Origin: Gigantopelta aegis
Taxonomy: Eukaryota; Mollusca; Gastropoda; Neomphalida; Peltospiridae
Length of the DNA: 64,000 nucleotides
Assembly (NCBI RefSeq): GCF_016097555.1
Contig: NC_054712.1
Location: forward strand, 48,470,318-48,534,317
Direction: 5' to 3'
Position numbers and translations under genes: made by a program. Numbering within the stretch: the stretch's first letter is position 1; every line of letters begins with the position of its first letter. Below the pieces are notes generated by a model. It saw nothing but the letters and a program-made list of their open reading frames with translations. It made no database searches and had not been told where the DNA came from. Shown in pieces: positions 1 through 64,000 of the stretch.

Positions 1-98
1 TGTTCACCTTTGATATCATTAATAAGTCAAAGTTCACCTAGGATATCATTGTTAAGTCAAAGTTCACCTAGGATATCATGGATAAGTCAAATTGCGGT
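1..98. repeat. 30-bp tandem repeat at window edge
   Basis: Three near-identical 30-bp units with core GGATATCATTGTTAAGTC follow one another and may continue to the left of the window. No gene is visible from here to about 9140; that stretch holds only the repeats listed below and AT-rich unique DNA. Confidence 0.7.
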
Positions 99-1216
99 AT
101 TTATAAGCAAGACAAACCATAACAAGACTGTGGTTCATGTTCAGTGGAAATAATGTCATATGGACGTAATATCAAAGCTGGAAACTACCAACCATAACCC
201 CCCACCCCCCACCCCCCCACCCCTCAGAATCTACACCTGGATGTTCAAATATACTTAATTATACTCTGCACTACTCAGTTTGCTGTATGTAGAAGTTACA
301 TAACCAGTGTTCACACCTAGTGATCATGTTCTGTTAATTTATTATCAAATTTCCACTTGGTGGGGTGTGTAAGGACCAAAACACACCGGAGATGGGTCTG
401 GGTCTGGTGAGTATGGTACCAGGCAAAAATGAAACAAACTGAATTGAATGTGACACAACATACTGCATCTGTGCTGGCATGAACTTCAGATCTGGCAACA
501 GAAGACATAGAACATGGGCTATATATTCAGTGCCAAACTGGCAGCTGCACAATGTTCAAATGTTACTCTTTTAATTTTTTTAATAAGCAACAGGAAAGGT
601 ATATATTAATCAGTGTGAAATTCTCATAATTATTGGGGTTTTTTAAAAGTAAATTTATCTAAAGATATTAACACATTAACATACATTGATAACATAAGTT
701 ACAGACCCTGACATCAAAATACAATGCTTGTTGAACTCATACTTAGTGTGTTTTGATCCTAAGAATGTGTTGTTCTGAAATTTATGTGTTGTGCAGATTC
801 TCTCATTGTCTATTACAATTGTAATGTTCTGTACAATGAGAAATCCCAAAATGATATTCTTCTTCTTCGTCGTACGCTCAGACAGGAACCCCAGTGGCTC
901 GAACAAAAGCTTCTGTATTCCGTATGTTCTAAATGATATAACCATTGATACCTTGACCTCCAATACTTGGCAAGTTAATTAATCCCACATATTATCATTG
1001 CATAATTGATTCAGGAATATTAAAGTAGTAACAATCATCTTAAATAGTCCTAAAGAATGTTTGATAAAAATTGTAAAAGTACATATAAAATCTTCATCGT
1101 ATATCTATTAAAATTGCAGCCAGTTCTTTGACAGTATGAAAATGCAATTCAAATTCAAACTGATGTCATTTGTTAACCTGTTGGTCACTCTTATTGGATT
1201 TTGCAATAATACAAAT

Positions 1217-1655
1217 TTATTATAGTACTATAGCTGGGCAGTATTGAAATTTCAGTATCGGTATTGGTATTTTTATGGTGATTTACCTCGGTATCGGTAA
1301 GGTATTTAGTAACGACACATTACCGATACCTATACCGATATCAAGCCGTATTTTCAGTGTACTCTGCTTTAAATGCATGACCGAGTTAAGGCTCACCTGC
1401 TAATTTCATACTTTCCACTGACACAAAGTACATCTACCTGGTTTTCTGTCGATTTAGAGGAAGAATGATGTCCACCCACTCTTCTTTTCATCCATTTTGT
1501 GTTTGTCAGATGTATTGTTAGTGATTTACTAAATGGCGGTAAAACATTTTCAATACCGAAATTTTGGTATTTTGAAATTTGCTTGGTAACGGTAAATCGG
1601 TATTGACATGATACCGATATCTAACGGTATATACGGTATACCGCTCTAGATAGTA
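1217..1655. mobile_element. MITE-like inverted repeat rich in ATACCGATA motifs
   Basis: Both ends carry clusters of CGGTATCGGTA / TACCGATACC in opposite orientation, giving a long imperfect foldback of about 440 bp. No coding potential. The structure suggests a non-autonomous DNA transposon; a clean target-site duplication was not found. Confidence 0.5.
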
Positions 1656-1775
1656 GTGGTCAATGAAATTATTATATTCTGTCAGTATGTAATTCATGAT
1701 ATGTTTACATTTTACAAGAAAAATTAATAAATATTTTTGTTTATTATGCGACTTTGTTTATTATGTGAGTTTTCC

Positions 1776-2146
1776 TTAAAGTGACGGACCCTAGTTTTTA
1801 ATCACTATGGACACATTCTTCACCATTAAAGCCATTTTTGATGGTTGAAATTGGACATTACTTACATTTTATTATTTAGAATATCCATTTCCGTGCACCC
1901 AAAGTATTGGTGGTCATCCTGGTGTATGTAATGCCAAGAAATTCATTTTTCATAATTCTAAACATGCACGTACCTTTGAGAAGTAATGGTTACTGGTATT
2001 GAGAAAAGCATGTCTATTTTAGAGGGTATTTCTCCGTTTTAATGTCACAGACTCCGTTTCACTCTATTTTTAACTTTATTGAGATATAGATTAACCTAAC
2101 TTAGTGTTTATATGCATACGTTCAAACTAGGGTTTGCAACTTTAAA
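1776..2146. mobile_element. MITE with GACCCTAGTTT ends, copy A
   Basis: The left end reads GGACCCTAGTTTTTAA and the right end is the inverse, AAACTAGGGTTTGCAA. Internal sequence resembles the element at 10725-11105 in reverse orientation (both contain a gene-free AT-rich core with similar blocks). No ORF. Confidence 0.5.
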
Positions 2147-2404
2147 ATAAAAATGGAAACAGGAACATGATTATACATTACCAGTACTTATAAAATATTG
2201 CTTTTTTTTTTTTTTTAATATACCTGTACATATTTCGTACAGCAGTGCATATTTACAAGTTTGTTTATTGTTTTGACAAGTGTTTAAGTTGTGAGTAGAG
2301 GAGATTTGCATAGAAATGTATTCTCTTCTTACCAGACATTTTTGTGTCTCTAAAATATAATCAAAACATGACAGTGTATGGAACTATGAAGAAGTGACCT
2401 TTAA

Positions 2405-2707
2405 AAAAAAAGGTTTTTTTGTTTAACACCACCACTAGAGCACATTGAATTATCAATAATCGGCTATTAGACATCAAACATTTAGTAATTTTGACCAAGT
2501 CTAAGAGAGGTTACACTCTACATTTTCTATTATTGGCAAGGGATCTTTTATATGCACCATCCTACAGACAGAACAGCACATACAACAGCCTTTGATATAC
2601 CAGTTGTGGTGCACCGACTGAAACGAGAAATAGCCCAATGAGCCCACCGATGGGGATCGATCTTGCATTAGCCGAGCGCTTTACCACTGAGCTACATCCC
2701 GCCCCAA
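2405..2707 (-). mobile_element. tRNA-headed SINE, full length
   Basis: On the minus strand the right end starts GGGGCGGGATGTAGCTCAG with an A-box-like TAGCTCAGTGGTAAAGCG and a B-box-like GATCGATCCCC, followed by the core seen in all copies here (ACCACAACTGGTATATCAAA, then CATATAAAAGATCCCTTGC) and a tail ending GTGGTGTTAAACAAA. A 13-bp target-site duplication AAGTGACCTTTAA flanks it (2392-2404 and 2708-2720), which is the signature of LINE-driven insertion. Confidence 0.88.
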
Positions 2708-3757
2708 AAGTGACCTTTAAGACTTGTTTTTAAAATGTGTAAAGTGTACAAAATAAAATGTAATTTACACAAAATTATTTTTAATATATCTTGTAGATTA
2801 TTTGGTATATTTACAGGTGGGTTTACAGCAATTTTGTTAAACAGTCTGTACGTATATGTTTGTATGTTTAAAACGAAAACAAACTTATATTCGCAAGTGT
2901 TGTGTCAATATACAGTATGTATTTTATCTTGTCAAGTTTCTTTCTTGTTCATATTGTTTTAACTAATACACTGTTTAAGTACTTTCGTTTGCACTTAACC
3001 TGACCTCAAACTAATGTAAATCTCCCCTGGAACTATAGACTGGTTCGAACATCCCAACAGCCAATAGGATGGCTTAAAATCTTCCATTGAATCCCATGCT
3101 ACCTGTCCCGGTCATGTGATAGCAAATTTCTTCTTTCTCTATCACTCTTATGGTCTTAAGTTTTCTAAAAAAATTATGAATAATGTTGTCTTTAGCTGGT
3201 GGTGTGTACATAATTTCTCTTCATATATACAGCTGTTATGAATAAGTGCTTTATTATATATGATATTATGTGGACAACACTATCTTGTGCTTAAAAAAAG
3301 TATATTTATTTGTTCATATTTGATGACTATTTATGTGTTGATTAATCCCATGGATGTAAATAAATCATTCCATAGTTACACTGATGGGTATGGTGATATT
3401 TTGACCAATCAGGTTTCAAGGAATGTGTAAATATTTGAATTGATGTGTGTGTAGATCGTTATAAATATTCCTAAAACACTGGATACAATCCATTCAGTCA
3501 CTGGTGAAAGTTACTGTTACACCATACATCTATTTTAACAAAAAATGTACAAGATTTTATTTTGTGGGCAGTTTTTGGAGTCTCCGAGAGGATGGGTTTG
3601 ATGGGAGAGTGTCCCGAAATGATAAAATAATATTGTGGTTGTATGTTTTGTTGTCTTTACAAAATGTAGATATTTGAGTTTGTATTATAATCACATTTTT
3701 ATTTCAAACACAATAGTTGCAGTTTGTAGGTAATGGCTGAAATGATCTTTTATATCT

Positions 3758-4469
3758 ATCATTCACAATCTAATTAAAATTAGCTTCACTATTACATGTG
3801 GATCTAACAGCAGCCAGTTGGAGCTCATGTCCACCAATCAAAACCTTGCTTGCAGAATCATGCCAGTGATTTAAAAATAATTTGAAAAAATTCCGAATTA
3901 TCCTGAGGGTATACGACATGTTTCGTGTGAATTATGAATGCCTTAAAACATGTTTTATTTTATAAAATAAATAATTTGTAATATAAAACTGAAGACTGAT
4001 TTAGTTGTTTTTTTTTCTAAATAAATAAATAATTTTTAATGTAAAATTGAAGACTGATAACCCATCCCGTATGTATTGGTATGGTTCGCTGTACTGTGGC
4101 CATTAAAATAGACTCTCCCGGTATTTTTAGAATTTGTATGCTCCCAAATAACGTTATAAAAGGCGAAGTGTGATTGGTCAATATTTAAATTATTATTTAC
4201 AGACGAAATGTTACCTGGACATTGGATACTACACAGTGTTGTTAGCAATCTGATTAAAATTAGTTCTACTGGTCTAAATAAGGCATTCGTAATTCACATG
4301 AAAACATATCGTATACACTCAGAATAATTTGGAATATTTTCAAATTATTTTCAAATCACTGGCATGATTCTGCAAGTAAGGTTTTGATTGGTGGACATGA
4401 CCTCCAACTGGCTGCTATTAGATCCACATGTAATAGTGGAGCTAATTTTCATTAGATTGTATCATTCAT
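3758..4469. repeat. Large palindromic (foldback) element
   Basis: Arms 3758-3948 and 4280-4469 are inverted copies of each other, about 190 bp each and by eye roughly 90 percent identical; both contain TTACATGTGGATCTAA and CAGAATCATGCCAGTGATTT. The 330-bp centre holds a further direct duplication of an AATTTTTAATGTAAAA-like block. No ORF. It could be a foldback transposon or a palindromic duplication. Confidence 0.75.
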
Positions 4470-5182
4470 TTAATTTTATACAGTATTTAATGTCGGACAG
4501 GCATTTGTATAGGTCTACTGCCTGTTTGCCAATCCACTCCATTCATTGAATAAATATTGTTTAAAAAACAAAATCATGTCAGGATTTTATAATGATATCT
4601 TCAAGATTCTTTTGAATACATCGATGACATTTTTGGAAATATTAACGAGTGAAACTGCTGAGGTATCTGTTATGACAAGAAATCATGCTTTCTTTGTCAT
4701 ACAGCTACTATAATTGTACATGTAAGAAAGATTCATCACTCTCTACTAATGTATCGTATGACAAAGTGTGGAATATTTAAAATGTTGACTCATTCACCAT
4801 CACAATCACCCCCATCCCAACCCTTACATTGTTTTCCACTGATCTGAATAGGACATTTTGATAATCAACTAATCATACATTTTTAAATGGTAGTATATAG
4901 CAGAGATAAAAAAAAAATGTTTTGCATAGTTTGAAAAGTTGGGATTATTGTGAGTCTTTCATTATAAGACAAGGACAGACACAAGTTTTCAGGAGGCACT
5001 AAAATGAAAAATTCTGTAAAAATCTGCAGGTTTTTTTCTTCTTCTCTAAAATATGAGCCATATTATGGAAAAGATGACCATTCATCTGGGGTTTTTTTTT
5101 TCAATACCACATTTGACCAGTGGATATCAAACAAGCTTAGTTTGAATGCTTCTACATCTATTGAAACTCCTCTAAACCAGAC

Positions 5183-5563
5183 TTACTGGCCTCGGTGGCG
5201 TCGTGGTTAGGCCATCGGTTTACAGGCTGGTAGGTACTGGGTTTGGATCCCATGGATTTTTTCATCCAGATACCGACTCCAAACCCTGAGTGAGTGCTCC
5301 GCAAAGCTCAATGGGTAGGTGTAAAACTACTTGCACCAATCAGTGATCCGTAACTGGTTCAACAAAGGCCATGGTTTGTGCTATCCTGCCTGTGGGAAGC
5401 GCAAATAAAAGATCCCTTGCTGCTAATCGGAAAGAGTAGCCCATGTAGTGGCGACAGCAGGTTTCCTCTCAAAATATGTGTGGTCCTTAACCATATGTCT
5501 GACGCCATATAACCGTAAATAAAATGTGTTGAGTGCGTCATTAAATAAAACATTTCTTTCTTT
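5183..5563 (+). mobile_element. SINE with GGTGGCGTCGTGGTTAGG head
   Basis: The tRNA-like head reads CTCGGTGGCGTCGTGGTTAG then GGTTTGGATCCC (B box). The middle is GAGTGAGTGCTCCGCAA and the core ACTGGTTCAACAAAGGCCAT; the tail ends GTAAATAAAATGTGTTGAGT then CATTTCTTTCTTT. An 11-bp target-site duplication CTAAACCAGAC lies at 5172-5182 and 5564-5574. The head differs from that of the copy at 2405 while the core is shared, so the families are modular. Confidence 0.88.
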
Positions 5564-5910
5564 CTAAACCAGACCCTTCTTAATTAACTGTAATTCGTTA
5601 CACAAAACTGAATGAACACTGGTTATAGTAAATATAAAATGCATTAGAAAGTACTTTTGCTTTTGTTCCTTAAATAAGTTAATCGTTATTTTACAATTTG
5701 TTATGAAGATTAGTGATTGGTCTACTAATTTTGTGTTATTAATATTATGCTGTACATTAATTATTTGAAGACAAACTCCTCTGTAAAATAAAAAAATATT
5801 TGCATCGTAATTATTGTTTTGTTTTATTATCATTAATATATTTTTTTAAAAAGACAAAGAAGTTTAGCAACTTGATAAATGTACTTCAATAACAGACTAT
5901 TTCTCTTTCC

Positions 5911-6133
5911 AGCTAGTGCACCACGACTGGTATATCAAAGGCTGTGGTATGTACTACCCTGTCTGTGGGATGGTGCATATAAAAGATCCATTGCTGCTAA
6001 TGAGAGTAGCCCATGTAGTGGCGACAGCGGGTTTCCTCTCTCAATATCTGTGTGGTCCTTAATCATATGTCTGACACCATATAACAGTAAATAAAATGTG
6101 TTGAGTATCGTTAAATAAAACATTTCTTTATTT
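5911..6133 (+). mobile_element. SINE, headless copy
   Basis: It begins within the shared core (TGCACCACGACTGGTATATC), continues through CATATAAAAGATCC and the GTGTTGAGT tail to a T-rich end. The tRNA-like head is missing, consistent with 5' truncation. Confidence 0.75.
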
Positions 6134-6319
6134 TTCTTTCAATAACAGAAAACTTGTGACTTTCAAAGTAAAATCAAACACTGTTTTTAAATGATGCAAC
6201 CTTTGTCAGTGTGCATAATAGGAGATTTTCAATACAAAATGAAATGCATAACTGTCACGTTATTAAATGAAGCTATCACACAGTTAGAGAGGAAACTCAC
6301 AGCTACCACTCCACGGTAT

Positions 6320-6822
6320 ACTCTTTTCAGTTAACAGCAAGGGATCTTTTATTTGCATCAGACAAGATCGCACATGCCACAGCCTTGCATTAAATATAAT
6401 CATCATCATCATAAGGGGTGTGGATAGAGCAGGCATGTAGTTTTGCCCTTCTCAGCAAGTTAAATTTTCAGTTATATGAGGATTTTGTCAAATTAAAAAA
6501 AAAAAAAATTAAATTTAAAAAAAAAGAAGTTTTATTTAACGATGCACTCAGCACATTTTATTTATGGCTATATGGCGTCAGACATGGTTAAGGACCATAC
6601 AGATATTAAGAGAGGAAACCCACTGTCACCACTTCATGGGCTACTCTTTTTCAGTTAGCAGCAAGCAGAGACGGGGTAGTACATACCACAGCCTTTGATA
6701 CGCCAGTCGTAGTGAACTGGCTAGAATGAAAAATATCCAAATGGGCCCACCGACAGGGATGGATCCCAGACCAACTGCGCATCGAGCGAGCGCTTTACCA
6801 CTGGGCTATGTCCCGCTACTTT
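6320..6822 (-). mobile_element. SINE scrap and a second nearly complete SINE
   Basis: 6320-6395 is a fragment of the SINE core (GCAAGGGATCTTTTATTTGC). 6517-6822 is a nearly complete minus-strand copy running from the TTTTATTTAACGATGCACTC tail to the head CGAGCGCTTTACCACTGGGC. Both are non-coding. Confidence 0.75.
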
Positions 6823-7354
6823 TTGTAAAAGTGGTCACATGATTCTAAGAATCAAAATATGCTGAAACCTGTCTAAACCATCATATGAGATGTACACAGT
6901 TGTTTTGAACAATCTGTTAATTATATAGGTATGATAATCGACCAAAAGGTAAAACAAATCATGCAGTGCACTAAATGGTTGTTCACTAAATTTTAGAATA
7001 CTATAACTGTATGTAGGTGTAGATAATGACAATTATTATATTTATTTATTATTTATTTGCACATACTTATTCACCTGCCCACAGAATTAACTGAGGTTAG
7101 TGAAAGGCCATAGTGGTCGTACTTTTGGGAGACCCAATGAGTTGAAGCTGGTACCACAATATGATATACTGTATTAAAATTGTGTATCTGTTTTTATTAG
7201 TTAGATTACAAGTTATAACTTAATTTTTTTTTTTAATAATAATCAAAAGTCTTGATTAAAATAAATAAACAAATAAAAAGAATGTTTGCAAACTTTCATT
7301 TTAGCAGCATCAAGCTTGAAATTATATTTATTTTGGGGTGAAAGGGAAACCTAA

Positions 7355-7560
7355 TGTCTGGCATTGTTGCACCAAGACGGGTATATCAACGGCTGTGGTA
7401 TGAGCTATCTTGTCTGGGATGGTGCATATAAAAGATCCTTTACTACTAATGGAAAATGTAGATGTTTTTTGTTTTTTAACACTATACGTCAAAATTACCA
7501 AATGTTTGATACCCAACAGCCGATGATTAATATATCCAGCGGTGTCGTTAAAAAATCTAG
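7355..7560 (+). mobile_element. SINE core and tail fragment
   Basis: GCACCAAGACGGGTATATCA to GCATATAAAAGATCC is SINE core, followed by the AATAGCCGATGATTAAT-type tail that ends near the GTGTCGTTAAA motif. The head is lost. Weakly conserved and probably old. Confidence 0.6.
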
Positions 7561-9144
7561 CTATTCAACCTTTACTCTCGCGACTGAGTCTGTTAAATTA
7601 GTCCAGGTTGTCTCCCTTGCAAGAATCTTTGTTGTTTCCATGTCAACAAATGGCGTCGAGCAGGTGGTCATTGCATAGTTTTTTTGATAAAACAAGGGTT
7701 TTTTTTCGATGCTTCAAAATACAGATCACTATGGAATAAAAGAAATTGTATCAAATTTGTAAGTTACGTTGTAACTGTAGATTAATTATGTGGTGAAACC
7801 GTGACGAATTGGAAATATTCAATTCATCATTAGAACGTTGAATTGTTTGGACTCGATAAATTATTATACTATTTATAGTCTTCCTCACAGGCCCAGAGAA
7901 CACGTTTTTTTCACACTATGGAAGTTACTAAAAGTTATTTATTTCAGAGCCGATTGATTTCTAAATTGCACACAAATAGTTATTTCCAAAACACTTTTAA
8001 TACTTTTCTTCGTACGTCAAACCAAACTGAAATTATTTAGAAGAATAATTTTTGTAGGATGATGGAACTGTTACTACAGTTTTTAAAATCAGATGTAATT
8101 ATATCATGGCATATATTACATTTAAAGAGAGAGAAAAAAAAAACCCCACCCCAAACCCTACCATTTTATTTCATTGACTTAGAGATTCATTCATTCCTTG
8201 TCCGGAGGGATTTAGTTAGTAGTTCTTACTACGTCCGGATCTTGTTATCCTGGCATCATATGTTTTTGATACGATAAGCAAAAAATTAAAATATAATAAA
8301 AACAATACTTCGTACATAGAATAATACTTTACCTTTCTCAAGTTACATTAGTTTATTGTAAAAAAAACCAGTGATAATTTCGCATGAATGCCAAGTTTTC
8401 CTCAGAAAACTAGCTGCTAAGTCGTACTGGTGTTTCTGCTATATTTTCACAAACGTATGTTTTCGATAGTTTCATTGGCCATCTATTTTTGTCCTTGTTA
8501 TGGTAGTGCAATAATTTACATCAAAATCTTCTTTTGAAAATAAAATTATAAAATGTTTGTAACTCGTGAAATATATAGAATAATTTTCAGACCAGTAGAC
8601 AGTGTTCACTAAAAACATATTTACATTAGATTTTCGTCATAGGTTAATGTCTAATCGTCTTGTTATACGTATCAACGACACCAAAATTCAGATTGTCACC
8701 TTAAGTATTTTGACGGCGATACAGAACTATATATTTTCAAAAAATCTAATTCCACCAAACCACCTTTATCTGTAGTAAATGTAAATGCACATGTAAACAT
8801 GCCCCCCACTAGAATTACCGAAAAGAACTTTGCTGTGAATGACATAAGAGGTAACCCAACCAGCCTTCCATAAATTTTATTGCTCAGTGTAATGATCACG
8901 TGGTATATCGTCTAACTTTGACAGGTCGGATGTCAGTGTTGCAGACAATAACTTTGCAGGGATTTGTGATACCTGGATTCGCTATGTGAGGCATTTCATT
9001 AGTACCAAAATATTGCATTACGAAAAACTGATAACATGCACACTATTTATGGTAATATAATTAAAACATAAAGTTGGCAGCTTGACGAAGCATTTTCAAT
9101 ACTGAGAGAAAAAGACACTTTGTTCTTTATGTTCAGGCTGATAG

Positions 9145-9172
9145 TGACGTAATATCTCGCATAATCTCGCGA
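9145..9172 (+). promoter_or_regulatory. Candidate promoter motifs (CRE and TCTCGCGA)
   Basis: TGACGTAA (9145-9152) resembles a CRE/ATF site, and TCTCGC (9155) plus TCTCGCGA (9165-9172) resemble the CGCG promoter element known from TATA-less animal promoters. They lie about 850 bp upstream of the first coding exon of the C20orf96 homologue, which appears to have a 5' UTR intron ending at the TTTAAG just before 9999. Location and motif choice only; no transcription start evidence. Confidence 0.3.
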
Positions 9173-9544
9173 TACATGCAGTAACAAACAAAGTATCGAA
9201 AACATGTCGATCGAAATTGTATGACTGTACAATACATACACTATATATAGCTGGTACTGGTTTTCAAACATGTTTCAACCGTTTCTCAACCGAAATAGTG
9301 CAACAAATGGACACACAAACCAAAAATGTATAACCTACCATACTCCCTAAATCCCGATTGAAGTACTTGCATCATTATTAACAAAAAAATCTTCCAACAA
9401 CAACTTAAAAAATGTCCACACCATTTTAAATTTGCTACATAGAGGGAAGTAACTCTCTGTGCAAGTTGAAAAAAAGTATTGCCTTAATGTGCCCCGTGCA
9501 CTAATTAATGCCCTATTGAACAACCAGTAGGGAATTAAGGCTAG

Positions 9545-9625
9545 CTTGTGTGTCCTCTAGCCACCACCACCTTCCCACCCCAATACTTATATGTTGTCAG
9601 GGGGAGGGGGGCTAGAGGATACCTC
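9545..9625. repeat. Hairpin with CCTCTAGCC arms
   Basis: GTCCTCTAGCCACC and the inverse GGGGGCTAGAGGATAC are separated by about 45 bp of C/G-rich spacer. Small inverted repeat of unknown origin. Confidence 0.45.
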
Positions 9626-9906
9626 AGGTAAATCAAGTCAAGCTGAAGATCACTCTACATAAATGGTGCAAAGCGAGCAATCACATAAAGTTTCAAATAA
9701 AATTTATCAAACATTTCATTACACAGTAATTGGTTTGCATCTCACTCGTCATTCATGGCTATCACTGAACACCTAACAATTTGTGGGGAATATAAGAAAA
9801 TCTTTCCCCACGGTTTAGAGTTAAACCGATTACTTAAGTAGCTGTTGGTTAAATAGTGTACTGAGGTGTCGTTGAACAAATATTCCTTGAATCTATGTAG
9901 ATACGA

Positions 9907-9999
9907 GTGTTTTGACATTGTTCTTTCTTTTGAACAAACATGTTTTGAATATTTGTGGTTATATAAATATGAGTTTATTGACATTGTTCTTTCTTTTGA
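9907..9999 (+). repeat. 66-bp duplication of the polypyrimidine tract before the first coding exon
   Basis: The block TTGACATTGTTCTTTCTTTT occurs at about 9913 and again at about 9979, the second copy being the pyrimidine tract and acceptor (TTTAAG) directly upstream of the ATG exon. The two copies differ in a few bases. Confidence 0.55.
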
Positions 10000-10015
10000 T
10001 TTAAGGTAAAGTGAG

Positions 10016-13000
10016 ATGGCGACAGGAGGCTGGGGTAAGCGAGCAGCTACCCGGATTGACAGGACTCAGTTTGAACATGACGAGTTGCTCAAATCGTTGG
10101 GCACACAGTTCAATGTGGATTTTACTGTGTATGAACAGTGGCAAAGACAAACCAAGGTTGTGAGACCATTTGTCAAACAAACATCAGTTAGCGAAGGTAA
10201 GCTGCATGGCCATTGTTTTATCAGTTTAAAAACCCCCAAATACATTGTATTACCTTCAAAAAGTAAGTTTTATAAAGCAAAGTGTTTAAAGTGTTAAGAC
10301 TATCCACTTTCAGAAAAACACAACAAAGTTTAAAAAAAAAAAAAAACTAAGTTTGACATGAAAACAGGGATGTGATTTTTTAGCTTTTTATCTGATTTCA
10401 GCTTTTTTTTAGCATATAACAATTTTCACAAATAAGACTATTTGATCGGAAATGCTAAAATATTACCTTTATATAGATATCTATTTCAGCTTTTAAAAGA
10501 TATTTTCAAAATTTATTTTAAAATAGATATCAGATCACTGTGTATAAAGCCTGGGAACATTTCGTTTTTAAAATCTTGATTAGCGATATTTCTTGTCAAT
10601 TAAAACTTGATTACCAGCTACTGTTTAATGTTTTAAAATTGTGTAGAGATCTCTGAAACTTGCATAGCAAATCACAATGCGATACTGAAATTAATATTCT
10701 CTGAATGGTTAGAATTTTTATTTAAACACGCAGACCCTAGTTTCAACCCATAAAAATGGATACTAAGTTTGATTAAGTTACAAACCAGCAACACATTTGG
10801 ATAATGTTAGAAGAGGAAGAAACAAAAGTCTGTGACATTGAAACTGTGAAATACCGTTAAACTTGGACTAAAACTCGACTCCATAACTGTTATTATCTCG
10901 GAGGCACATGCATTTTTAAAAAATATGAAAAATGCATTTTGTGGTATTATAAAAATCAGGATGACCAGAAACACTTCGGTTGTATGGAAATCAATAATCT
11001 AAACAATAAAATATAAGTAATGTTTGATTTCAGTGATCATAAACGGCTCTAATAGTGAAAAATATGCCTTAGTGTTTAAAAACTAGGGTCTGTCCCTTTA
11101 ATATGTTATGTTTTATTTTGAGAAGGTACCTTTACTGTTGGACATGTCAAGACGACAGATTCACCCAAACAACTGACAACTCAGAAAGAGAAGAAGATCG
11201 CTGCCAAGTTGGAGGAGGATGAGAAGCGCCGACAGGAACGCATGAAGATATTGAAGGTTTAAAATGCACCACACTCTCCACAATTTTCTAAACATCAGCT
11301 TAAGGGCTGTCATTATTATTAATATTTTTTTTTTTACCAAGATACAAAGTGTACTGCTTTTCACTACTCCTGAAAAAGCATTACCAAAAATGTAGATTTT
11401 GTGTAGGGCTACTTTTATCAACAGTAGTTGCATGTACAGAGGGGGGTTTGGGGGCTGGACTTTCTTCAGCTCAGTGTAATTTGTTGGGTTGTTTGTTGTT
11501 GTTTTCCTGGAGGGAAGCATTATCCAACTCCTTAGAGACTGCTCACCACAGTCTAGAACCCATACTCCTACGTAATTTCCTGCACATGTGCCTGAACACG
11601 GGCATCGGAATAAGCATTGTGTCTGGTAACCCATTTACAGGTTACCACAAAATATAGCCTGGTAACCTATAGGTTACCACAACTATATGAAAGTTACAAT
11701 TGAATTCCCGTTACTACTACTTTTAACGCTAAAACGCGGACGTTCTGAAATTGTATAGGTGCACGCGAACATTGGGGTGAGAAACTAAATCCAGAAGTAC
11801 ATTTATCTAGTGGGCACTGCTTAAACGCGGATTGCCAAAATTGCTTGCAATTGCACACGTGCACACGGACATCGGTGCGGAAGTAAATTCATCTAGTGGA
11901 CGCTGCTTAAACGCGGAATGACTATAATTGCTTGCAATTGCATAAGTGCATGCGAACATCAATGCAATTCCTTACGAGAAAATGAAACGCGGAAGTCCGG
12001 AATGCATTGTCTGGTTTACGATCGGAAACGAAACTACCCTTACATTGAAATTTTTTTCAAGAACGAAACACCGTTCTTGACTTTTCTTACATGTGGTAAC
12101 CACCCGGTAACCTGAACGACCGTTTTCGACTTATTTCGATGCCTGAGAACAGTCAGCATGGGGATATGAAGCTAGCACCTATCGGTCATAAACCTGATAA
12201 TTTAACAGTTGGTGAATTAACACCAATAGAGTTTTCTTGTTAAAATAGTATGATGTTCAGCATTGTTGTCTTTATTGTTTTCATTATTTACAGGGCGGGA
12301 TCTAGCTCAGTCAGTAGAGTGCTTGTCTGACATGTTTGGTCATAATATAGGATCAAATCCCTTTTAGTGGACCCACTGAATTATTCCTATCTCAACCAGT
12401 GTCCGATGATTGGCATATCAAAGACCATCATATTGCAGTCCCAACCCCTGCAATTAAAGAGACATTCCTGAGTTTGCTGCAATTTTTAAGACGTTATCGA
12501 CTAACAGAGACTTTTTAATGATTGTAATTACATATCAAATATATTTTTCTGCATAAAATATTAGTGGCTGTATATTAAACGTGTTTCTGATCGTTCTGAT
12601 ATATGTACTAGGTTAAATGTTATTTTATTTCCTAAAATATATTTTTTCGTACGTACAGAATTATTTGAAGACAAAATCCAGTTTGGGCTTCTTACAAATA
12701 TTTGCCGGCGTCGTGGTTAGGCCATCAGTCTACAGGCTGGTAGATACTGGGTTCGGATCTCAGTCAAGGCATAGGATTTTTAATCCAGATACCAACTCCA
12801 AACCCTGAGTGAGTGCTCCGCAAGGCTCATTGGGTAGGTGTAAACCACTTGCACCGACCAGTGATCCATAAATGGTTCAACAAAGGCCATGGTTTGTGCT
12901 ATCCTGCCTGTGTGAAGCACAAATAAAAGATCCCTTGCTGCATGCCATAAAAGAGTAGCCTATGTGGCGACAGCGGGTTTCCTAAAAAAAAAAAAAAAAG

Positions 13001-16000
13001 TGTCGGAATAACCATATATTTGACATCCAATAGCCGATGATAAGATAAAAAATCAATGTGCTCTAGTGGCGTCGTTAAATAAAACAAACTTTACTTTCTT
13101 ACAAATATTAAGACGACCAGAAACACATTGAATTAGATACTAATATTCTAAACAAGAAAATATATTTAATATGTATGTTTAATCGTAGAAATATTTTATT
13201 GGTCGGAAACATCTTACAATGCAGCAAACTCAGGAATGTCCCTTTAAGAACATGTCCAGGGTTTGCGGTCCTGTCTATGTGAAAGTGCATTATATAAAAG
13301 TTCCCATGCTGCTAATAGAAAATATTTTCCTCTGAAGACTATGAATCAGAATTATAAACTTTTTGACAACCAATAGCCAGTGATTAATTAATGTGCTAAA
13401 GTTGTGTGATTAAACAAAACACAATTTAACTTTCCCTATTTATAAAATTAATTACTATTATTGTTTTATCTATTTTGTAGTTAAGACTGAAGACAAGAAA
13501 ACAAACACTAGATGAATATTTGAAAAGATTTCAAACGCTGTATCCTTTGAGAGCTGCTGGTTGATATTTTGTATATTGGATCATTGCATGGTTTATTCAT
13601 TCATCCAAGTTATTACCGGGATATTGCATTCCACCATGTTACGTGAATATTGCACACACAAAAACAAATTTTTTGCCTTCATACAATATACATGTTTTGG
13701 GTTTTTTTGGGGGGGGAATGTTAAAATGGACCATAATAAAAAAAATTGTGATGCCAATAGTAAATTTGACCGAAGGGTATCAGAAGAAAGTTAAGATAAT
13801 CAGCACCATTCCCCAAGGGCCGTCCTTTTGTGTTCCCAGTTTTGGAGTAAAAAAATTCCCAATATGAATGTATATTATTCCCATTTTTTATTATTCTATA
13901 AACAAAACGGTAACACTCTACAAACACCCCTTCCCTCCTCAATAATTGCTATATCATTTCTTAATGAAAAACATTTAATTTGAATTTATATAAGGTCATG
14001 TATAGTACTTTATGAGATGTTTTTTTGTAAAATGATGCTAAAATTTCCAGACAAAGCCATGGACATCAATTCAAGTCAAATTTGAAAAATCAGGGCTTCC
14101 AGAATTTTTATAAAATCCACTAACCATGGAATTAGTGATATAAATTTTTTCCTAGCCATGATTAAAAATTCACTAGCCCTACTTTACTTTAAGTTAATAC
14201 AATTTTACTAAATGATAGTAATAATCAGATATTTATAACACTTAAAGAGGAAGATAGAGCTCAAAAACACTAACACTGGAGGGTAGGATGGCGGCAGGAT
14301 ATTCATATTTACAAAATAGACTTAAATGCAACATTTGACCAACAATAATTCACTAGCCATCGGGCATGGCAATAGTAGTTATTTACTAGCCCAACATTGA
14401 ATATCACTAGCCATGGGAGTGGGGCTACGATAATCTAGAAGCCCTGCTACTAGACTTAGAGCTGATGGCTTAACAACTACACCACTAAATCTGGTATGTA
14501 CATATTGTTAGCTGTTTGACATTTTTTATTTAATGTGTAGAAGCCAAATTCAGTATCATAAAAAAAATTAAATTAAAAATTAAATAATTCTTAAATATTA
14601 CTTTTCTAACAAATTTATTATGAAACCGTAACCAAATTCAACTTTTTAATTTTTATTTGCTGAATAGCCATTTAAACCAAGGCTCAAGATTCATTTTGTT
14701 GGAGTAGAAAGCTAAATTTTGCTTTTCAAATTTTAATCTGTCATTAGTAATTGAAATTAGTCTCAAAATTAAGACTCCTTTACAAGACTTATAATGTAAC
14801 TTTTTGTAATAACAATATCACAGAATGCTTGAGGTAAACGCAAATAAAAGCTTATGAATTTTATCATCACATTTTATCATAAAACATTCTTTTAACCATT
14901 CTTAAAAATGAAGAATTCTGAATATACCTAGAATACTCCCACAATAAGATGTCCTGGTCGGAGGAACTGGTTGAGGCCCAGGACAGGCATGCGCTACAAC
15001 AGCTTGCTCTGAATGTGTACGTTAAACAATTTTCTATTCCATTCCAAAAGCTGCTTGTTAACTTGTTTATTAGGGGGAAAAATGTATCTTAAATGTCTCC
15101 ACATAATATAGTTTATTTTCATGGCAATGTTTACACATTGGGAATTAATTTCCAGAGTGTTTTCTTTATATTACAAAGAACAAATCTTGTGTAGTAAATT
15201 AAGTGTTTCATGTAAAACGGTTCCTTGACTGTCTAAGTTTGGATGAGAACATTAAGCTGAAAGCATTTATAGATGGAGATGAAAAAAACACACATGATGG
15301 TGTGAAAAAAATGTTGAGAAGATATGAAAAATATCGGGTAAGTAATGTTTTTATTATCACTGATAATAAATAATATTGATCAAACTTGGGTTTTTGGGTT
15401 TTTTTTTTTAATGTTTCAAATCAAGAAATAATCTACAAAGCATGTTATTATTTTTTATTGATATTGGATGTAAATGGCAGTCATTGATTTACACAACTTA
15501 TATACATGTATAGGGTTTCAGCTAGACGCCAAAAATTAATAGCAATCTGGCAAATTTTATCAGAAAAATCTGTAGTAAAATTCAAGTAATATTTAGCCAA
15601 ACAGAATTATTTTTTAAATAGCTATAGACATACAAACAATACGCTTTTCGAATTAGTTTCTTGGCAAATTAGTTGATGACATATATTAATATTGTATATT
15701 ACTGCATGTTATATGTATATTAATTATTTTTCAGATATTTGTAGAAATGGTTTACATTGCCACATTATTTATAACCAAATTCTGGACTATGGTCCATCGA
15801 TGTCTTGTTTTATTACAGGGAGGTATGATAACTTTAAATACAAACTTCGTAAAAGAACTGGCTGAAGTGAAAACTGATTTTGCGGAAACTAAGAAAAGAC
15901 TTAAAACCGATATCACAGGTAAATATTTTTATTCAATTTGTATTTGTTTATTTATGTCATATTTTATAGATTCACGGATTCATTCATTCATTCATTTATT

Positions 16001-19000
16001 CATCCATTAATTCATCCTAGCTGGTAGAGTGCTAAATTCATGCAATAACAGATGGACGGATGGACAGACAGGCAGATAGATATGTTTAATGACACCAGAT
16101 AATGAAAAGTGTAATTAAAGAGGTCAGATGCTATGTTTCACAGGAGTTAAAAAAATGTTTTTTTTAATAGTACTGTATTGAAGATTAATTAATCTTATTA
16201 CTCCAGTGAGCACTCATAACCAGATAAATAAAAATCATAATTTCTCACTGAAAATGTTATAGTAACTTGTTTATTATCTTTTTTCTTTGTTTTTGGTTTT
16301 TGGTTTCAGTTTTAGAGAAGCGCATTTCAGAAGTTGACGTCAAACTTCAGGCCCAGCATGATGAATTGAAAGTTTTGTTGAGTTACAAAGTAAGACACAC
16401 ATCACAGAATTATGTAGGCTCTTCCTGAAATGACTGTGGGCTGAGGGTGGTATCCATTTTCCATTGGTACCCATGGACCAAATTCACTAAACTCTCGCAA
16501 CTTTGTAATCTCTAAAATAATCTTTGAACATGACTGCAAACACATTTAATATACAGACACTGATATTCTAAACAAGATAATTAACTAAAAATGTAATTGT
16601 AGTCACCAAAAAGGCCCTGTTAGACGGAAGCATCTTACAATAGCTCAAAGCTCAGGACAATTTTTTTTAAATTAAACATTAATTAAAAATTGAAGAATTT
16701 CTTTTTAATTAAAATTGGAACTTAAGTTATTAGTATTTATTAATTAACATACAAAATTTCAGTAATAGAATGTGAAATTATTGTATTTAAAAAAGCTGGG
16801 ACCTAATTCACAAAGCTCTCATGGGCTTTACTAGACAACAAAGCATCCTCTTTGCAAGTCTTTTTGCAATTTGCTAAACATTTCACTTTTGGTTAAAAAT
16901 TGTTATTGTACTACTTTTCTTATTGATATATTTTGATAAAACTAATTCTGTTTTTATTTTGTTTTCAGGACAAGGAGTATCCAGTAAAAGCGATAAAGAT
17001 ATCAAATCTTCAGAAGGAGATCGAAAACCTCCGCGTATCAAACAGGGTAATTACATTGAGTGGTTACTATAGAAATGTAGTTTTTCACAATCAAATGTCA
17101 CAGATATATGAGATGTTTTCTTCGAGAGATAGAAAACCTCCACGTATCAAACAGGGTAATTACATTGAGTAGTAACTATAGAAACAGGTTTTTCTTCAGA
17201 AGATAGAAAACCTTTGCACATCAAATAGGGTCATTACATTGAATGGTAACTATAGAAATATAGTTTTTTTACAATCAAATGTCACAGATCTACTCGAGAT
17301 ATTTTCTTTAGAAGGAGATCGAAAAACTCTGCGTATCAAACAGGGTAATTAATATTACATGAAGTGGTTACTATAGAAATATAGGTTTTCACAATCAAAT
17401 GTCACAAATACATGAGATATTTTCATCAGAAGCAGATCGAAAACCTCTGCATATCAAACAAGGTAATTACATTGAGTGGTAATGACTAGAAATGTGTTTT
17501 TTCACAATTGAACATCACAGATGTACAAGAGATATTTTCATGCAGTCTAAAATTATTATATCTTGAGGTTAGTTGAAGAGTTAAAAATGTATATGTCTTG
17601 ACAAGAGTACATTTCTTGACAAACAGCAGCAAGGGATCTTTTATAAGCACTTTCCCACAGACAGGATAGCACATAGAAGAGCATAATGCTGGGTTCATTT
17701 GATGCTCGTGAATATTGTAAATTCACAAGTTTCAAATTGTAAACATTACATGTACATGTACTTCACCAAGTGGAAAGCATTCAGGCAATTCATAGACAAG
17801 ATAGAAAGATGTCTAGGTCTGGTTGGCTGTCTCATCATTTGAATGTTAGCTGTCTATTTCCGCCATTCTTTCCACTAGTTGTGAAGATTGAGACAGAAAA
17901 TCCTACCCCAGTTGACAAGTTGTGTTCACAGGTTATTTTGCCAAATAAACGCTCTTCACAACTTGTGAAATATAGTATTGACGACTTCCAACGAACACAG
18001 TATTAATACAGTTTGAATTTAGTACATTAGCCGGGTGGGATTTAGCTCAGTCGGTTGAGTGCTCGCTTGAGGTGCTTACGTCACAGGATCGAACCACCTT
18101 GGTGAATACATTCAACTGATTGGGGTTTTTCTCATTCCAACCAGTGTATCACAACTGGTCAAAGGCCATATGATATGTGCTTTCCTGTGTGCACGAAAGT
18201 GTAGCTGGTTTCCTCTGATGACTATGTATGAGAATTACTAAATGTTTGACATCTAATAGCCGATGATTACTTAATCAATGTGCACTAGGGGTTTCATTAA
18301 ACAAAACAAACTTTAACTTTTTAGTACATTAACTTTTAATGAAATTCAGTATCTTGTATCTTTAATTTAATGCTAATGCAGTGTTTGTTTTTAGTGAACA
18401 TGGTTTTTAATGTTTGTTCTCTGTAGGAAGAGATGGAAGAACTGGAACATATAATTAATACAGAAGTTACGAAGCATGAGAAATCAAGAATACAGCTCAC
18501 AAATAAAATTACAAGAAACGTAACAGAGGTAACTTTGTGTTTTTTGTTTTGTGATTAACAAGCATAAAAACTTGAGCGTGAAAACTCAAAGTATAAGAAT
18601 GGAATGGAGATCATTTGGGCAGGTATTATGTGCGTGTGTGGGGGGGGGGGGGGGGGGGGGGGGGGGTGCTGTATTAAAGAATATAGTAACTAGAGGGGGT
18701 TTTTTTGGGTGGAGAGGGTTGGGTTTCAGTTTTGTTTAATCCCACTTCCCCCTTTCTTTTATCTCCTTTGAATTCCATCTCGTTTCTTCCCAATCTGCCA
18801 GCTCCTCCTAGCTTTCAACTTCTTTTGCTGTCCACCTCCACATCCTAGTCCTTGTCTGTCCAATCATGACAGGTGCTTGTCTACTGTAGCCATCAGTGCA
18901 AAACCTACCAGTGTTAAATGTGTTGTATTGTGAATAGCAAGAACAAGTGGTTAATAATTCAGATACTAATGTTAGGATTACAAAAGAGTGGCATGTTGTA

Positions 19001-22000
19001 TGTTCAGAATAAATCAAGGATATTTGATTTTGATTAATGAATAAATATTGAATGCAACATTCCTGCCATGCTGCAAACACAAGTGAGACATTACCAATGA
19101 TTTCTCCAAATGAATTGGGCAAGATTCCCAGATTTTCACTGGACGTTAAATCTGGAACGTGCCACAATTGATTTGTCCATTTTAGACCATGCCAGTGATT
19201 TTATGGGTTATTAATCAAATAACTTGAATTTCTCAACTTTTATTCTTCTTGCTTATCAGGGTCTAGTTTGGATATATCCGATATCTATATCCTGGCATCA
19301 ACATGTAATGGCAGTGTAGTGTCATATTTGGGCCACGTTCAACCAGACCAAGCAGAACGACGTCCGCTAGTCGCTTCACAGTAAACCAGATGGCCATGTC
19401 GGGAACCAATAAAATAGTTAGCGAATGTTAGCTGGCTTTTTCTTTGTCACTCCGTACTATCACCACAGATATTACTCTATTCCTATTAACCTGCATTAAG
19501 TTGGAATATCACCTTAGTACACTGAAAGTCCTCAAAATTGGACCATCTGTAAACTGGAATTCCTTCAAGATCGGACGTTTTTCACGGTCCCTTTTTAAAC
19601 ATCAGTACAGAAAAGAACCTCTATTGGTCTCGTGAGTGCCCGGTTTATAGAGGTTTCACTGTACATATTTCAAACAGTAGTAATTATCATCAAGGTTTTT
19701 GCCAGAGGGTAAAACGGGTATGGCGCCATACCCAAATTTTTATTTTTTTAAGTTAACATTTTGACAAAATTAATTACTTTATCATTATTGTATGATTTTC
19801 TTAACCCTAACCCTAAATGTAACCCATTTTTTTTGTGGGAGAGGACCCCCATGCTCCCTGTTCGAATGTAGTTGCATTCAATTCCATAGCGCCATGCCCA
19901 AAAATTTCTTTCTGGCAGAAACACTGATCACAGAGGTTAGCAAGCCTGAGATGGTGAGAGTGCCTCATTGTCGATGGACTATGAATCATAAAACTATTTG
20001 ACGTGTCATGTTACATAGGCTGAGGAGGATGAGTCGCGAAGAGTAAGTTGCACAGATTTTAACGATGAGGGGGAGTGTTGTGTCTCACTGGAAAGGGCAA
20101 GTCATATCATAGAGGTAACCTTCAGTTGTGTTCAGTTGTGTTTGCATTAAGTTGTATTGTTGTTATTTTACAGGTATTGTTTTACTCTGCATGACGTCGT
20201 GTTCTTTTTGCATTATGTTGCGTTGTTGTATTACGAATTATATGATGTTGCTTTATTTTCCATTATGTTGAATTATTTTACTTCTTTTGTTTATCTGTTT
20301 GCTTTTTTTAATGTAAATCATATTATATAAAATAGTTATATTATGTTAAATTGTTTTATTTGCTTTGTTTATTTTCATTATTTTACCTTTTGTTGCACTG
20401 TATTGCTATTTTACATTATTTTGTATTATTTTATATATGTTATTTTGCATCATGTTTTATTGTGCATGTTCCTACACATTCCTTTTACCAACAGCTGTGT
20501 CATAAAATAGTCCCGTCCAAGACTATACAACTAATGCGGATGTCATGTTGAACATTCCATTTACCAACAGCTGTGTCATAAAATAGTCCCGTCCAAGACT
20601 ATACAACTAATGCGGAGGTCATGTTGAACATTCCTTTGGGTTTTTTTTAATGTCTGGCTGTCTGTCTGTCTGTATGTCTATCCATCTACATGTATCTGTA
20701 TATCTATCTATCTATTGATCCATTCACCCATCCATTTATATACATGTATAAATACCCCAGTATATATCTATTGATCCATCCATCTTTTCATCCATCTGTC
20801 CATCCATCTATATATATATATAAATTTAACTTTGATGAATGGTTTTACAAAGAGCGCTCATCTTGTCAGGAGCAGTAACATGACTATGCATGAGCGCTGT
20901 TTAGAATGAATTTACAAGTGAAGGACTTCGAGTATTCCACCAAGAATATCCCGCTGGCAAGCAAAACTACATTCCTCCAAAGACTGATTGAAAAAACTGA
21001 ATCACTTATACAACGAATGCGTTGGAAGGCTTATTTCTACCTCAACCCAAACACTGACACGGCAACCAAGGAAACATACGGCTTTAAATCTAAACGATCA
21101 CTTCCGCATATGAAAGAACTGCGGGAATTTGAGGACTGTATGCTAGATATAATACAGCACATTGAATTTAAAACCAACCACTACCCCAACAACCTTCAAA
21201 GTAAACTTAGCAAAGACCTTAAAGATATACGAGAAGACAAGCACGTGTTTGTAAAAGCAGACAAACAAGCAACTTCTACAAAACCGAACCAAGAGACTAC
21301 ATTGACCTCATAAACAAAAACGTAACAAAATCCTACAAAAAAACTAACCACAGTACCGCAAACATGACAACCTCAACAGACAAGGAAATTGCAAAAAAAC
21401 TGGAACTCGATAATAGAATTGAGTATCAGCAAATAAAGATTCATTCATAACACTGAAAGACCATAAACCGGAGTTCAACAACAAGTCGACATGCAGACTA
21501 ATCAACCCAAGCAAATCAGAAATTGGCATTATCAGCAAGCATATTTTAGACAGGATAAACATACAGATTATCAAGGCAACCAAAGTGAACCTGTGGAGAA
21601 ACACAAGCAGCGCCATAGAATGGTTCAAAAATATCCCAGAAAAACATAAACACGCATTTATCACCTTTGATGTGTGTAACTTCTACCCATCGATATCAGA
21701 AGATCTCCTAAGAAAAGCACTCGACTATGCATCAACATTCACTAATATTACACAACAGGACCAAGAAATTATTATCCACACAAAAAGATCACTCCTGTAC
21801 CACAAAGACTCACCATGGATAAAGAAAGACACAAACAACATGTTTGATGTGACAATGGGTTCATATGACGGAGCAGAAACCTGTGAGCTAATAGGTACAT
21901 ACATGCTGTCGCTAATTGCATCAAAATTCAAAGATGAAATAGGACTATATCGCGACGACGGTATTGCAGTATGTAAAGCCACCCCAAAAGAAATTGAAAA

Positions 22001-25000
22001 AACAAAACAAGAAGTCAACAAAGTATTTCAATCAAACGGCCTAAAAATCACAATAGAAGCAAACAAGAAAATCGTAAACTTCTTAGACGTAACCTTCGAC
22101 CTCACAAATGGGCACTTTAAACCATACATGAAACCCAACAACAAATTATTATACATCCACCATCAAAGTAACCATCCTCCGACAATACTAAGAAACATCC
22201 CAGCAAACATCAACAAGAGACTAACAAGCATCTCATCTAGTGAAAAAATATTTAAGGAAGCCATAGCCCCCTACCAAAAAGCAATCACAGAAAGTGAATA
22301 CGATTACAAACTTACATACAACCCGCAACCAAATCAACCTTCAAGACGAAAGAACCGAAAAAGAAACATCACATGGTACAATCCTCCATGGGACTCTAAC
22401 GTCAAAAGCAACATCGGGAAAAAGTTTTTAAACACAATCGACAAATGCTTCACCAAGAACCACCCATTACACAAGATCTTTAACAAGCATACACTCAAAC
22501 TTAGCTACTCATGCATGCCAAACATAAAAAACACCATCTCATCTCACAACAAGAAAATACTCTCTGATGCAACGACACCAGCACAGCAACCAAAAAAAGA
22601 GTGCAACTGTAGAAAGACACCTGAATGCCCACTCAACAGAAAATGCCTCCAATACAACGTGGTGTACCAAGCAACAGTGACAACAAAATCAAACACAGAA
22701 TCATACGTAGGGCTAGCAACTAATTTCAAAGAACGATACAGAAACCACACGGCATCCTTCCAACATGAAAACAAAAGAAATGAAACAGAGCTGTCAAAAC
22801 ACGTATGGAACCTGAAGGACAATAACAAATCCTTCCACATAAAGTGGAAGGTACTCAAAAAATGCCAACCCTACAGTAACATAAATAAGAAATGTGACCT
22901 ATGCCTTTACGAAAAGTTTATCATAATATGTCAGAAACACCTGTGCAGCCTGAACAAACGCAATGAATTAGCAAGTCCATGCCACCACTGAAATAAATTC
23001 GTTCTCAAAAACATCAGTAACACCGATGTCACCTAACTGAATTCTCAAAACTTTCTTGGTGACGCGATATAGTTCTCGAGAATTTCGTCATACATCAACT
23101 GATGTTGTGACGTCATCAGTCGTAAACGTTTTTAACAGTATTCGTTAATATTGCCTGAAGAGTGTGGTCATTATTTGACCATACGAAACAGAGCTGTAGC
23201 AATAAAACGATGAAGAACTACTGAAGTCTGGAATTATTTAATATATATATATATATATATACTCTTCAAAAGAAGAAACGCAAAATCACATTGTCGTAAC
23301 ATTTGGAGAATTGATTTAATTATTGAATGGTGAGTCCGATAATTACCAAATGTTGCAGGATTGTTCACATTTCACTCTAGTCCATTGTGAGTAAGTGATA
23401 GGACACACCACCAAGGTCAAGGTCATCTGGAGTCAATACCGGGTGTGGCCTCCGCGTGTGTTGACAACTGCCTGGCACCGCCTGCCCATTGAAGCAACCA
23501 GAGTACGGATGACGTCCCGGGTGATGGTGGCCCACTCGGCCTGCAAGGCTGCTGCCAGCTCGGGCAGGGTCTGGGGCTGTGGTTGTCGCTGTCGGAGGCG
23601 TCGGTCCAACTCGTCCCATAGATTCTCAATTGGGTTCAAATCCGGTGATATCGATGGCCAAGGAAGGACATTAATGTTGTTGTTCTGTAGGAAAGCCGTT
23701 GTGAGACGTGCTGTGTGAGGCCTGGCGTTGTCATGTTGGAACACTGCGTTGGCGTTGGCCATAACTGGAACGATGTGTGGCCGGAGGATCTGGTCAATGT
23801 AGCCCTGTGCATTCAGGTTGCCCTGCACGTGGACCAGGTCAGTTCTGCCAGTGTGTGAGATGGCTGCCCACACCATGACACTACCCCCACCGAATCTGTC
23901 CACTTCCTGCACGCAGTTTGCCGCATAACGTTCACCACGACGCCTATACACGCGACATCTTCCATCATGACGTCGGAGCAGAAATCGGGACTCGTCACTG
24001 AACCACACCTGTCTCCATCGCAGTTGAGGCCATTGTCGATGAATCTGGCACCACTGCAGTCGGAGTCGACGGTGTTGTGGTGTTAAGATGACACCTCGAA
24101 CTGGACGTCTGGCACGAATTCCTACCTCACGTAGGCGGTTCCGTACGGTCTGGTCGGATATCCTGCGCAAACCTGGTATTGCTGCGGCTGTGGAGGTGGC
24201 AGTAGTCAATCGTTCCCGAAGGTGGCGTACCCGGATGTAGCGGTCCTGCCCGGGGGTAGTGACCCGTGGTCGACCGGATCTAGGGAGGTCACGTGTTGAT
24301 CCATGTTGCTGGTAACGGTCCCACAGTCTGGAGATGGTGCTTGGGGACACATGGAATGCCCTGGCAACGGCCGTTCTGGATTCGCCTGCGTCTAGTCGGC
24401 CGATGGCATTGTTTCTCTGCGGTTCACTGAGACGTGGCATGTCCTGGATTGTCAACTGTCGGCCAGATACAGAGGCCAGGCAAGCGAACACCCTGCACTT
24501 TTATACTGTCGGTGTTCATGTTGCACGTGCAGACAACGCACGTGCAGTGGTGACATGGTTTGCACGTGGCTGCGTTTTTGCGAATATTCACATTTTGGAA
24601 CTTTATTGTACAGTAGCTGCGTTTTATCGAATGTAACCGTGGGAATGTGTTTGGGACATGCAATGACCTTATATTCACAAAGCATGAACCGGTAGGAAAC
24701 ATAAAATCGGAGTTATAACCCATTTGTACCCTTTTGCGTTTCTTTTTTTGAAGAGTATATATATATATATAGTGACAGTTGCTTTTTCATTTGAAAATAG
24801 ATTGCATAACATTTTAGAATTGCAGAGCAATCTCTAAAACATATGTTGCAAATTGTGACAATATGGAGGAAAATGTTCCAAAACATGACATACTACAAGC
24901 AAATACAAAAATATGTTATATAATATGTCTTTCTTTTTCTTTCACAGACTGCAGTTGATATGATGCATCCGAGTTTAAAGGAAATGGCCTTACAAAACAT

Positions 25001-27797
25001 GGTGATGACAAAGGTGAGTGTTATTAGACGTGTAGGTCTTTGTTGTAACAAGCTTTAGGGTGTAAAATGAATGAATGTTTAATGACACCCCAGCACGAAA
25101 AATACATCAGCTATTGGGTGTCAAACTATGGTCATGCAAACAAATAAGGTGATGATCAACATCAATATAATAATTCAAGATTTAAATAAAAACAGTGTAA
25201 AGAACTGTGCAAAAATACAAATATCACAGATAGATACTGACTTTAACTCAAAATTTCAATTTGTGCTGTATTGGCCATTCTCAAAGAGAATGTTACACCC
25301 CTGCACCACAGTGAGGTTACAGCACGCGCAGGGGTGTCTGCCTAGTACTGTTGATGCCTAGCTCAGTTGAAGTTAATTAGGGATATTCACACAATAATAT
25401 ATATATATATATTATTATTATTATTATTATTATTGAAACGGAAAACCAAAATTGGCAGTTTCCTTCCATTGAACTCATTTACGGGGCAAAAATGTCATAC
25501 TTATAAAATACCTATGCTAATGAAGTACATAAAACAGTCTTCAATTGCAGTTGTTAATTTGGTTACAGGTACACGTTTTATTGTCTTATTTTTATATGTC
25601 ACCTATATGTCACAAATGATCATACAATATTAGTGTATCGCACCCAATATTCACAACTGATTATTAAACAGTGAACAAAGTGGACCAGTTAAAATATCAA
25701 ATTGTAGCATAACGATTGCCAAGTGTGGAACTTAGTGTCATTGCTGACGATTTCATGCTCATTGCAGGAAATAGAATTTCATTTGAAAGAGCAGGAAGAA
25801 GTGGAAAGTGCTAATAAGGTTTTGGAAGATAGTATCAAGGAACTTCTACGAGATCCAAAGACTAACACCAGACTTCAAATGTTTCCCGAATTCTTTCCTA
25901 CTCGAGAAAAGTAAGTTATTTTATTCTGCAAATAAAGAAAGTGATTTTTACTAGTCTTTTTACAGTTTAATTAAATATTCTAATAAGACATGTGTGATAA
26001 AAATTTAAAGACATACAAGTGGCTGCTCATAGGTAATGCCACTGCTATACCATCCAATGAAAAAAAAAAAGAAGCACAGTCAAAATTGATTGCTTTGTGA
26101 CATACAAGTTAACCTTAATTTGTTTTCTATGTGACATACAAGTTAAGCTTAATTTTATTTTTTATGTGACATACAAGTTAAGCTTAATATTTTTTTTTAT
26201 GTGACATACAAGTTAAGCTTAATTTTTGTTTCTATGTGACATACAAGTTAACCTTAATTTTTTTATCTTTGTGACATACAAGTCAACCTTAATTTGTTTT
26301 TTCTATGTGACATACAAAGCAACCTTAATTTGTTTTATCTTTGTGACATACAAGTTAACCGTAATTTTTTTATCTTTGTGACATACAAGTTAACCGTAAT
26401 TTTTTTTATCTTTGTAACATACAAGTTAACCTTAAAAAAAAATTCTATGTGACATACAAGTTAACTTTATTTTTTTTTATCTTTGTGACATACAAGTTAA
26501 CCTTAATTTTTTTATCTTTGTGACATACAAGTTAACCTTAATTTTTTTATCTTTGTGACATACAAGTTAACCGTAATTTTTTTATCTTTGTGACATACAA
26601 GTTAACCGTAATTTTTTTTATCTTTGTAACATACAAGTTAACCTTAAAAAAAAATTCTATGTGACATACAAGTTAACTTTATTTTTTTTTATCTTTGTGA
26701 CATACAAGTTAACCTTAATTTTTTTATCTTTGTGACATACAAGTTAACCTTAATTTTTTTATCTTTGTGACATACAAGTTAACCTTAATTTTTTTATCTT
26801 TGTGACATACAAGTTAACCTTAATTTTTTTATCTTTGTGACATACAAGTTAACCTTAATTTTTTTATCTTTGTGACATACAAGTTAGCCTTAAATTTGTT
26901 TTATCTTTGTGACATACAAAGTAACCTTAATTTGTTTTATCTTTGTGACATACAAGTTAACCGTAATTTTTAATTTTTGTATCTGTGATGCATAAATTAA
27001 TTACCGAGGATATATAAGAAATAGAATACTACATTCATTACCGTCGGATATCATTTATATCACAACTCGTTTAAAAATGTATCCAAGTGGCTTTCTCTCG
27101 CTAGATACAATTTAAAACAACTTGTAACATAAATGGTATCTAATGGCCACACATGTAGTCTTTTCTATTTCAATAATCTGAAAACTGATAAATGATGTGA
27201 ATTGTTTTTATTTCAGATGTACTCCAGACATGGACGTAGTACTGGATATCCCACACATGTAGTCTTCTCTATTTCAATAATCTGAAAACTGATAAATGAT
27301 GTGAATTGTTTTTATTTCAGATGTACTCCAGACATGGACGTAGTACTGGATATCCCACACATGTAGTCTTCTCTATTTCAATAATCTGAAAACTGATAAA
27401 TGATGTGAATTGTTTTTGTTTCAGATGTACTCCAGATATGGACGTAGTACTGGATATCCCACACATGTAGTCTTCTCTATTTCAATAATCTGAAAACTGA
27501 TAAATGATGTGAATTGTTTTTGTTTCAGATGTACTCCAGATATGGACGTAGTACTGGATATCCCACACATGTAGTCTTCTCTATTTCAATAATCTGAAAA
27601 CTGATAAATGATGTGAATTGTTTTTATTTCAGATGTACTCCAGATATGGACGTAGTACTGGATATCCCACACATGTAGTCTTCTCTATTTCAATAATCTG
27701 AAAACTGATAAATGATGTGAATTGTTTTTGTTTCAGATGTACTCCAGATATGGACGTAGTACTGGATATCCCAACAAAGGAATGGCTGCCAATCTGA
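10016..27797 (+). CDS. C20orf96: C20orf96 homologue, coiled-coil protein (13 exons)
   Basis: Coding exons: 10016-10196, 11126-11256, 13481-13559, 14932-15016, 15238-15337, 15819-15918, 16310-16389, 16969-17046, 18427-18528, 20019-20114, 24948-25013, 25768-25910, 27737-27797. All junctions keep phase and the total of 1302 nt gives 433 aa. Recognition rests on two blocks recalled from human C20orf96: KDKEYPVKAIKISNLQKEIE against DHEYSIKSVQISTLMRQLQ, and the C-terminal CTPDMDVVLDIPTKEWLPI against CTPDMDVILNIPVEEPLPF. The protein is mostly charged heptad-rich helix (exons 2-9) with no signal peptide or membrane segment; DUF4515-type relatives are often ciliary, but its function is unknown. The donors of exons 3 (G|gttgat) and 4 and the acceptor of exon 5 are less certain. 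Exon 10 may be a cassette. The last exon's acceptor is present six times (see 27151-27775). Confidence 0.85.
10725..11105. mobile_element. MITE with GACCCTAGTTT ends, copy B
   Basis: The left end is GCAGACCCTAGTTTCAA and the right end AAAACTAGGGTCTGTCCC, near-perfect inverted repeats around about 380 bp without an ORF. Same family as 1776-2146. It lies in intron 1 and ends only about 20 bp before exon 2, so its right end sits close to the acceptor. Confidence 0.6.
11623..12117. repeat. Tandem-repeat element bounded by GGTAACC/GGTTACC motifs
   Basis: The left edge has GGTAACC and GGTTACC in alternating orientation, and the right edge has GTGGTAACCACCCGGTAACC. Between them are about three degenerate units of roughly 100 bp containing GCTTAAACGCGGA and TTGCTTGCAATTGCA. 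No coding signal. Possibly a non-autonomous transposon with an internal tandem array. Confidence 0.5.
12292..12440 (+). mobile_element. SINE head fragment
   Basis: GGGCGGGATCTAGCTCAGTC begins a tRNA-like head with A box, then a B-box-like AGGATCAAATCCC and the AACCAGTGTCCGATGATTGG core; the tail is lost. Confidence 0.65.
12460..13250. mobile_element. MITE split by a SINE
   Basis: The ends ACATTCCTGAGTTTGCTGCA and TGCAGCAAACTCAGGAATGT are 20-bp perfect inverted repeats, continued outward by AAAGAG / CCCTTT. The net element is about 400 bp after removing the SINE at 12703-13095. Related remnants lie at 16485-16650 and 34440-34600 (shared ATATTCTAAACAAGA-like block). Confidence 0.75.
12703..13095 (+). 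mobile_element. SINE nested in the MITE
   Basis: The head GGCGTCGTGGTTAGGCCATC is followed by the shared core and a tail ending GTCGTTAAATAAAACAAAC. A 14-bp target-site duplication TTCTTACAAATATT flanks it at 12689-12702 and 13096-13109, proving insertion into the MITE. It pairs the TTAGGCC head with the AACAAAC tail type, a combination different from the copy at 5183. Confidence 0.9.
13255..13430 (+). mobile_element. SINE remnant
   Basis: Decayed core (CTGTCTATGTGAAAGTGCAT, TATAAAAGTTCCC) and tail (CCAATAGCCAGTGATTAAT, AAACAAAACAC). It ends about 50 bp before exon 3 of the C20orf96 homologue. Confidence 0.55.
14091..14446. mobile_element. hAT-like MITE, copy 1 (CAGGGCTTC ends)
   Basis: The element begins CAGGGCTTCCAGAATTTT and ends AATCTAGAAGCCCTG, matching the hAT terminal pattern YARNG. 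Internal blocks ACTAGCCATGG and CGGGCATGGCAATAGTA recur in the second copy at 38465-38818. No ORF. Located in intron 3; a clear target duplication was not seen for this copy. Confidence 0.7.
15511..15680. mobile_element. MITE remnant (GGGTTTCAGCT end)
   Basis: The sequence GGGTTTCAGCTAGACGCC with AATTAGTTTCTTGGCAAATT at the other side resembles the elements at 37800-37995 and 58472-58674 (GGCAAATT and AGCTAGCCC-type ends). Weak, old copy. Confidence 0.35.
16485..16690. mobile_element. MITE remnant related to 12460-13250
   Basis: Contains TGATATTCTAAACAAGA and GACGGAAGCATCTTACAAT blocks corresponding to the right half of the element at 12460-13250, with degraded ends. Lies in intron 7. Confidence 0.45.
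17040..17480 (+). repeat. Tandem array anchored on the exon 8 donor
   Basis: The end of exon 8 (GAAAACCTCCGCGTATCAAA then CAGG|GTAATTACATTGAGTGG) is followed by four further degenerate copies, near 17150, 17226, 17337 and 17457. Each carries the exon-end bases and the GTAATTACATTGA donor context. Spacing is 76-121 bp. Every copy supplies a decoy 5' splice site downstream of the real one at 17046/17047. Confidence 0.85.
17625..17682 (-). mobile_element. SINE core scrap
   Basis: GCAAGGGATCTTTTATAAGC then CCCACAGACAGGATAGCACA is a short minus-strand piece of the shared SINE core. Confidence 0.5.
17686..18004. mobile_element. MITE with about 40-bp imperfect inverted ends
   Basis: The left end CTGGGTTCATTTGATGCTCG and the inverse of the right end, CTGTGTTCGTTGGAAGTCGT, align along about 40 bp, each finishing in TTCACAAG. 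TAA occurs immediately outside both ends, compatible with a PIF/Harbinger-type 3-bp target duplication. The family assignment is tentative. Confidence 0.5.
18031..18335 (+). mobile_element. tRNA-headed SINE
   Basis: The head GGGTGGGATTTAGCTCAGTC with GGTTGAGTGCTCG, the core CCAACCAGTGTATCACAACT, and the tail ending AAACAAAACAAACTTTAACT. Non-coding insertion in intron 8, about 90 bp before exon 9. Confidence 0.8.
18639..18668. repeat. Poly-G run
   Basis: An uninterrupted run of about 25-28 G after GTGTGTG. It is prone to sequencing error and may form a G-quadruplex. Confidence 0.8.
19690..19940. mobile_element. MITE-like element with TTTTTGCCAGA ends
   Basis: GGTTTTTGCCAGAGGGTAAA and the inverse TTTCTTTCTGGCAGAAACAC bound about 240 bp that also contain inverted GGCGCCATACCC and TAGCGCCATGCCC. 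Terminal match is short and no target duplication was confirmed. Just upstream, 19600-19670, is a repeat end (ATAGAGGTTTCACTGTA) of another kind. Confidence 0.4.
20019..20114 (+). CDS. C20orf96: Exon 10 of the C20orf96 homologue, possible cassette exon
   Basis: A 96-nt open stretch between TTACATAG and the donor GAG|GTAACC encodes AEEDESRRVSCTDF then NDEGECCVSLERASHIIE. It is phase 0 at both ends, so it can be included or skipped without a frame change. Human C20orf96 as recalled aligns across exons 9 and 11 without needing it, so it may be lineage-specific or alternatively spliced. Its cysteine and acid content differs from the lysine-rich neighbours. Confidence 0.6.
20115..20470. repeat. 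Degenerate TTATGTTG/TTATTTT-rich tract
   Basis: Loose repetition of GCATTATGTTG and TTTTATTT motifs after the exon 10 donor, without a sharp period. Intronic, no ORF with recognisable content. Confidence 0.5.
20476..20635 (+). repeat. Exact-looking 76-bp tandem duplication
   Basis: Two copies of a 76-bp unit including TACCAACAGCTGTGTCATAA and CCGTCCAAGACTATACAACT, differing at two or three bases. Each copy contains an acceptor-like CCAACAG. Confidence 0.85.
20641..20830. repeat. Compound tetranucleotide microsatellite
   Basis: CTGTCTGT, TCTATCTA and CCATCCAT tetranucleotide runs with TATATA patches. It separates the 76-bp duplication from the Penelope-like element. Confidence 0.8.
21585..22991 (+). 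pseudogene. Penelope-like RT and GIY-YIG endonuclease region
   Basis: A 468-residue open stretch. Reverse transcriptase features: FITFDVCNFYPSI (the first catalytic Asp motif), TMGSYDGAETCELIGTYM, and LYRDDGIAV with the paired catalytic aspartates in the YRDD form typical of Penelope-like elements, followed by IVNFLDVTFDL. The C-terminal third carries a cysteine cluster (ECNCRKTPECPLNRKC) and the endonuclease signature NVVYQATV ... SYVGLATNFKERYRNH, then CDLCLYEKFIIIC. This architecture distinguishes it from LINEs and LTR elements. It is part of a broken element and not expected to work alone. Confidence 0.85.
23143..23209 (+). ncRNA. Type I hammerhead ribozyme in the Penelope-like element
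   Basis: Core and stems match the family exactly. Stem I: TATTGC (23149-23154) pairs with GCAATA (23199-23204), extended beyond a small internal loop by CGTT/AACG. Catalytic core: CTGAAGA at 23155-23161. Stem II: GTGTGGTCA (23162-23170) and TGACCATAC (23176-23184) with one G-T pair and loop TTATT. Then GAAA (23185-23188). Stem III: ACAG/CTGT with a two-base loop. Cleavage expected after A23198 in the GTA triplet. Hammerheads are known in Penelope-like elements; here it is on the sense strand, 3' of the endonuclease domain. The stem III loop is very short, as in other retroelement hammerheads. Confidence 0.85.
23261..24756 (-). mobile_element. Tc1-type DNA transposon, intact-looking
   Basis: Terminal inverted repeats of about 26 bp: ACTCTTCAAAAGAAGAAACG on the left and its inverse with one mismatch on the right (CGTTTCTTTTTTTGAAGAGT). 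TA dinucleotides flank both ends, inside a (TA)n tract. Length 1496 bp with one full-length transposase gene on the minus strand. The near-identical ends and uninterrupted frame suggest recent movement. It lies in intron 10 of the C20orf96 homologue, opposite to the gene. Confidence 0.92.
23433..24440 (-). CDS. Tc1-family DD34E transposase
   Basis: 335 aa from the MPRLSEPQRNNAIGRL start at 24440 (an in-frame ATG lies 17 codons upstream, but the family start fits better here). N-terminal paired-type helix-turn-helix domains: AVARAFHVSPSTISRLWDRY, then a GRPRVTT hinge and a second HTH (SDQTVRNRLREVGIRARR). Catalytic DDE: WFSDESRFLL, HDNARPHTAR, and PDLNPIENLWDEL, with 34 residues between the second Asp and the Glu. 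GGGSVMVWAAIS is the glycine-rich box. Length is normal for Tc1 (about 340 aa). No stop or frameshift is seen. It catalyses cut-and-paste transposition at TA sites. Confidence 0.92.
   Translation of the reverse strand: MPRLSEPQRNNAIGRLDAGESRTAVARAFHVSPSTISRLWDRYQQHGSTRDLPRSGRPRVTTPGQDRYIRVRHLRERLTTATSTAAAIPGLRRISDQTVRNRLREVGIRARRPVRGVILTPQHRRLRLQWCQIHRQWPQLRWRQVWFSDESRFLLRRHDGRCRVYRRRGERYAANCVQEVDRFGGGSVMVWAAISHTGRTDLVHVQGNLNAQGYIDQILRPHIVPVMANANAVFQHDNARPHTARLTTAFLQNNNINVLPWPSISPDLNPIENLWDELDRRLRQRQPQPQTLPELAAALQAEWATITRDVIRTLVASMGRRCQAVVNTRGGHTRY
25059..25130 (-). mobile_element. SINE-tail scrap
   Basis: GTTTAATGACACCCCAGCAC ... CAGCTATTGGGTGTCAAAC resembles the tail of the local SINEs and the scrap at 33138-33188. 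Confidence 0.45.
25395..25435. repeat. (TA)n and (TAT)n microsatellite
   Basis: An alternating TA tract followed by a TTA trinucleotide run in intron 11. Confidence 0.85.
26085..26970 (+). repeat. 35-bp satellite array in intron 12
   Basis: About 25 copies of a unit of about 35 bp with core TGTGACATACAAGTTAACCT followed by a T-rich spacer. Variants (ACCGTAA, TAACATAC, CTTAAAAAAAAA) recur in the same order around 26345-26500 and 26545-26695, so a multi-unit block was itself duplicated. Confidence 0.92.
26972..27150. repeat. Inverted-repeat element related to 53385-53545
   Basis: GGATATCATTTATATCACAA and the inverse TTGTAACATAAATGGTATCT bound this stretch. A similar layout (AGATACCATTTATCTTACAA) recurs in SYS1 intron 2, so this is probably an old MITE family. 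Confidence 0.45.
27151..27775 (+). repeat. 104-bp array repeating the last exon's acceptor six times
   Basis: Exon starts lie at 27217, 27321, 27425, 27529, 27633 and 27737, exactly 104 bp apart. Each unit carries the branch-point region (AACTGATAAATGATGTGAAT), the tract TTGTTTTTATTTCAG and the first 43 nt of the exon (CTCCAGACATGGACGTAGTA). In copies 1-5 the exon runs into CACATGTAG and would end HM-stop; only copy 6 continues to TKEWLPI-stop, the ending that resembles the human protein. Units differ at few sites (TTTATTTCAG or TTTGTTTCAG; GACATG or GATATG), so the expansion is young. Confidence 0.95.
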
Positions 27798-28387
27798 ACG
27801 TTCGACTCTTTAGTTCACTGGAGTCAAGCGAAACCTTCTGAAGATTTCACAGTATGTTCAGGTGGAAAAACAGACAACTTGTTCATGCAATTTGTTTCAA
27901 GGCAATGATGGTGTTTATCACATACATGAAGAAAAAAAAAGAGAGAGTATTTTTGCTGTCTTTCTGGAATATTATTACTACCGGTATTTGAGAAATATGG
28001 GTTACTATGTACTCCACCGAAATATGAAATGTGTATATTGTATGTTGACAGTTATTAGTATTCAAAGAATACTGGTTACCCTATCTGTGATTTGTGCACA
28101 ATCTGTCTGGAATATTAAATAACTATTCTAAAAATATTAGTTACCATGAATATAACAGAAGTGTTATTTGTGAATTCTCCATTTTGAATGTTTTTGGTAT
28201 TGTTTAGAGAGTAAGTGAGACTTTGTGACAGTCTATGATGTTTTTTTGTTTGTTAATTATTCAAAAAATATTAGTTACAATGAAGGTAACAGAAGTGTAA
28301 TTTGTGAATTCTCTGTTTTGAATGTTATTATTGTTGTTTAGTGAGTAAATGAGATCGTGTGATTTGTGCAGTCTGTGATATTTTTTG

Positions 28388-28723
28388 CAGGGCTTGAACT
28401 TTAGAATTTGTTTCCCATGGCAATTTTTAAAAGGGTGAAACAGTCTAATGATGGCAATTTTGAGCCTGCCTATGGCAATTTTTTTTTTAAAGACATTTGC
28501 AGAAAATAAACCTGACTGAAAGGCTATCTTGTTATATGTAGACATCTTTTAAATGTGCAAATGTTAAATATTGGCAGATAATGTACACCAGGTATATACA
28601 TTTCGCCATTGTTGAGGAGCTTTACTGACGGCACAAAGTGCCATCGGTGATGCTCTTTATCTGACAATTTATATCTCAATGACGCCAATTGCCGTTTGGT
28701 GCCGCCGTTAAGTTCGAGCCCTG
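28388..28723. mobile_element. hAT-like MITE (CAGGGCTYGAACTT ends)
   Basis: It begins CAGGGCTTGAACTTTA and ends TTAAGTTCGAGCCCTG. The flanks are T-rich with a final G on both sides, so an 8-bp target duplication is plausible but not clean. Comparison with the tandemly duplicated neighbour (GTCTATGATGTTTTTTTG) shows the empty site. A decayed relative is at about 45853-46330. Confidence 0.75.
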
Positions 28724-29516
28724 TTTTTTTTGTTAGTTAATTATGCATGATTTTAATGAATGTTGTGAGTTTGTATCTGACATCATCTGTTGTATGCAAC
28801 GTTTATCAAATTGTGTAGAAAGCAGTCCATTTAGTAAAGTTAGTATGTCTTGTTATTGTAAATCTAACTTGTCGGATGTGGAAATTATTCTTTGGTGAAT
28901 TTTTCTTGCAATACATTAATTTTCAGGTTTTTTATCCCACGTCATATTCATATACTAGTAAATATGCATGAAGTTAGCTGTTTTGTAGTTTCACACATTC
29001 TTCAGTTCTTACACTGAATTGTAAAGTACATGACTTAACATACACTGTGTTTTACAGAATTATATAATTTTTATTTTTAATAGAAATAATCATATTAATA
29101 TACTTACATTAGTTTGACACCCAAGGGCCAATCTCTATAGTATAATACAATTCTGTAGAATTTATTTGATTCTAATTATAATTCCACTTTCTGGTTACTG
29201 GTTGAGTGCAGGAACAATACCATTGGGTTTTCTGGAATTATGAAGACGAAAGATAATGCCTGATTATTTGTATGTTTTAAATGATTTCATTATGGTTTAT
29301 TTGCAAAAGCTGAAAGCTGTGTATGGGTGTGCTGTGTAACATGTGGTGTATGTGATAAAAACAAGTGTTACATACATGTATGTGTGTATAAAACACTGAG
29401 GCATTTCATATACTGCTAAACAGCCATATGAATTTAAATGTATTTTACATGTAACGAGAATATACCTGTGATGATGAATCTATTATACAACAAAATGATG
29501 TATTCAATATAATTAT

Positions 29517-29522
29517 AATAAA
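29517..29522 (+). terminator. C20orf96: Poly(A) signal AATAAA
   Basis: AATAAA in TTATAATAAAGTAAA, 1.7 kb after the stop codon of the C20orf96 homologue. First convincing signal downstream. Confidence 0.45.
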
Positions 29523-29792
29523 GTAAAATATTAAAATTGGTGTTATGAAGTTTGTTAAAATGTTTCCATATTTTGTTTTAATTTCAATTGGAAGTATGGG
29601 TAACATAGGTACAAATAATTAAATATGTATAAAATGAATCCAAAGGGGGAAAAAAAGAAGAAAAAAGTAATTTTCTGCACCTCACAACTGATTAATTTTA
29701 TAGCCACTTCTAATTTCATATAATTATATCTACTTGCAAATTCATTGGGTACTGTTAGCCTGTGATTTGAAATGTTTGTGTCATTCAAGACA

Positions 29793-29985
29793 GGGGCGGG
29801 ATTTAGCTCAGTCGGTTGAGTGCTCGCCTGAATTGCTTGTGTCACAGGATCTAATCACCTTGGTGGATCCATTCACTGAATTGAGTTTTTTCTCATTCCA
29901 ACCAGTGCACCACAACTGGTCAGAGGCCTTTTATGTGCTTTCCTGTCTGTGGTCAAGTGCATATAAAAGATACCTTGATGTCAGA
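29793..29985 (+). mobile_element. SINE, 3'-truncated
   Basis: The head GGGGCGGGATTTAGCTCAGT with CGGTTGAGTGCTCGCC, the core CCAACCAGTGCACCACAACT and GTGCATATAAAAGATACC; sequence changes abruptly into LINE at about 29986. Confidence 0.8.
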
Positions 29986-30265
29986 AAATTCCAATTCCAG
30001 TTGTGGAGACTAAATTTCTGGGGGTTATATTTGACAGGAAGCTATCTTTTGTGCCCCATCTTAAATATGTTAAAAAGAAGGGCTTAAAAGCTCTCAATAT
30101 TTTAAGTTATTGGTAATACAGAATGGGAAGCAGACTGAAAGTATAGATCTCTTGTGAGCTTGTACGTTGATGCACACAAACCTTGTTTTCTCTGCAATAT
30201 GCCAGCAAGATTAAATCATTACTGAAACATCCAACACATAAAACGGTGTTTGATAACAAATATAT

Positions 30266-31726
30266 ACTCTGTCAAAAAAGAAACGCATAGGTGATAGGGA
30301 AAGAAGAAAAGTGTTTGATTTTACAAAATACCATTTTGTTTTGTACAATGTTGCTGAATGACCATGTTTGTTAATGTTCCTGGAATGGGACAGCATGCCC
30401 AAATGCACCCTCAAACAAATTTAACGCACGTTGTTCGACAATTGCAGGAAATCGGCGTGAAATGGTAAGATTTTGGCGAATGCACATGAAACTCGGGGAA
30501 AAAATTGGGGTAGTGATGGGTATTTAAAGCTGCAATGCTCGCAATGATGCCTCATTTCCATTTCGACGTAGACGAGTTAAAAGATGCCAAGACTAAGCCT
30601 GCCGAATCGAAACATTGCAATAGGCCGCCTCCAGTTAGGCAAATCGCAGTCAGCAGTTGCACGCCACATGAACGTCCATCAAAGCACCATTTCACGTCTC
30701 TGGGACAGGTACCAGCAGTTTCAATTAGCTGAAGACCGGCCCAGAAGTGGAAGACCTCACATAACAACTGCAGCACAAGGTCGCTACCTCCGGATTCTGC
30801 ACTTGCGTCACCGAACTGCCACAGCAACGAACACTGCAGGACGCATACCTGGTTTGAGATGGGGTGTCTGCACAAACCATTCGGAACCGACTTCAAGAAG
30901 ATGGTTTACGGGCTAGGAGACTGTATGTTGGTTCCGTCCTACGACGTCAATATCGACATTTACATGTTCACAGGTGCACGAATGTACAGTGGTGGAACTT
31001 GGGGAAACTGACGGCGAGTGTGGTTCAGCGACGAGTCATGTTTCCTTCTACAGCGACGTGATGGACGACAACATGTTTACAGACACCTCAATGAACATTT
31101 TGCCAACAACTGCGTAGCCCAAGTTGACAGATTCGGTAGAGGGAGTGTCATGATGTGGGGAGCCATCTCATACACCGGCAGAAGTGAACTTGTGTTCGTA
31201 CAAGGCAACCTGACAGCTGTACGCTACCAGGATGAAATTCTTCACCGTTACATGCTTCCCATTTTGGATCGACAGAGAGCTCTCTTTCAGCAGGACAATG
31301 CCAGGCCGTATACGGCACGTGTAACAATGGATTTCCTACAGAATGAGAACATTAATGTGCTGCCATGGCCATCATGATCGCCAGACTTCAACCCCATTGA
31401 ACATCTATGGGACGAACTGTCCGCAACTGTCACATGTAGTGCAGATAGAATGGGCTAGGATTCAGAGACTTGTTCAGTCTATGCCAAGGAGATGTCGCGC
31501 AGTGATTGCTGCTGCTGGTGGCCACACACGGTACTGATTTCAGTGCCCTCGTGAGACACTGTTTGGTGACGAAAACACCTCTACTGCCGTCATTCCGTAG
31601 CAAGAACATTGTCACATACTCATGTCAAATTTGACTGTGATATGATCATAAATAACGAAATTATGCCACTTTGTATTGAGATAATTCCATGAATATTTCG
31701 CCTATGCGTTTCTTTTTTGACAGAGT
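30266..31726 (+). mobile_element. Tc1-type DNA transposon, decayed transposase
   Basis: Perfect 26-bp terminal inverted repeats beginning ACTCTGTCAAAAAAGAAACG, TA target duplication on both sides, 1461 bp. It is inserted in the LINE: the reading DNKY / MKLFDARP continues across the TA once the element is removed. The terminal repeats and the transposase are related to the element at 23261-24756 but clearly a different subfamily. Confidence 0.92.
30584..31537 (+). pseudogene. Tc1 transposase pseudogene
   Basis: Pieces in different frames: MPRLSLPNRNIAIGRLQLGK with AVARHMNVHQSTISRLWDRY (30584-30916), then the VWFSDESCFLLQRRDG to ARVTMDFLQNENINVLPWPS part (31018-31377) with the first two catalytic aspartates, and PRRCRAVIAAAGGHTRY at the C terminus (to 31537). 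At least two frameshifts and an in-frame stop after LPWPS separate them, and the region of the catalytic Glu reads FNPIEHLWDEL in another frame. Not functional. Confidence 0.88.
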
Positions 31727-32300
31727 ATATGAAGTTGTTTGATGCAAGGCCAAATGCTATTCGTACATTTGGTCTTCACATCGTGTTTATGGTCGATTTC
31801 CAACATTGATTTAACACTTTAGAAACTCGTTTTACCACCTTGGTGTATTACTCCACCTAAAATTGTGTTTGATCGTGCACATCTGAAGAAAGATCGTACA
31901 GATGCTGTTGTGTACAAACAATTTTACATGGAAATTCAAGACAAATACCGTGATTACATTCCTGTTTATACAGAAGTTTGGGCAGTCATTAAAGATTTGG
32001 AAGAAATAAAGGATTCTAGTGCATCCAAATTTATTATTTTTACCAACTCACTTTTATGTCTCCAAGCTTTACGAAACGTGAAGCTGGACCATCCCTCAAC
32101 TGGGATGATGATACGAAAGTGTGTCTTTTTATCCATTGCCAATAAAGACATTATATTTTGTTGGGTGCCCAGCCATGTTTGCATCAGGGGTAATGAAAAG
32201 ACAGATTCAGCTGCCAAGTCTGCTTTGTATTTACCTCACGCCAAGGTTGGTATGCCGTATACTGATTAAATTAATGCCAAGCAAGAAAGGGGATGCAACT

Positions 32301-32459
32301 CTTAAACATTTATAATAATAATAATAAATTATTTTATTTAAGATCAGTGATCCATAGGACACATCACACAAAACTGATTACATATTAAACAGTAGCCTGT
32401 GCCAGCAATTATAGATTTGATGTACACATACAGATTTGATGTACACATACAGATTTGAC
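32301..32459. repeat. Short simple repeats between LINE fragments
   Basis: An ATAATAATAATAA run (32314-32328) at the A-rich end of the LINE, then three copies of a CAGATTTGATGTACACATA unit (about 32412-32468). Confidence 0.7.
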
Positions 32460-32690
32460 GTACACATTTGTACACTGCAGGTGGGCAAGTAGCTTGTCTG
32501 AGCAAAGTTCGATTCTGCTTTTCGGTGAATAAGCTGTTGAGCGAAGTAAAGAGCCAAAGGTTTTTTTACTTGCAGACTAACAAACATCTTGCTGGCACTG
32601 TATGGTCGTTGTTGTCCGATCATCCATCGGTATGCGTTGTTATAACATATGTCAAGATCCTTCATAGCATCCTGTGTAAATCTCACCTAT
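32460..32690 (-). mobile_element. LINE-derived reverse transcriptase fragment
   Basis: The minus strand encodes YNNAYRWMIGQQRPYSASKM then FVSLQVKKPLAL, which resembles the conserved region just after the RT domain of mollusc LINEs (AYR ... SAS-MF). Short, truncated on both sides. Confidence 0.6.
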
Positions 32691-33111
32691 AATTCACCCG
32701 CACACAGATTACTACTGCAACAGTAACTCACAAATAATGTTTTAACTGCAAATTAATTGTTAATTTAATTATAAATTTTTAAATATGCATTTCATTTAAA
32801 TTATGCATTTTAATCATGCAACATTAAATACACCATTTTAACAAGATGATATCAGTATATTTAGAAATGTTTACGGTTATAAGCAATGAATCACTATGTA
32901 ATGGTGCAAGAGTTCAGACAAGGGACATAACGGACATTGCATCCATCATCAGTTAATATAGTTCTTTGTAATTATTTTTAAAAACTTAGTTTTGACTGTA
33001 AAAAAAAAGGTGCAATCAATAGAAGATAAAATCTCACATATAATAATACTTATTATATAACATTTAGTTAAATATCTTAAAATATTAGTGAAATAAAAGT
33101 GTTATCAGTCA

Positions 33112-33246
33112 CTCAGTGACGATAACACATTTTAGAATGTTTGTTTAACGACACCCCAGCACAAAAATACATATCGGCTATTGGGTGGCACATTTTAGAG
33201 TGAAAATTTCACTATTTCACCTTAAAATGTGTTATCGTCACTGTAA
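33112..33246. mobile_element. Small palindromic MITE with nested SINE scrap
   Basis: CAGTGACGATAACACATTTT and the inverse AAAATGTGTTATCGTCACTG form the arms. A SINE-tail piece (33138-33188) is inserted between copies of CACATTTTAGA, which look like its target duplication. The net element is about 75 bp and almost entirely self-complementary. Confidence 0.65.
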
Positions 33247-33430
33247 AGAAAGCCGGAACTATTTTGCTGCTGGCATTTTAAAAATAAAGATAAATTGCCA
33301 AAAGTTATATAATAAATAGAAAATTTTATGGTTTTTTGTCAAATATTACTCATGAGATGATTGCAAACTTCACTCAATAAGATATAAATTATATTTGACA
33401 AAAAACATGAAATATCCTGTCTGAACGGCG
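33247..33430. repeat. AT-rich inverted repeat
   Basis: GGTTTTTTGTCAAATATTAC and AATTATATTTGACAAAAAAC are inverted copies about 40 bp apart. Unknown origin. Confidence 0.4.
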
Positions 33431-35000
33431 AGCAAAAACACTATATTGCAATTAAAATTTACTTCCAATTTTTTAATTAATATTTTATCTTTCCTACAGA
33501 CTACAAGAAATATACTGCTTACAAACTACAGTTTAACAATAATTTATTATAATTTATTTCCACATTTAAGATGGGTCGTAATAAGCTGTAATATACACAC
33601 ACATGAAATAAAACCTACAGAAAATATTTCACGTACCAACAGTGGCTGTCCACAGTGATACCGTCAGTGTTTGCATCTAGATGTAGTTAAAATGAAAGGT
33701 GAAGTAAAAAGTTTTCATTTTCAACCTATTGCATCCCCCCTACCCTCAACAAAAAAACCTAAACACAGAGGCCCAGAGACCTAAATGGTCACTAGAGTAA
33801 ATTGTTGACCTCACCTATCAAATTCAAAGAATACCCGATATTGATTTTCCAAGGTGGGTGTGCATGACAGAATGATCAAATTCATAATTCATTTTGTTTC
33901 TCCACAGGGTAAGGAAGTCTCTATATAACTAGTAAACTTCGTGAACCCTCCTCAGGCACCCAACATTGATGAAATTCACAACTTGTTTTTAAAATGGTTT
34001 AATTTTCCCCCTTTTGGTCCCGCCCTAACAGTGACCAAATTAACAAATTACTTTCTACCAGGAAGCTTCAAACTAAATTTTGCGGGAATTTGTTAAGTAG
34101 TTTTGGAGGAGGATTTGAAAATGCGAAACGTTTACACGACGGAGGAAATCAGATTGCAAAAGGTCATTTGAGCCGTCTGCATAAACACACAAACAAGAAA
34201 GAAAACAACATCTAAACTGACATAAAATTGTGCAACATTGCAGTACATCAGCAATAATATTTGAAGAAAACTACATTAAACTATAAAGTCCACCAAACCC
34301 ATGAAAATGTTCCTTTGGATACAAGTACCATTCTCTCCATCTGTACCCTAACCATATGCAAGTGAAATATACTGATAAACGTTCACATAGCTCATTTTCA
34401 TCAGACTTTCCTACTTTCTTCTGGGAAGAAAGAAGTCAGTTATTTCAATCCTAGACAAGTGTCTTATTGTACATAATTAAGATATTCGAAACAAGAAAAT
34501 ATATTTAATAAGAAATTTTAATGATTAAAACGACTTTATTTGCCTGACAGGTGTTACAATGGCCGATGAGGCAGGATAGTTCCCATAACTTTTTAATAAT
34601 TAAAATATACTTTTAAAAATTAAACAAGTCAGAAAATAAAACACAAAACAAAAAAATGAACTACGTCCACACTATTTATTAATTTTCATTACAGACACAG
34701 TAATATTTAAAATTTGACCTCAAGCAAATGCAGTTACTGCTATCACAATAGGTACGTATAAAATACAGAACCCAACTTTCAATGATGCATTTGCGTCCAA
34801 TAATGATCGGTCTACCGTATAACTTCGCCCGTCACTAAAGGCGTCACATTTTTAGCTTTTAACAATGAATTGTGTTCGAAAGTTTCACTCCAATTATTTT
34901 TTTACGTATTCATCCTGACCTGTACAGACAGACAATGCTAACCATTTGTTTAATCCAAATCCTGGACAACAGCATTGATTTTTGTTCCAGCAATATTTTG
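33431..35000. other. Intergenic stretch, old repeats only
   Basis: 33885-34190 resembles an old interspersed repeat (GCGAAACGTTTACACGACGG, AAAAGGTCATTTGAGCC). 34440-34600 is a remnant of the MITE family at 12460-13250 (GATATTCGAAACAAGAAAAT). No gene is recognised on either strand. Confidence 0.45.
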
Positions 35001-35016
35001 TTCAAAACATGCATAC

Positions 35017-35022
35017 TTTATT
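35017..35022 (-). terminator. COX4: Candidate COX4 poly(A) signal
   Basis: AATAAA on the minus strand about 390 nt after the COX4 stop codon. Another AATAAA overlaps the stop codon itself at 35409-35414. The choice is uncertain. Confidence 0.4.
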
Positions 35023-35409
35023 ATAATATATATAAATCTTGACACTTCTCTAAAGTTCGACTGATGGACATGTTTTAGATTTTAAATCAGTTATAATTCT
35101 TAAATAAATACAATTGCACATGAAAAAGATTTCATCTTCTGACGAATAGTGGCTCTTCTGTGCATTGTCATATGTAGTACAATCAAGAACATCTACTAAA
35201 GACAATGTTTTTTTAAGTGCTAAGGTATTTTCCTTTTTTGCAGAGCTGTGGTACCACAAATAAGTACATTAAATCATGGCTTGAAATTAGGGTGTTGCTA
35301 GACAGCCAATGTCAACGAACAAGCAAAGATGTACGGTATCTTTTAAAATAAACAATATTGGCAACAAATTCTACATCAGTAATATTGTCTGTTCTAGGTG
35401 ATATTAAGT

Positions 35410-38400
35410 TTATTTCCATTGACCCTTTTCCAAGTCGTAATTTGACGTAAAGCCGGTAACACGCCCTTGCCGTTGGTTGAGCATCCGGTCGCCCATTTCG
35501 TGTTGCCATTCCGCGGTGAGGGTGCGTGGCATCGGCAGATAAACTGAAAGTACACACATGACAAAGTTAATGAATATATAAAAAATAATCGTAAAACTGA
35601 ATGAATGAATGAACCAAGCAATCAATATAAACAAAAACCCTACTAGGAGGTAAAAGGTTTTGAAACGGGGAAACTGCATTTCACATATTTCGACAAATTT
35701 TAAACAGCACTTCTCTCACTTAAATATTTCTAAAAATGTATCCATTAATTTACTCGGTAAGAGAAATCTGCTGATTAACTTAGATGATGGTGTGGGAATG
35801 TTCCCATTAATGACCGTAATACAATACAATGGGTTAGAGTTAGACACAGTGTTGTAAAAGCACCTGTAAGCAATAAATAGGAATCTGAACACGCGAAATA
35901 AAGACAAATTAACAAGGACTTTGTGTAAAAATTGTTAAAGGGTGTTCTCATTATGCAACTAATTGCACCAACTTGTTGCTTGCGATCGTACTGTGAAAAT
36001 ACCTAAATCAGAATGACTTTTAGTCTAAAACGTTCCGATAAATAGCATGCAATAAGTCGGTGTGACTAATTGCATAATGAGAACACTGCTTTACCATAAA
36101 TCTTTGAAAACCACAACTAAGAAAGATGAATGAATGATAATTTTGCGTATTTGCTGAGAATGAAGGCAGTTACCGTAGGTACTAACGAAGATGAATGAAT
36201 GAGTATTTTACGTATTTGCTGAGAACGAAGGCAGTTACCGTAGGTACTAACGTGAATGATAATTTTGCGCATTTGCTGAGAACGAAGGCAGTTACCGTAG
36301 GTACTAACGAAGATGAATGAATGAGTATTTTGCGTATTTGCTGAGAACGAAGGCAGTTACCGTAGGTACTAACGAAGATGAATGAATGATAATTTTGCGT
36401 ATTTGCTGAGAACGAAGGCAGTTACCGTAGGTACTAACGAAGATGAATGAATGAATATTTTGCGCATTTGCTGAGAACGAAGGCAGTTACCGTAGGTACT
36501 AACGAAGATGAATGAATGATAATTTTGCGCATTTGCTGAGAACGAAGGCAGTTACCGTAGGTACTAACGAAGATGAATGAATGATAATTTAGCATATTTG
36601 CTGAGAACGAAAGCAGTTACCGTAGGTACTAACAAAGATGAATGAATTAGTATTTTGTGTATTTGCTGAGAACGAAGGCAGTTACCGTAGGTACTAACGA
36701 AGATGAATGAATGATAATTTTGCGTATTTGCTGAGAATGAAGGCAGTTACCGTAGGTTTTCATCCACATGATGAACCAGGCTGAGACTGAAAGAGCCAGG
36801 AGAACGGCCGCTGTGACGGACTTCCACTCGCCCGTCGGAGCCTTCATCTCGGCAAACGTTTGGCAGAAACTCGCTCGGTACACTGAAATGTCAAACACAC
36901 ATCTATGTTTACATGTGTAGATCTACACTAAACACATACGTGTGCAAGGAACACTGATTGCGACAGATCTTGAAAAAACGTAGTGATATAACTAAAGACA
37001 ACATTTTTGGAAAAGTCACCTTTTAAAAATTGTCATAGGTGGGCTAGTTCACCCATGGCATGCCGAGGGAAGAAAGAAATGTTTTATTTAATGATGCACT
37101 CAACACATTTACGGTTATATGGTTAAGGACCACACAGATATTGAGGGAGGAAACCCGCTGTTGCCACTTCATGGGCTACTCTTTTCGATTAGCAGTAAGG
37201 GGTCTTTTATATGCTCCACCCCACAGACAGGGTAGTACATACCACAGCCTTTGATATACCAGTCGTGGTGCACTGGCTGGAACGAGAAATAGCCCAATGG
37301 GCCCACTGACGGGTATCGATCCCACACCGACCGCACATCGAGCGAGCGCTGTACCACTGGGCTACATCCCGCCCCGTAATGCTGTGGGTGACAAGTTGTT
37401 ATGTTCAGGCTATGTTATGTACTATAATAATTGAATTTTAAATGAAAATATGAACATTTTCCAAAGTGAGCCCTGTGGTTCAGGGGTTTTTTTCTGTCTA
37501 CAAATGCCATATATCCTTCAAAATTGTGTGCAATATGAGACTGACGTCCCGCAGTCATTGAAATCAGTTTAGACTGGTCAGTATCCCAGACACTTATCGA
37601 AGATTGAAATTTGAGAAGTAACTTCTCTCTTTGCACAAGAAAGAGGCGAAGTTTGAAAAAAACCCCGCTGAACTGAACACTTACCTGTAAATGTTGCATT
37701 GTATTGCATTTATATTCCGTACTGATTTGGAAAATTCCCTATTGTACACTTGGTTCAAATTGTAATATTTGGTTACCAGATACTTGTATCTTGAATAAAA
37801 TGGAAGCAAAACAATTGAAGTTTTAGCCAAATTTAAGATATCTAATGTATTCTAGAGTATTTTCTTCAAATTACAGTATTAAAAAGTGGCTAATTAAAAC
37901 AAAATTTTATTAGCCAAATACTACATGTTGTAGCTACTTTGTATACAAATTAGGAATTTGCTAATTTGGCAATAGGCAGGGTGAGCTCTGGAACAGACAA
38001 CAGACATTTATATTTGCCCAACAGAAAAAAGAAGAAGTTAGCTTGTGTGTTTTTAGGACGGCGGCTCAGGTGACGTACTCAGTTTTCCTCTGTAATGTTA
38101 AAGTTTATTTTTATTTAACGACACCACTAGAGCACATTGATTTATTAATCATCGGCTATTGGATGTGAAAAATGTGGTAATTTTGACACATAGTCTTAAG
38201 AGAGGAAACCCACTACATTTTTCCATTAGTAGCAAAGGAATCTTTTATATATACCATCCCAAGGCCTTTGATATACCAGTTGTGGTGCACTGGCTGGAAC
38301 GAGAAACAGCCCAATGGGTCCAGCGAACGTGCATCGATCCCAGACCAAGCATCAAGCAAGCACTTTACCACCGGGTTACATTCCACCCCGTGACCCCAAA

Positions 38401-39095
38401 AATTGAATAAAAATTACCACCTTTAAATATAAGATACTTTATACTTGGTAAAAGCTCCAAATAACAGGGCTTCTAGAATTTTTATAAAATTCACTAGCCA
38501 TGGGATCAGTGATTTCAAAATTTACTAGCCACGATTTAAAATTCACTAACCCTATTTTAAGTTAATACAATTTTACTAAATAATAATAATCACATATGTC
38601 ACCTAAAGAGGGAAATAGAGCCTAAAAACGCTAACATTGGGGGTAGGGGTGGGAGCAGGATATTCATATTTACAAAATAAGACTTAACTGCAACATTTGA
38701 TCTCTTTCTTTTCACTAGCCGTCGGGCATGGCAATAGTAATTATTTACTAGCCTAGTAGTGCATATAAAAGAATATCACTAGCCATGGCAGTAAGGCTAC
38801 CATAATCTAGAAGACCTGCAAATAATTTCAGTCTGAAATATATTTTGCTTACATTCTTTCTTCTCTTCCAGCGTAAGTTTTTTCCAATCTCCTTTCTCCT
38901 TCATTCGCAGAGCCAAAACGTCAGGCGTATTTTCCTTGAAGCGGATAGCAGGGCACGGAAATTCTTCTCTATCGGCATAGGAACCAGTTCCGTTGAAACC
39001 ATATCCAACCACATCTCGATTTCCTGAAACATACATGTTTACAAATGATCATTAAGTAAACAGAAAATAGTTCTAAAAAAACCCCAAATCAACCA

Positions 39096-39153
<58 letters not shown>

Positions 39154-41040
39154 TAGTATGTATAAAAGTAATAAGTGTACGAGATGCTCACAAATGTTAT
39201 AAGAAACATTTTCTGATTCAAATGACAAATTTTAACAATCTCAATGTCATATGAACAATCTGGGTCTCGTCAGATTAGATTGTACCAAACCTACAGGGGT
39301 CGAATTTTGACACTATTCCGCAAATAGTAAATTTCGAAACGGAATAGTAAAACTAATAGTAAAAATAGTGAAAATAAAGCACAGAATACCGAAAATCGCC
39401 TGCGACTATTCTGCTTATGCTTTTTCTTCAGCTACATTTTTCTGCAGAACAAATCCTCGTGCTACTAAGACCTTTCTCATGCGCTTACCAGTACAAAATA
39501 AACAACTTTTTGATCGAGACTAAGGTCTGGAGTTAGTTCATTTGTAATTCCAGCTAGTATGCAGTAATGCATAGACTGGTATATAAACAATTCTTCGTTA
39601 CGCAATGTTGTACAGAGTGACGTAGCACAGTCAGGAAAACTAGTGGTACATTAATAATTGAAGGGATAGTACATTTTTAGAAGGAAGTGTTTTTTGAAAT
39701 TCACTATTCCTTTGGGATAGTGGTAAAAAAATTAAATTTCAACCCCTGACCTATAGTTTAAAAGTTTAACACCACCACCTGGCCACCTGTATGTTGATAC
39801 GGGGTGGACTGTACGTGTACCCACCTGTCTGCCGATACGGGGTGGACTGTACGTGTACCCACCTGTCTGCCGATACGGGGTGGACTGTACGTGTACTCAC
39901 CTGTCTGCCGATACGGGGTGGACTGTATGTGTACCCACCTGTCTGTCAATACAGGGTTGACTGTACGTGTACCCACCTGTATGTTGATACGGGATTGACT
40001 GTACGTGTACCCACCTGTCTGTCGATACGGGGTTGACTGTACGTGTACCCACCTGTATGTCGATACGGGGCTGACTGTACGTGTACCCACCTGTCTGTCA
40101 ATACGGGGTTGACTGTACGTGTACCCACCTGTCTGTCGATACGGGGTTGACTGTACGTGTACCCACCTGTCTGTCAATACGGGGTTGACTGTATGTGTAC
40201 CCACCTGTATGTTGATACAGGGTTGACTATATGTGTACCCACCTGTCTGTTGATACAGGGTTGACTGTATGTGTACCCACCTGTCTGTTGATACAGGGTT
40301 GACTGTACATATACCCACCTGTCTGTTGATACAGGGTTGACTGTATGTGTACCCACCTGTCTGTTGATACAGGGTTGACTGTACATATACCCACCTGTCT
40401 GTTGATACAGGGTTGACTGTTCGTGTACTCACCGGTCTGTTGCTACAGGGTTGACTGTTCGTGTACCCACCTGTCTGTTGCTACAGGGTTGACTGTACGT
40501 GTACCCACCTGTCTGCTGATACAGGGTTGACTGTACGTGTACCCACCTATCTGTTGATACAGGGTTGACTGTACGTGTACCCACCTGTCTGTTGATACAG
40601 GGTAGACTGTATGTGTACCCACCTGTCTGTTGATACAGGATTGACTATACGTGTACCCACCTATCTGTTGATACAGGGTTGACTGTACGTGTACCCACCT
40701 ATCTGTTGATACAGGGTTGACTGAACATGTAATCTCTCTGTTGATACAGGGTTGACTGGTGCCACCTATCTTCGATACATCTGAAATTGTACCACCTCAT
40801 TTACAGGATTGACTGTACGTGTACCCACCTATCTGTTGATACAGGGTTGACTGTACGTGTACCCACCTATCTGTTGATACAGGGTTGACTGAACGTGTAC
40901 CCACCTATCTTGGGGTAGATCTTGTCCTTCTGAGGCTGCTCCATAGCCACCTCTTTACCAGTGGTGGTTGCCGCTGTGCCTAAAGCCCGGTGAGAAATTC
41001 TCACGGTTCGGGCCGCAATTCGCATCAATTGACCACTCAT
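35410..41040 (-). CDS. COX4: Cytochrome c oxidase subunit 4
   Basis: Nuclear-encoded subunit IV of mitochondrial complex IV, in the inner membrane. Coding exons in gene order: 41040-40905, 39023-38853, 36882-36751, 35543-35410; phases join at 1, 1, 1 and the 573 nt give 190 aa. Exon 1 holds a mitochondrial presequence (MSGQLMRIAARTVRISHRAL, Arg-rich, no acids). Family blocks follow: PKIGNRDVVGYGFNG, YADREEFPCPAIRFKE, EKGDWKKLTLEEKKE, LYRASFCQTFAEMKAPTGEW. The single TM helix is VTAAVLLALSVSAWFIMWMK, and the C terminus reads LTAEWQHEMGDRML to LEKGQWK. Length fits animal COX4. Introns 1 and 3 carry large tandem arrays built on the splice donor. A 5' non-coding exon is likely at 43403-43510. Confidence 0.96.
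36125..36762 (-). repeat. 65-bp array anchored on the COX4 exon 3 donor
   Basis: About ten copies of a 65-bp unit. On the minus strand every unit contains CCTACG|GTAACTGCCTTC, the exon end and 5' splice site of COX4 exon 3 (real junction at 36751/36750), followed by CTCAGCAAATACGCAAAAT and a TTCATTCATC block. Units are 95 percent or more alike by eye, so the array is young. Confidence 0.93.
37072..37377 (-). mobile_element. Full SINE in COX4 intron 2
   Basis: Tail TGTTTTATTTAATGATGCAC to head CGAGCGCTGTACCACTGGGC and ACATCCCGCCCC. Minus strand, non-coding. No clear target duplication. Confidence 0.85.
37800..37995. mobile_element. MITE (AGAGCTCACCCTG end)
   Basis: The right end CAGGGTGAGCTCTGG, inverted CCAGAGCTCACCCTG, and internal GAATTTGCTAATTTGGCAAT match a metazoan hAT-MITE pattern; relatives at 15511-15680 and 58472-58674. 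The left end is degraded. Confidence 0.45.
38098..38392 (-). mobile_element. SINE in COX4 intron 2
   Basis: Tail ATTTAACGACACCACTAGAG, core TTGATATACCAGTTGTGGTG, head CAAGCACTTTACCACCGGGT. Diverged copy of the family at 2405-2707. Confidence 0.8.
38465..38818. mobile_element. hAT-like MITE, copy 2 (CAGGGCTTC ends)
   Basis: It begins CAGGGCTTCTAGAATTTT and ends AATCTAGAAGACCTG. CAAATAA is present on both sides (38458-38464 and 38819-38825). Same family as 14091-14446. Its right end is only 34 bp from the COX4 exon 2 donor. Confidence 0.8.
39099..39152. repeat. (TA)n microsatellite
   Basis: About 25 TA units in COX4 intron 1. Confidence 0.95.
39294..39748. mobile_element. hAT-like MITE (CAGGGGTYGAA ends)
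   Basis: It begins CAGGGGTCGAATTTTGACAC and ends AAATTTCAACCCCTG. ACCTA flanks both ends (39289-39293 and 39749-39753). Inside are repeated AATAGTAAA motifs and GGGATAGTGG opposite to CACTATTCC. No ORF. Confidence 0.65.
39767..40904 (-). repeat. 38-bp array anchored on the COX4 exon 1 donor
   Basis: About 30 copies of a 38-bp unit. On the minus strand each unit contains ATAG|GTGGGTACACGT, the last bases of exon 1 and its donor (real junction 40905/40904), and ends CCCTGTATCAACAG, so AG|GT is repeated every 38 bp. Copies nearest the exon match best (ATAG); farther ones read ACAG. The open frame of 224 codons on this strand is a by-product, since 38 codons of repetition arise from three units. 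Confidence 0.95.
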
Positions 41041-41977
41041 TTTGCTGAGAAAAAAAACACAAACATGTCTGTGACCATCGACCATATGAGGCAGAGGAAA
41101 ATAATGTTTACATCGACACGCCACCATACTGTTTTTAAAACCAGCATCCTGTTTAAGAAGCAGCTAACAGCATGGACCAATCTACACACAGTTTTTTTAA
41201 TGTGGGTTAAGCGGCTGCATAGTGAGAATGGAGGAGCTAGATTGTAGAGCTAAAATCTAAACCTATACTAAATGTTCCAAACTAGAATAATTCAAGAACA
41301 ATAATGTCATCATTATTCATATATATGACACAATTCTATATCATTTTCAATAGGTACACTACACAGATGTAGTCAGGGAAAATGACATGACTTACATCAC
41401 TATTCAATGGAATTAACTTAATGATTCGGTTTTCTTTCACTTTCAGCCAAAACACAATTTCAACCCTGGGTTTTCAACAATTCTATGAAATTGATTTGGC
41501 TTTTACTGAAAATGAATACAAACATAATCTCATCTGAGTGATATTTGATTACAATTTGGCAATTTACTTTAGCTGCCTGCTAAGCTTTACAGGGCTAAAA
41601 ATTTTGCTTTTTTTTTTTAAAACAAGAATCCATGTGGATTCCCATGGAAGCGGTCAACGAGAATCCTCCGATTCCAATTTTTTTTAGAGAAGAACATGCA
41701 CGGATTCGAATATATGCTACGCTTTTGAAGCCAGTTTAAACTGAAGCTTGATAACCAGACTATTTTATTTATTTATTTTAATTCAGTAACGTTTCACTCA
41801 CTGATTATTAATTTTAATAAATTTTTTGGAAATATTTCATGCGTTTCTAAATAGATTCGGCTGTTTTATGCTTGCGCGAATCCTGACGCAAATCGGATTG
41901 TGAGATTCGCACAAATTTTTATCCCTGCTTTAAAGATTTCCGAGAAGAAAAATGTTACAGCCATGCTCTTTTGGCTT

Positions 41978-42510
41978 GCGGTGAACCCGTATGAAAAACT
42001 TACTCATATGATGGAAAAGGCAGTGAACTCATATGGAAATCCACAAGTGAACTCGTATGGAAAACAAACTCGTATGGGGGAAAATGCAGTGAACTCGTAT
42101 GGAAATTACAAACTGATATATCCAATACTGTATAGCAACTTGTGTTTTGTTTTTATGCAGAGTTCGACAAATCCGCTACCCCAACGTCTGTGGCCAGTGA
42201 GAAACACAAAACATGCATGCATTGTTTACGGTTTCTGTTGCAAGAAATAAGTCTAATGACATGCGTGTTTTAATTATAGGTGACTGCCGTTGACACACAA
42301 ACTGCGGTTGACACGCAAATAGTTGACTGATGGGGACATAAATAAGAAGCATGTATACAAAACAAGTGTCAAAATACACATTTAAGAGAAATATCAAAGT
42401 ATATCCCCATACCAGTTCACCGTTATTTTTTCCATACGAGTTTGTTTTCCATACAAGTTTTCCGTTCATACGAGTTAGTTTCCAATACGAGTTCACCGCA
42501 TCCCGCTCTT
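41978..42510. mobile_element. MITE-like inverted repeat with GTGAACTCGTATGG motifs
   Basis: The left end TGCGGTGAACCCGTATGAAA and inverse right end TGCGGTGAACTCGTATTGGA match. Inside, GTGAACTCGTATGGAAA is repeated several times on the left and inverted on the right. Located in the COX4 5' UTR intron. Confidence 0.6.
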
Positions 42511-43402
42511 TTGATGCCTGGACTAACTTGTCCAGTGTTAGAGAAGCCAATACCTGAATTCTAATCAGACTAAATAGCTGAACTTTCAAAATGAGACGGC
42601 ATATATCATACAGAGTAGAAATTCAAAAAAAAAAAAAAAATTAGGAATGGTGAAAAAACTTTTAAAAAGAAAAGAAAAAAGGAATGGTGATTGATCCAAC
42701 ATTTTGTAACATTTAGTAAGTTTAGTTAATTAAACAAAGAAATGCAACATGACAAATGAAGGTCACATTTTACCTTGACATCTTCCAAATTAACTGTTAA
42801 CAAAGTAACATGCCGTTACATGACAGTTCCGAATGCTGGTCTACCTCAACAGCATAAATCTTAATTCTGTCATTTTATTTCATAATCCTAATATTTCAAC
42901 TGATCTTCAACAATAATGTCAAAAAATAACAAGATACTACAAAAACGTGTTCCTAAAGATGTATTGTTTGTGTATGTGAGGGTTATGTCTTGCCATGTTT
43001 AATGTTACTGAATGCATTATGCAAGACTAAAGTCAAAACGTGATCTCCTCGTTAATAACCATAAATAATGTCAAAAACAATAAAGGCTTTATTTCAATCA
43101 TTTATTCTTCAACTTTGTCGTAGAAACACTGAATAATACAAAAATAAATCCCATATGAAGTATTTTAAATGTTCATTGTAATGTTACTTTGTTTACAGAA
43201 ATACGTGATCTCTAAAACACATCACGGCGGATATTTGACCTTGCTCGACCGGCATCAAGATGTGTAGCCAATAAATTACTGCTGGCAGGGATCGGGCTGC
43301 TGTGTATTGGAATAAAACACACAGAATAAACGTGTATATATCCAATTCATCAAAAACAACAACTAATGCCAAATGTAATTAACAAAATTAACAAAAACTC
43401 AC

Positions 43403-43510
43403 CCGCTTCACCGATGTTCTCAAAGAACGACGACGGAAGTGAAAAGATCTTTCTCGCGAGAAACACCGAGAATATGAAGCTAATATTATCTAAACAACGC
43501 TTAGCGAAAA
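43403..43510 (-). other. COX4: Probable COX4 5' non-coding exon
   Basis: The minus strand has TCGGTGAAGCGG|GTGAGTTTT, a strong donor. The ATG exon at 41040 is preceded by TTTTTTTTCTCAG|CAAA, a strong acceptor, so the start codon lies just inside the second exon. The upstream end is undefined. Confidence 0.55.
43434..43462 (-). promoter_or_regulatory. COX4: ETS/GABP site and CGCG palindrome at COX4 promoter
   Basis: CACTTCCG on the minus strand (43434-43441) is an ETS/GABP (NRF-2) core, a class of site known to drive COX4 in mammals. TTCTCGCGAGAA (43451-43462) is a perfect 12-bp palindrome containing the TCTCGCGAGA element of TATA-less animal promoters. Both sit around the proposed 5' exon. 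Confidence 0.5.
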
Positions 43511-45584
43511 AGGAAACGTACAAAACTAGTTGCTGAAACTGAGCTAGCACTGGCTATAACTGTATTTTAACACATATACATGTACACACACAATCACTAA
43601 GTAAATTAGTACCATAAATGCATTAAGTTGCATTTTTCTTTAATGGTTGCGTTAATAGTTGATTATGAATCCAGTTTATTTTTTATAAGATATTAAGCTC
43701 CCTATGCATGACAACACCATTGAGTATATTATGCTTATTAATAATAATAATAACAAAACAATACATCAGTTATAAATTTGTTTATACAATACTAGTTTAT
43801 AGAAGAAATATTTGAACGTTGTAGGAAGCAGTTCTAATGAAATAAATAGCATTCCGAAAGCCCAATTGTATAAAACATACGGTAGGCCTATATTGTTAAA
43901 TTATATATACCATGTTATTTTAAGTCAATACCCCAGGATCGCCGTAACGAAAACGACAACAACAAAAACGCAAACACAAACACAAACAGTACCCAAAAAT
44001 AGACACCCCCCTCCCTCAACAAACAAAACAATTCCCAACCAATAACACATGATATTGAGACGGACAATGACATTATGATCAAATTATAAATTTCAAATGC
44101 CCAAACAACGACGTGGCTTAAGTTTCAAACATAATTAAACGATCCATGATATGTTTACTTGTAAATGTCACGTTCATCCACAAATGTATGGTGTGTGAGC
44201 TTCTTTACTACTTTTTTTCTGAGAAGCCAGGCTATTTTAATCCCTAGTTAGAGGTTTTAAAATAATTGACCAATTCATAATAACAACGTTCATTCACATT
44301 TGCATTACTACGGAACAAATATATTATAGGGTTGCAAATGAATTAGGCTGTTAATTTTTGTACTCTGTATAAATACGAAAATAAAGTCTGGCAAACACCA
44401 TGGGGATTGCTTGCCCCACCTATTACAGATTGTGTCCGCCCCCCTCCCTCTCCACTCCAAATTACGGGCCTGCTCACATAATAAGTGAACATTGAAAAAG
44501 TGGACCGATAGATCGAATGCGCAAAGCGCCCGAGGTTTTTTTTTTGGGGGGGGGGGGGGGGTCTGAGGACATTATCCCTCGGAAATTTTTAAAAAGTAGA
44601 TGTATGTCCTGAAATGTTATTTCTTGTATTCCACAAGTAAAATTCACCAGACAGAGTGAATACATGGTGAAAAGTTTCATGCCAGAATCGGAATTGAAAT
44701 CGGAATCGAAGTCGGAATCAGTTTCCTGCGACACAAGCACCTTAAGCGTGCGCTCAACTTCTTTAGATAAAGTTTGTTTTGTTTAACACTAAAGAACATT
44801 GATTTATGAATCAACGACAATTGGATGTCAGTTTGTAATTTTATCATAATAGTCTTAGAGAAGAAACCCACTACATTGTTTCAAGAGTTCTTTTATATGC
44901 ACAATCCCACAGACAAGATAACACATACCACGGCCTTTGATATACCATTCGCTGTGTACTGGATGGAACTAGAAATAGCCCAATGGGCCACTGACTGGCT
45001 GACTAAGCTAAATCACACTGCCTAACTAACCTAACCACTACACGACAAAGGCTGGTTGATGAATCTGTATATAAGTTGCCTAGATAATATTTTAGGAATT
45101 CGATGACGTCACCTGTCATGGCTGACTTGTGAATGGAATCATCATTATTACAATTTTTTCATTAGATTGTTTGAAATGTGACACACCAGACTTTGTATAA
45201 ACAACGCCAAGACTTTATTTTATCTACACTAATAGTACACAAGTGATTATACATTCGAAAATGATGTCGGTTATTTGCATCAAGACATTATGCTTGTTGA
45301 CAATATGTTGAACATTGCTTTCCTTTTATCATAAATTTCAATTTATGGTTTGACAGTGCGTATTGTAATTGTTATATTTCTGTGAATTTTTATAAAATAC
45401 CATAACGTAAATGCTGTTTATGTTTTGACTTTGAAAAGTTCAGTGTCAATTGTTATGCGGATACAATTTTATTTAGCAGCTTCCATTTAGAATGAAGTAG
45501 CACAAGTTGAAATGATAATTGATTGAGACTCAGTTTGTGTGAAGTGTAATGCTTGGGTTACTAAGACGACAGCTAAACAAACAA
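43511..45584. other. Intergenic region between COX4 and SYS1
   Basis: The two genes are head to head about 2 kb apart. The region holds an (AAT)n run near 43740, a T-run and G-run (44533-44562), a SINE (44769-45010), and AT-rich DNA just before SYS1. No other gene is recognised. The SYS1 promoter is presumably in 45100-45540, without a distinctive motif. Confidence 0.5.
44769..45010 (-). mobile_element. SINE, decayed
   Basis: TTGTTTTGTTTAACACTAAA tail, core CCTTTGATATACCATTCGCT and CCCAATGGGCCACTGAC; head lost or degraded. Confidence 0.65.
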
Positions 45585-48500
45585 ATGGCGGGGCATTTTA
45601 GAAGCAATGTGTGGGACCCTGTTCTAATTTTATCACAGATTGTTTCCATGCAGTCGATTTTCTACATAATGCTTGGATTCTGGATTTACGTCTTGGATCT
45701 TATTGGAAGATTTGATTTGTCATTAGAACAACTGTTCTCACAAGTTGTAAGTAAACAATGGCACGGTGCATGCAAGTCAACAGTTTTTAAGTTATATGGC
45801 TCAAACTTAATGGCAACACTGGTGGCAATTATCGTTGTTGAGATATAAATTGCTGTCGGTCGGGAACAACACTAATGGCACCTTTGTGCTGACAGATAAG
45901 AATTTCTGCCATTCGTAAAACTCCTCAAGCCGGTGTACATTATCTGCCAGTATTTAACATTATATGTATAATGACTGTTCTGTGGTTGGTGATTGACGTA
46001 TAAATTCATTTGTACCTGACAAATTTAAAAAAGAAGAAGGTAACTATCAGTTGAATCTAGGCCTGTGTTCAGCCAGACATTTACCACTAAATGTTTGCAA
46101 ACTATTTTGACTGGTTCCTGGCTACACAGAAAAATAACCTTTTAGTAACATTGGTTATTTGCTGCAAAAGCCACTGTTGAGAAACTGTCATCGGCAGACT
46201 CGAGATTGCCATCAGTTTGCCCTTTCAGTGTTTCACCCATTGCAATTTTAAAGTACATTTAATACTTTATTAGCATTAATTAATAGGGGTGCAGAAAGTA
46301 CTTGCCAGCTCGCCAAATGCACATAAAAAGTCTGATGGATGAGTTAAAAAATGCAACTACCAGTCCGACGGGTTATCTTGTCTTTTTCTGACTGTAAATT
46401 TGTATTTATGTTGCTGGTGTGAATAGATTGTTTTGTAATATACCATGTCACTTAAATTTTGTAAATCTATATATATTATATGAAAGAAACGTTAAAAAAT
46501 GTGTGTATCAGAACATTGTATTTCAAAATTCAAAAGTCTGGTGGACTAGTACTAATAGAAATTTTTGTGGGCTAATTAATTTTAGTTGGTTCTGGTCTGG
46601 CTGGCTAGTGAAATATTTTCCATTTCTGCACTCTGATTGATATATTCTTACCTGTGCTGTTTATATTTTTGCACAGTTCATTTACGCTGTTTTAACTGAA
46701 CTCTTGAATGTTTACATTGATGTCATAATTTCATTTATATAAAATTTACCATAGTTTGATAGCCGACATATTTTTTACACTGGGGTGTTAAACATTCATT
46801 CATTCATTCATTCATTCATTCATTCATTCATTCATTCATTATTTGAAATATTCAGAGGTCATATTATGATCTAAGTGTTAATCTTTTCAATTTGGATTGT
46901 GATGGTAGCTTAGTAGAGTTATTAATGGTGAGCATTCTGCAGGCCTTGTGTTTTATGGTAAGTGATCACTTGCGGCGGCCATCACTGGCCTAAACTATGT
47001 TTTAGGTGTGCTATAAATCACCTGTCTAACCAATCATAATGCATACCTAAACAAATATGATCTTACTGTGCAGTGGGGAATTATTAAACCATTTATTTAC
47101 CTCAGAATGTAAAGATCGAAAACCTATTCCATTTTCTGGAAATTGGTTCCCACATTTCCTGCCATAAATAAAAATTTAAAAAGCAAGGGTTTGCTAAGGA
47201 GTATTAAAACAGTAAATAGTGTTTTCCCTAGCTTGTTTTAGCATGGTGCAGCACCATGCCTCAATAGTCTAGCACCATCTTGCCTTAATCGGGACCATGC
47301 TGCCCTGAGTGTTTTCCCTAGCTTGTTTTAGCATGGTGGAGCACCATGCCTCAATAGTCTAGCACCATCTTGCCTCAATCAGGACCATGCTGCCCCGAGT
47401 GTTTTCCCTAGCTTGTTTTAGCATGGTGCAGCACCATGCCTCAGTAGTCTAGCACCATCTTGCCTCAATCAGGACCATGCTGCCCCGAGTGTTTTCCCTA
47501 GCTTGTTTTAGCATGGTGCAGCACCATGCCTCAGTACTCTAGCACCAGTAATTGGCGAGTGTTTTCCCTATCAGTCTAGCACCACCATGACCAGCTTGTT
47601 AGCATGGTGCACCTCCCTGAGTGTTTTCCCTAGCTTGTTTTAGCATGGTGCAGCACCATGCCTCAGTACTCTGCACCATCTTGCCTTAATTTTCCCCGAG
47701 TGTTTTCCCTATTGTGCAGCAGCACCATGCCTCAATAGTCTAGCACCATCTTGCCTCAATCAGGACCATGCTGCCCTGAGTGTTTTCCCTAGCTTGTTTT
47801 AGCATGGTGCAGCACCATGCCTCAGTAGTCTAGCACCATCTTGCCTCAATCAGGACCATGCTGCCCCGAGTGTTTTCCCTAGCTTGTTTTAGCATGGTGC
47901 AGCACCATGCCTCAATAGTCTAGCACCATCTTGCCTCAATCAGGACCATGCTGCCCTGAGTGTTTTCCCTAGCTTGTTTTAGCATGGTGCAGCACCATGC
48001 CTCAGTACTCTAGCACCATCTTGCCTTAATCAGGACCATGCTGCCCTGAGTGTTTTCCCTAGCTTGTTTTAGCATGGTGCAGCACCATGCCTCAATAGTC
48101 TAGCACAATCTTGCCTCAATCAGGACCATGCTGCCCCGAGTGTTTTCCCTAGCTTGTTTTAGCATGGTGCAGCACCATGCCTCAATAGTCTAGCACCATC
48201 AGGACCATGCTGCCCTGAGTGTTTTCCCTAGCTTGTTTTAGCATGGTGCAGCACCATGCCTCAGTACTCTAGCACCATCTTGCCTTAATCAGGACCATGC
48301 TGCCCTGAGTGTTTTCCCTAGCTTGTTTTAGCATGGTGCAGCACCATGCCTCAATAGTCTAGCACCATCTTGCCTCAATCAGGACCATGCTGCCCTGAGT
48401 GTTTTCCCTAGCTTGTTTTAGCATGGTGCAGCACCATGCCTCAGTAGTCTAGCACCATCTTGCCTCAATCAGGACCATGCTGCCCCGAGTGTTTTCCCTA

Positions 48501-51500
48501 GCTTGTTTTAGCATGGTGCAGCACCATGCCTCAGTAGTCTAGCACAATCTTGCCTCAATCAGGACCATGCTGCCCCGAGTGTTTTCCCTAGCTTGTTTTA
48601 GCATGGTGCAGCACCATGCCTCAATAGTCTAGGCATCTTGCCTCAATCAGGACCATGCTGCCTGTTTTCCCTAGCTTGTTTTAGCATGGTGAGCACCATG
48701 TTTTCCCTCAATCAGCATGCTGTTTTCCCTAGCTTGTTTTAGCATGGTGCAGCACCATGCCTCAATAGTCTAGCACCATCTTGCCTCAATCAGGACCATG
48801 CTGCCCCGAGTGTTTTCCCTAGCTTGTTTTAGCATGGTGCAGCACCATGCCTCAGTAGTCTAGCACCATCTTGCCTCAATCAGGACCATGCTGCCCCGAG
48901 TGTTTTCCCTAGCTTGTTTTAGCATGGTGCAGCACCATGCCTCATAGTCTAGCACCATCTTGCCTTAATCAGGACCATGCTGCCCTGAGTGTTTTCCCTA
49001 GCTTGTTTTAGCATGGTGCAGCACCATGCCTCAGTACTCTAGCACCATCTTGCCTTAATCAGGACCATGCTGCCCTGAGTGTTTTCCCTAGCTTGTTTTA
49101 GCATGGTGCAGCACCATGCCTCAATAGTCTAGCACAATCTTGCCCTCAGGATCAGCTTGTTTTACCATGCAGCACCATGCCTCGAGTCTAGCACAATCTT
49201 TCAATCAGGACCCTAGCTTGTTTTAGCATGGTGCCTCAGCACCATCTTGTGTTTTCCCTAGCTTGTTTTAGCATGGTGCAGCACCATGCCTCAATAGTCT
49301 AGCACCATCTTGCCTCAATCAGGACCATGCTGCCCCGAGTGTTTTCCCTAGCTTGTTTTAGCATGGTGCAGCACCATGCCTCAGTACTCTAGCACCATCT
49401 TGCCTTAATCAGGACCATGCTGCCCCTGAGTGTTTTCCCTAGCTTGTTTTAGCATGGTGCAGCACCATGCCTCAGTACTCTAGCACCATCTTGCCTTAAT
49501 CAGGACCATGCTGCCCTGAGTGTTTTCCCTAGCTTGTTTTAGCATGGTGCAGCACCATGCCTCAATAGTCTAGCACCATCTTGCCTCAATCAGGACCATG
49601 CTGCCCTGAGTGTTTTCCCTAGCTTGTTTTAGCATGGTGCAGCACCATGCCTCAATAGTCTAGCACCATCTTGCCTCAATCAGGACCATGCTGCCCCGAG
49701 TGTTTTCCCTAGCTTGTTTTAGCATGGTGCAGCACCATGCCTCAATAGTCTAGCACCATCTTGCCTTAATCAGGACCATGCTGCCCTGAGTGTTTTCCCT
49801 AGCTTGTTTTAGCATGGTGCAGCACCATGCCTCAGTACTCTAGCACCATCTTGCCTTAATCAGGACCATGCTGCCCCGAGTGTTTTCCCTAGCTTGTTTT
49901 AGCATGGTGCAGCACCATGCCTCAGTACTCTAGCACCATCTTGCCTTAATCAGTGCCATGCTGCCCTGAGTGTTTTCCCTAGCTTGTTTTAGCATGGTGC
50001 AGCACCATGCCTCAATAGTCTAGCACCATCTTGCCTCAATCAGGACCATGCTGCCCTGAGTGTTTTCCCTAGCTTGTTTTAGCATGGTGCAGCACCATGC
50101 CTCAATAGTCTAGCACCATCTTGCCTTAATCAGGACCATGCTGCCCCGAGATTAAACAAGCCTTTTTCACTAATTAATTCTAAAATTGCCTTTATAAAAC
50201 ACCCAAAAAGGTATTACTAATTAATAAAATATGCCTTTTATATCTTTTGCCATTCATTTATTAAAGCAAGCACATAAATTACATTAATGTTTATTTCAAT
50301 TAATTTTTGTGTGTTTTAAATGAAAAACAAGTGCCCTGAAAATGGTAAAAATGCCCCAAAAGTGTTTGGTCTACCATGCCGTGCCAAATTTCTAAGGAAA
50401 ACACTAGTAAAGTAATAACTAGAAATTAACAGCAATAACACTACCAACATTTTGCAAGGTTCTCTCAAACAAAAGCAAAGTAAAATGGCCAAGAACCAAA
50501 AGTTATGTTTATTTCTTAAGCTGTTTGTGGGGCATTCTTTGATCAGGACAAAAAGAACTTACATATATATTAATTCAGTAACACAAATGTTTATGATAGC
50601 CATCATCATAGGCATAGGCTACCTTTGTTTCTTGGGACAAATTTCAAGCTTCCATATTAAAAGGTTTATCAGGGTGGGTTCTTTTTCACTTGCCTGCAAA
50701 TTTTAAAACATTAGGCTGATTTTGTCGTAAATAGATTTTCAGACTGTTTGCAACTGGTGATTACTTCAACAATTATATATGAGAGTGGCAAAAAGGCTTA
50801 TATGTAGAATACTTTCTTTACAAAAGTTAAAGTTGAAGTTTGTTTTGTTTAACAACATCACTAGAGCACATTGATTTATTATTCATCAGCTATTGGATGT
50901 CAAACATTTAATATTTGTTTACTCGTACATGTACTTGTAATGTTAAAGAAAACCTGCTAGGGTCTACACGAGTACTCAGGCATTTACAGGACTCGAGTAC
51001 CAGTGCAAGGAATGTTGAGCACACTCATTTAATTAAAAACATTTTTAATGTCATTTTGCCATAATATGCTTGTCCCCGGTTACATTATAGGGCTATAGGA
51101 CAAAAGTGAAATGCAATACGATGGCATCATTTGGCATCCATGTTCAGTGCTGGAATTAAGATGCATAATGCTATTTTTACTTTATTCCTTAGTCTCATCA
51201 TGATGCAGTGTAAGTGTTGGGTACTCGGGTCCAGGTCGAGTTTGACCCTCGAGTATTCGAGTCCAATATTTTGAACTCGTGGAGGCTCTAAAACCTGCTA
51301 TATATTTTCATTTAGCTAGAAGAAGTTTTAAAACTTTCATGTAGAGTGGATTAAAAAAAAAAAATCTATTTTGTGGGGAGTATACTGGTACATGTACAGT
51401 ACATTTACGTGGATGCATTTTGACTGAAACCCTTTAAAACCTAATTAAATTTTTATTTCAGGATTTGGGATTGTATGAAGACTCTGCAAGAACAAATGTA

Positions 51501-53883
51501 ATTGCATACACCCTGAACAGTTTAACATGGTAAGTGTTTCTGCAGAACAGCTGGAAACAAATTATGTAGACTTGAACCCAATTTTTCTTCTCTTTTTTTT
51601 CCAGGAATTTAACCCTACGTTGAAAAATGGAGCAGACCTAATTCTTTTTGTCACTGTTTGGTTTTTTTTTTTTTTGGTTTTTTTATTAATATGTAGGTGA
51701 AAAGAGTTCATACATTTTATCTGGACCCATAGGAGTAAATCCAGTTTAAAAAAACCCTACCTAATATACTTACAAGTACCAAAATCTTTTACGGAATGTT
51801 CCCGGAAACACAATTTAGTTTTTAGGCCTTATATCTCATTTCGAGGTTACAAGCTATAACCTAAGGCTATCCAGTTGCTCAAGACCATGTATAGTTTATC
51901 TATAAGATCTTATCAGGTGAGTGTGATGGACACTGGACGTGACACACTTTAAATGGTATCACTACATGTACCTTCCTCCTAGACTAACCAGAATTCCCAA
52001 AGACTTTGTATTGCAACCGGCCTCGGTGGAGTAGTGGTTAGGCCATCGGTCTACAGGTTGGTAGGTACAGGGTTCGGATCCCAGTCGAGGCATGCGATTT
52101 TTAATCCAGATACAGACTCCAAACCCTGAGTGAGTGCTCCGCAAGGCTCAGTGGGTAGGTGTAAACCACTTGCACCGACCAGTGATCCATAACTGGTTCA
52201 ACAAAGGCCATGGTTTGTGCTATCCTGTCTGTGGGAAGCGCAAATAAAAGATCTCTTGCTGCTAATCGGAAAGAGTAGCCCATGTAGTGGCGACAGCGGG
52301 TTTCCTCTCAAAATCTGTGTGGTCCTTAACCATATGTCTGATGCCATATAACCGTAAATAAAATGTGTTGAGTGCGTCGTTAAATAAAACATTTCTTTCT
52401 TTCTTTCATTGTATTGCAATGCTTGTCTTTTGAGTGTATTAAAATGTAATGCAAACATTATAATTTGTATACACACTAGCTTCCATTTAACAAGTCCACA
52501 GAAACCATTGTAATTTGTATATGCTAGCCTCCATTTAACAGGTCTGCGGAAACCAGTGGGGGAGGGGGGTTGTACCCTCCACTTGATGACCATATAATTT
52601 AGTTTACTTTTTTCTCTCCTACAATTTATTTTTATAAACACCTAACCTGTAAAACAACTGAAAATTTAATTTTATACTCCTAGTCTCGGTGGTGGTGTGA
52701 TTAAGCCATCGGACCTAAGGCTGGTAGGTACTGGGTTCACAGCCCGGTACCGGCTCCCACTCAGAGCGAGTTTTAACAACTTGATGGGTAGGTATAAGAT
52801 CACTACACCCTCTTCTCTCTCACTAGCTACTAACCACTGACAACTAACCCACTGTCCTGGACAGACAGCCCAGATAACTGAGGTGTGTGCCTAGGACAGC
52901 GTGCTTGAACCTTAATTGGATATAAGCATGACAATAAGTAGAAATGAATGAATTTTTGTAGCACAGATGCTAAGAATTAAATTTCAGGCCATCCAAAGAA
53001 AATAAATGCATATAAGTGAGGCCCAGTGAGCATAACCCCACAGCTTTTAACACCTTCAAATATCAATTCTATAGGCCCGATTCATTTCTCATTCTTATAC
53101 ACCCATTGGTGAGAGCATCACTCGTTATTTTTGGTGACACATATTTGTTTACACATGTATTTGTGTTAAAAATGTCAAAACATTTGACTAGCTACTCCTA
53201 GGTGATGACCAGATCACCAGTGCCATACATCCAAATTGCAATGAAAACAGCACGATCGAAATCGATTACACAGTGACGTATAGTTAACCTGATAATCATT
53301 TGTCCGTGATATGCAAGTTAGCTTTTCAATGCAAGGGCTGTAAATAACTTTTAGTTGAAAAAGATGTAAAAATTTGCTTAAAACCTGGTCTTTTTTAGAA
53401 TATGTAAGAAATAGAATAATATAACTGTGTCCGTTAGATACCATTTATCTTACAACTCGTTGTTTAAAACGTGTCAAACTCACTTTCACTCATTAGATAC
53501 ATTTTAAAACAACTCATAAGATAACATTCATGTATTATTATCTATTTGAAAAATCCCATTTATTTAACAGTTGATATTACAAAAATGAAAAGATTTATAA
53601 AGTCGAACGTGTTATTGATTTGTACATTTCTTTTCATTTCAGTGCACTGGGCTTGTGGTTAGTAGTGCGGAAAACAAAACAGTGTCTGGATTTCGCGGCC
53701 ACGGTTCACTTGTTACATTTCGTATCGTGTTGGATATACGGGGGTCACGTTCCACAGACGTTCTGGTGGTGGCTTACCAACATAGTGTCCATGACGCTGA
53801 TGACTGTGCTCGGGGAATTCCTGTGTATGAGGACAGAGTTGAAGGCCATTCCAGTTGGCATGGGACCCAAGGTCGATTTATAA
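45585..53883 (+). CDS. SYS1: SYS1 Golgi trafficking protein
   Basis: Exons 45585-45746, 51462-51529, 53643-53883; 471 nt, 156 aa, the same length as human SYS1. SYS1 is a four-TM Golgi protein that recruits the ARFRP1/Arl3p GTPase to the trans-Golgi. The start MAGHFRSNVWDPVLILSQIV matches human MAGQFRSYVWDPLLILSQIV as recalled. Later blocks: NVIAYTLNSLTCALGLWLVV (TM2), KQCLDFAATVHLLHFVSCWI (TM3), WWWLTNIVSMTLMTVLGEFL (TM4) and CMRTELKAIP at the tail. An in-frame ATG at 45549 would add MLGLLRRQLNKQ, right after an in-frame stop; the shorter start is chosen by homology. Intron 1 (5.7 kb) holds a 3.2-kb satellite-bearing element. A possible poly(A) signal ATTAAA is at 53975-53980. Confidence 0.94.
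45853..46330. mobile_element. Decayed MITE related to 28388-28723
   Basis: GGTGTACATTATCTGCCAGT is the inverse of GGCAGATAATGTACACC in the element at 28388, and GATTGCCATCAGTTTGCC / GTGTTTCACCC continue the similarity. In SYS1 intron 1. Confidence 0.45.
46791..46841. repeat. (CATT)n microsatellite
   Basis: Twelve uninterrupted CATT units. Confidence 0.95.
47217..50406. mobile_element. TIR-bounded element filled by a 90-bp satellite
   Basis: The left end is TAGTGTTTTCCCTAG and the inverse of the right end is TAGTGTTTTCCTTAG (one mismatch in 15), with GTAAA directly outside both ends (47212-47216 and 50407-50411). About 32 copies of a 90-bp unit run from 47217 to 50150; each starts with the left terminal repeat itself and contains GCATGGTGC-A-GCACCATGC, a hairpin with perfect 9-bp arms. 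The unique right part (50151-50406) ends with a related half-site, CTACCATGCCGTGCC. Several units are scrambled or shortened (47550-47700, 48630-48730, 49140-49250). TAGTG fits the hAT end pattern, but the target duplication is 5-6 bp, so the superfamily is open. No transposase. Confidence 0.85.
50826..51340 (-). mobile_element. SINE interrupted by a hAT MITE
   Basis: The SINE tail GTTTTGTTTAACAACATCAC to AAAGAAAACCTGC (50826-50957) resumes at 51299 with TATATATTTTCATTTAGCTA. Reading across the insert restores the family's usual order (GAGGAAACCYGCTACATTTT). The 3'-most core and head are missing. Confidence 0.7.
50958..51290. mobile_element. hAT MITE with 8-bp target duplication
   Basis: It begins TAGGGTCTACACGAGT and ends ACTCGTGGAGGCTCTA; AAACCTGC occurs on both sides (50950-50957 and 51291-51298). 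Internal ACTCGAGTACC / GGGTACTCGGG form further inverted pairs. 333 bp, non-coding. Confidence 0.88.
52017..52408 (+). mobile_element. Full SINE (TTAGGCC head)
   Basis: Head CCTCGGTGGAGTAGTGGTTA, core AACTGGTTCAACAAAGGCCA, tail GTCGTTAAATAAAACATTTC. Target duplication TTGTATTGCAA at 52006-52016 and 52409-52419. In SYS1 intron 2, about 490 bp after exon 2. Confidence 0.92.
52681..52965 (+). mobile_element. Second SINE family (GGACCTAAGGCTGG head)
   Basis: Head GTCTCGGTGGTGGTGTGATT with a B-box-like TGGGTTCACAGCCC. The body (CTCTCACTAGCTACTAACC, TAACTGAGGTGTGTGCC) is unlike the other SINEs, and the 3' end is an AATGAATGAA repeat. A separate tRNA-derived family. Confidence 0.65.
53385..53545. 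repeat. Copy of the inverted-repeat element at 26972-27150
   Basis: AAGAAATAGAATA, GATACCATTTAT and CATTAGATACATTTTAAAAC recur in the same order as in intron 12 of the C20orf96 homologue. Lies just before SYS1 exon 3. Confidence 0.45.
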
Positions 53884-54051
53884 AATAATGACTATTAATT
53901 TATTTTAGGATCCGTATCAGTATCTGGGAGTTTATTTTTGTTTTCGCTGATGTATATATATATGTTCATGCATTATTAAATATTTGTTGGCACATTGAGC
54001 AGCTTTCAAGAGTGTTATTGGAGACGGAAGAATTAATTTTCTGTCAACAAG

Positions 54052-54345
54052 GAAGGAAGGAAATGTTTTAACGACGCACTCAGCACATTTTATTTACGGT
54101 TATATGACGTCCGATATATGGTTAAGGATCACACAGACATTGAGAGAGGAAACCCCCTGTCACCACTTCATGGGCAACTCCTTTCGATGAGTTTTTTATA
54201 TGCACCATCCCACAGCCTTTGATATACCAGTCGTGGTGCACTGGCTGGAATGAGGAATGGGCCCATTGACAGGGATCGATCCCAAACCAAGCCATGCATC
54301 AAGTGAGCGCTTTACCACTGGGCTACACGTACATCCCGCCCCTAT
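54052..54345 (-). mobile_element. Full SINE with target duplication
   Basis: Tail AACGACGCACTCAGCACATT to head GAGCGCTTTACCACTGGGCT. CTGTCAACAAG flanks it (54041-54051 and 54346-54356). Confidence 0.92.
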
Positions 54346-54685
54346 CTGTCAACAAGCAGGAGAACAGCAATGGTTCTGTTGGAGGGCAGAAATGTAGATA
54401 GTTCAGAAATGGCTAAATGTCTTATCAATTCCATGCTGTTCGATAATGTCGCTGTCTAGTGTTGAAGCACACTTTATTTAGACATAGTTTAGTCATTTTT
54501 ATTTATTTATCTTGAAAATGGCATTTTAAACTAAGACTGTGCCATCATCAGAACACACCCACATAATACATGTAGATTTGTACATTTATATTATATATGG
54601 GTCATCTTCAAGTATGGAGGCTAAAATCTGGGTCTGAGTGTTGTAGGCCTACATTTCATCACAAGACCCCCTCCCCCATGTACAA

Positions 54686-54830
54686 AGTTAAAGTTTTAGT
54701 TTTTTAATGACACCACTAGAGCACATTGATTTATTAATCATTGGCTATTGGATGTTAAACATTTGGTCATTTTGACAAATAGAGAGGAAACCTGCTACAT
54801 TTTTTCCATAAGGTCATGTCATGTCAGAGG
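54686..54830 (-). mobile_element. SINE tail fragment
   Basis: GACACCACTAGAGCACATTG and TTGGCTATTGGATGTTAAAC to GAGAGGAAACCTGCTACATT, truncated at both ends. Confidence 0.7.
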
Positions 54831-55631
54831 GTTTTACGTGCACATTCAGAGCAAGCTGTAGCGCACGCCTGTCATGCCTTGCGAAGCCTGTTTTTCTTAA
54901 ACGCAGGTGTTTAAGCACTGTAAATGTATCTAGATCCACGCGTGTAAGTCTAAACCAGGTGTTTAAGCATTGTAAATGTATGTAGTTCCACGCATGTAAT
55001 CCTAAAACAGTCTTTGTAAATTCGGCCCAATGTTTTTTTAATCACAGTAAAGTGTTCACACGATAAATAAAAAAATAAAATTGATGCAATAAAAATGCAT
55101 CGATCTTATTTGCTGTGTGAATGCTTGACAGTAATTCAAAAACATGTGACAAATATCACTTTGTGCATTTGGATTATACAGCAGTTGAGCACAATTGAAG
55201 CAATCTGATCATCATTCACTTCAAATATAAACAGCAAGTGGATAAAACAAAAGCCGTCAGAATTAGCATATTTATTTGTACATTTTGTAATAACATATTT
55301 TGAATGATGGAAAGTTTCACAAAATGCTATCCACATGTAGATGTTAGCCAGAAGATTTTCTTTAAAAATTTACACAAAACAGTAATAACATCCACTAACA
55401 CATGTCAATTTAGTATACATTTTTATTAATGCCACTGTACATTGTATTTCAAATGACCAACTCTTAGCTGGGGATTTCATATACAAATGAATACATGTAG
55501 CATTTAAGCTGAACAATTTGATATTGTCTTGAAATGAGTTGCACCATAATTTTGTAATTTAACTCCCACTTTTAGTGCAGGGATAACCTAAGACTGTTTT
55601 TCACAAAATACAATAAGTACATCCCCCCAAA

Positions 55632-55950
55632 AAGAAAGAAAGAAATATTTTATTTAACGACGCACTCAACACATTTTTTTTTACGGTTATATGGCATCGG
55701 ACATATGGTTAACGACCACACATATATTTCGAGAGGAAACCCGCTGTCACCATTTCATGGGCTACTCTTTTTGATTAGCAGCAAGGGATCTTTTATATGC
55801 ACTATCCGATAGACAGGGTAGTACATACCATGGCCTTTGATATACTAGTCGTGGTGCACTGGCTGGAACGAGAAATAGCCCAGTGTGCGCACCGATGGAG
55901 ATCGATCCCACACCGACCGACCGCTGTACTATTGGACTACATCCCACCTA
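55632..55950 (-). mobile_element. SINE
   Basis: Tail TTTAACGACGCACTCAACAC, core GATATACTAGTCGTGGTGCA, head GACTACATCCCACC. AAAAAGAA beside ACATC on both sides suggests a target duplication. Confidence 0.85.
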
Positions 55951-56027
55951 CATCAAAAAGAAGTAAAATGTGTTCCACAGACTTTCGCTTGAAGTTCAAA
56001 CAATGATCATGCTCTGTGTTTATAAGA

Positions 56028-56235
56028 CGATGCACCACAACTGTTATATCAAAGGCTGTGGTATGCGCTAGCCTGTCTGTGGGATGGTGGATATAAAAGA
56101 TACCTGGCTACTAATGGAAAAATATAGCAGGTTTCCTCTCTAACACTGTATGTGAAAATTACCAAATGACATCCAATAGCCAATAATTAATAAATCGGTG
56201 TGCTCTAGTGGTGTCGTTAAATAAAACAATTTTTT
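56028..56235 (+). mobile_element. SINE, headless copy
   Basis: Core ATGCACCACAACTGTTATAT and GGATGGTGGATATAAAAGAT, tail GTCGTTAAATAAAACAATTT. Opposite orientation to the copy just upstream. Confidence 0.75.
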
Positions 56236-56767
56236 TTTGCATACTGTGTTTATAAAACATTTTAAAGTTTAGACGAGAGGCATTAATAAAGTCTGAAAAC
56301 TATCGCCACTGACCCTAGTTATTAGGCAGGGTAAAACAGTTTTGATTATTAAATCTTTTTTGCCATTAACTTAGGGGTCATCCATAAATATATCTACACA
56401 CTGAGGGAACGACCCCCCCCCATACGAACAGGGGGAAGGACTTAGAAAATCCTGGATTCTACGCATAAATACTTTATGGATGACACCTTACACATTACTT
56501 CAAACTTTTTGCTTACATGTAAAGTATCAATTTTATCAAAACCATCATGTTTCTGGCTTAGAAGATTCATACAACCTGCATGCATTATTTCAAACTTTAT
56601 TAAATTCAGACTGAGGCTGCCATTGCAATGGCTTTCAGATCTACAGATTTAATAGATTATACACTACACATGGCTGATGCAAGACCAAAATATCTTAAAA
56701 TGTCATATGCAAAAATCCATTTGGGTGGAGTTCTTTATGAATGAAAACAAAATTGTTATAGTCCTGC

Positions 56768-56876
56768 ACCCCATTTTCACAAAGTGATCTTAGAGCTAAG
56801 ATCACTTTAAGAGCATATGGTAGTTATGCACTTAAGGTGATCTTAGTGCCAAGATTGCTTCGTGGAACGGGCCCTA
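56768..56876. mobile_element. Small MITE (about 110 bp)
   Basis: CCCCATTTTCACAAAGTGAT and the inverse of the right end, GGGCCCGTTCCACGAAGCAA, match over about 25 bp. The inside carries repeated TGATCTTAG in both orientations. Confidence 0.5.
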
Positions 56877-57716
56877 ATAGGAGTAGATGTTTTAATAATC
56901 GGTCTTAAAAGAAATGGTGCTTATAGCGGATTGCCTGTCACAAAAACAACAACACCCACAACAGATATGGACTTCACCAACATAATGAATAATACTACTG
57001 ATAGCAGAAATATGTTACACATACAGACAACACAAAACGATGATAACAAGATCTTATTTCACAGAATACATTCTGGAGATGTTCTTGATCCAATGTGTGT
57101 ACATAGACTACTCCTCACTTGAATTAAAGTCTTGATTAATATTACTGTAACATCAACATTACCACAAGAATCTGTTTACTGAGATTGAAGAATTCATTCA
57201 CCTTTGCAGCTCTACAAGAAACTATTTAACTGTTGTTATTAACAGCAATAATCTGTTTTGGATGATCAAAAATGTAGGTTTTCTAAAAACAAAAAATAAC
57301 AATAATAATAATACAAAAAAGCCAAATAAATAAATAAATAAAGTCCTTAATTCCTGATCACAAAGTGTAACAAGTCTTGGCAGTCTTCAAACACAGACAA
57401 AAACCATATCAGAATATCTGGGATTCCCTCCAAAGAAAGCATCTGAGACAAAAATAAACTTGTACCAGCATTTAATTGTAGTCACCATTAACACATGCAA
57501 TGATATTTGAAATATATTATAACTGTCTTGGTACTGTACAAGTGATAAGTTTGAAATGTCTAGTGTGTTGTTTGAAATGATGTACATTTCAAAAGTTGAG
57601 AAATGCAGACATATACTAACATGTCCTGCTATCCACAAATGTTTTTTCGTCAGTCTTGTAAATGCTAGCATGTCTGCAGTTGGTCAGTGACTGGGGTTTG
57701 TATCACCACAGAGTTC

Positions 57717-60700
57717 TCACATCACCAGTCCCTCGTATGATACTGTCGAGTCGCTCAGGTCCATTCTCTGCTGCAGGTGTTCTAGTGTGTTGTTGAAGTG
57801 TTTATTTATTTGTTCAGTTTCCTCGTTGGCCTCCAAGTTCGGAAGGTATTCTCTTATTTTAGATATAATCTGATTCAGTACCTGGACAGATATCTGCAAA
57901 AAGACAATAGAACCAGTAACAATTTGGAATAAGAACCAGAAATTCAACTCTATGACATTGAAACTGCTTAGGTGAAATGTGAGGTTGTATGCAACACTCC
58001 CTATATGGATGAAGGAAGGAAGGAAATGTTTTATTTAACGACGCACTCAACACATTTTATTTACGGTTATATGGCATCGGAAATATGGTTATGGACCACA
58101 CAGATATTGAGAGAGGAAACCCACTGTCGTCACTTCATAAGCTACTCTTTTCGATTAGCAGCAAGGGATCGTTTATATGCACCATCCCACAGACAGAGTA
58201 GTACATATCACAGCCTTTTATATGCCAGTCATGATGCACTGACTGGAGCGAGAAATAGCCCATGGGGATCGATCCCAGACCGACCGCGCATCGACTGAGC
58301 GCTTTACCACTGGGCTACATCCAGCCCCCTATATATGGATGAGGTATACATATTTTCTACTATAATATTTAAATGGTAAATGAATACAAGGTTTAAACTT
58401 GGTTTTGTTTGACACTACTACTAATTAAAGCACACTGATTTATTAATCATCAGCTATTGGCCGTCAAACATTCAGGGTTAGCTGTGGGTCAGCAGAAAAT
58501 GTCGCCAAATGATCTATTACACTTCAAATATTGGCAAAAACCCAGCTATTTTGTATCAAAATATCAATTATTACATAAAATGATTTCACCAAATTAAAAT
58601 AAAATTCGCCATTTGTTTTTGAAATTTGTAATTGGTGAATTTGGCAACAGCCAGAGCTAGCCCAGAACATTTGATAACTCACTACACTATTCTATTAGCA
58701 ACAGGATTTTTTTATATGCACTTTGTCACAGTCAACACAGCACATACCACTACCTTTGATACAACAGATAAATGGGTATGATCAAGACAAAAAACATCTT
58801 TTGGTAGCATCATAAATAACTAGATACAAACAAGCTTTTACAACAGATTGTAAGACCGATGGACGGACAGATTATAGTTACTTCAGAACCTTAAAAAATC
58901 ATTGGGGCAATAAAGTACTAAAATATTTGAATTATTGGATGATTTTAGCAATGTAATGCTATTCACCACTTAACAAAGAAGGAAGGAAATGTGTTATTTA
59001 ATGACACACTCAACACATTTTATTTACGGTTATATGGTGTCAGATATATGGTTACAGACCACACATTCAGAGAGGAAACGCACTGTCGCTACTTCATGGG
59101 CTACACTTTTCGCTTAGCAGCAAGGGATCTTTTATATGCACCATCCTACAGACAGAATAGTACATACCACGGCCTTTGTTAAACCAGTTGTGGAACACTG
59201 GCTGGAATGTGAAATAGCCCAATGGGTCCACCAACGGGGATTAATCCTAGCACTTAACAAAGAAGAAAACAGTATGCAGGTGAAGTGAAAGTAGTGACGC
59301 CCCTAGTACCTGGTCACAACCCTTTTCAAAGAAGTAGATGTAGTGGTTGAGAAGTTCAACAAACAGTTGGACCTGCACCGAGCTGTCCATACACTGGTTA
59401 GCGATCTTCACACCCTTCTTGAGGCAGTCCGACACGCGCTTCCCATCATGCATCTGAAAAATAAAACATGTTTACCATCCTGCATAATATAAAAGATGTT
59501 TACTATCCTGCATCTGAAATATAAAACATGTTTACCATCCTGCATTTGAAATATAAAATCCTGCATCTGAAACATAAAATATGTTTAACATCCTGCATCT
59601 AAAATATAAAACATATTTACCATCCTGCATGTAAAATATAAAACATATTTACCATTATGCATGTAAAATATAAAACATATTTACCATCATGCATCTGACT
59701 AATCCACATTTGTAAAGAGTATTATGAAAACAATATTTTTAAAGAAAATTAGTAATTGATATTTTTTTATGCTACATTCTTGCCGTTTGGTACATATTCC
59801 TTTACAAGCAATATTAAAAATAATTGTTCACAACACCCCCAGCATGTTTTAAGCTATTTGGTTGGTTATTTGACAGTTGGTCTAAATAGTGAGAAGAAAC
59901 CTGCTTCTGCCATATAGGTTACTCCTAACAAATGGCAGCAGTGAATCTTTTATATGCAGTTTCCTATAGACCGGACAGGACACACCACAACCTTTGAAAT
60001 ATCAGTCATGTGACACTGGTTATTTCTTTGGTACACATTTGTATTTTTCTATAATTCTAAAGAAAACAGAAATAAATATTTATCTTTTAAGATGATATTC
60101 TCTTTAAGATAAAGAAGTCCCATGGGAACAGGGGTTGGTTGATGATGAAAATGTTTGTTTTGTCCTATCCTATATAAATAAAGATAAAAACCTGACTTGA
60201 GCCCCCACCCACTAGAGATTGTGACCCCCCCCCCCCCCCCCTCCAGATATCATTCCTACATACACATGTATCTGTATAGAGAAAAAAACCCAACTCATTT
60301 TGTACCTCGCCTTCTTGTGATGCCGACTTCCCAGACCAAAACAGATGACAGCAGGTTGACACTCCGCGACACTGGTCTGGTTTCTTCAACAGTTTTGATG
60401 AAGCCAGCGCACACTTGGTTCGGAGAGGTTCGTGGTTCTCCTCGGTGAAGCACGTCATCTGTTCGAGGGTTCCGATGATTAGAGTTATCGCTGCCAGCTG
60501 TGCCTTGCTGTCACTTATCTCATCTTCGTACAGCGAGAAAGCCTGGAATACACAAACAACACATTTAGTTTACATATCAATAATAATTCTAATGTATTAA
60601 ATGTGGGTAAATGTTATGTCTTGTTGTGAAACCTGTTTTAGGATAAGCGACCATGATGATACGAATAGTATGATAATTATTTCTGTAAATAAAAGTAATT

Positions 60701-63205
60701 AATAGTTTAAACATGTATATCTTCTGTGAGATCTTCACGGAAATTAGATAAGGAACAATGTGAGTAAACATCATATAAATGTTTTGAGAAAATATGATAA
60801 AATGTTTAAATGCAAATGTACTTCAATAAACACTTCAAATATTTGGTGATTACTTCAACACTTAAAAGAGTTAATTTCCAAAACACAATATACACCAATT
60901 TCCAGATTTTAGAGTTGACAGTGAAGGTACTCTGATGTTAGTAGAACTCAATATGACCATAAAATTTCCACTAAAATACAATCTATGTCCTTTGAATATG
61001 ATGTTAAAACTTTGCTTCATGTGATATACACTGTTATGTTGAATCAAAACTTTTTTTTGCAAAATGACATAAGTTCAATATATAACTTATTTTGGAAATG
61101 ACTTTTCACTTACTCTAAATATTGTGAGGGGGACTCCCTTCTGCCAGATGGGCAACTCCTGAATAGCAAGTATAGCTTATAATATGTACTTTCACATAGA
61201 CAGGAACATGCACACCATGGCATTAGTTAGGCAAGAATAAAAACATGAGTCCATATTTTTAAAGCTATCTTAGCGCTATGATATCGTAAAACCGTAATAG
61301 GCTATGCTGTGTGTCATAGCTTACATTGGTTATTTGATATTGTAGCACTAAGACAGATTCGAACATCTGTAGCCATATTGTTCCGGTGACCCTCTTGTGA
61401 GTGCTCTACATAAATACACAGTGACAGATTATCCAAGTGCATAAAATCGTTGGAAAGAATTAACATTTAGGTATTCGTGGTATACGGAAAATAACAAATC
61501 ATCCCATAGTTTTAATGTCATGACGACTTACCTGTGACATGAATTCATAAGCGACCGTTTCATAGTTGTCAAACTCGATCTGCCCAGCTGCCAGCGCCCC
61601 CTGGAGGAACAATCTGAGGGGCATCTCCGCCTGTTCCGCCTTGATCAATGCTCCTATAGTGTGATGACAGAACTGGAAAATCTTCTGACATTTCTTCTCC
61701 CAATTTTCATCCTGCATCAATATAAAAACACTGTTCAGTATAACTTTGTCATCCCACAACAATGTAAAAATAGTCCAGTATAATATATTCATTCTACAGA
61801 ATTAATTTTCATTCTACAACAACATAAAAATATACTGTACAATATAATGTAGTCACTTATTCTTTTATAAAAACAATGTAAAAATACTGTCCAGTATAAT
61901 GTACTCATTAAATTTTATCCGCCCAGCTTTACAACCAGAAAACATCATCACTGACCCAAGTTTTCAACGTGAAATATGTAATTTTTAACCTACATTTTTC
62001 AAACTCAAATAGTAAAAAAAACACCCTAATGTAACACTATTTTGACGTGTGTCATAATTTATAGGATATATTAGTGAGTCCAAGTACAAAAATATAATTA
62101 ACAGAAGAACTTAATTAACATTTTTAAAATATAGTTTTTAAAACCCTAAGATCACGATCCATGAGGTCAATGTTTATGACGCTTTCACAAAGTTTATTTG
62201 AGAAAGAGTTAATCAGGAAAAGCTTTTTTTAGATAATACTAAAATCCAAAATGTTGAGAAATCCTAAATTTTTAACTTCTGAATTTGCTTTGAGCAGAAT
62301 TTACACAACTCATATCAAACAATATCGCAATATAAATAATACTTCTCGTGGTCACTGGAGGTGACAAGAGTGCCTCATACGAGAGGTAGCTGAATGCATA
62401 GCAACCAATGAAATTGTAATGTTGTCTTGTCACAATCAGCTATTCTTGTATGAGGCCCTCGTGTAGTTTGGCGTTGCTTTGAGTAATACATGTTTCAGAA
62501 AGCCACAAAACAATGTTCAGCAAACACTAACAATACAGGACACGTCTTACCTCTTCCTTCAACTCGTGATACTTGAAGGCTAACCGGTAAGGAGCAAACA
62601 CTAACAATACAGGACACGTCTTACCTCTTCCTTCAACTCGTGATACTTGAAGGCTAACCGGTAAGCAGCAAACACTAACAATACAGGACACGTCTTACCT
62701 CTTCCTTCAACTCGTGATACTTGAAGGCTAACCGGTAAGCAGCAAACACTAACAATACAGGACACGTCTTACCTCTTCCTTCAACTCGTGATACTTGAAG
62801 GCTAACCGGTAAGCAGCAAACACTAACAATACAGGACACGTCTTACCTCTTCCTTCAACTCGTGATACTTGAAGGCTAACCGGTAAGGAGCAAACACTAA
62901 CAATACAGGACACGTCTTACCTCTTCCTTCTTAACTCGTGATACTTGAAGGTAACCGGTAAGCAGCAAACACTAACAATACAGGACACGTCTTACCTCTT
63001 CCTTCAACCTCTTCCTTCAACTCGTGATACTTGAAGGCTAACCGGTAAGCAGCAAACACTAACAATACAGGACACGTCTTACCTCTTCCTTCAACTCGTG
63101 ATACTTGAAGGCTAACCGGTAAGCAGCAAATACAATTGGTGGTAAAACATATTTTATTCTTTTGTCGCCTCCACTTCCAAAGTGTTTTCTCGCAGTGTTT
63201 AAAAT
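57717..63205 (-). CDS. VPS35: VPS35 retromer subunit, C-terminal five exons
   Basis: Exons in gene order: 63205-63083, 61711-61532, 60542-60306, 59453-59310, 57893-57717; all phase 0, 286 aa plus stop. It is the C-terminal third of a protein of about 800 aa; upstream exons lie beyond the window. VPS35 is the alpha-solenoid core of retromer, and this part binds VPS29 and returns cargo from endosomes. Diagnostic blocks: [147 protein letters not shown], and [17 protein letters not shown] to SYEGLVM at the stop. Three of its eight visible intron ends are next to tandem arrays. Confidence 0.96.
58013..58327 (-). mobile_element. Full SINE in VPS35 last intron
   Basis: Tail TTTAACGACGCACTCAACAC to head GAGCGCTTTACCACTGGGCT. 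Flanked by CCTATATGGATGA (58000-58012) and CCTATATATGGATGA (58328-58342), a target duplication that has since gained an AT. Confidence 0.9.
58395..58775 (-). mobile_element. Decayed SINE split by a MITE
   Basis: SINE tail (TGATTTATTAATCATCAGCT, CGTCAAACATT) stops at about 58471 and resumes at about 58675 (AACATTTGATAACTCACTAC, TATATGCACTTTGTCACAG). Confidence 0.65.
58472..58674. mobile_element. MITE nested in the SINE
   Basis: The left end CAGGGTTAGCTGTGG and inverse right end CTGGGCTAGCTCTGG match at 12 of 15 positions; AACATT stands on both sides. Related to 37800-37995. Confidence 0.6.
58982..59250 (-). mobile_element. SINE with 15-bp target duplication
   Basis: Tail GTTATTTAATGACACACTCA to core TGGAACACTGGCTGGAATGT; the head is cut short. 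CACTTAACAAAGAAG at 58967-58981 and 59251-59265. It ends about 60 bp before the VPS35 exon donor at 59310. Confidence 0.92.
59454..59695 (-). repeat. About 32-bp array anchored on a VPS35 acceptor
   Basis: On the minus strand the units read TTTTATATTTCAG|ATGCAGGATGGTAAACATG and lead directly into the real acceptor TTTTTCAG|ATGCATGATGGGAAG at 59453. Seven or eight copies, increasingly diverged with distance. Each unit has a usable-looking AG acceptor and, ten bases on, a GTAAAC donor-like site. Confidence 0.85.
59820..60015 (-). mobile_element. Decayed SINE remnant
   Basis: ACACCCCCAGCATGTTTTAA, GGCAGCAGTGAATCTTTTAT and CACACCACAACCTTTGAAAT follow SINE order at low similarity. Confidence 0.5.
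60226..60243. repeat. Poly-C run
   Basis: About 18 consecutive C in the VPS35 intron after exon 60306-60542. Confidence 0.85.
61148..61235 (-). mobile_element. SINE core scrap
   Basis: ATGGGCAACTCCTGAATAGC and ACTTTCACATAGACAGGAAC resemble SINE core at low identity. The rest of this intron up to 61531 is unique AT-rich DNA. Confidence 0.35.
61712..61910 (-). repeat. Degenerate array next to another VPS35 acceptor
   Basis: The junction context CAATTTTCATCCTGCATCAA (minus-strand acceptor TGATGCAG|GATGAAAATTG at 61711) recurs in altered form near 61805 (AATTTTCATTCTACAACAAC). CCAGTATAATGTA-type blocks repeat three times. Copies are heavily diverged, so this would be an old example. Confidence 0.45.
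62525..63082 (-). repeat. 74-bp array anchored on a VPS35 exon donor
   Basis: Eight donor copies (GAAGGAAGAG|GTAAGACGTG) end at 62551, 62625, 62699, 62773, 62847, 62921, 62996 and 63083, mostly 74 bp apart; the 63083 copy belongs to the true exon. Each unit repeats about 45 nt of exon (TACCGGTTAGCCTTCAAGTA, TCACGAGTTGAAGG) plus intron bases. If a spare copy were spliced in after the phase-0 donor through the TTAG sites, it would meet a stop within a few codons, so extra copies must be skipped. A jumbled fragment of the unit also sits at 63206-63290, upstream of the exon acceptor. Confidence 0.93.
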
Positions 63206-63290
63206 CTAACCGGTAATAAACGGTCTTACCTCTTCCTTCAACTCATGATAAAGGCTAATAAGCAGCAAATACAATTGGTGGTACTTTGAA

Positions 63291-64000
63291 CCATTACAAT
63301 ATAAATGTACAAAAACACAATATTGACAATGTACTCTTTTAATAATTTGTTGTATAACATGTTTTGTTTAAGTCTTGGTTAGTCTTAAGACAAAAACAAA
63401 AGATTAATAATAACAGGACTCAAATAAATGATAATAATACTGTGTTTGCAAATGAATAAAAATATATATATGTTCTGGCATGTTCTATGTCTTGCTGTGT
63501 TGGTATTGGGCGTACGTTACCTGCAAACAGTGTTTTACAGTCCTTTCAATTTTTCATCCCAAAATGTTGCACTGAACTGTGTGAAAAATAAGTCGGACCA
63601 ATTTGTTTCATTTACAATTTTGTTCAAAAAGACAAAATTAATAACACGATTCTTAACAAAGCAATTGGTTTTATAACTATAAATCATATTTTAGTGACAA
63701 AGATGTTTCTGTGAGGTTAACTGACTTATGGTCACTCCAAAATATTACTTCTACAAAGTGTCTAATTATGCTTGTTTTAATTCCAGGGATGTGAGAAGGG
63801 CTGGAACAGCAGCTTACTGTGGCCGGGATCCAGGGGCCACTCAATGGCCCCTGAAGGAAAATTGTTGTTTGCAATTGCTGGAACTGCCAAAAATTGCATT
63901 CAATGCTAACCTATCTAAACTGGTTATAACTTATAATATACATGTAAGGCATACATCATAAACTTGAAACCGTGAAAACATGCAAAGGAACCTTGTGTGG
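63291..64000. other. VPS35 intron, nothing recognised
   Basis: AT-rich sequence without a recognisable VPS35 exon or repeat, apart from a perfect 9-bp hairpin CAGGGGCCA-CTCAA-TGGCCCCTG at 63831-63853. The preceding VPS35 exon is expected to the right. Confidence 0.5.

Follow-up and report, generated by a model that had tools for sequence, protein, structure and literature searches.

The window, the whole stretch of 64,000 nucleotides analyzed here (36.2% G+C and, judged by its genes, animal nuclear DNA), holds exons of four neighboring genes: a C20orf96-like gene, COX4, SYS1, and VPS35. Gene models were built from the sequence and then tested against Pfam and PDB, and 43 junctions from these models were used. 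Residues 152 to 400 of the 401-residue C20orf96-like protein match Pfam DUF4618 (E = 5.5e-51), a family that we take to be C20orf96. The COX4 model matches Pfam COX4 over residues 54 to 190 (3.9e-49), and solved COX4 from PDB aligns with it starting at residue 59. The five VPS35 exons present in the window match Pfam Vps35 (1.8e-86), join into one open frame, and align over their full length with solved VPS35, the alignment having two gaps of one residue each. The fourth gene, SYS1, spans approximately positions 45588 to 53883, and residues 5 to 148 of its 156 match Pfam SYS1 (6.5e-48).

Homology is absent for the C20orf96-like residues before 152 (roughly exons 1 to 4) and for COX4 exons 1 and 2, which were modeled from open frame and splice consensus only. 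For C20orf96-like exon 3, the donor position is uncertain: position 13560 was used in the junction counts, 13559 fits the protein, and 13569 breaks the frame. The start of SYS1 exon 3 is possibly 1 nt off, and COX4 exon 1 is a guess. Among these weakly supported parts, an array is present only at COX4 exon 2, which lies before the homology-matched residues, so that its model consists of a start codon, an open frame, and splice consensus; the exons under the other six of the seven junction arrays are backed by homology. Rfam gave no match in the window, and a six-frame Pfam search of positions 1 to 9900 gave a single match, in one frame and under the cut-off. SINE-like repeats also occur in the window.

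Tandem arrays at exon-intron junctions

Local duplications were detected in two ways, with TRF (48 rows) and with a separate blind diagonal scan (periods of 12 to 500, score of at least 13). Simple-sequence matches and matches scoring below 13 were left out before counting, and the stricter counts given below also drop lower-scoring clusters. The blind scan yielded 41 local-duplication clusters, and three shuffles of the sequence yielded 3, 4, and 3 single matches. Genes are touched by 27 of the 41 clusters, and in seven of these 27 an exon-intron junction lies within the repeated unit. Both detectors found the six clear arrays, and only the blind scan found the weak one at 61702; the seven together bear out a preliminary description, which had reported at least seven arrays with a junction in the unit. 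It had also counted four donors and three or four acceptors. Four donors (C20orf96-like exon 8, COX4 exons 2 and 4, and VPS35 e1) and three acceptors (the C20orf96-like last exon, VPS35 e4, and VPS35 e2, the last weak and degenerate) were recovered, but the possible fourth acceptor, at 9907, was rejected: it is a 66-bp two-copy repeat (9894 to 9999) whose second copy falls 4 nt short of the closest candidate AG, and no intron is evident at this position.

On the forward strand, the first array (17007 to 17541) has about 4.5 degenerate copies of a 74- to 118-bp unit made of the end of C20orf96-like exon 8, its donor, and the start of the intron. The exon itself (16969 to 17046, forward strand) is supported by frame and GT/AG signals and falls within the DUF4618 match. 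The second array (27147 to 27773, forward strand) comprises six copies of 104 bp, with 99% matches in TRF, each holding the intron end, the acceptor, and the start of the C20orf96-like last exon (e12, 27737 to 27841, forward strand; homology and frame), which is the exon-proximal copy.

The remaining arrays lie on the reverse strand, as do their exons. At COX4 exon 4 (36751 to 36882; Pfam and PDB homology), ten copies of 65 bp, one of them 57 bp long, occupy 36116 to 36757 and contain the last 7 nt of the exon, the donor, and intron sequence. At COX4 exon 2 (40905 to 41044; start codon, open frame, AG, and GT, outside the homology), about 30 copies of 38 bp occupy 39783 to 40910 and contain the last 6 nt of the exon, the donor, and intron sequence. 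VPS35 e4 (59310 to 59453), the fourth of the five exons in the window, and the exons e2 (61532 to 61711) and e1 (63083 to 63205) are all placed by Pfam and PDB homology. The e4 array (59443 to 59698) has about eight copies of 32 bp with the intron end, the acceptor, and the first ~14 nt of the exon. The degenerate e2 array (61702 to 61909), with about four copies of roughly 52 bp that include the acceptor, reached a best score of 17 in the blind scan and is absent from TRF. The e1 array (TRF part, 62518 to 63130; blind-scan cluster, 62518 to 63283) has eight copies of 74 bp, one of them 75 and one 87 bp long, each made of the last 48 nt of the exon, the donor, and 26 nt of intron. In one copy, a further 13-bp duplication is nested at the junction.

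As described earlier, each unit joins bases from the exon end to the splice site and the neighboring intron sequence, and this was seen in copies of all seven arrays. The exonic share per unit ranges from 6 to 7 nt in COX4 to 48 nt at VPS35 e1. Comparison of the units showed sequences that are mutually unrelated between the seven arrays, at lengths of 32 to 118 bp, in agreement with the earlier statement that they differ, and repeated insertion of one repeat family was thus ruled out. The seven arrays are spread across some 46 kb, in three of the four neighboring genes, and the largest has about 30 copies. The three genes named previously as affected are indeed the C20orf96-like gene, COX4, and VPS35, but SYS1, which has four junctions and no junction array, had been missed. 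Arrays without a junction served as controls: about 32 copies of 90 bp in SYS1 intron 1 (47218 to 50150, no strand assigned), a large mid-intron array, and about 25 copies of 35 bp, also in the middle of an intron (26093 to 26971, forward strand), both found by TRF and the blind scan.

Repeat-like sequence is also present at the other end of VPS35 e1. A diverged copy of the exon end and donor lies at 63223 to 63283 (reverse strand), in the intron just upstream of the e1 acceptor, with a local alignment score of 49.5 versus at most 11.0 in 300 shuffles. The last 11 bases of the acceptor (63206 to 63216, reverse strand), TTACCGGTTAG, follow this copy. They occur eight times in the window: at the e1 acceptor, once inside exon e1, and at six more positions in further copies of the array. 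On the simplest reading, repeat-derived sequence would now form or abut the VPS35 e1 acceptor.

Overlap with junctions compared with chance

In the placement null, each array was reduced to a single unit, because long arrays would otherwise cover junctions trivially, and the units were placed at random in the 33,134 genic bases that this left. In the rotation null, junctions were rotated within genes for 11 TRF arrays (period of at least 30, score of at least 100). The per-cluster unit lengths and the list of arrays for rotation were set by hand from TRF and the blind scan, and the two sets overlap (10 of the 11 arrays are common).

Under random placement, a junction was contained in 6 of 11 clusters with a score of at least 25 (0.94 expected, P = 9.8e-5), 6 of 9 with a score of at least 50 (0.75 expected, P = 1.6e-5), and 6 of 8 with at least 3.9 copies (0.66 expected, P = 4.7e-6). 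At any score, with units of at most 150 bp, the count was 7 of 19 (1.31 expected, P = 1.4e-4). Rotation gave 6 of 11 (0.85 expected, P = 3e-5), and with one gene left out each time P lay between 1.5e-5 (SYS1 omitted) and 0.0027 (VPS35 omitted). Weak clusters (score below 25, unit of at most 150 bp) contained a junction in one of eight cases, and that one had already been flagged in the preliminary description, so that older duplications add no independent support. In this one window, chosen post hoc, junctions exceed mid-intron positions as array sites. The P values make the case look stronger than it is, and they are not genome-wide, because the single window was picked for showing the pattern.

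The excess could still be a chance cluster, in which a minisatellite-rich genome has several arrays overlapping junctions in one of its many windows and no bias exists genome-wide. Beyond the post hoc choice of window, this reading is favored by the existence of mid-intron arrays, which include two of the three longest (47218 and 26093). Those two arrays also speak against the earlier proposal that growth is tolerated only at places where the transcript has a spare splice site to protect it. In addition, when all genic clusters are counted, the overlap is 7 of 27 (3.44 expected, P = 0.04; P = 0.002 without units holding more than 60 exonic nt). Gene by gene, at a score of at least 25, it is 2 of 5 in the C20orf96-like gene (P = 0.08), 2 of 3 in COX4 (P = 0.013), 0 of 1 in SYS1 (P = 1), and 2 of 2 in VPS35 (P = 0.0032). 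The preliminary statement that chance placement seems unlikely is supported within this window. The low P values of the clear arrays under both nulls, whichever cut is used and whichever gene is dropped, argue against chance, and reports of like structures in several genes of lancelets point to a general tendency. We regard a chance cluster as unlikely, though as the strongest of the alternatives.

Decoy splice sites, breakpoints, and origin of the arrays

Many array copies retain a splice signal. In the COX4 exon 2 array, the donor GGTGRG is intact in 27 of the 31 units found. The signal is intact in all six copies at the C20orf96-like last exon, the working one included, and the AG is kept in four of the eight upstream copies at VPS35 e4. 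Read-through from COX4 exon 2 and from VPS35 e1 meets an in-frame stop at +35 and +21, respectively, before the first decoy donor. At C20orf96-like exon 8 the stop comes at +123, after a first, frame-shifting decoy (+109) and before the second, and at COX4 exon 4 it comes at +101, likewise after a frame-shifting first decoy (+65) and before the second. For VPS35 e4, a stop follows three of the four decoy acceptors within the stretch examined, and the fourth is open there. At the C20orf96-like last exon, use of an upstream acceptor would change only the last residues, to DIPHM instead of DIPTKEWLPI. Since use of a decoy would usually bring a stop or a frameshift, it seems important for most of these junctions that the exon-proximal site be chosen, and this site is most likely the one used in splicing.

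Breakpoints were marked by direct repeats of several kinds: TTTGCTG at VPS35 e1, the 15-nt TCAGATGCATGATGG at VPS35 e4, AGGTGG at COX4 exon 2, AGATAT at C20orf96-like exon 8 (with less sure placement), and CCA at the C20orf96-like last exon, the last taken from the array length of 6 × 104 + 3 together with inspection. Comparison of the flanks at COX4 exon 4 showed no clear direct repeat. Six-nucleotide matches at the C20orf96-like last exon and at COX4 exon 4 were rejected as breakpoint repeats because they are located away from the breakpoints. Several of these putative seeds are just 3 to 6 nt long, and we estimate that two 40-nt flanks share such matches by chance fairly often. Among copies of the COX4 38-bp array (25 copies), neighbors resemble each other more closely than distant copies do (0.928 versus 0.890, reached by 0 of 2,000 permutations), as expected under stepwise local turnover. 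In the other three of the four arrays tested, neighbors were not more alike than distant copies (1,532, 786, and 359 of 2,000 permutations reached the observed value).

Our preferred explanation, which we consider fairly probable, is that the arrays are "mirage"-type minisatellites, in which ordinary tandem duplication caught a junction and grew into the intron while the exon-proximal site went on splicing. At each site, a short segment of about 32 to 118 bp holding a splice junction would have been duplicated in tandem, probably via replication slippage or microhomology-mediated repair between short direct repeats, and slippage and unequal exchange would then have extended the array into the intron. 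The copy adjoining the exon would be under coding constraint and most likely still provides the working splice site, and the remaining copies would be passengers, many of them with a splice signal that is intact but goes unused. We infer both the mechanism of duplication and correct splicing from the features of the sequence.

A process directed at junctions, with duplications started by a composition step, by R-loops or stalled transcription, or by splice motifs acting as microhomology, appears improbable. It agrees with the array excess under both nulls, with the nested 13-bp duplication at the same VPS35 e1 junction, and with the G+C content of exons (44.6% versus 36.2% for the window). Furthermore, the splice site itself is included in the direct repeat at two of the six breakpoints (AGGTGG and TCAGATGCATGATGG). 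However, the splice site is in those two only, the repeats at the other breakpoints bear no relation to splice motifs, and the exonic part varies from 6 to 48 nt, so that the position of the junction within the unit is not fixed. The idea put forward previously, that growth starts at AG|GT-like sites, is therefore not borne out, since breakpoint repeats differ or are absent. Assembly artefacts, with copies added or mis-joined, are very improbable: two arrays are near-uniform (104 bp at 99%, 74 bp at 97%) and repeat number at such sites differs between lancelet assemblies in the available part of PMC3902484, but many substitutions separate the copies of the 38-, 65-, 32-, and 74- to 118-bp arrays, and the flanking exons and reading frames are intact.

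A wider proposal would be that splice junctions are hot spots of tandem duplication throughout the genome of this animal, with exon ends continually copied into introns. Arrays formed in this way would later shift splice sites or make new ones, as is suggested by the VPS35 e1 acceptor, which sits in sequence shared with the repeat from the end of its own exon; we offer this proposal tentatively, as possible but doubtful. The subject is relevant to changes in intron length and to the origin of introns. If the junction excess were genome-wide, boundary duplication would repeatedly supply added intron length and extra splice sites, beyond lancelets as well, intron gain by tandem duplication would become testable on many natural intermediates together, and arrays with up to about 30 donors in a row would serve as natural constructs for questions of spliceosome site choice.

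Relation to known boundary-spanning repeats

Intron gain by tandem duplication, as in the Rogers model, offers one comparison. Excerpts available from two papers describe a tandem duplication across an intron-exon boundary with intron gain in the potato RdRp gene (PMC4974935) and, in Drosophila, duplications of exonic sequence that carry a proto-splice site (PMC2891723). As in the potato gene, the duplications here cross the boundary; unlike those of the Rogers model, they lie within existing introns. No new intron with its two ends in two repeat copies was seen at the arrays, and the VPS35 e1 acceptor lies in repeat-like sequence.

A human example is the minisatellite in an intron of factor VII, in which a 37-bp repeat overlaps a donor site. 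Internal tandem repeats at exon-intron boundaries, with altered splicing, are also described for human segmental duplications in the accessible text of PMC2812944. Those human boundary minisatellites, as far as that text goes, involve recent paralogues and transcript evidence, whereas the arrays here sit in conserved genes and are known from sequence alone. Among the matches listed, boundary-spanning arrays in print come from lancelets and human duplicated genes in the portions available, which is no proof of absence elsewhere. The available portions of papers on earthworm metallothionein, abalone, hemocyanin, Conus, and C. elegans held no boundary-spanning array.

The closest match is with lancelets, and the earlier view that the pattern is without known precedent does not stand, because lancelet mirages show the same structure in several genes (PMC3087553; PMC3902484, both from excerpts). 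In the excerpts of PMC3087553, mirages are described in amphioxus globin genes, with Adh3 and other loci cited, and have units of 10 to 72 bp (Adh3) and 150 to 160 bp (globins). They are unstable in length, regular splicing is reported as undisturbed, and intron gain from them has been proposed. PGBD5 was added to the list, with troponin C cited, in the part available of PMC3902484, and in the same excerpts of both papers mirages span 5′ and 3′ boundaries, have AG/GT signals in their units, and vary in copy number. The loci reported in these excerpts are Adh3, the globins BflGb6 and BflGb9, PGBD5, and troponin C.

Like lancelet mirages, the seven clusters described here have a repeat unit that spans the exon-intron boundary, affect both boundary types (four donors and three acceptors), have units that vary in length (32 to 118 bp) and are unrelated between loci, and keep splice signals in many copies. 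Seven features were compared, and because all four that can be tested in sequence were found, we file the arrays as mirages. They differ from lancelet mirages in that seven arrays, with about 30 copies at most, fall in three of four neighboring genes within about 46 kb. In addition, the hosts of the cases reported in the excerpts are cephalochordates, and the organism of the window is probably no lancelet but, to judge by its SINE-like repeats and 36% G+C, perhaps a mollusc. The window would thus represent a dense cluster of mirages, probably in a phylum new for them. This kind of pattern has already been named in another animal group, and what is new here is its high local density and the detail at VPS35 e1.

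Sequence flanking VPS35 exon e1

The stretch 63206-63283 holds the acceptor of VPS35 exon e1 (63083-63205, minus strand) and, a short way upstream of it, a diverged duplicate of this exon's own end together with its donor; the last 11 bases of the acceptor match the repeat unit. The unit of the 74-bp VPS35 array combines the end of e1 with the donor and intron start, and in one of its copies a 13-bp tandem duplication is nested at the junction (62994-63021).

Other tandem arrays

Approximately half of SYS1 intron 1 is occupied by a minisatellite whose 90-bp unit is repeated about 32 times (47218-50150), one of the mid-intron control arrays. The window edge also carries a tandem array with a 30-bp unit (2-91).

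Mobile elements and SINE-like repeats

Two Tc1-like transposons or remnants were identified, at 23250-24770 and 30260-31730, which together yielded Pfam DDE_3 and HTH matches; those at 30260-31730 were split between two different frames. Reading frames of considerable length at 20900-23000 look, on inspection by eye, similar to a Penelope-like element; a Pfam search of these frames returned 0 matches at 0.001. Related SINE-like repeats, also recognized by eye, occur as several copies in both orientations (5880-6130, 12690-13090, 52010-52410, 55640-55950, 58010-58330, and others), and are of a kind typical of molluscs.
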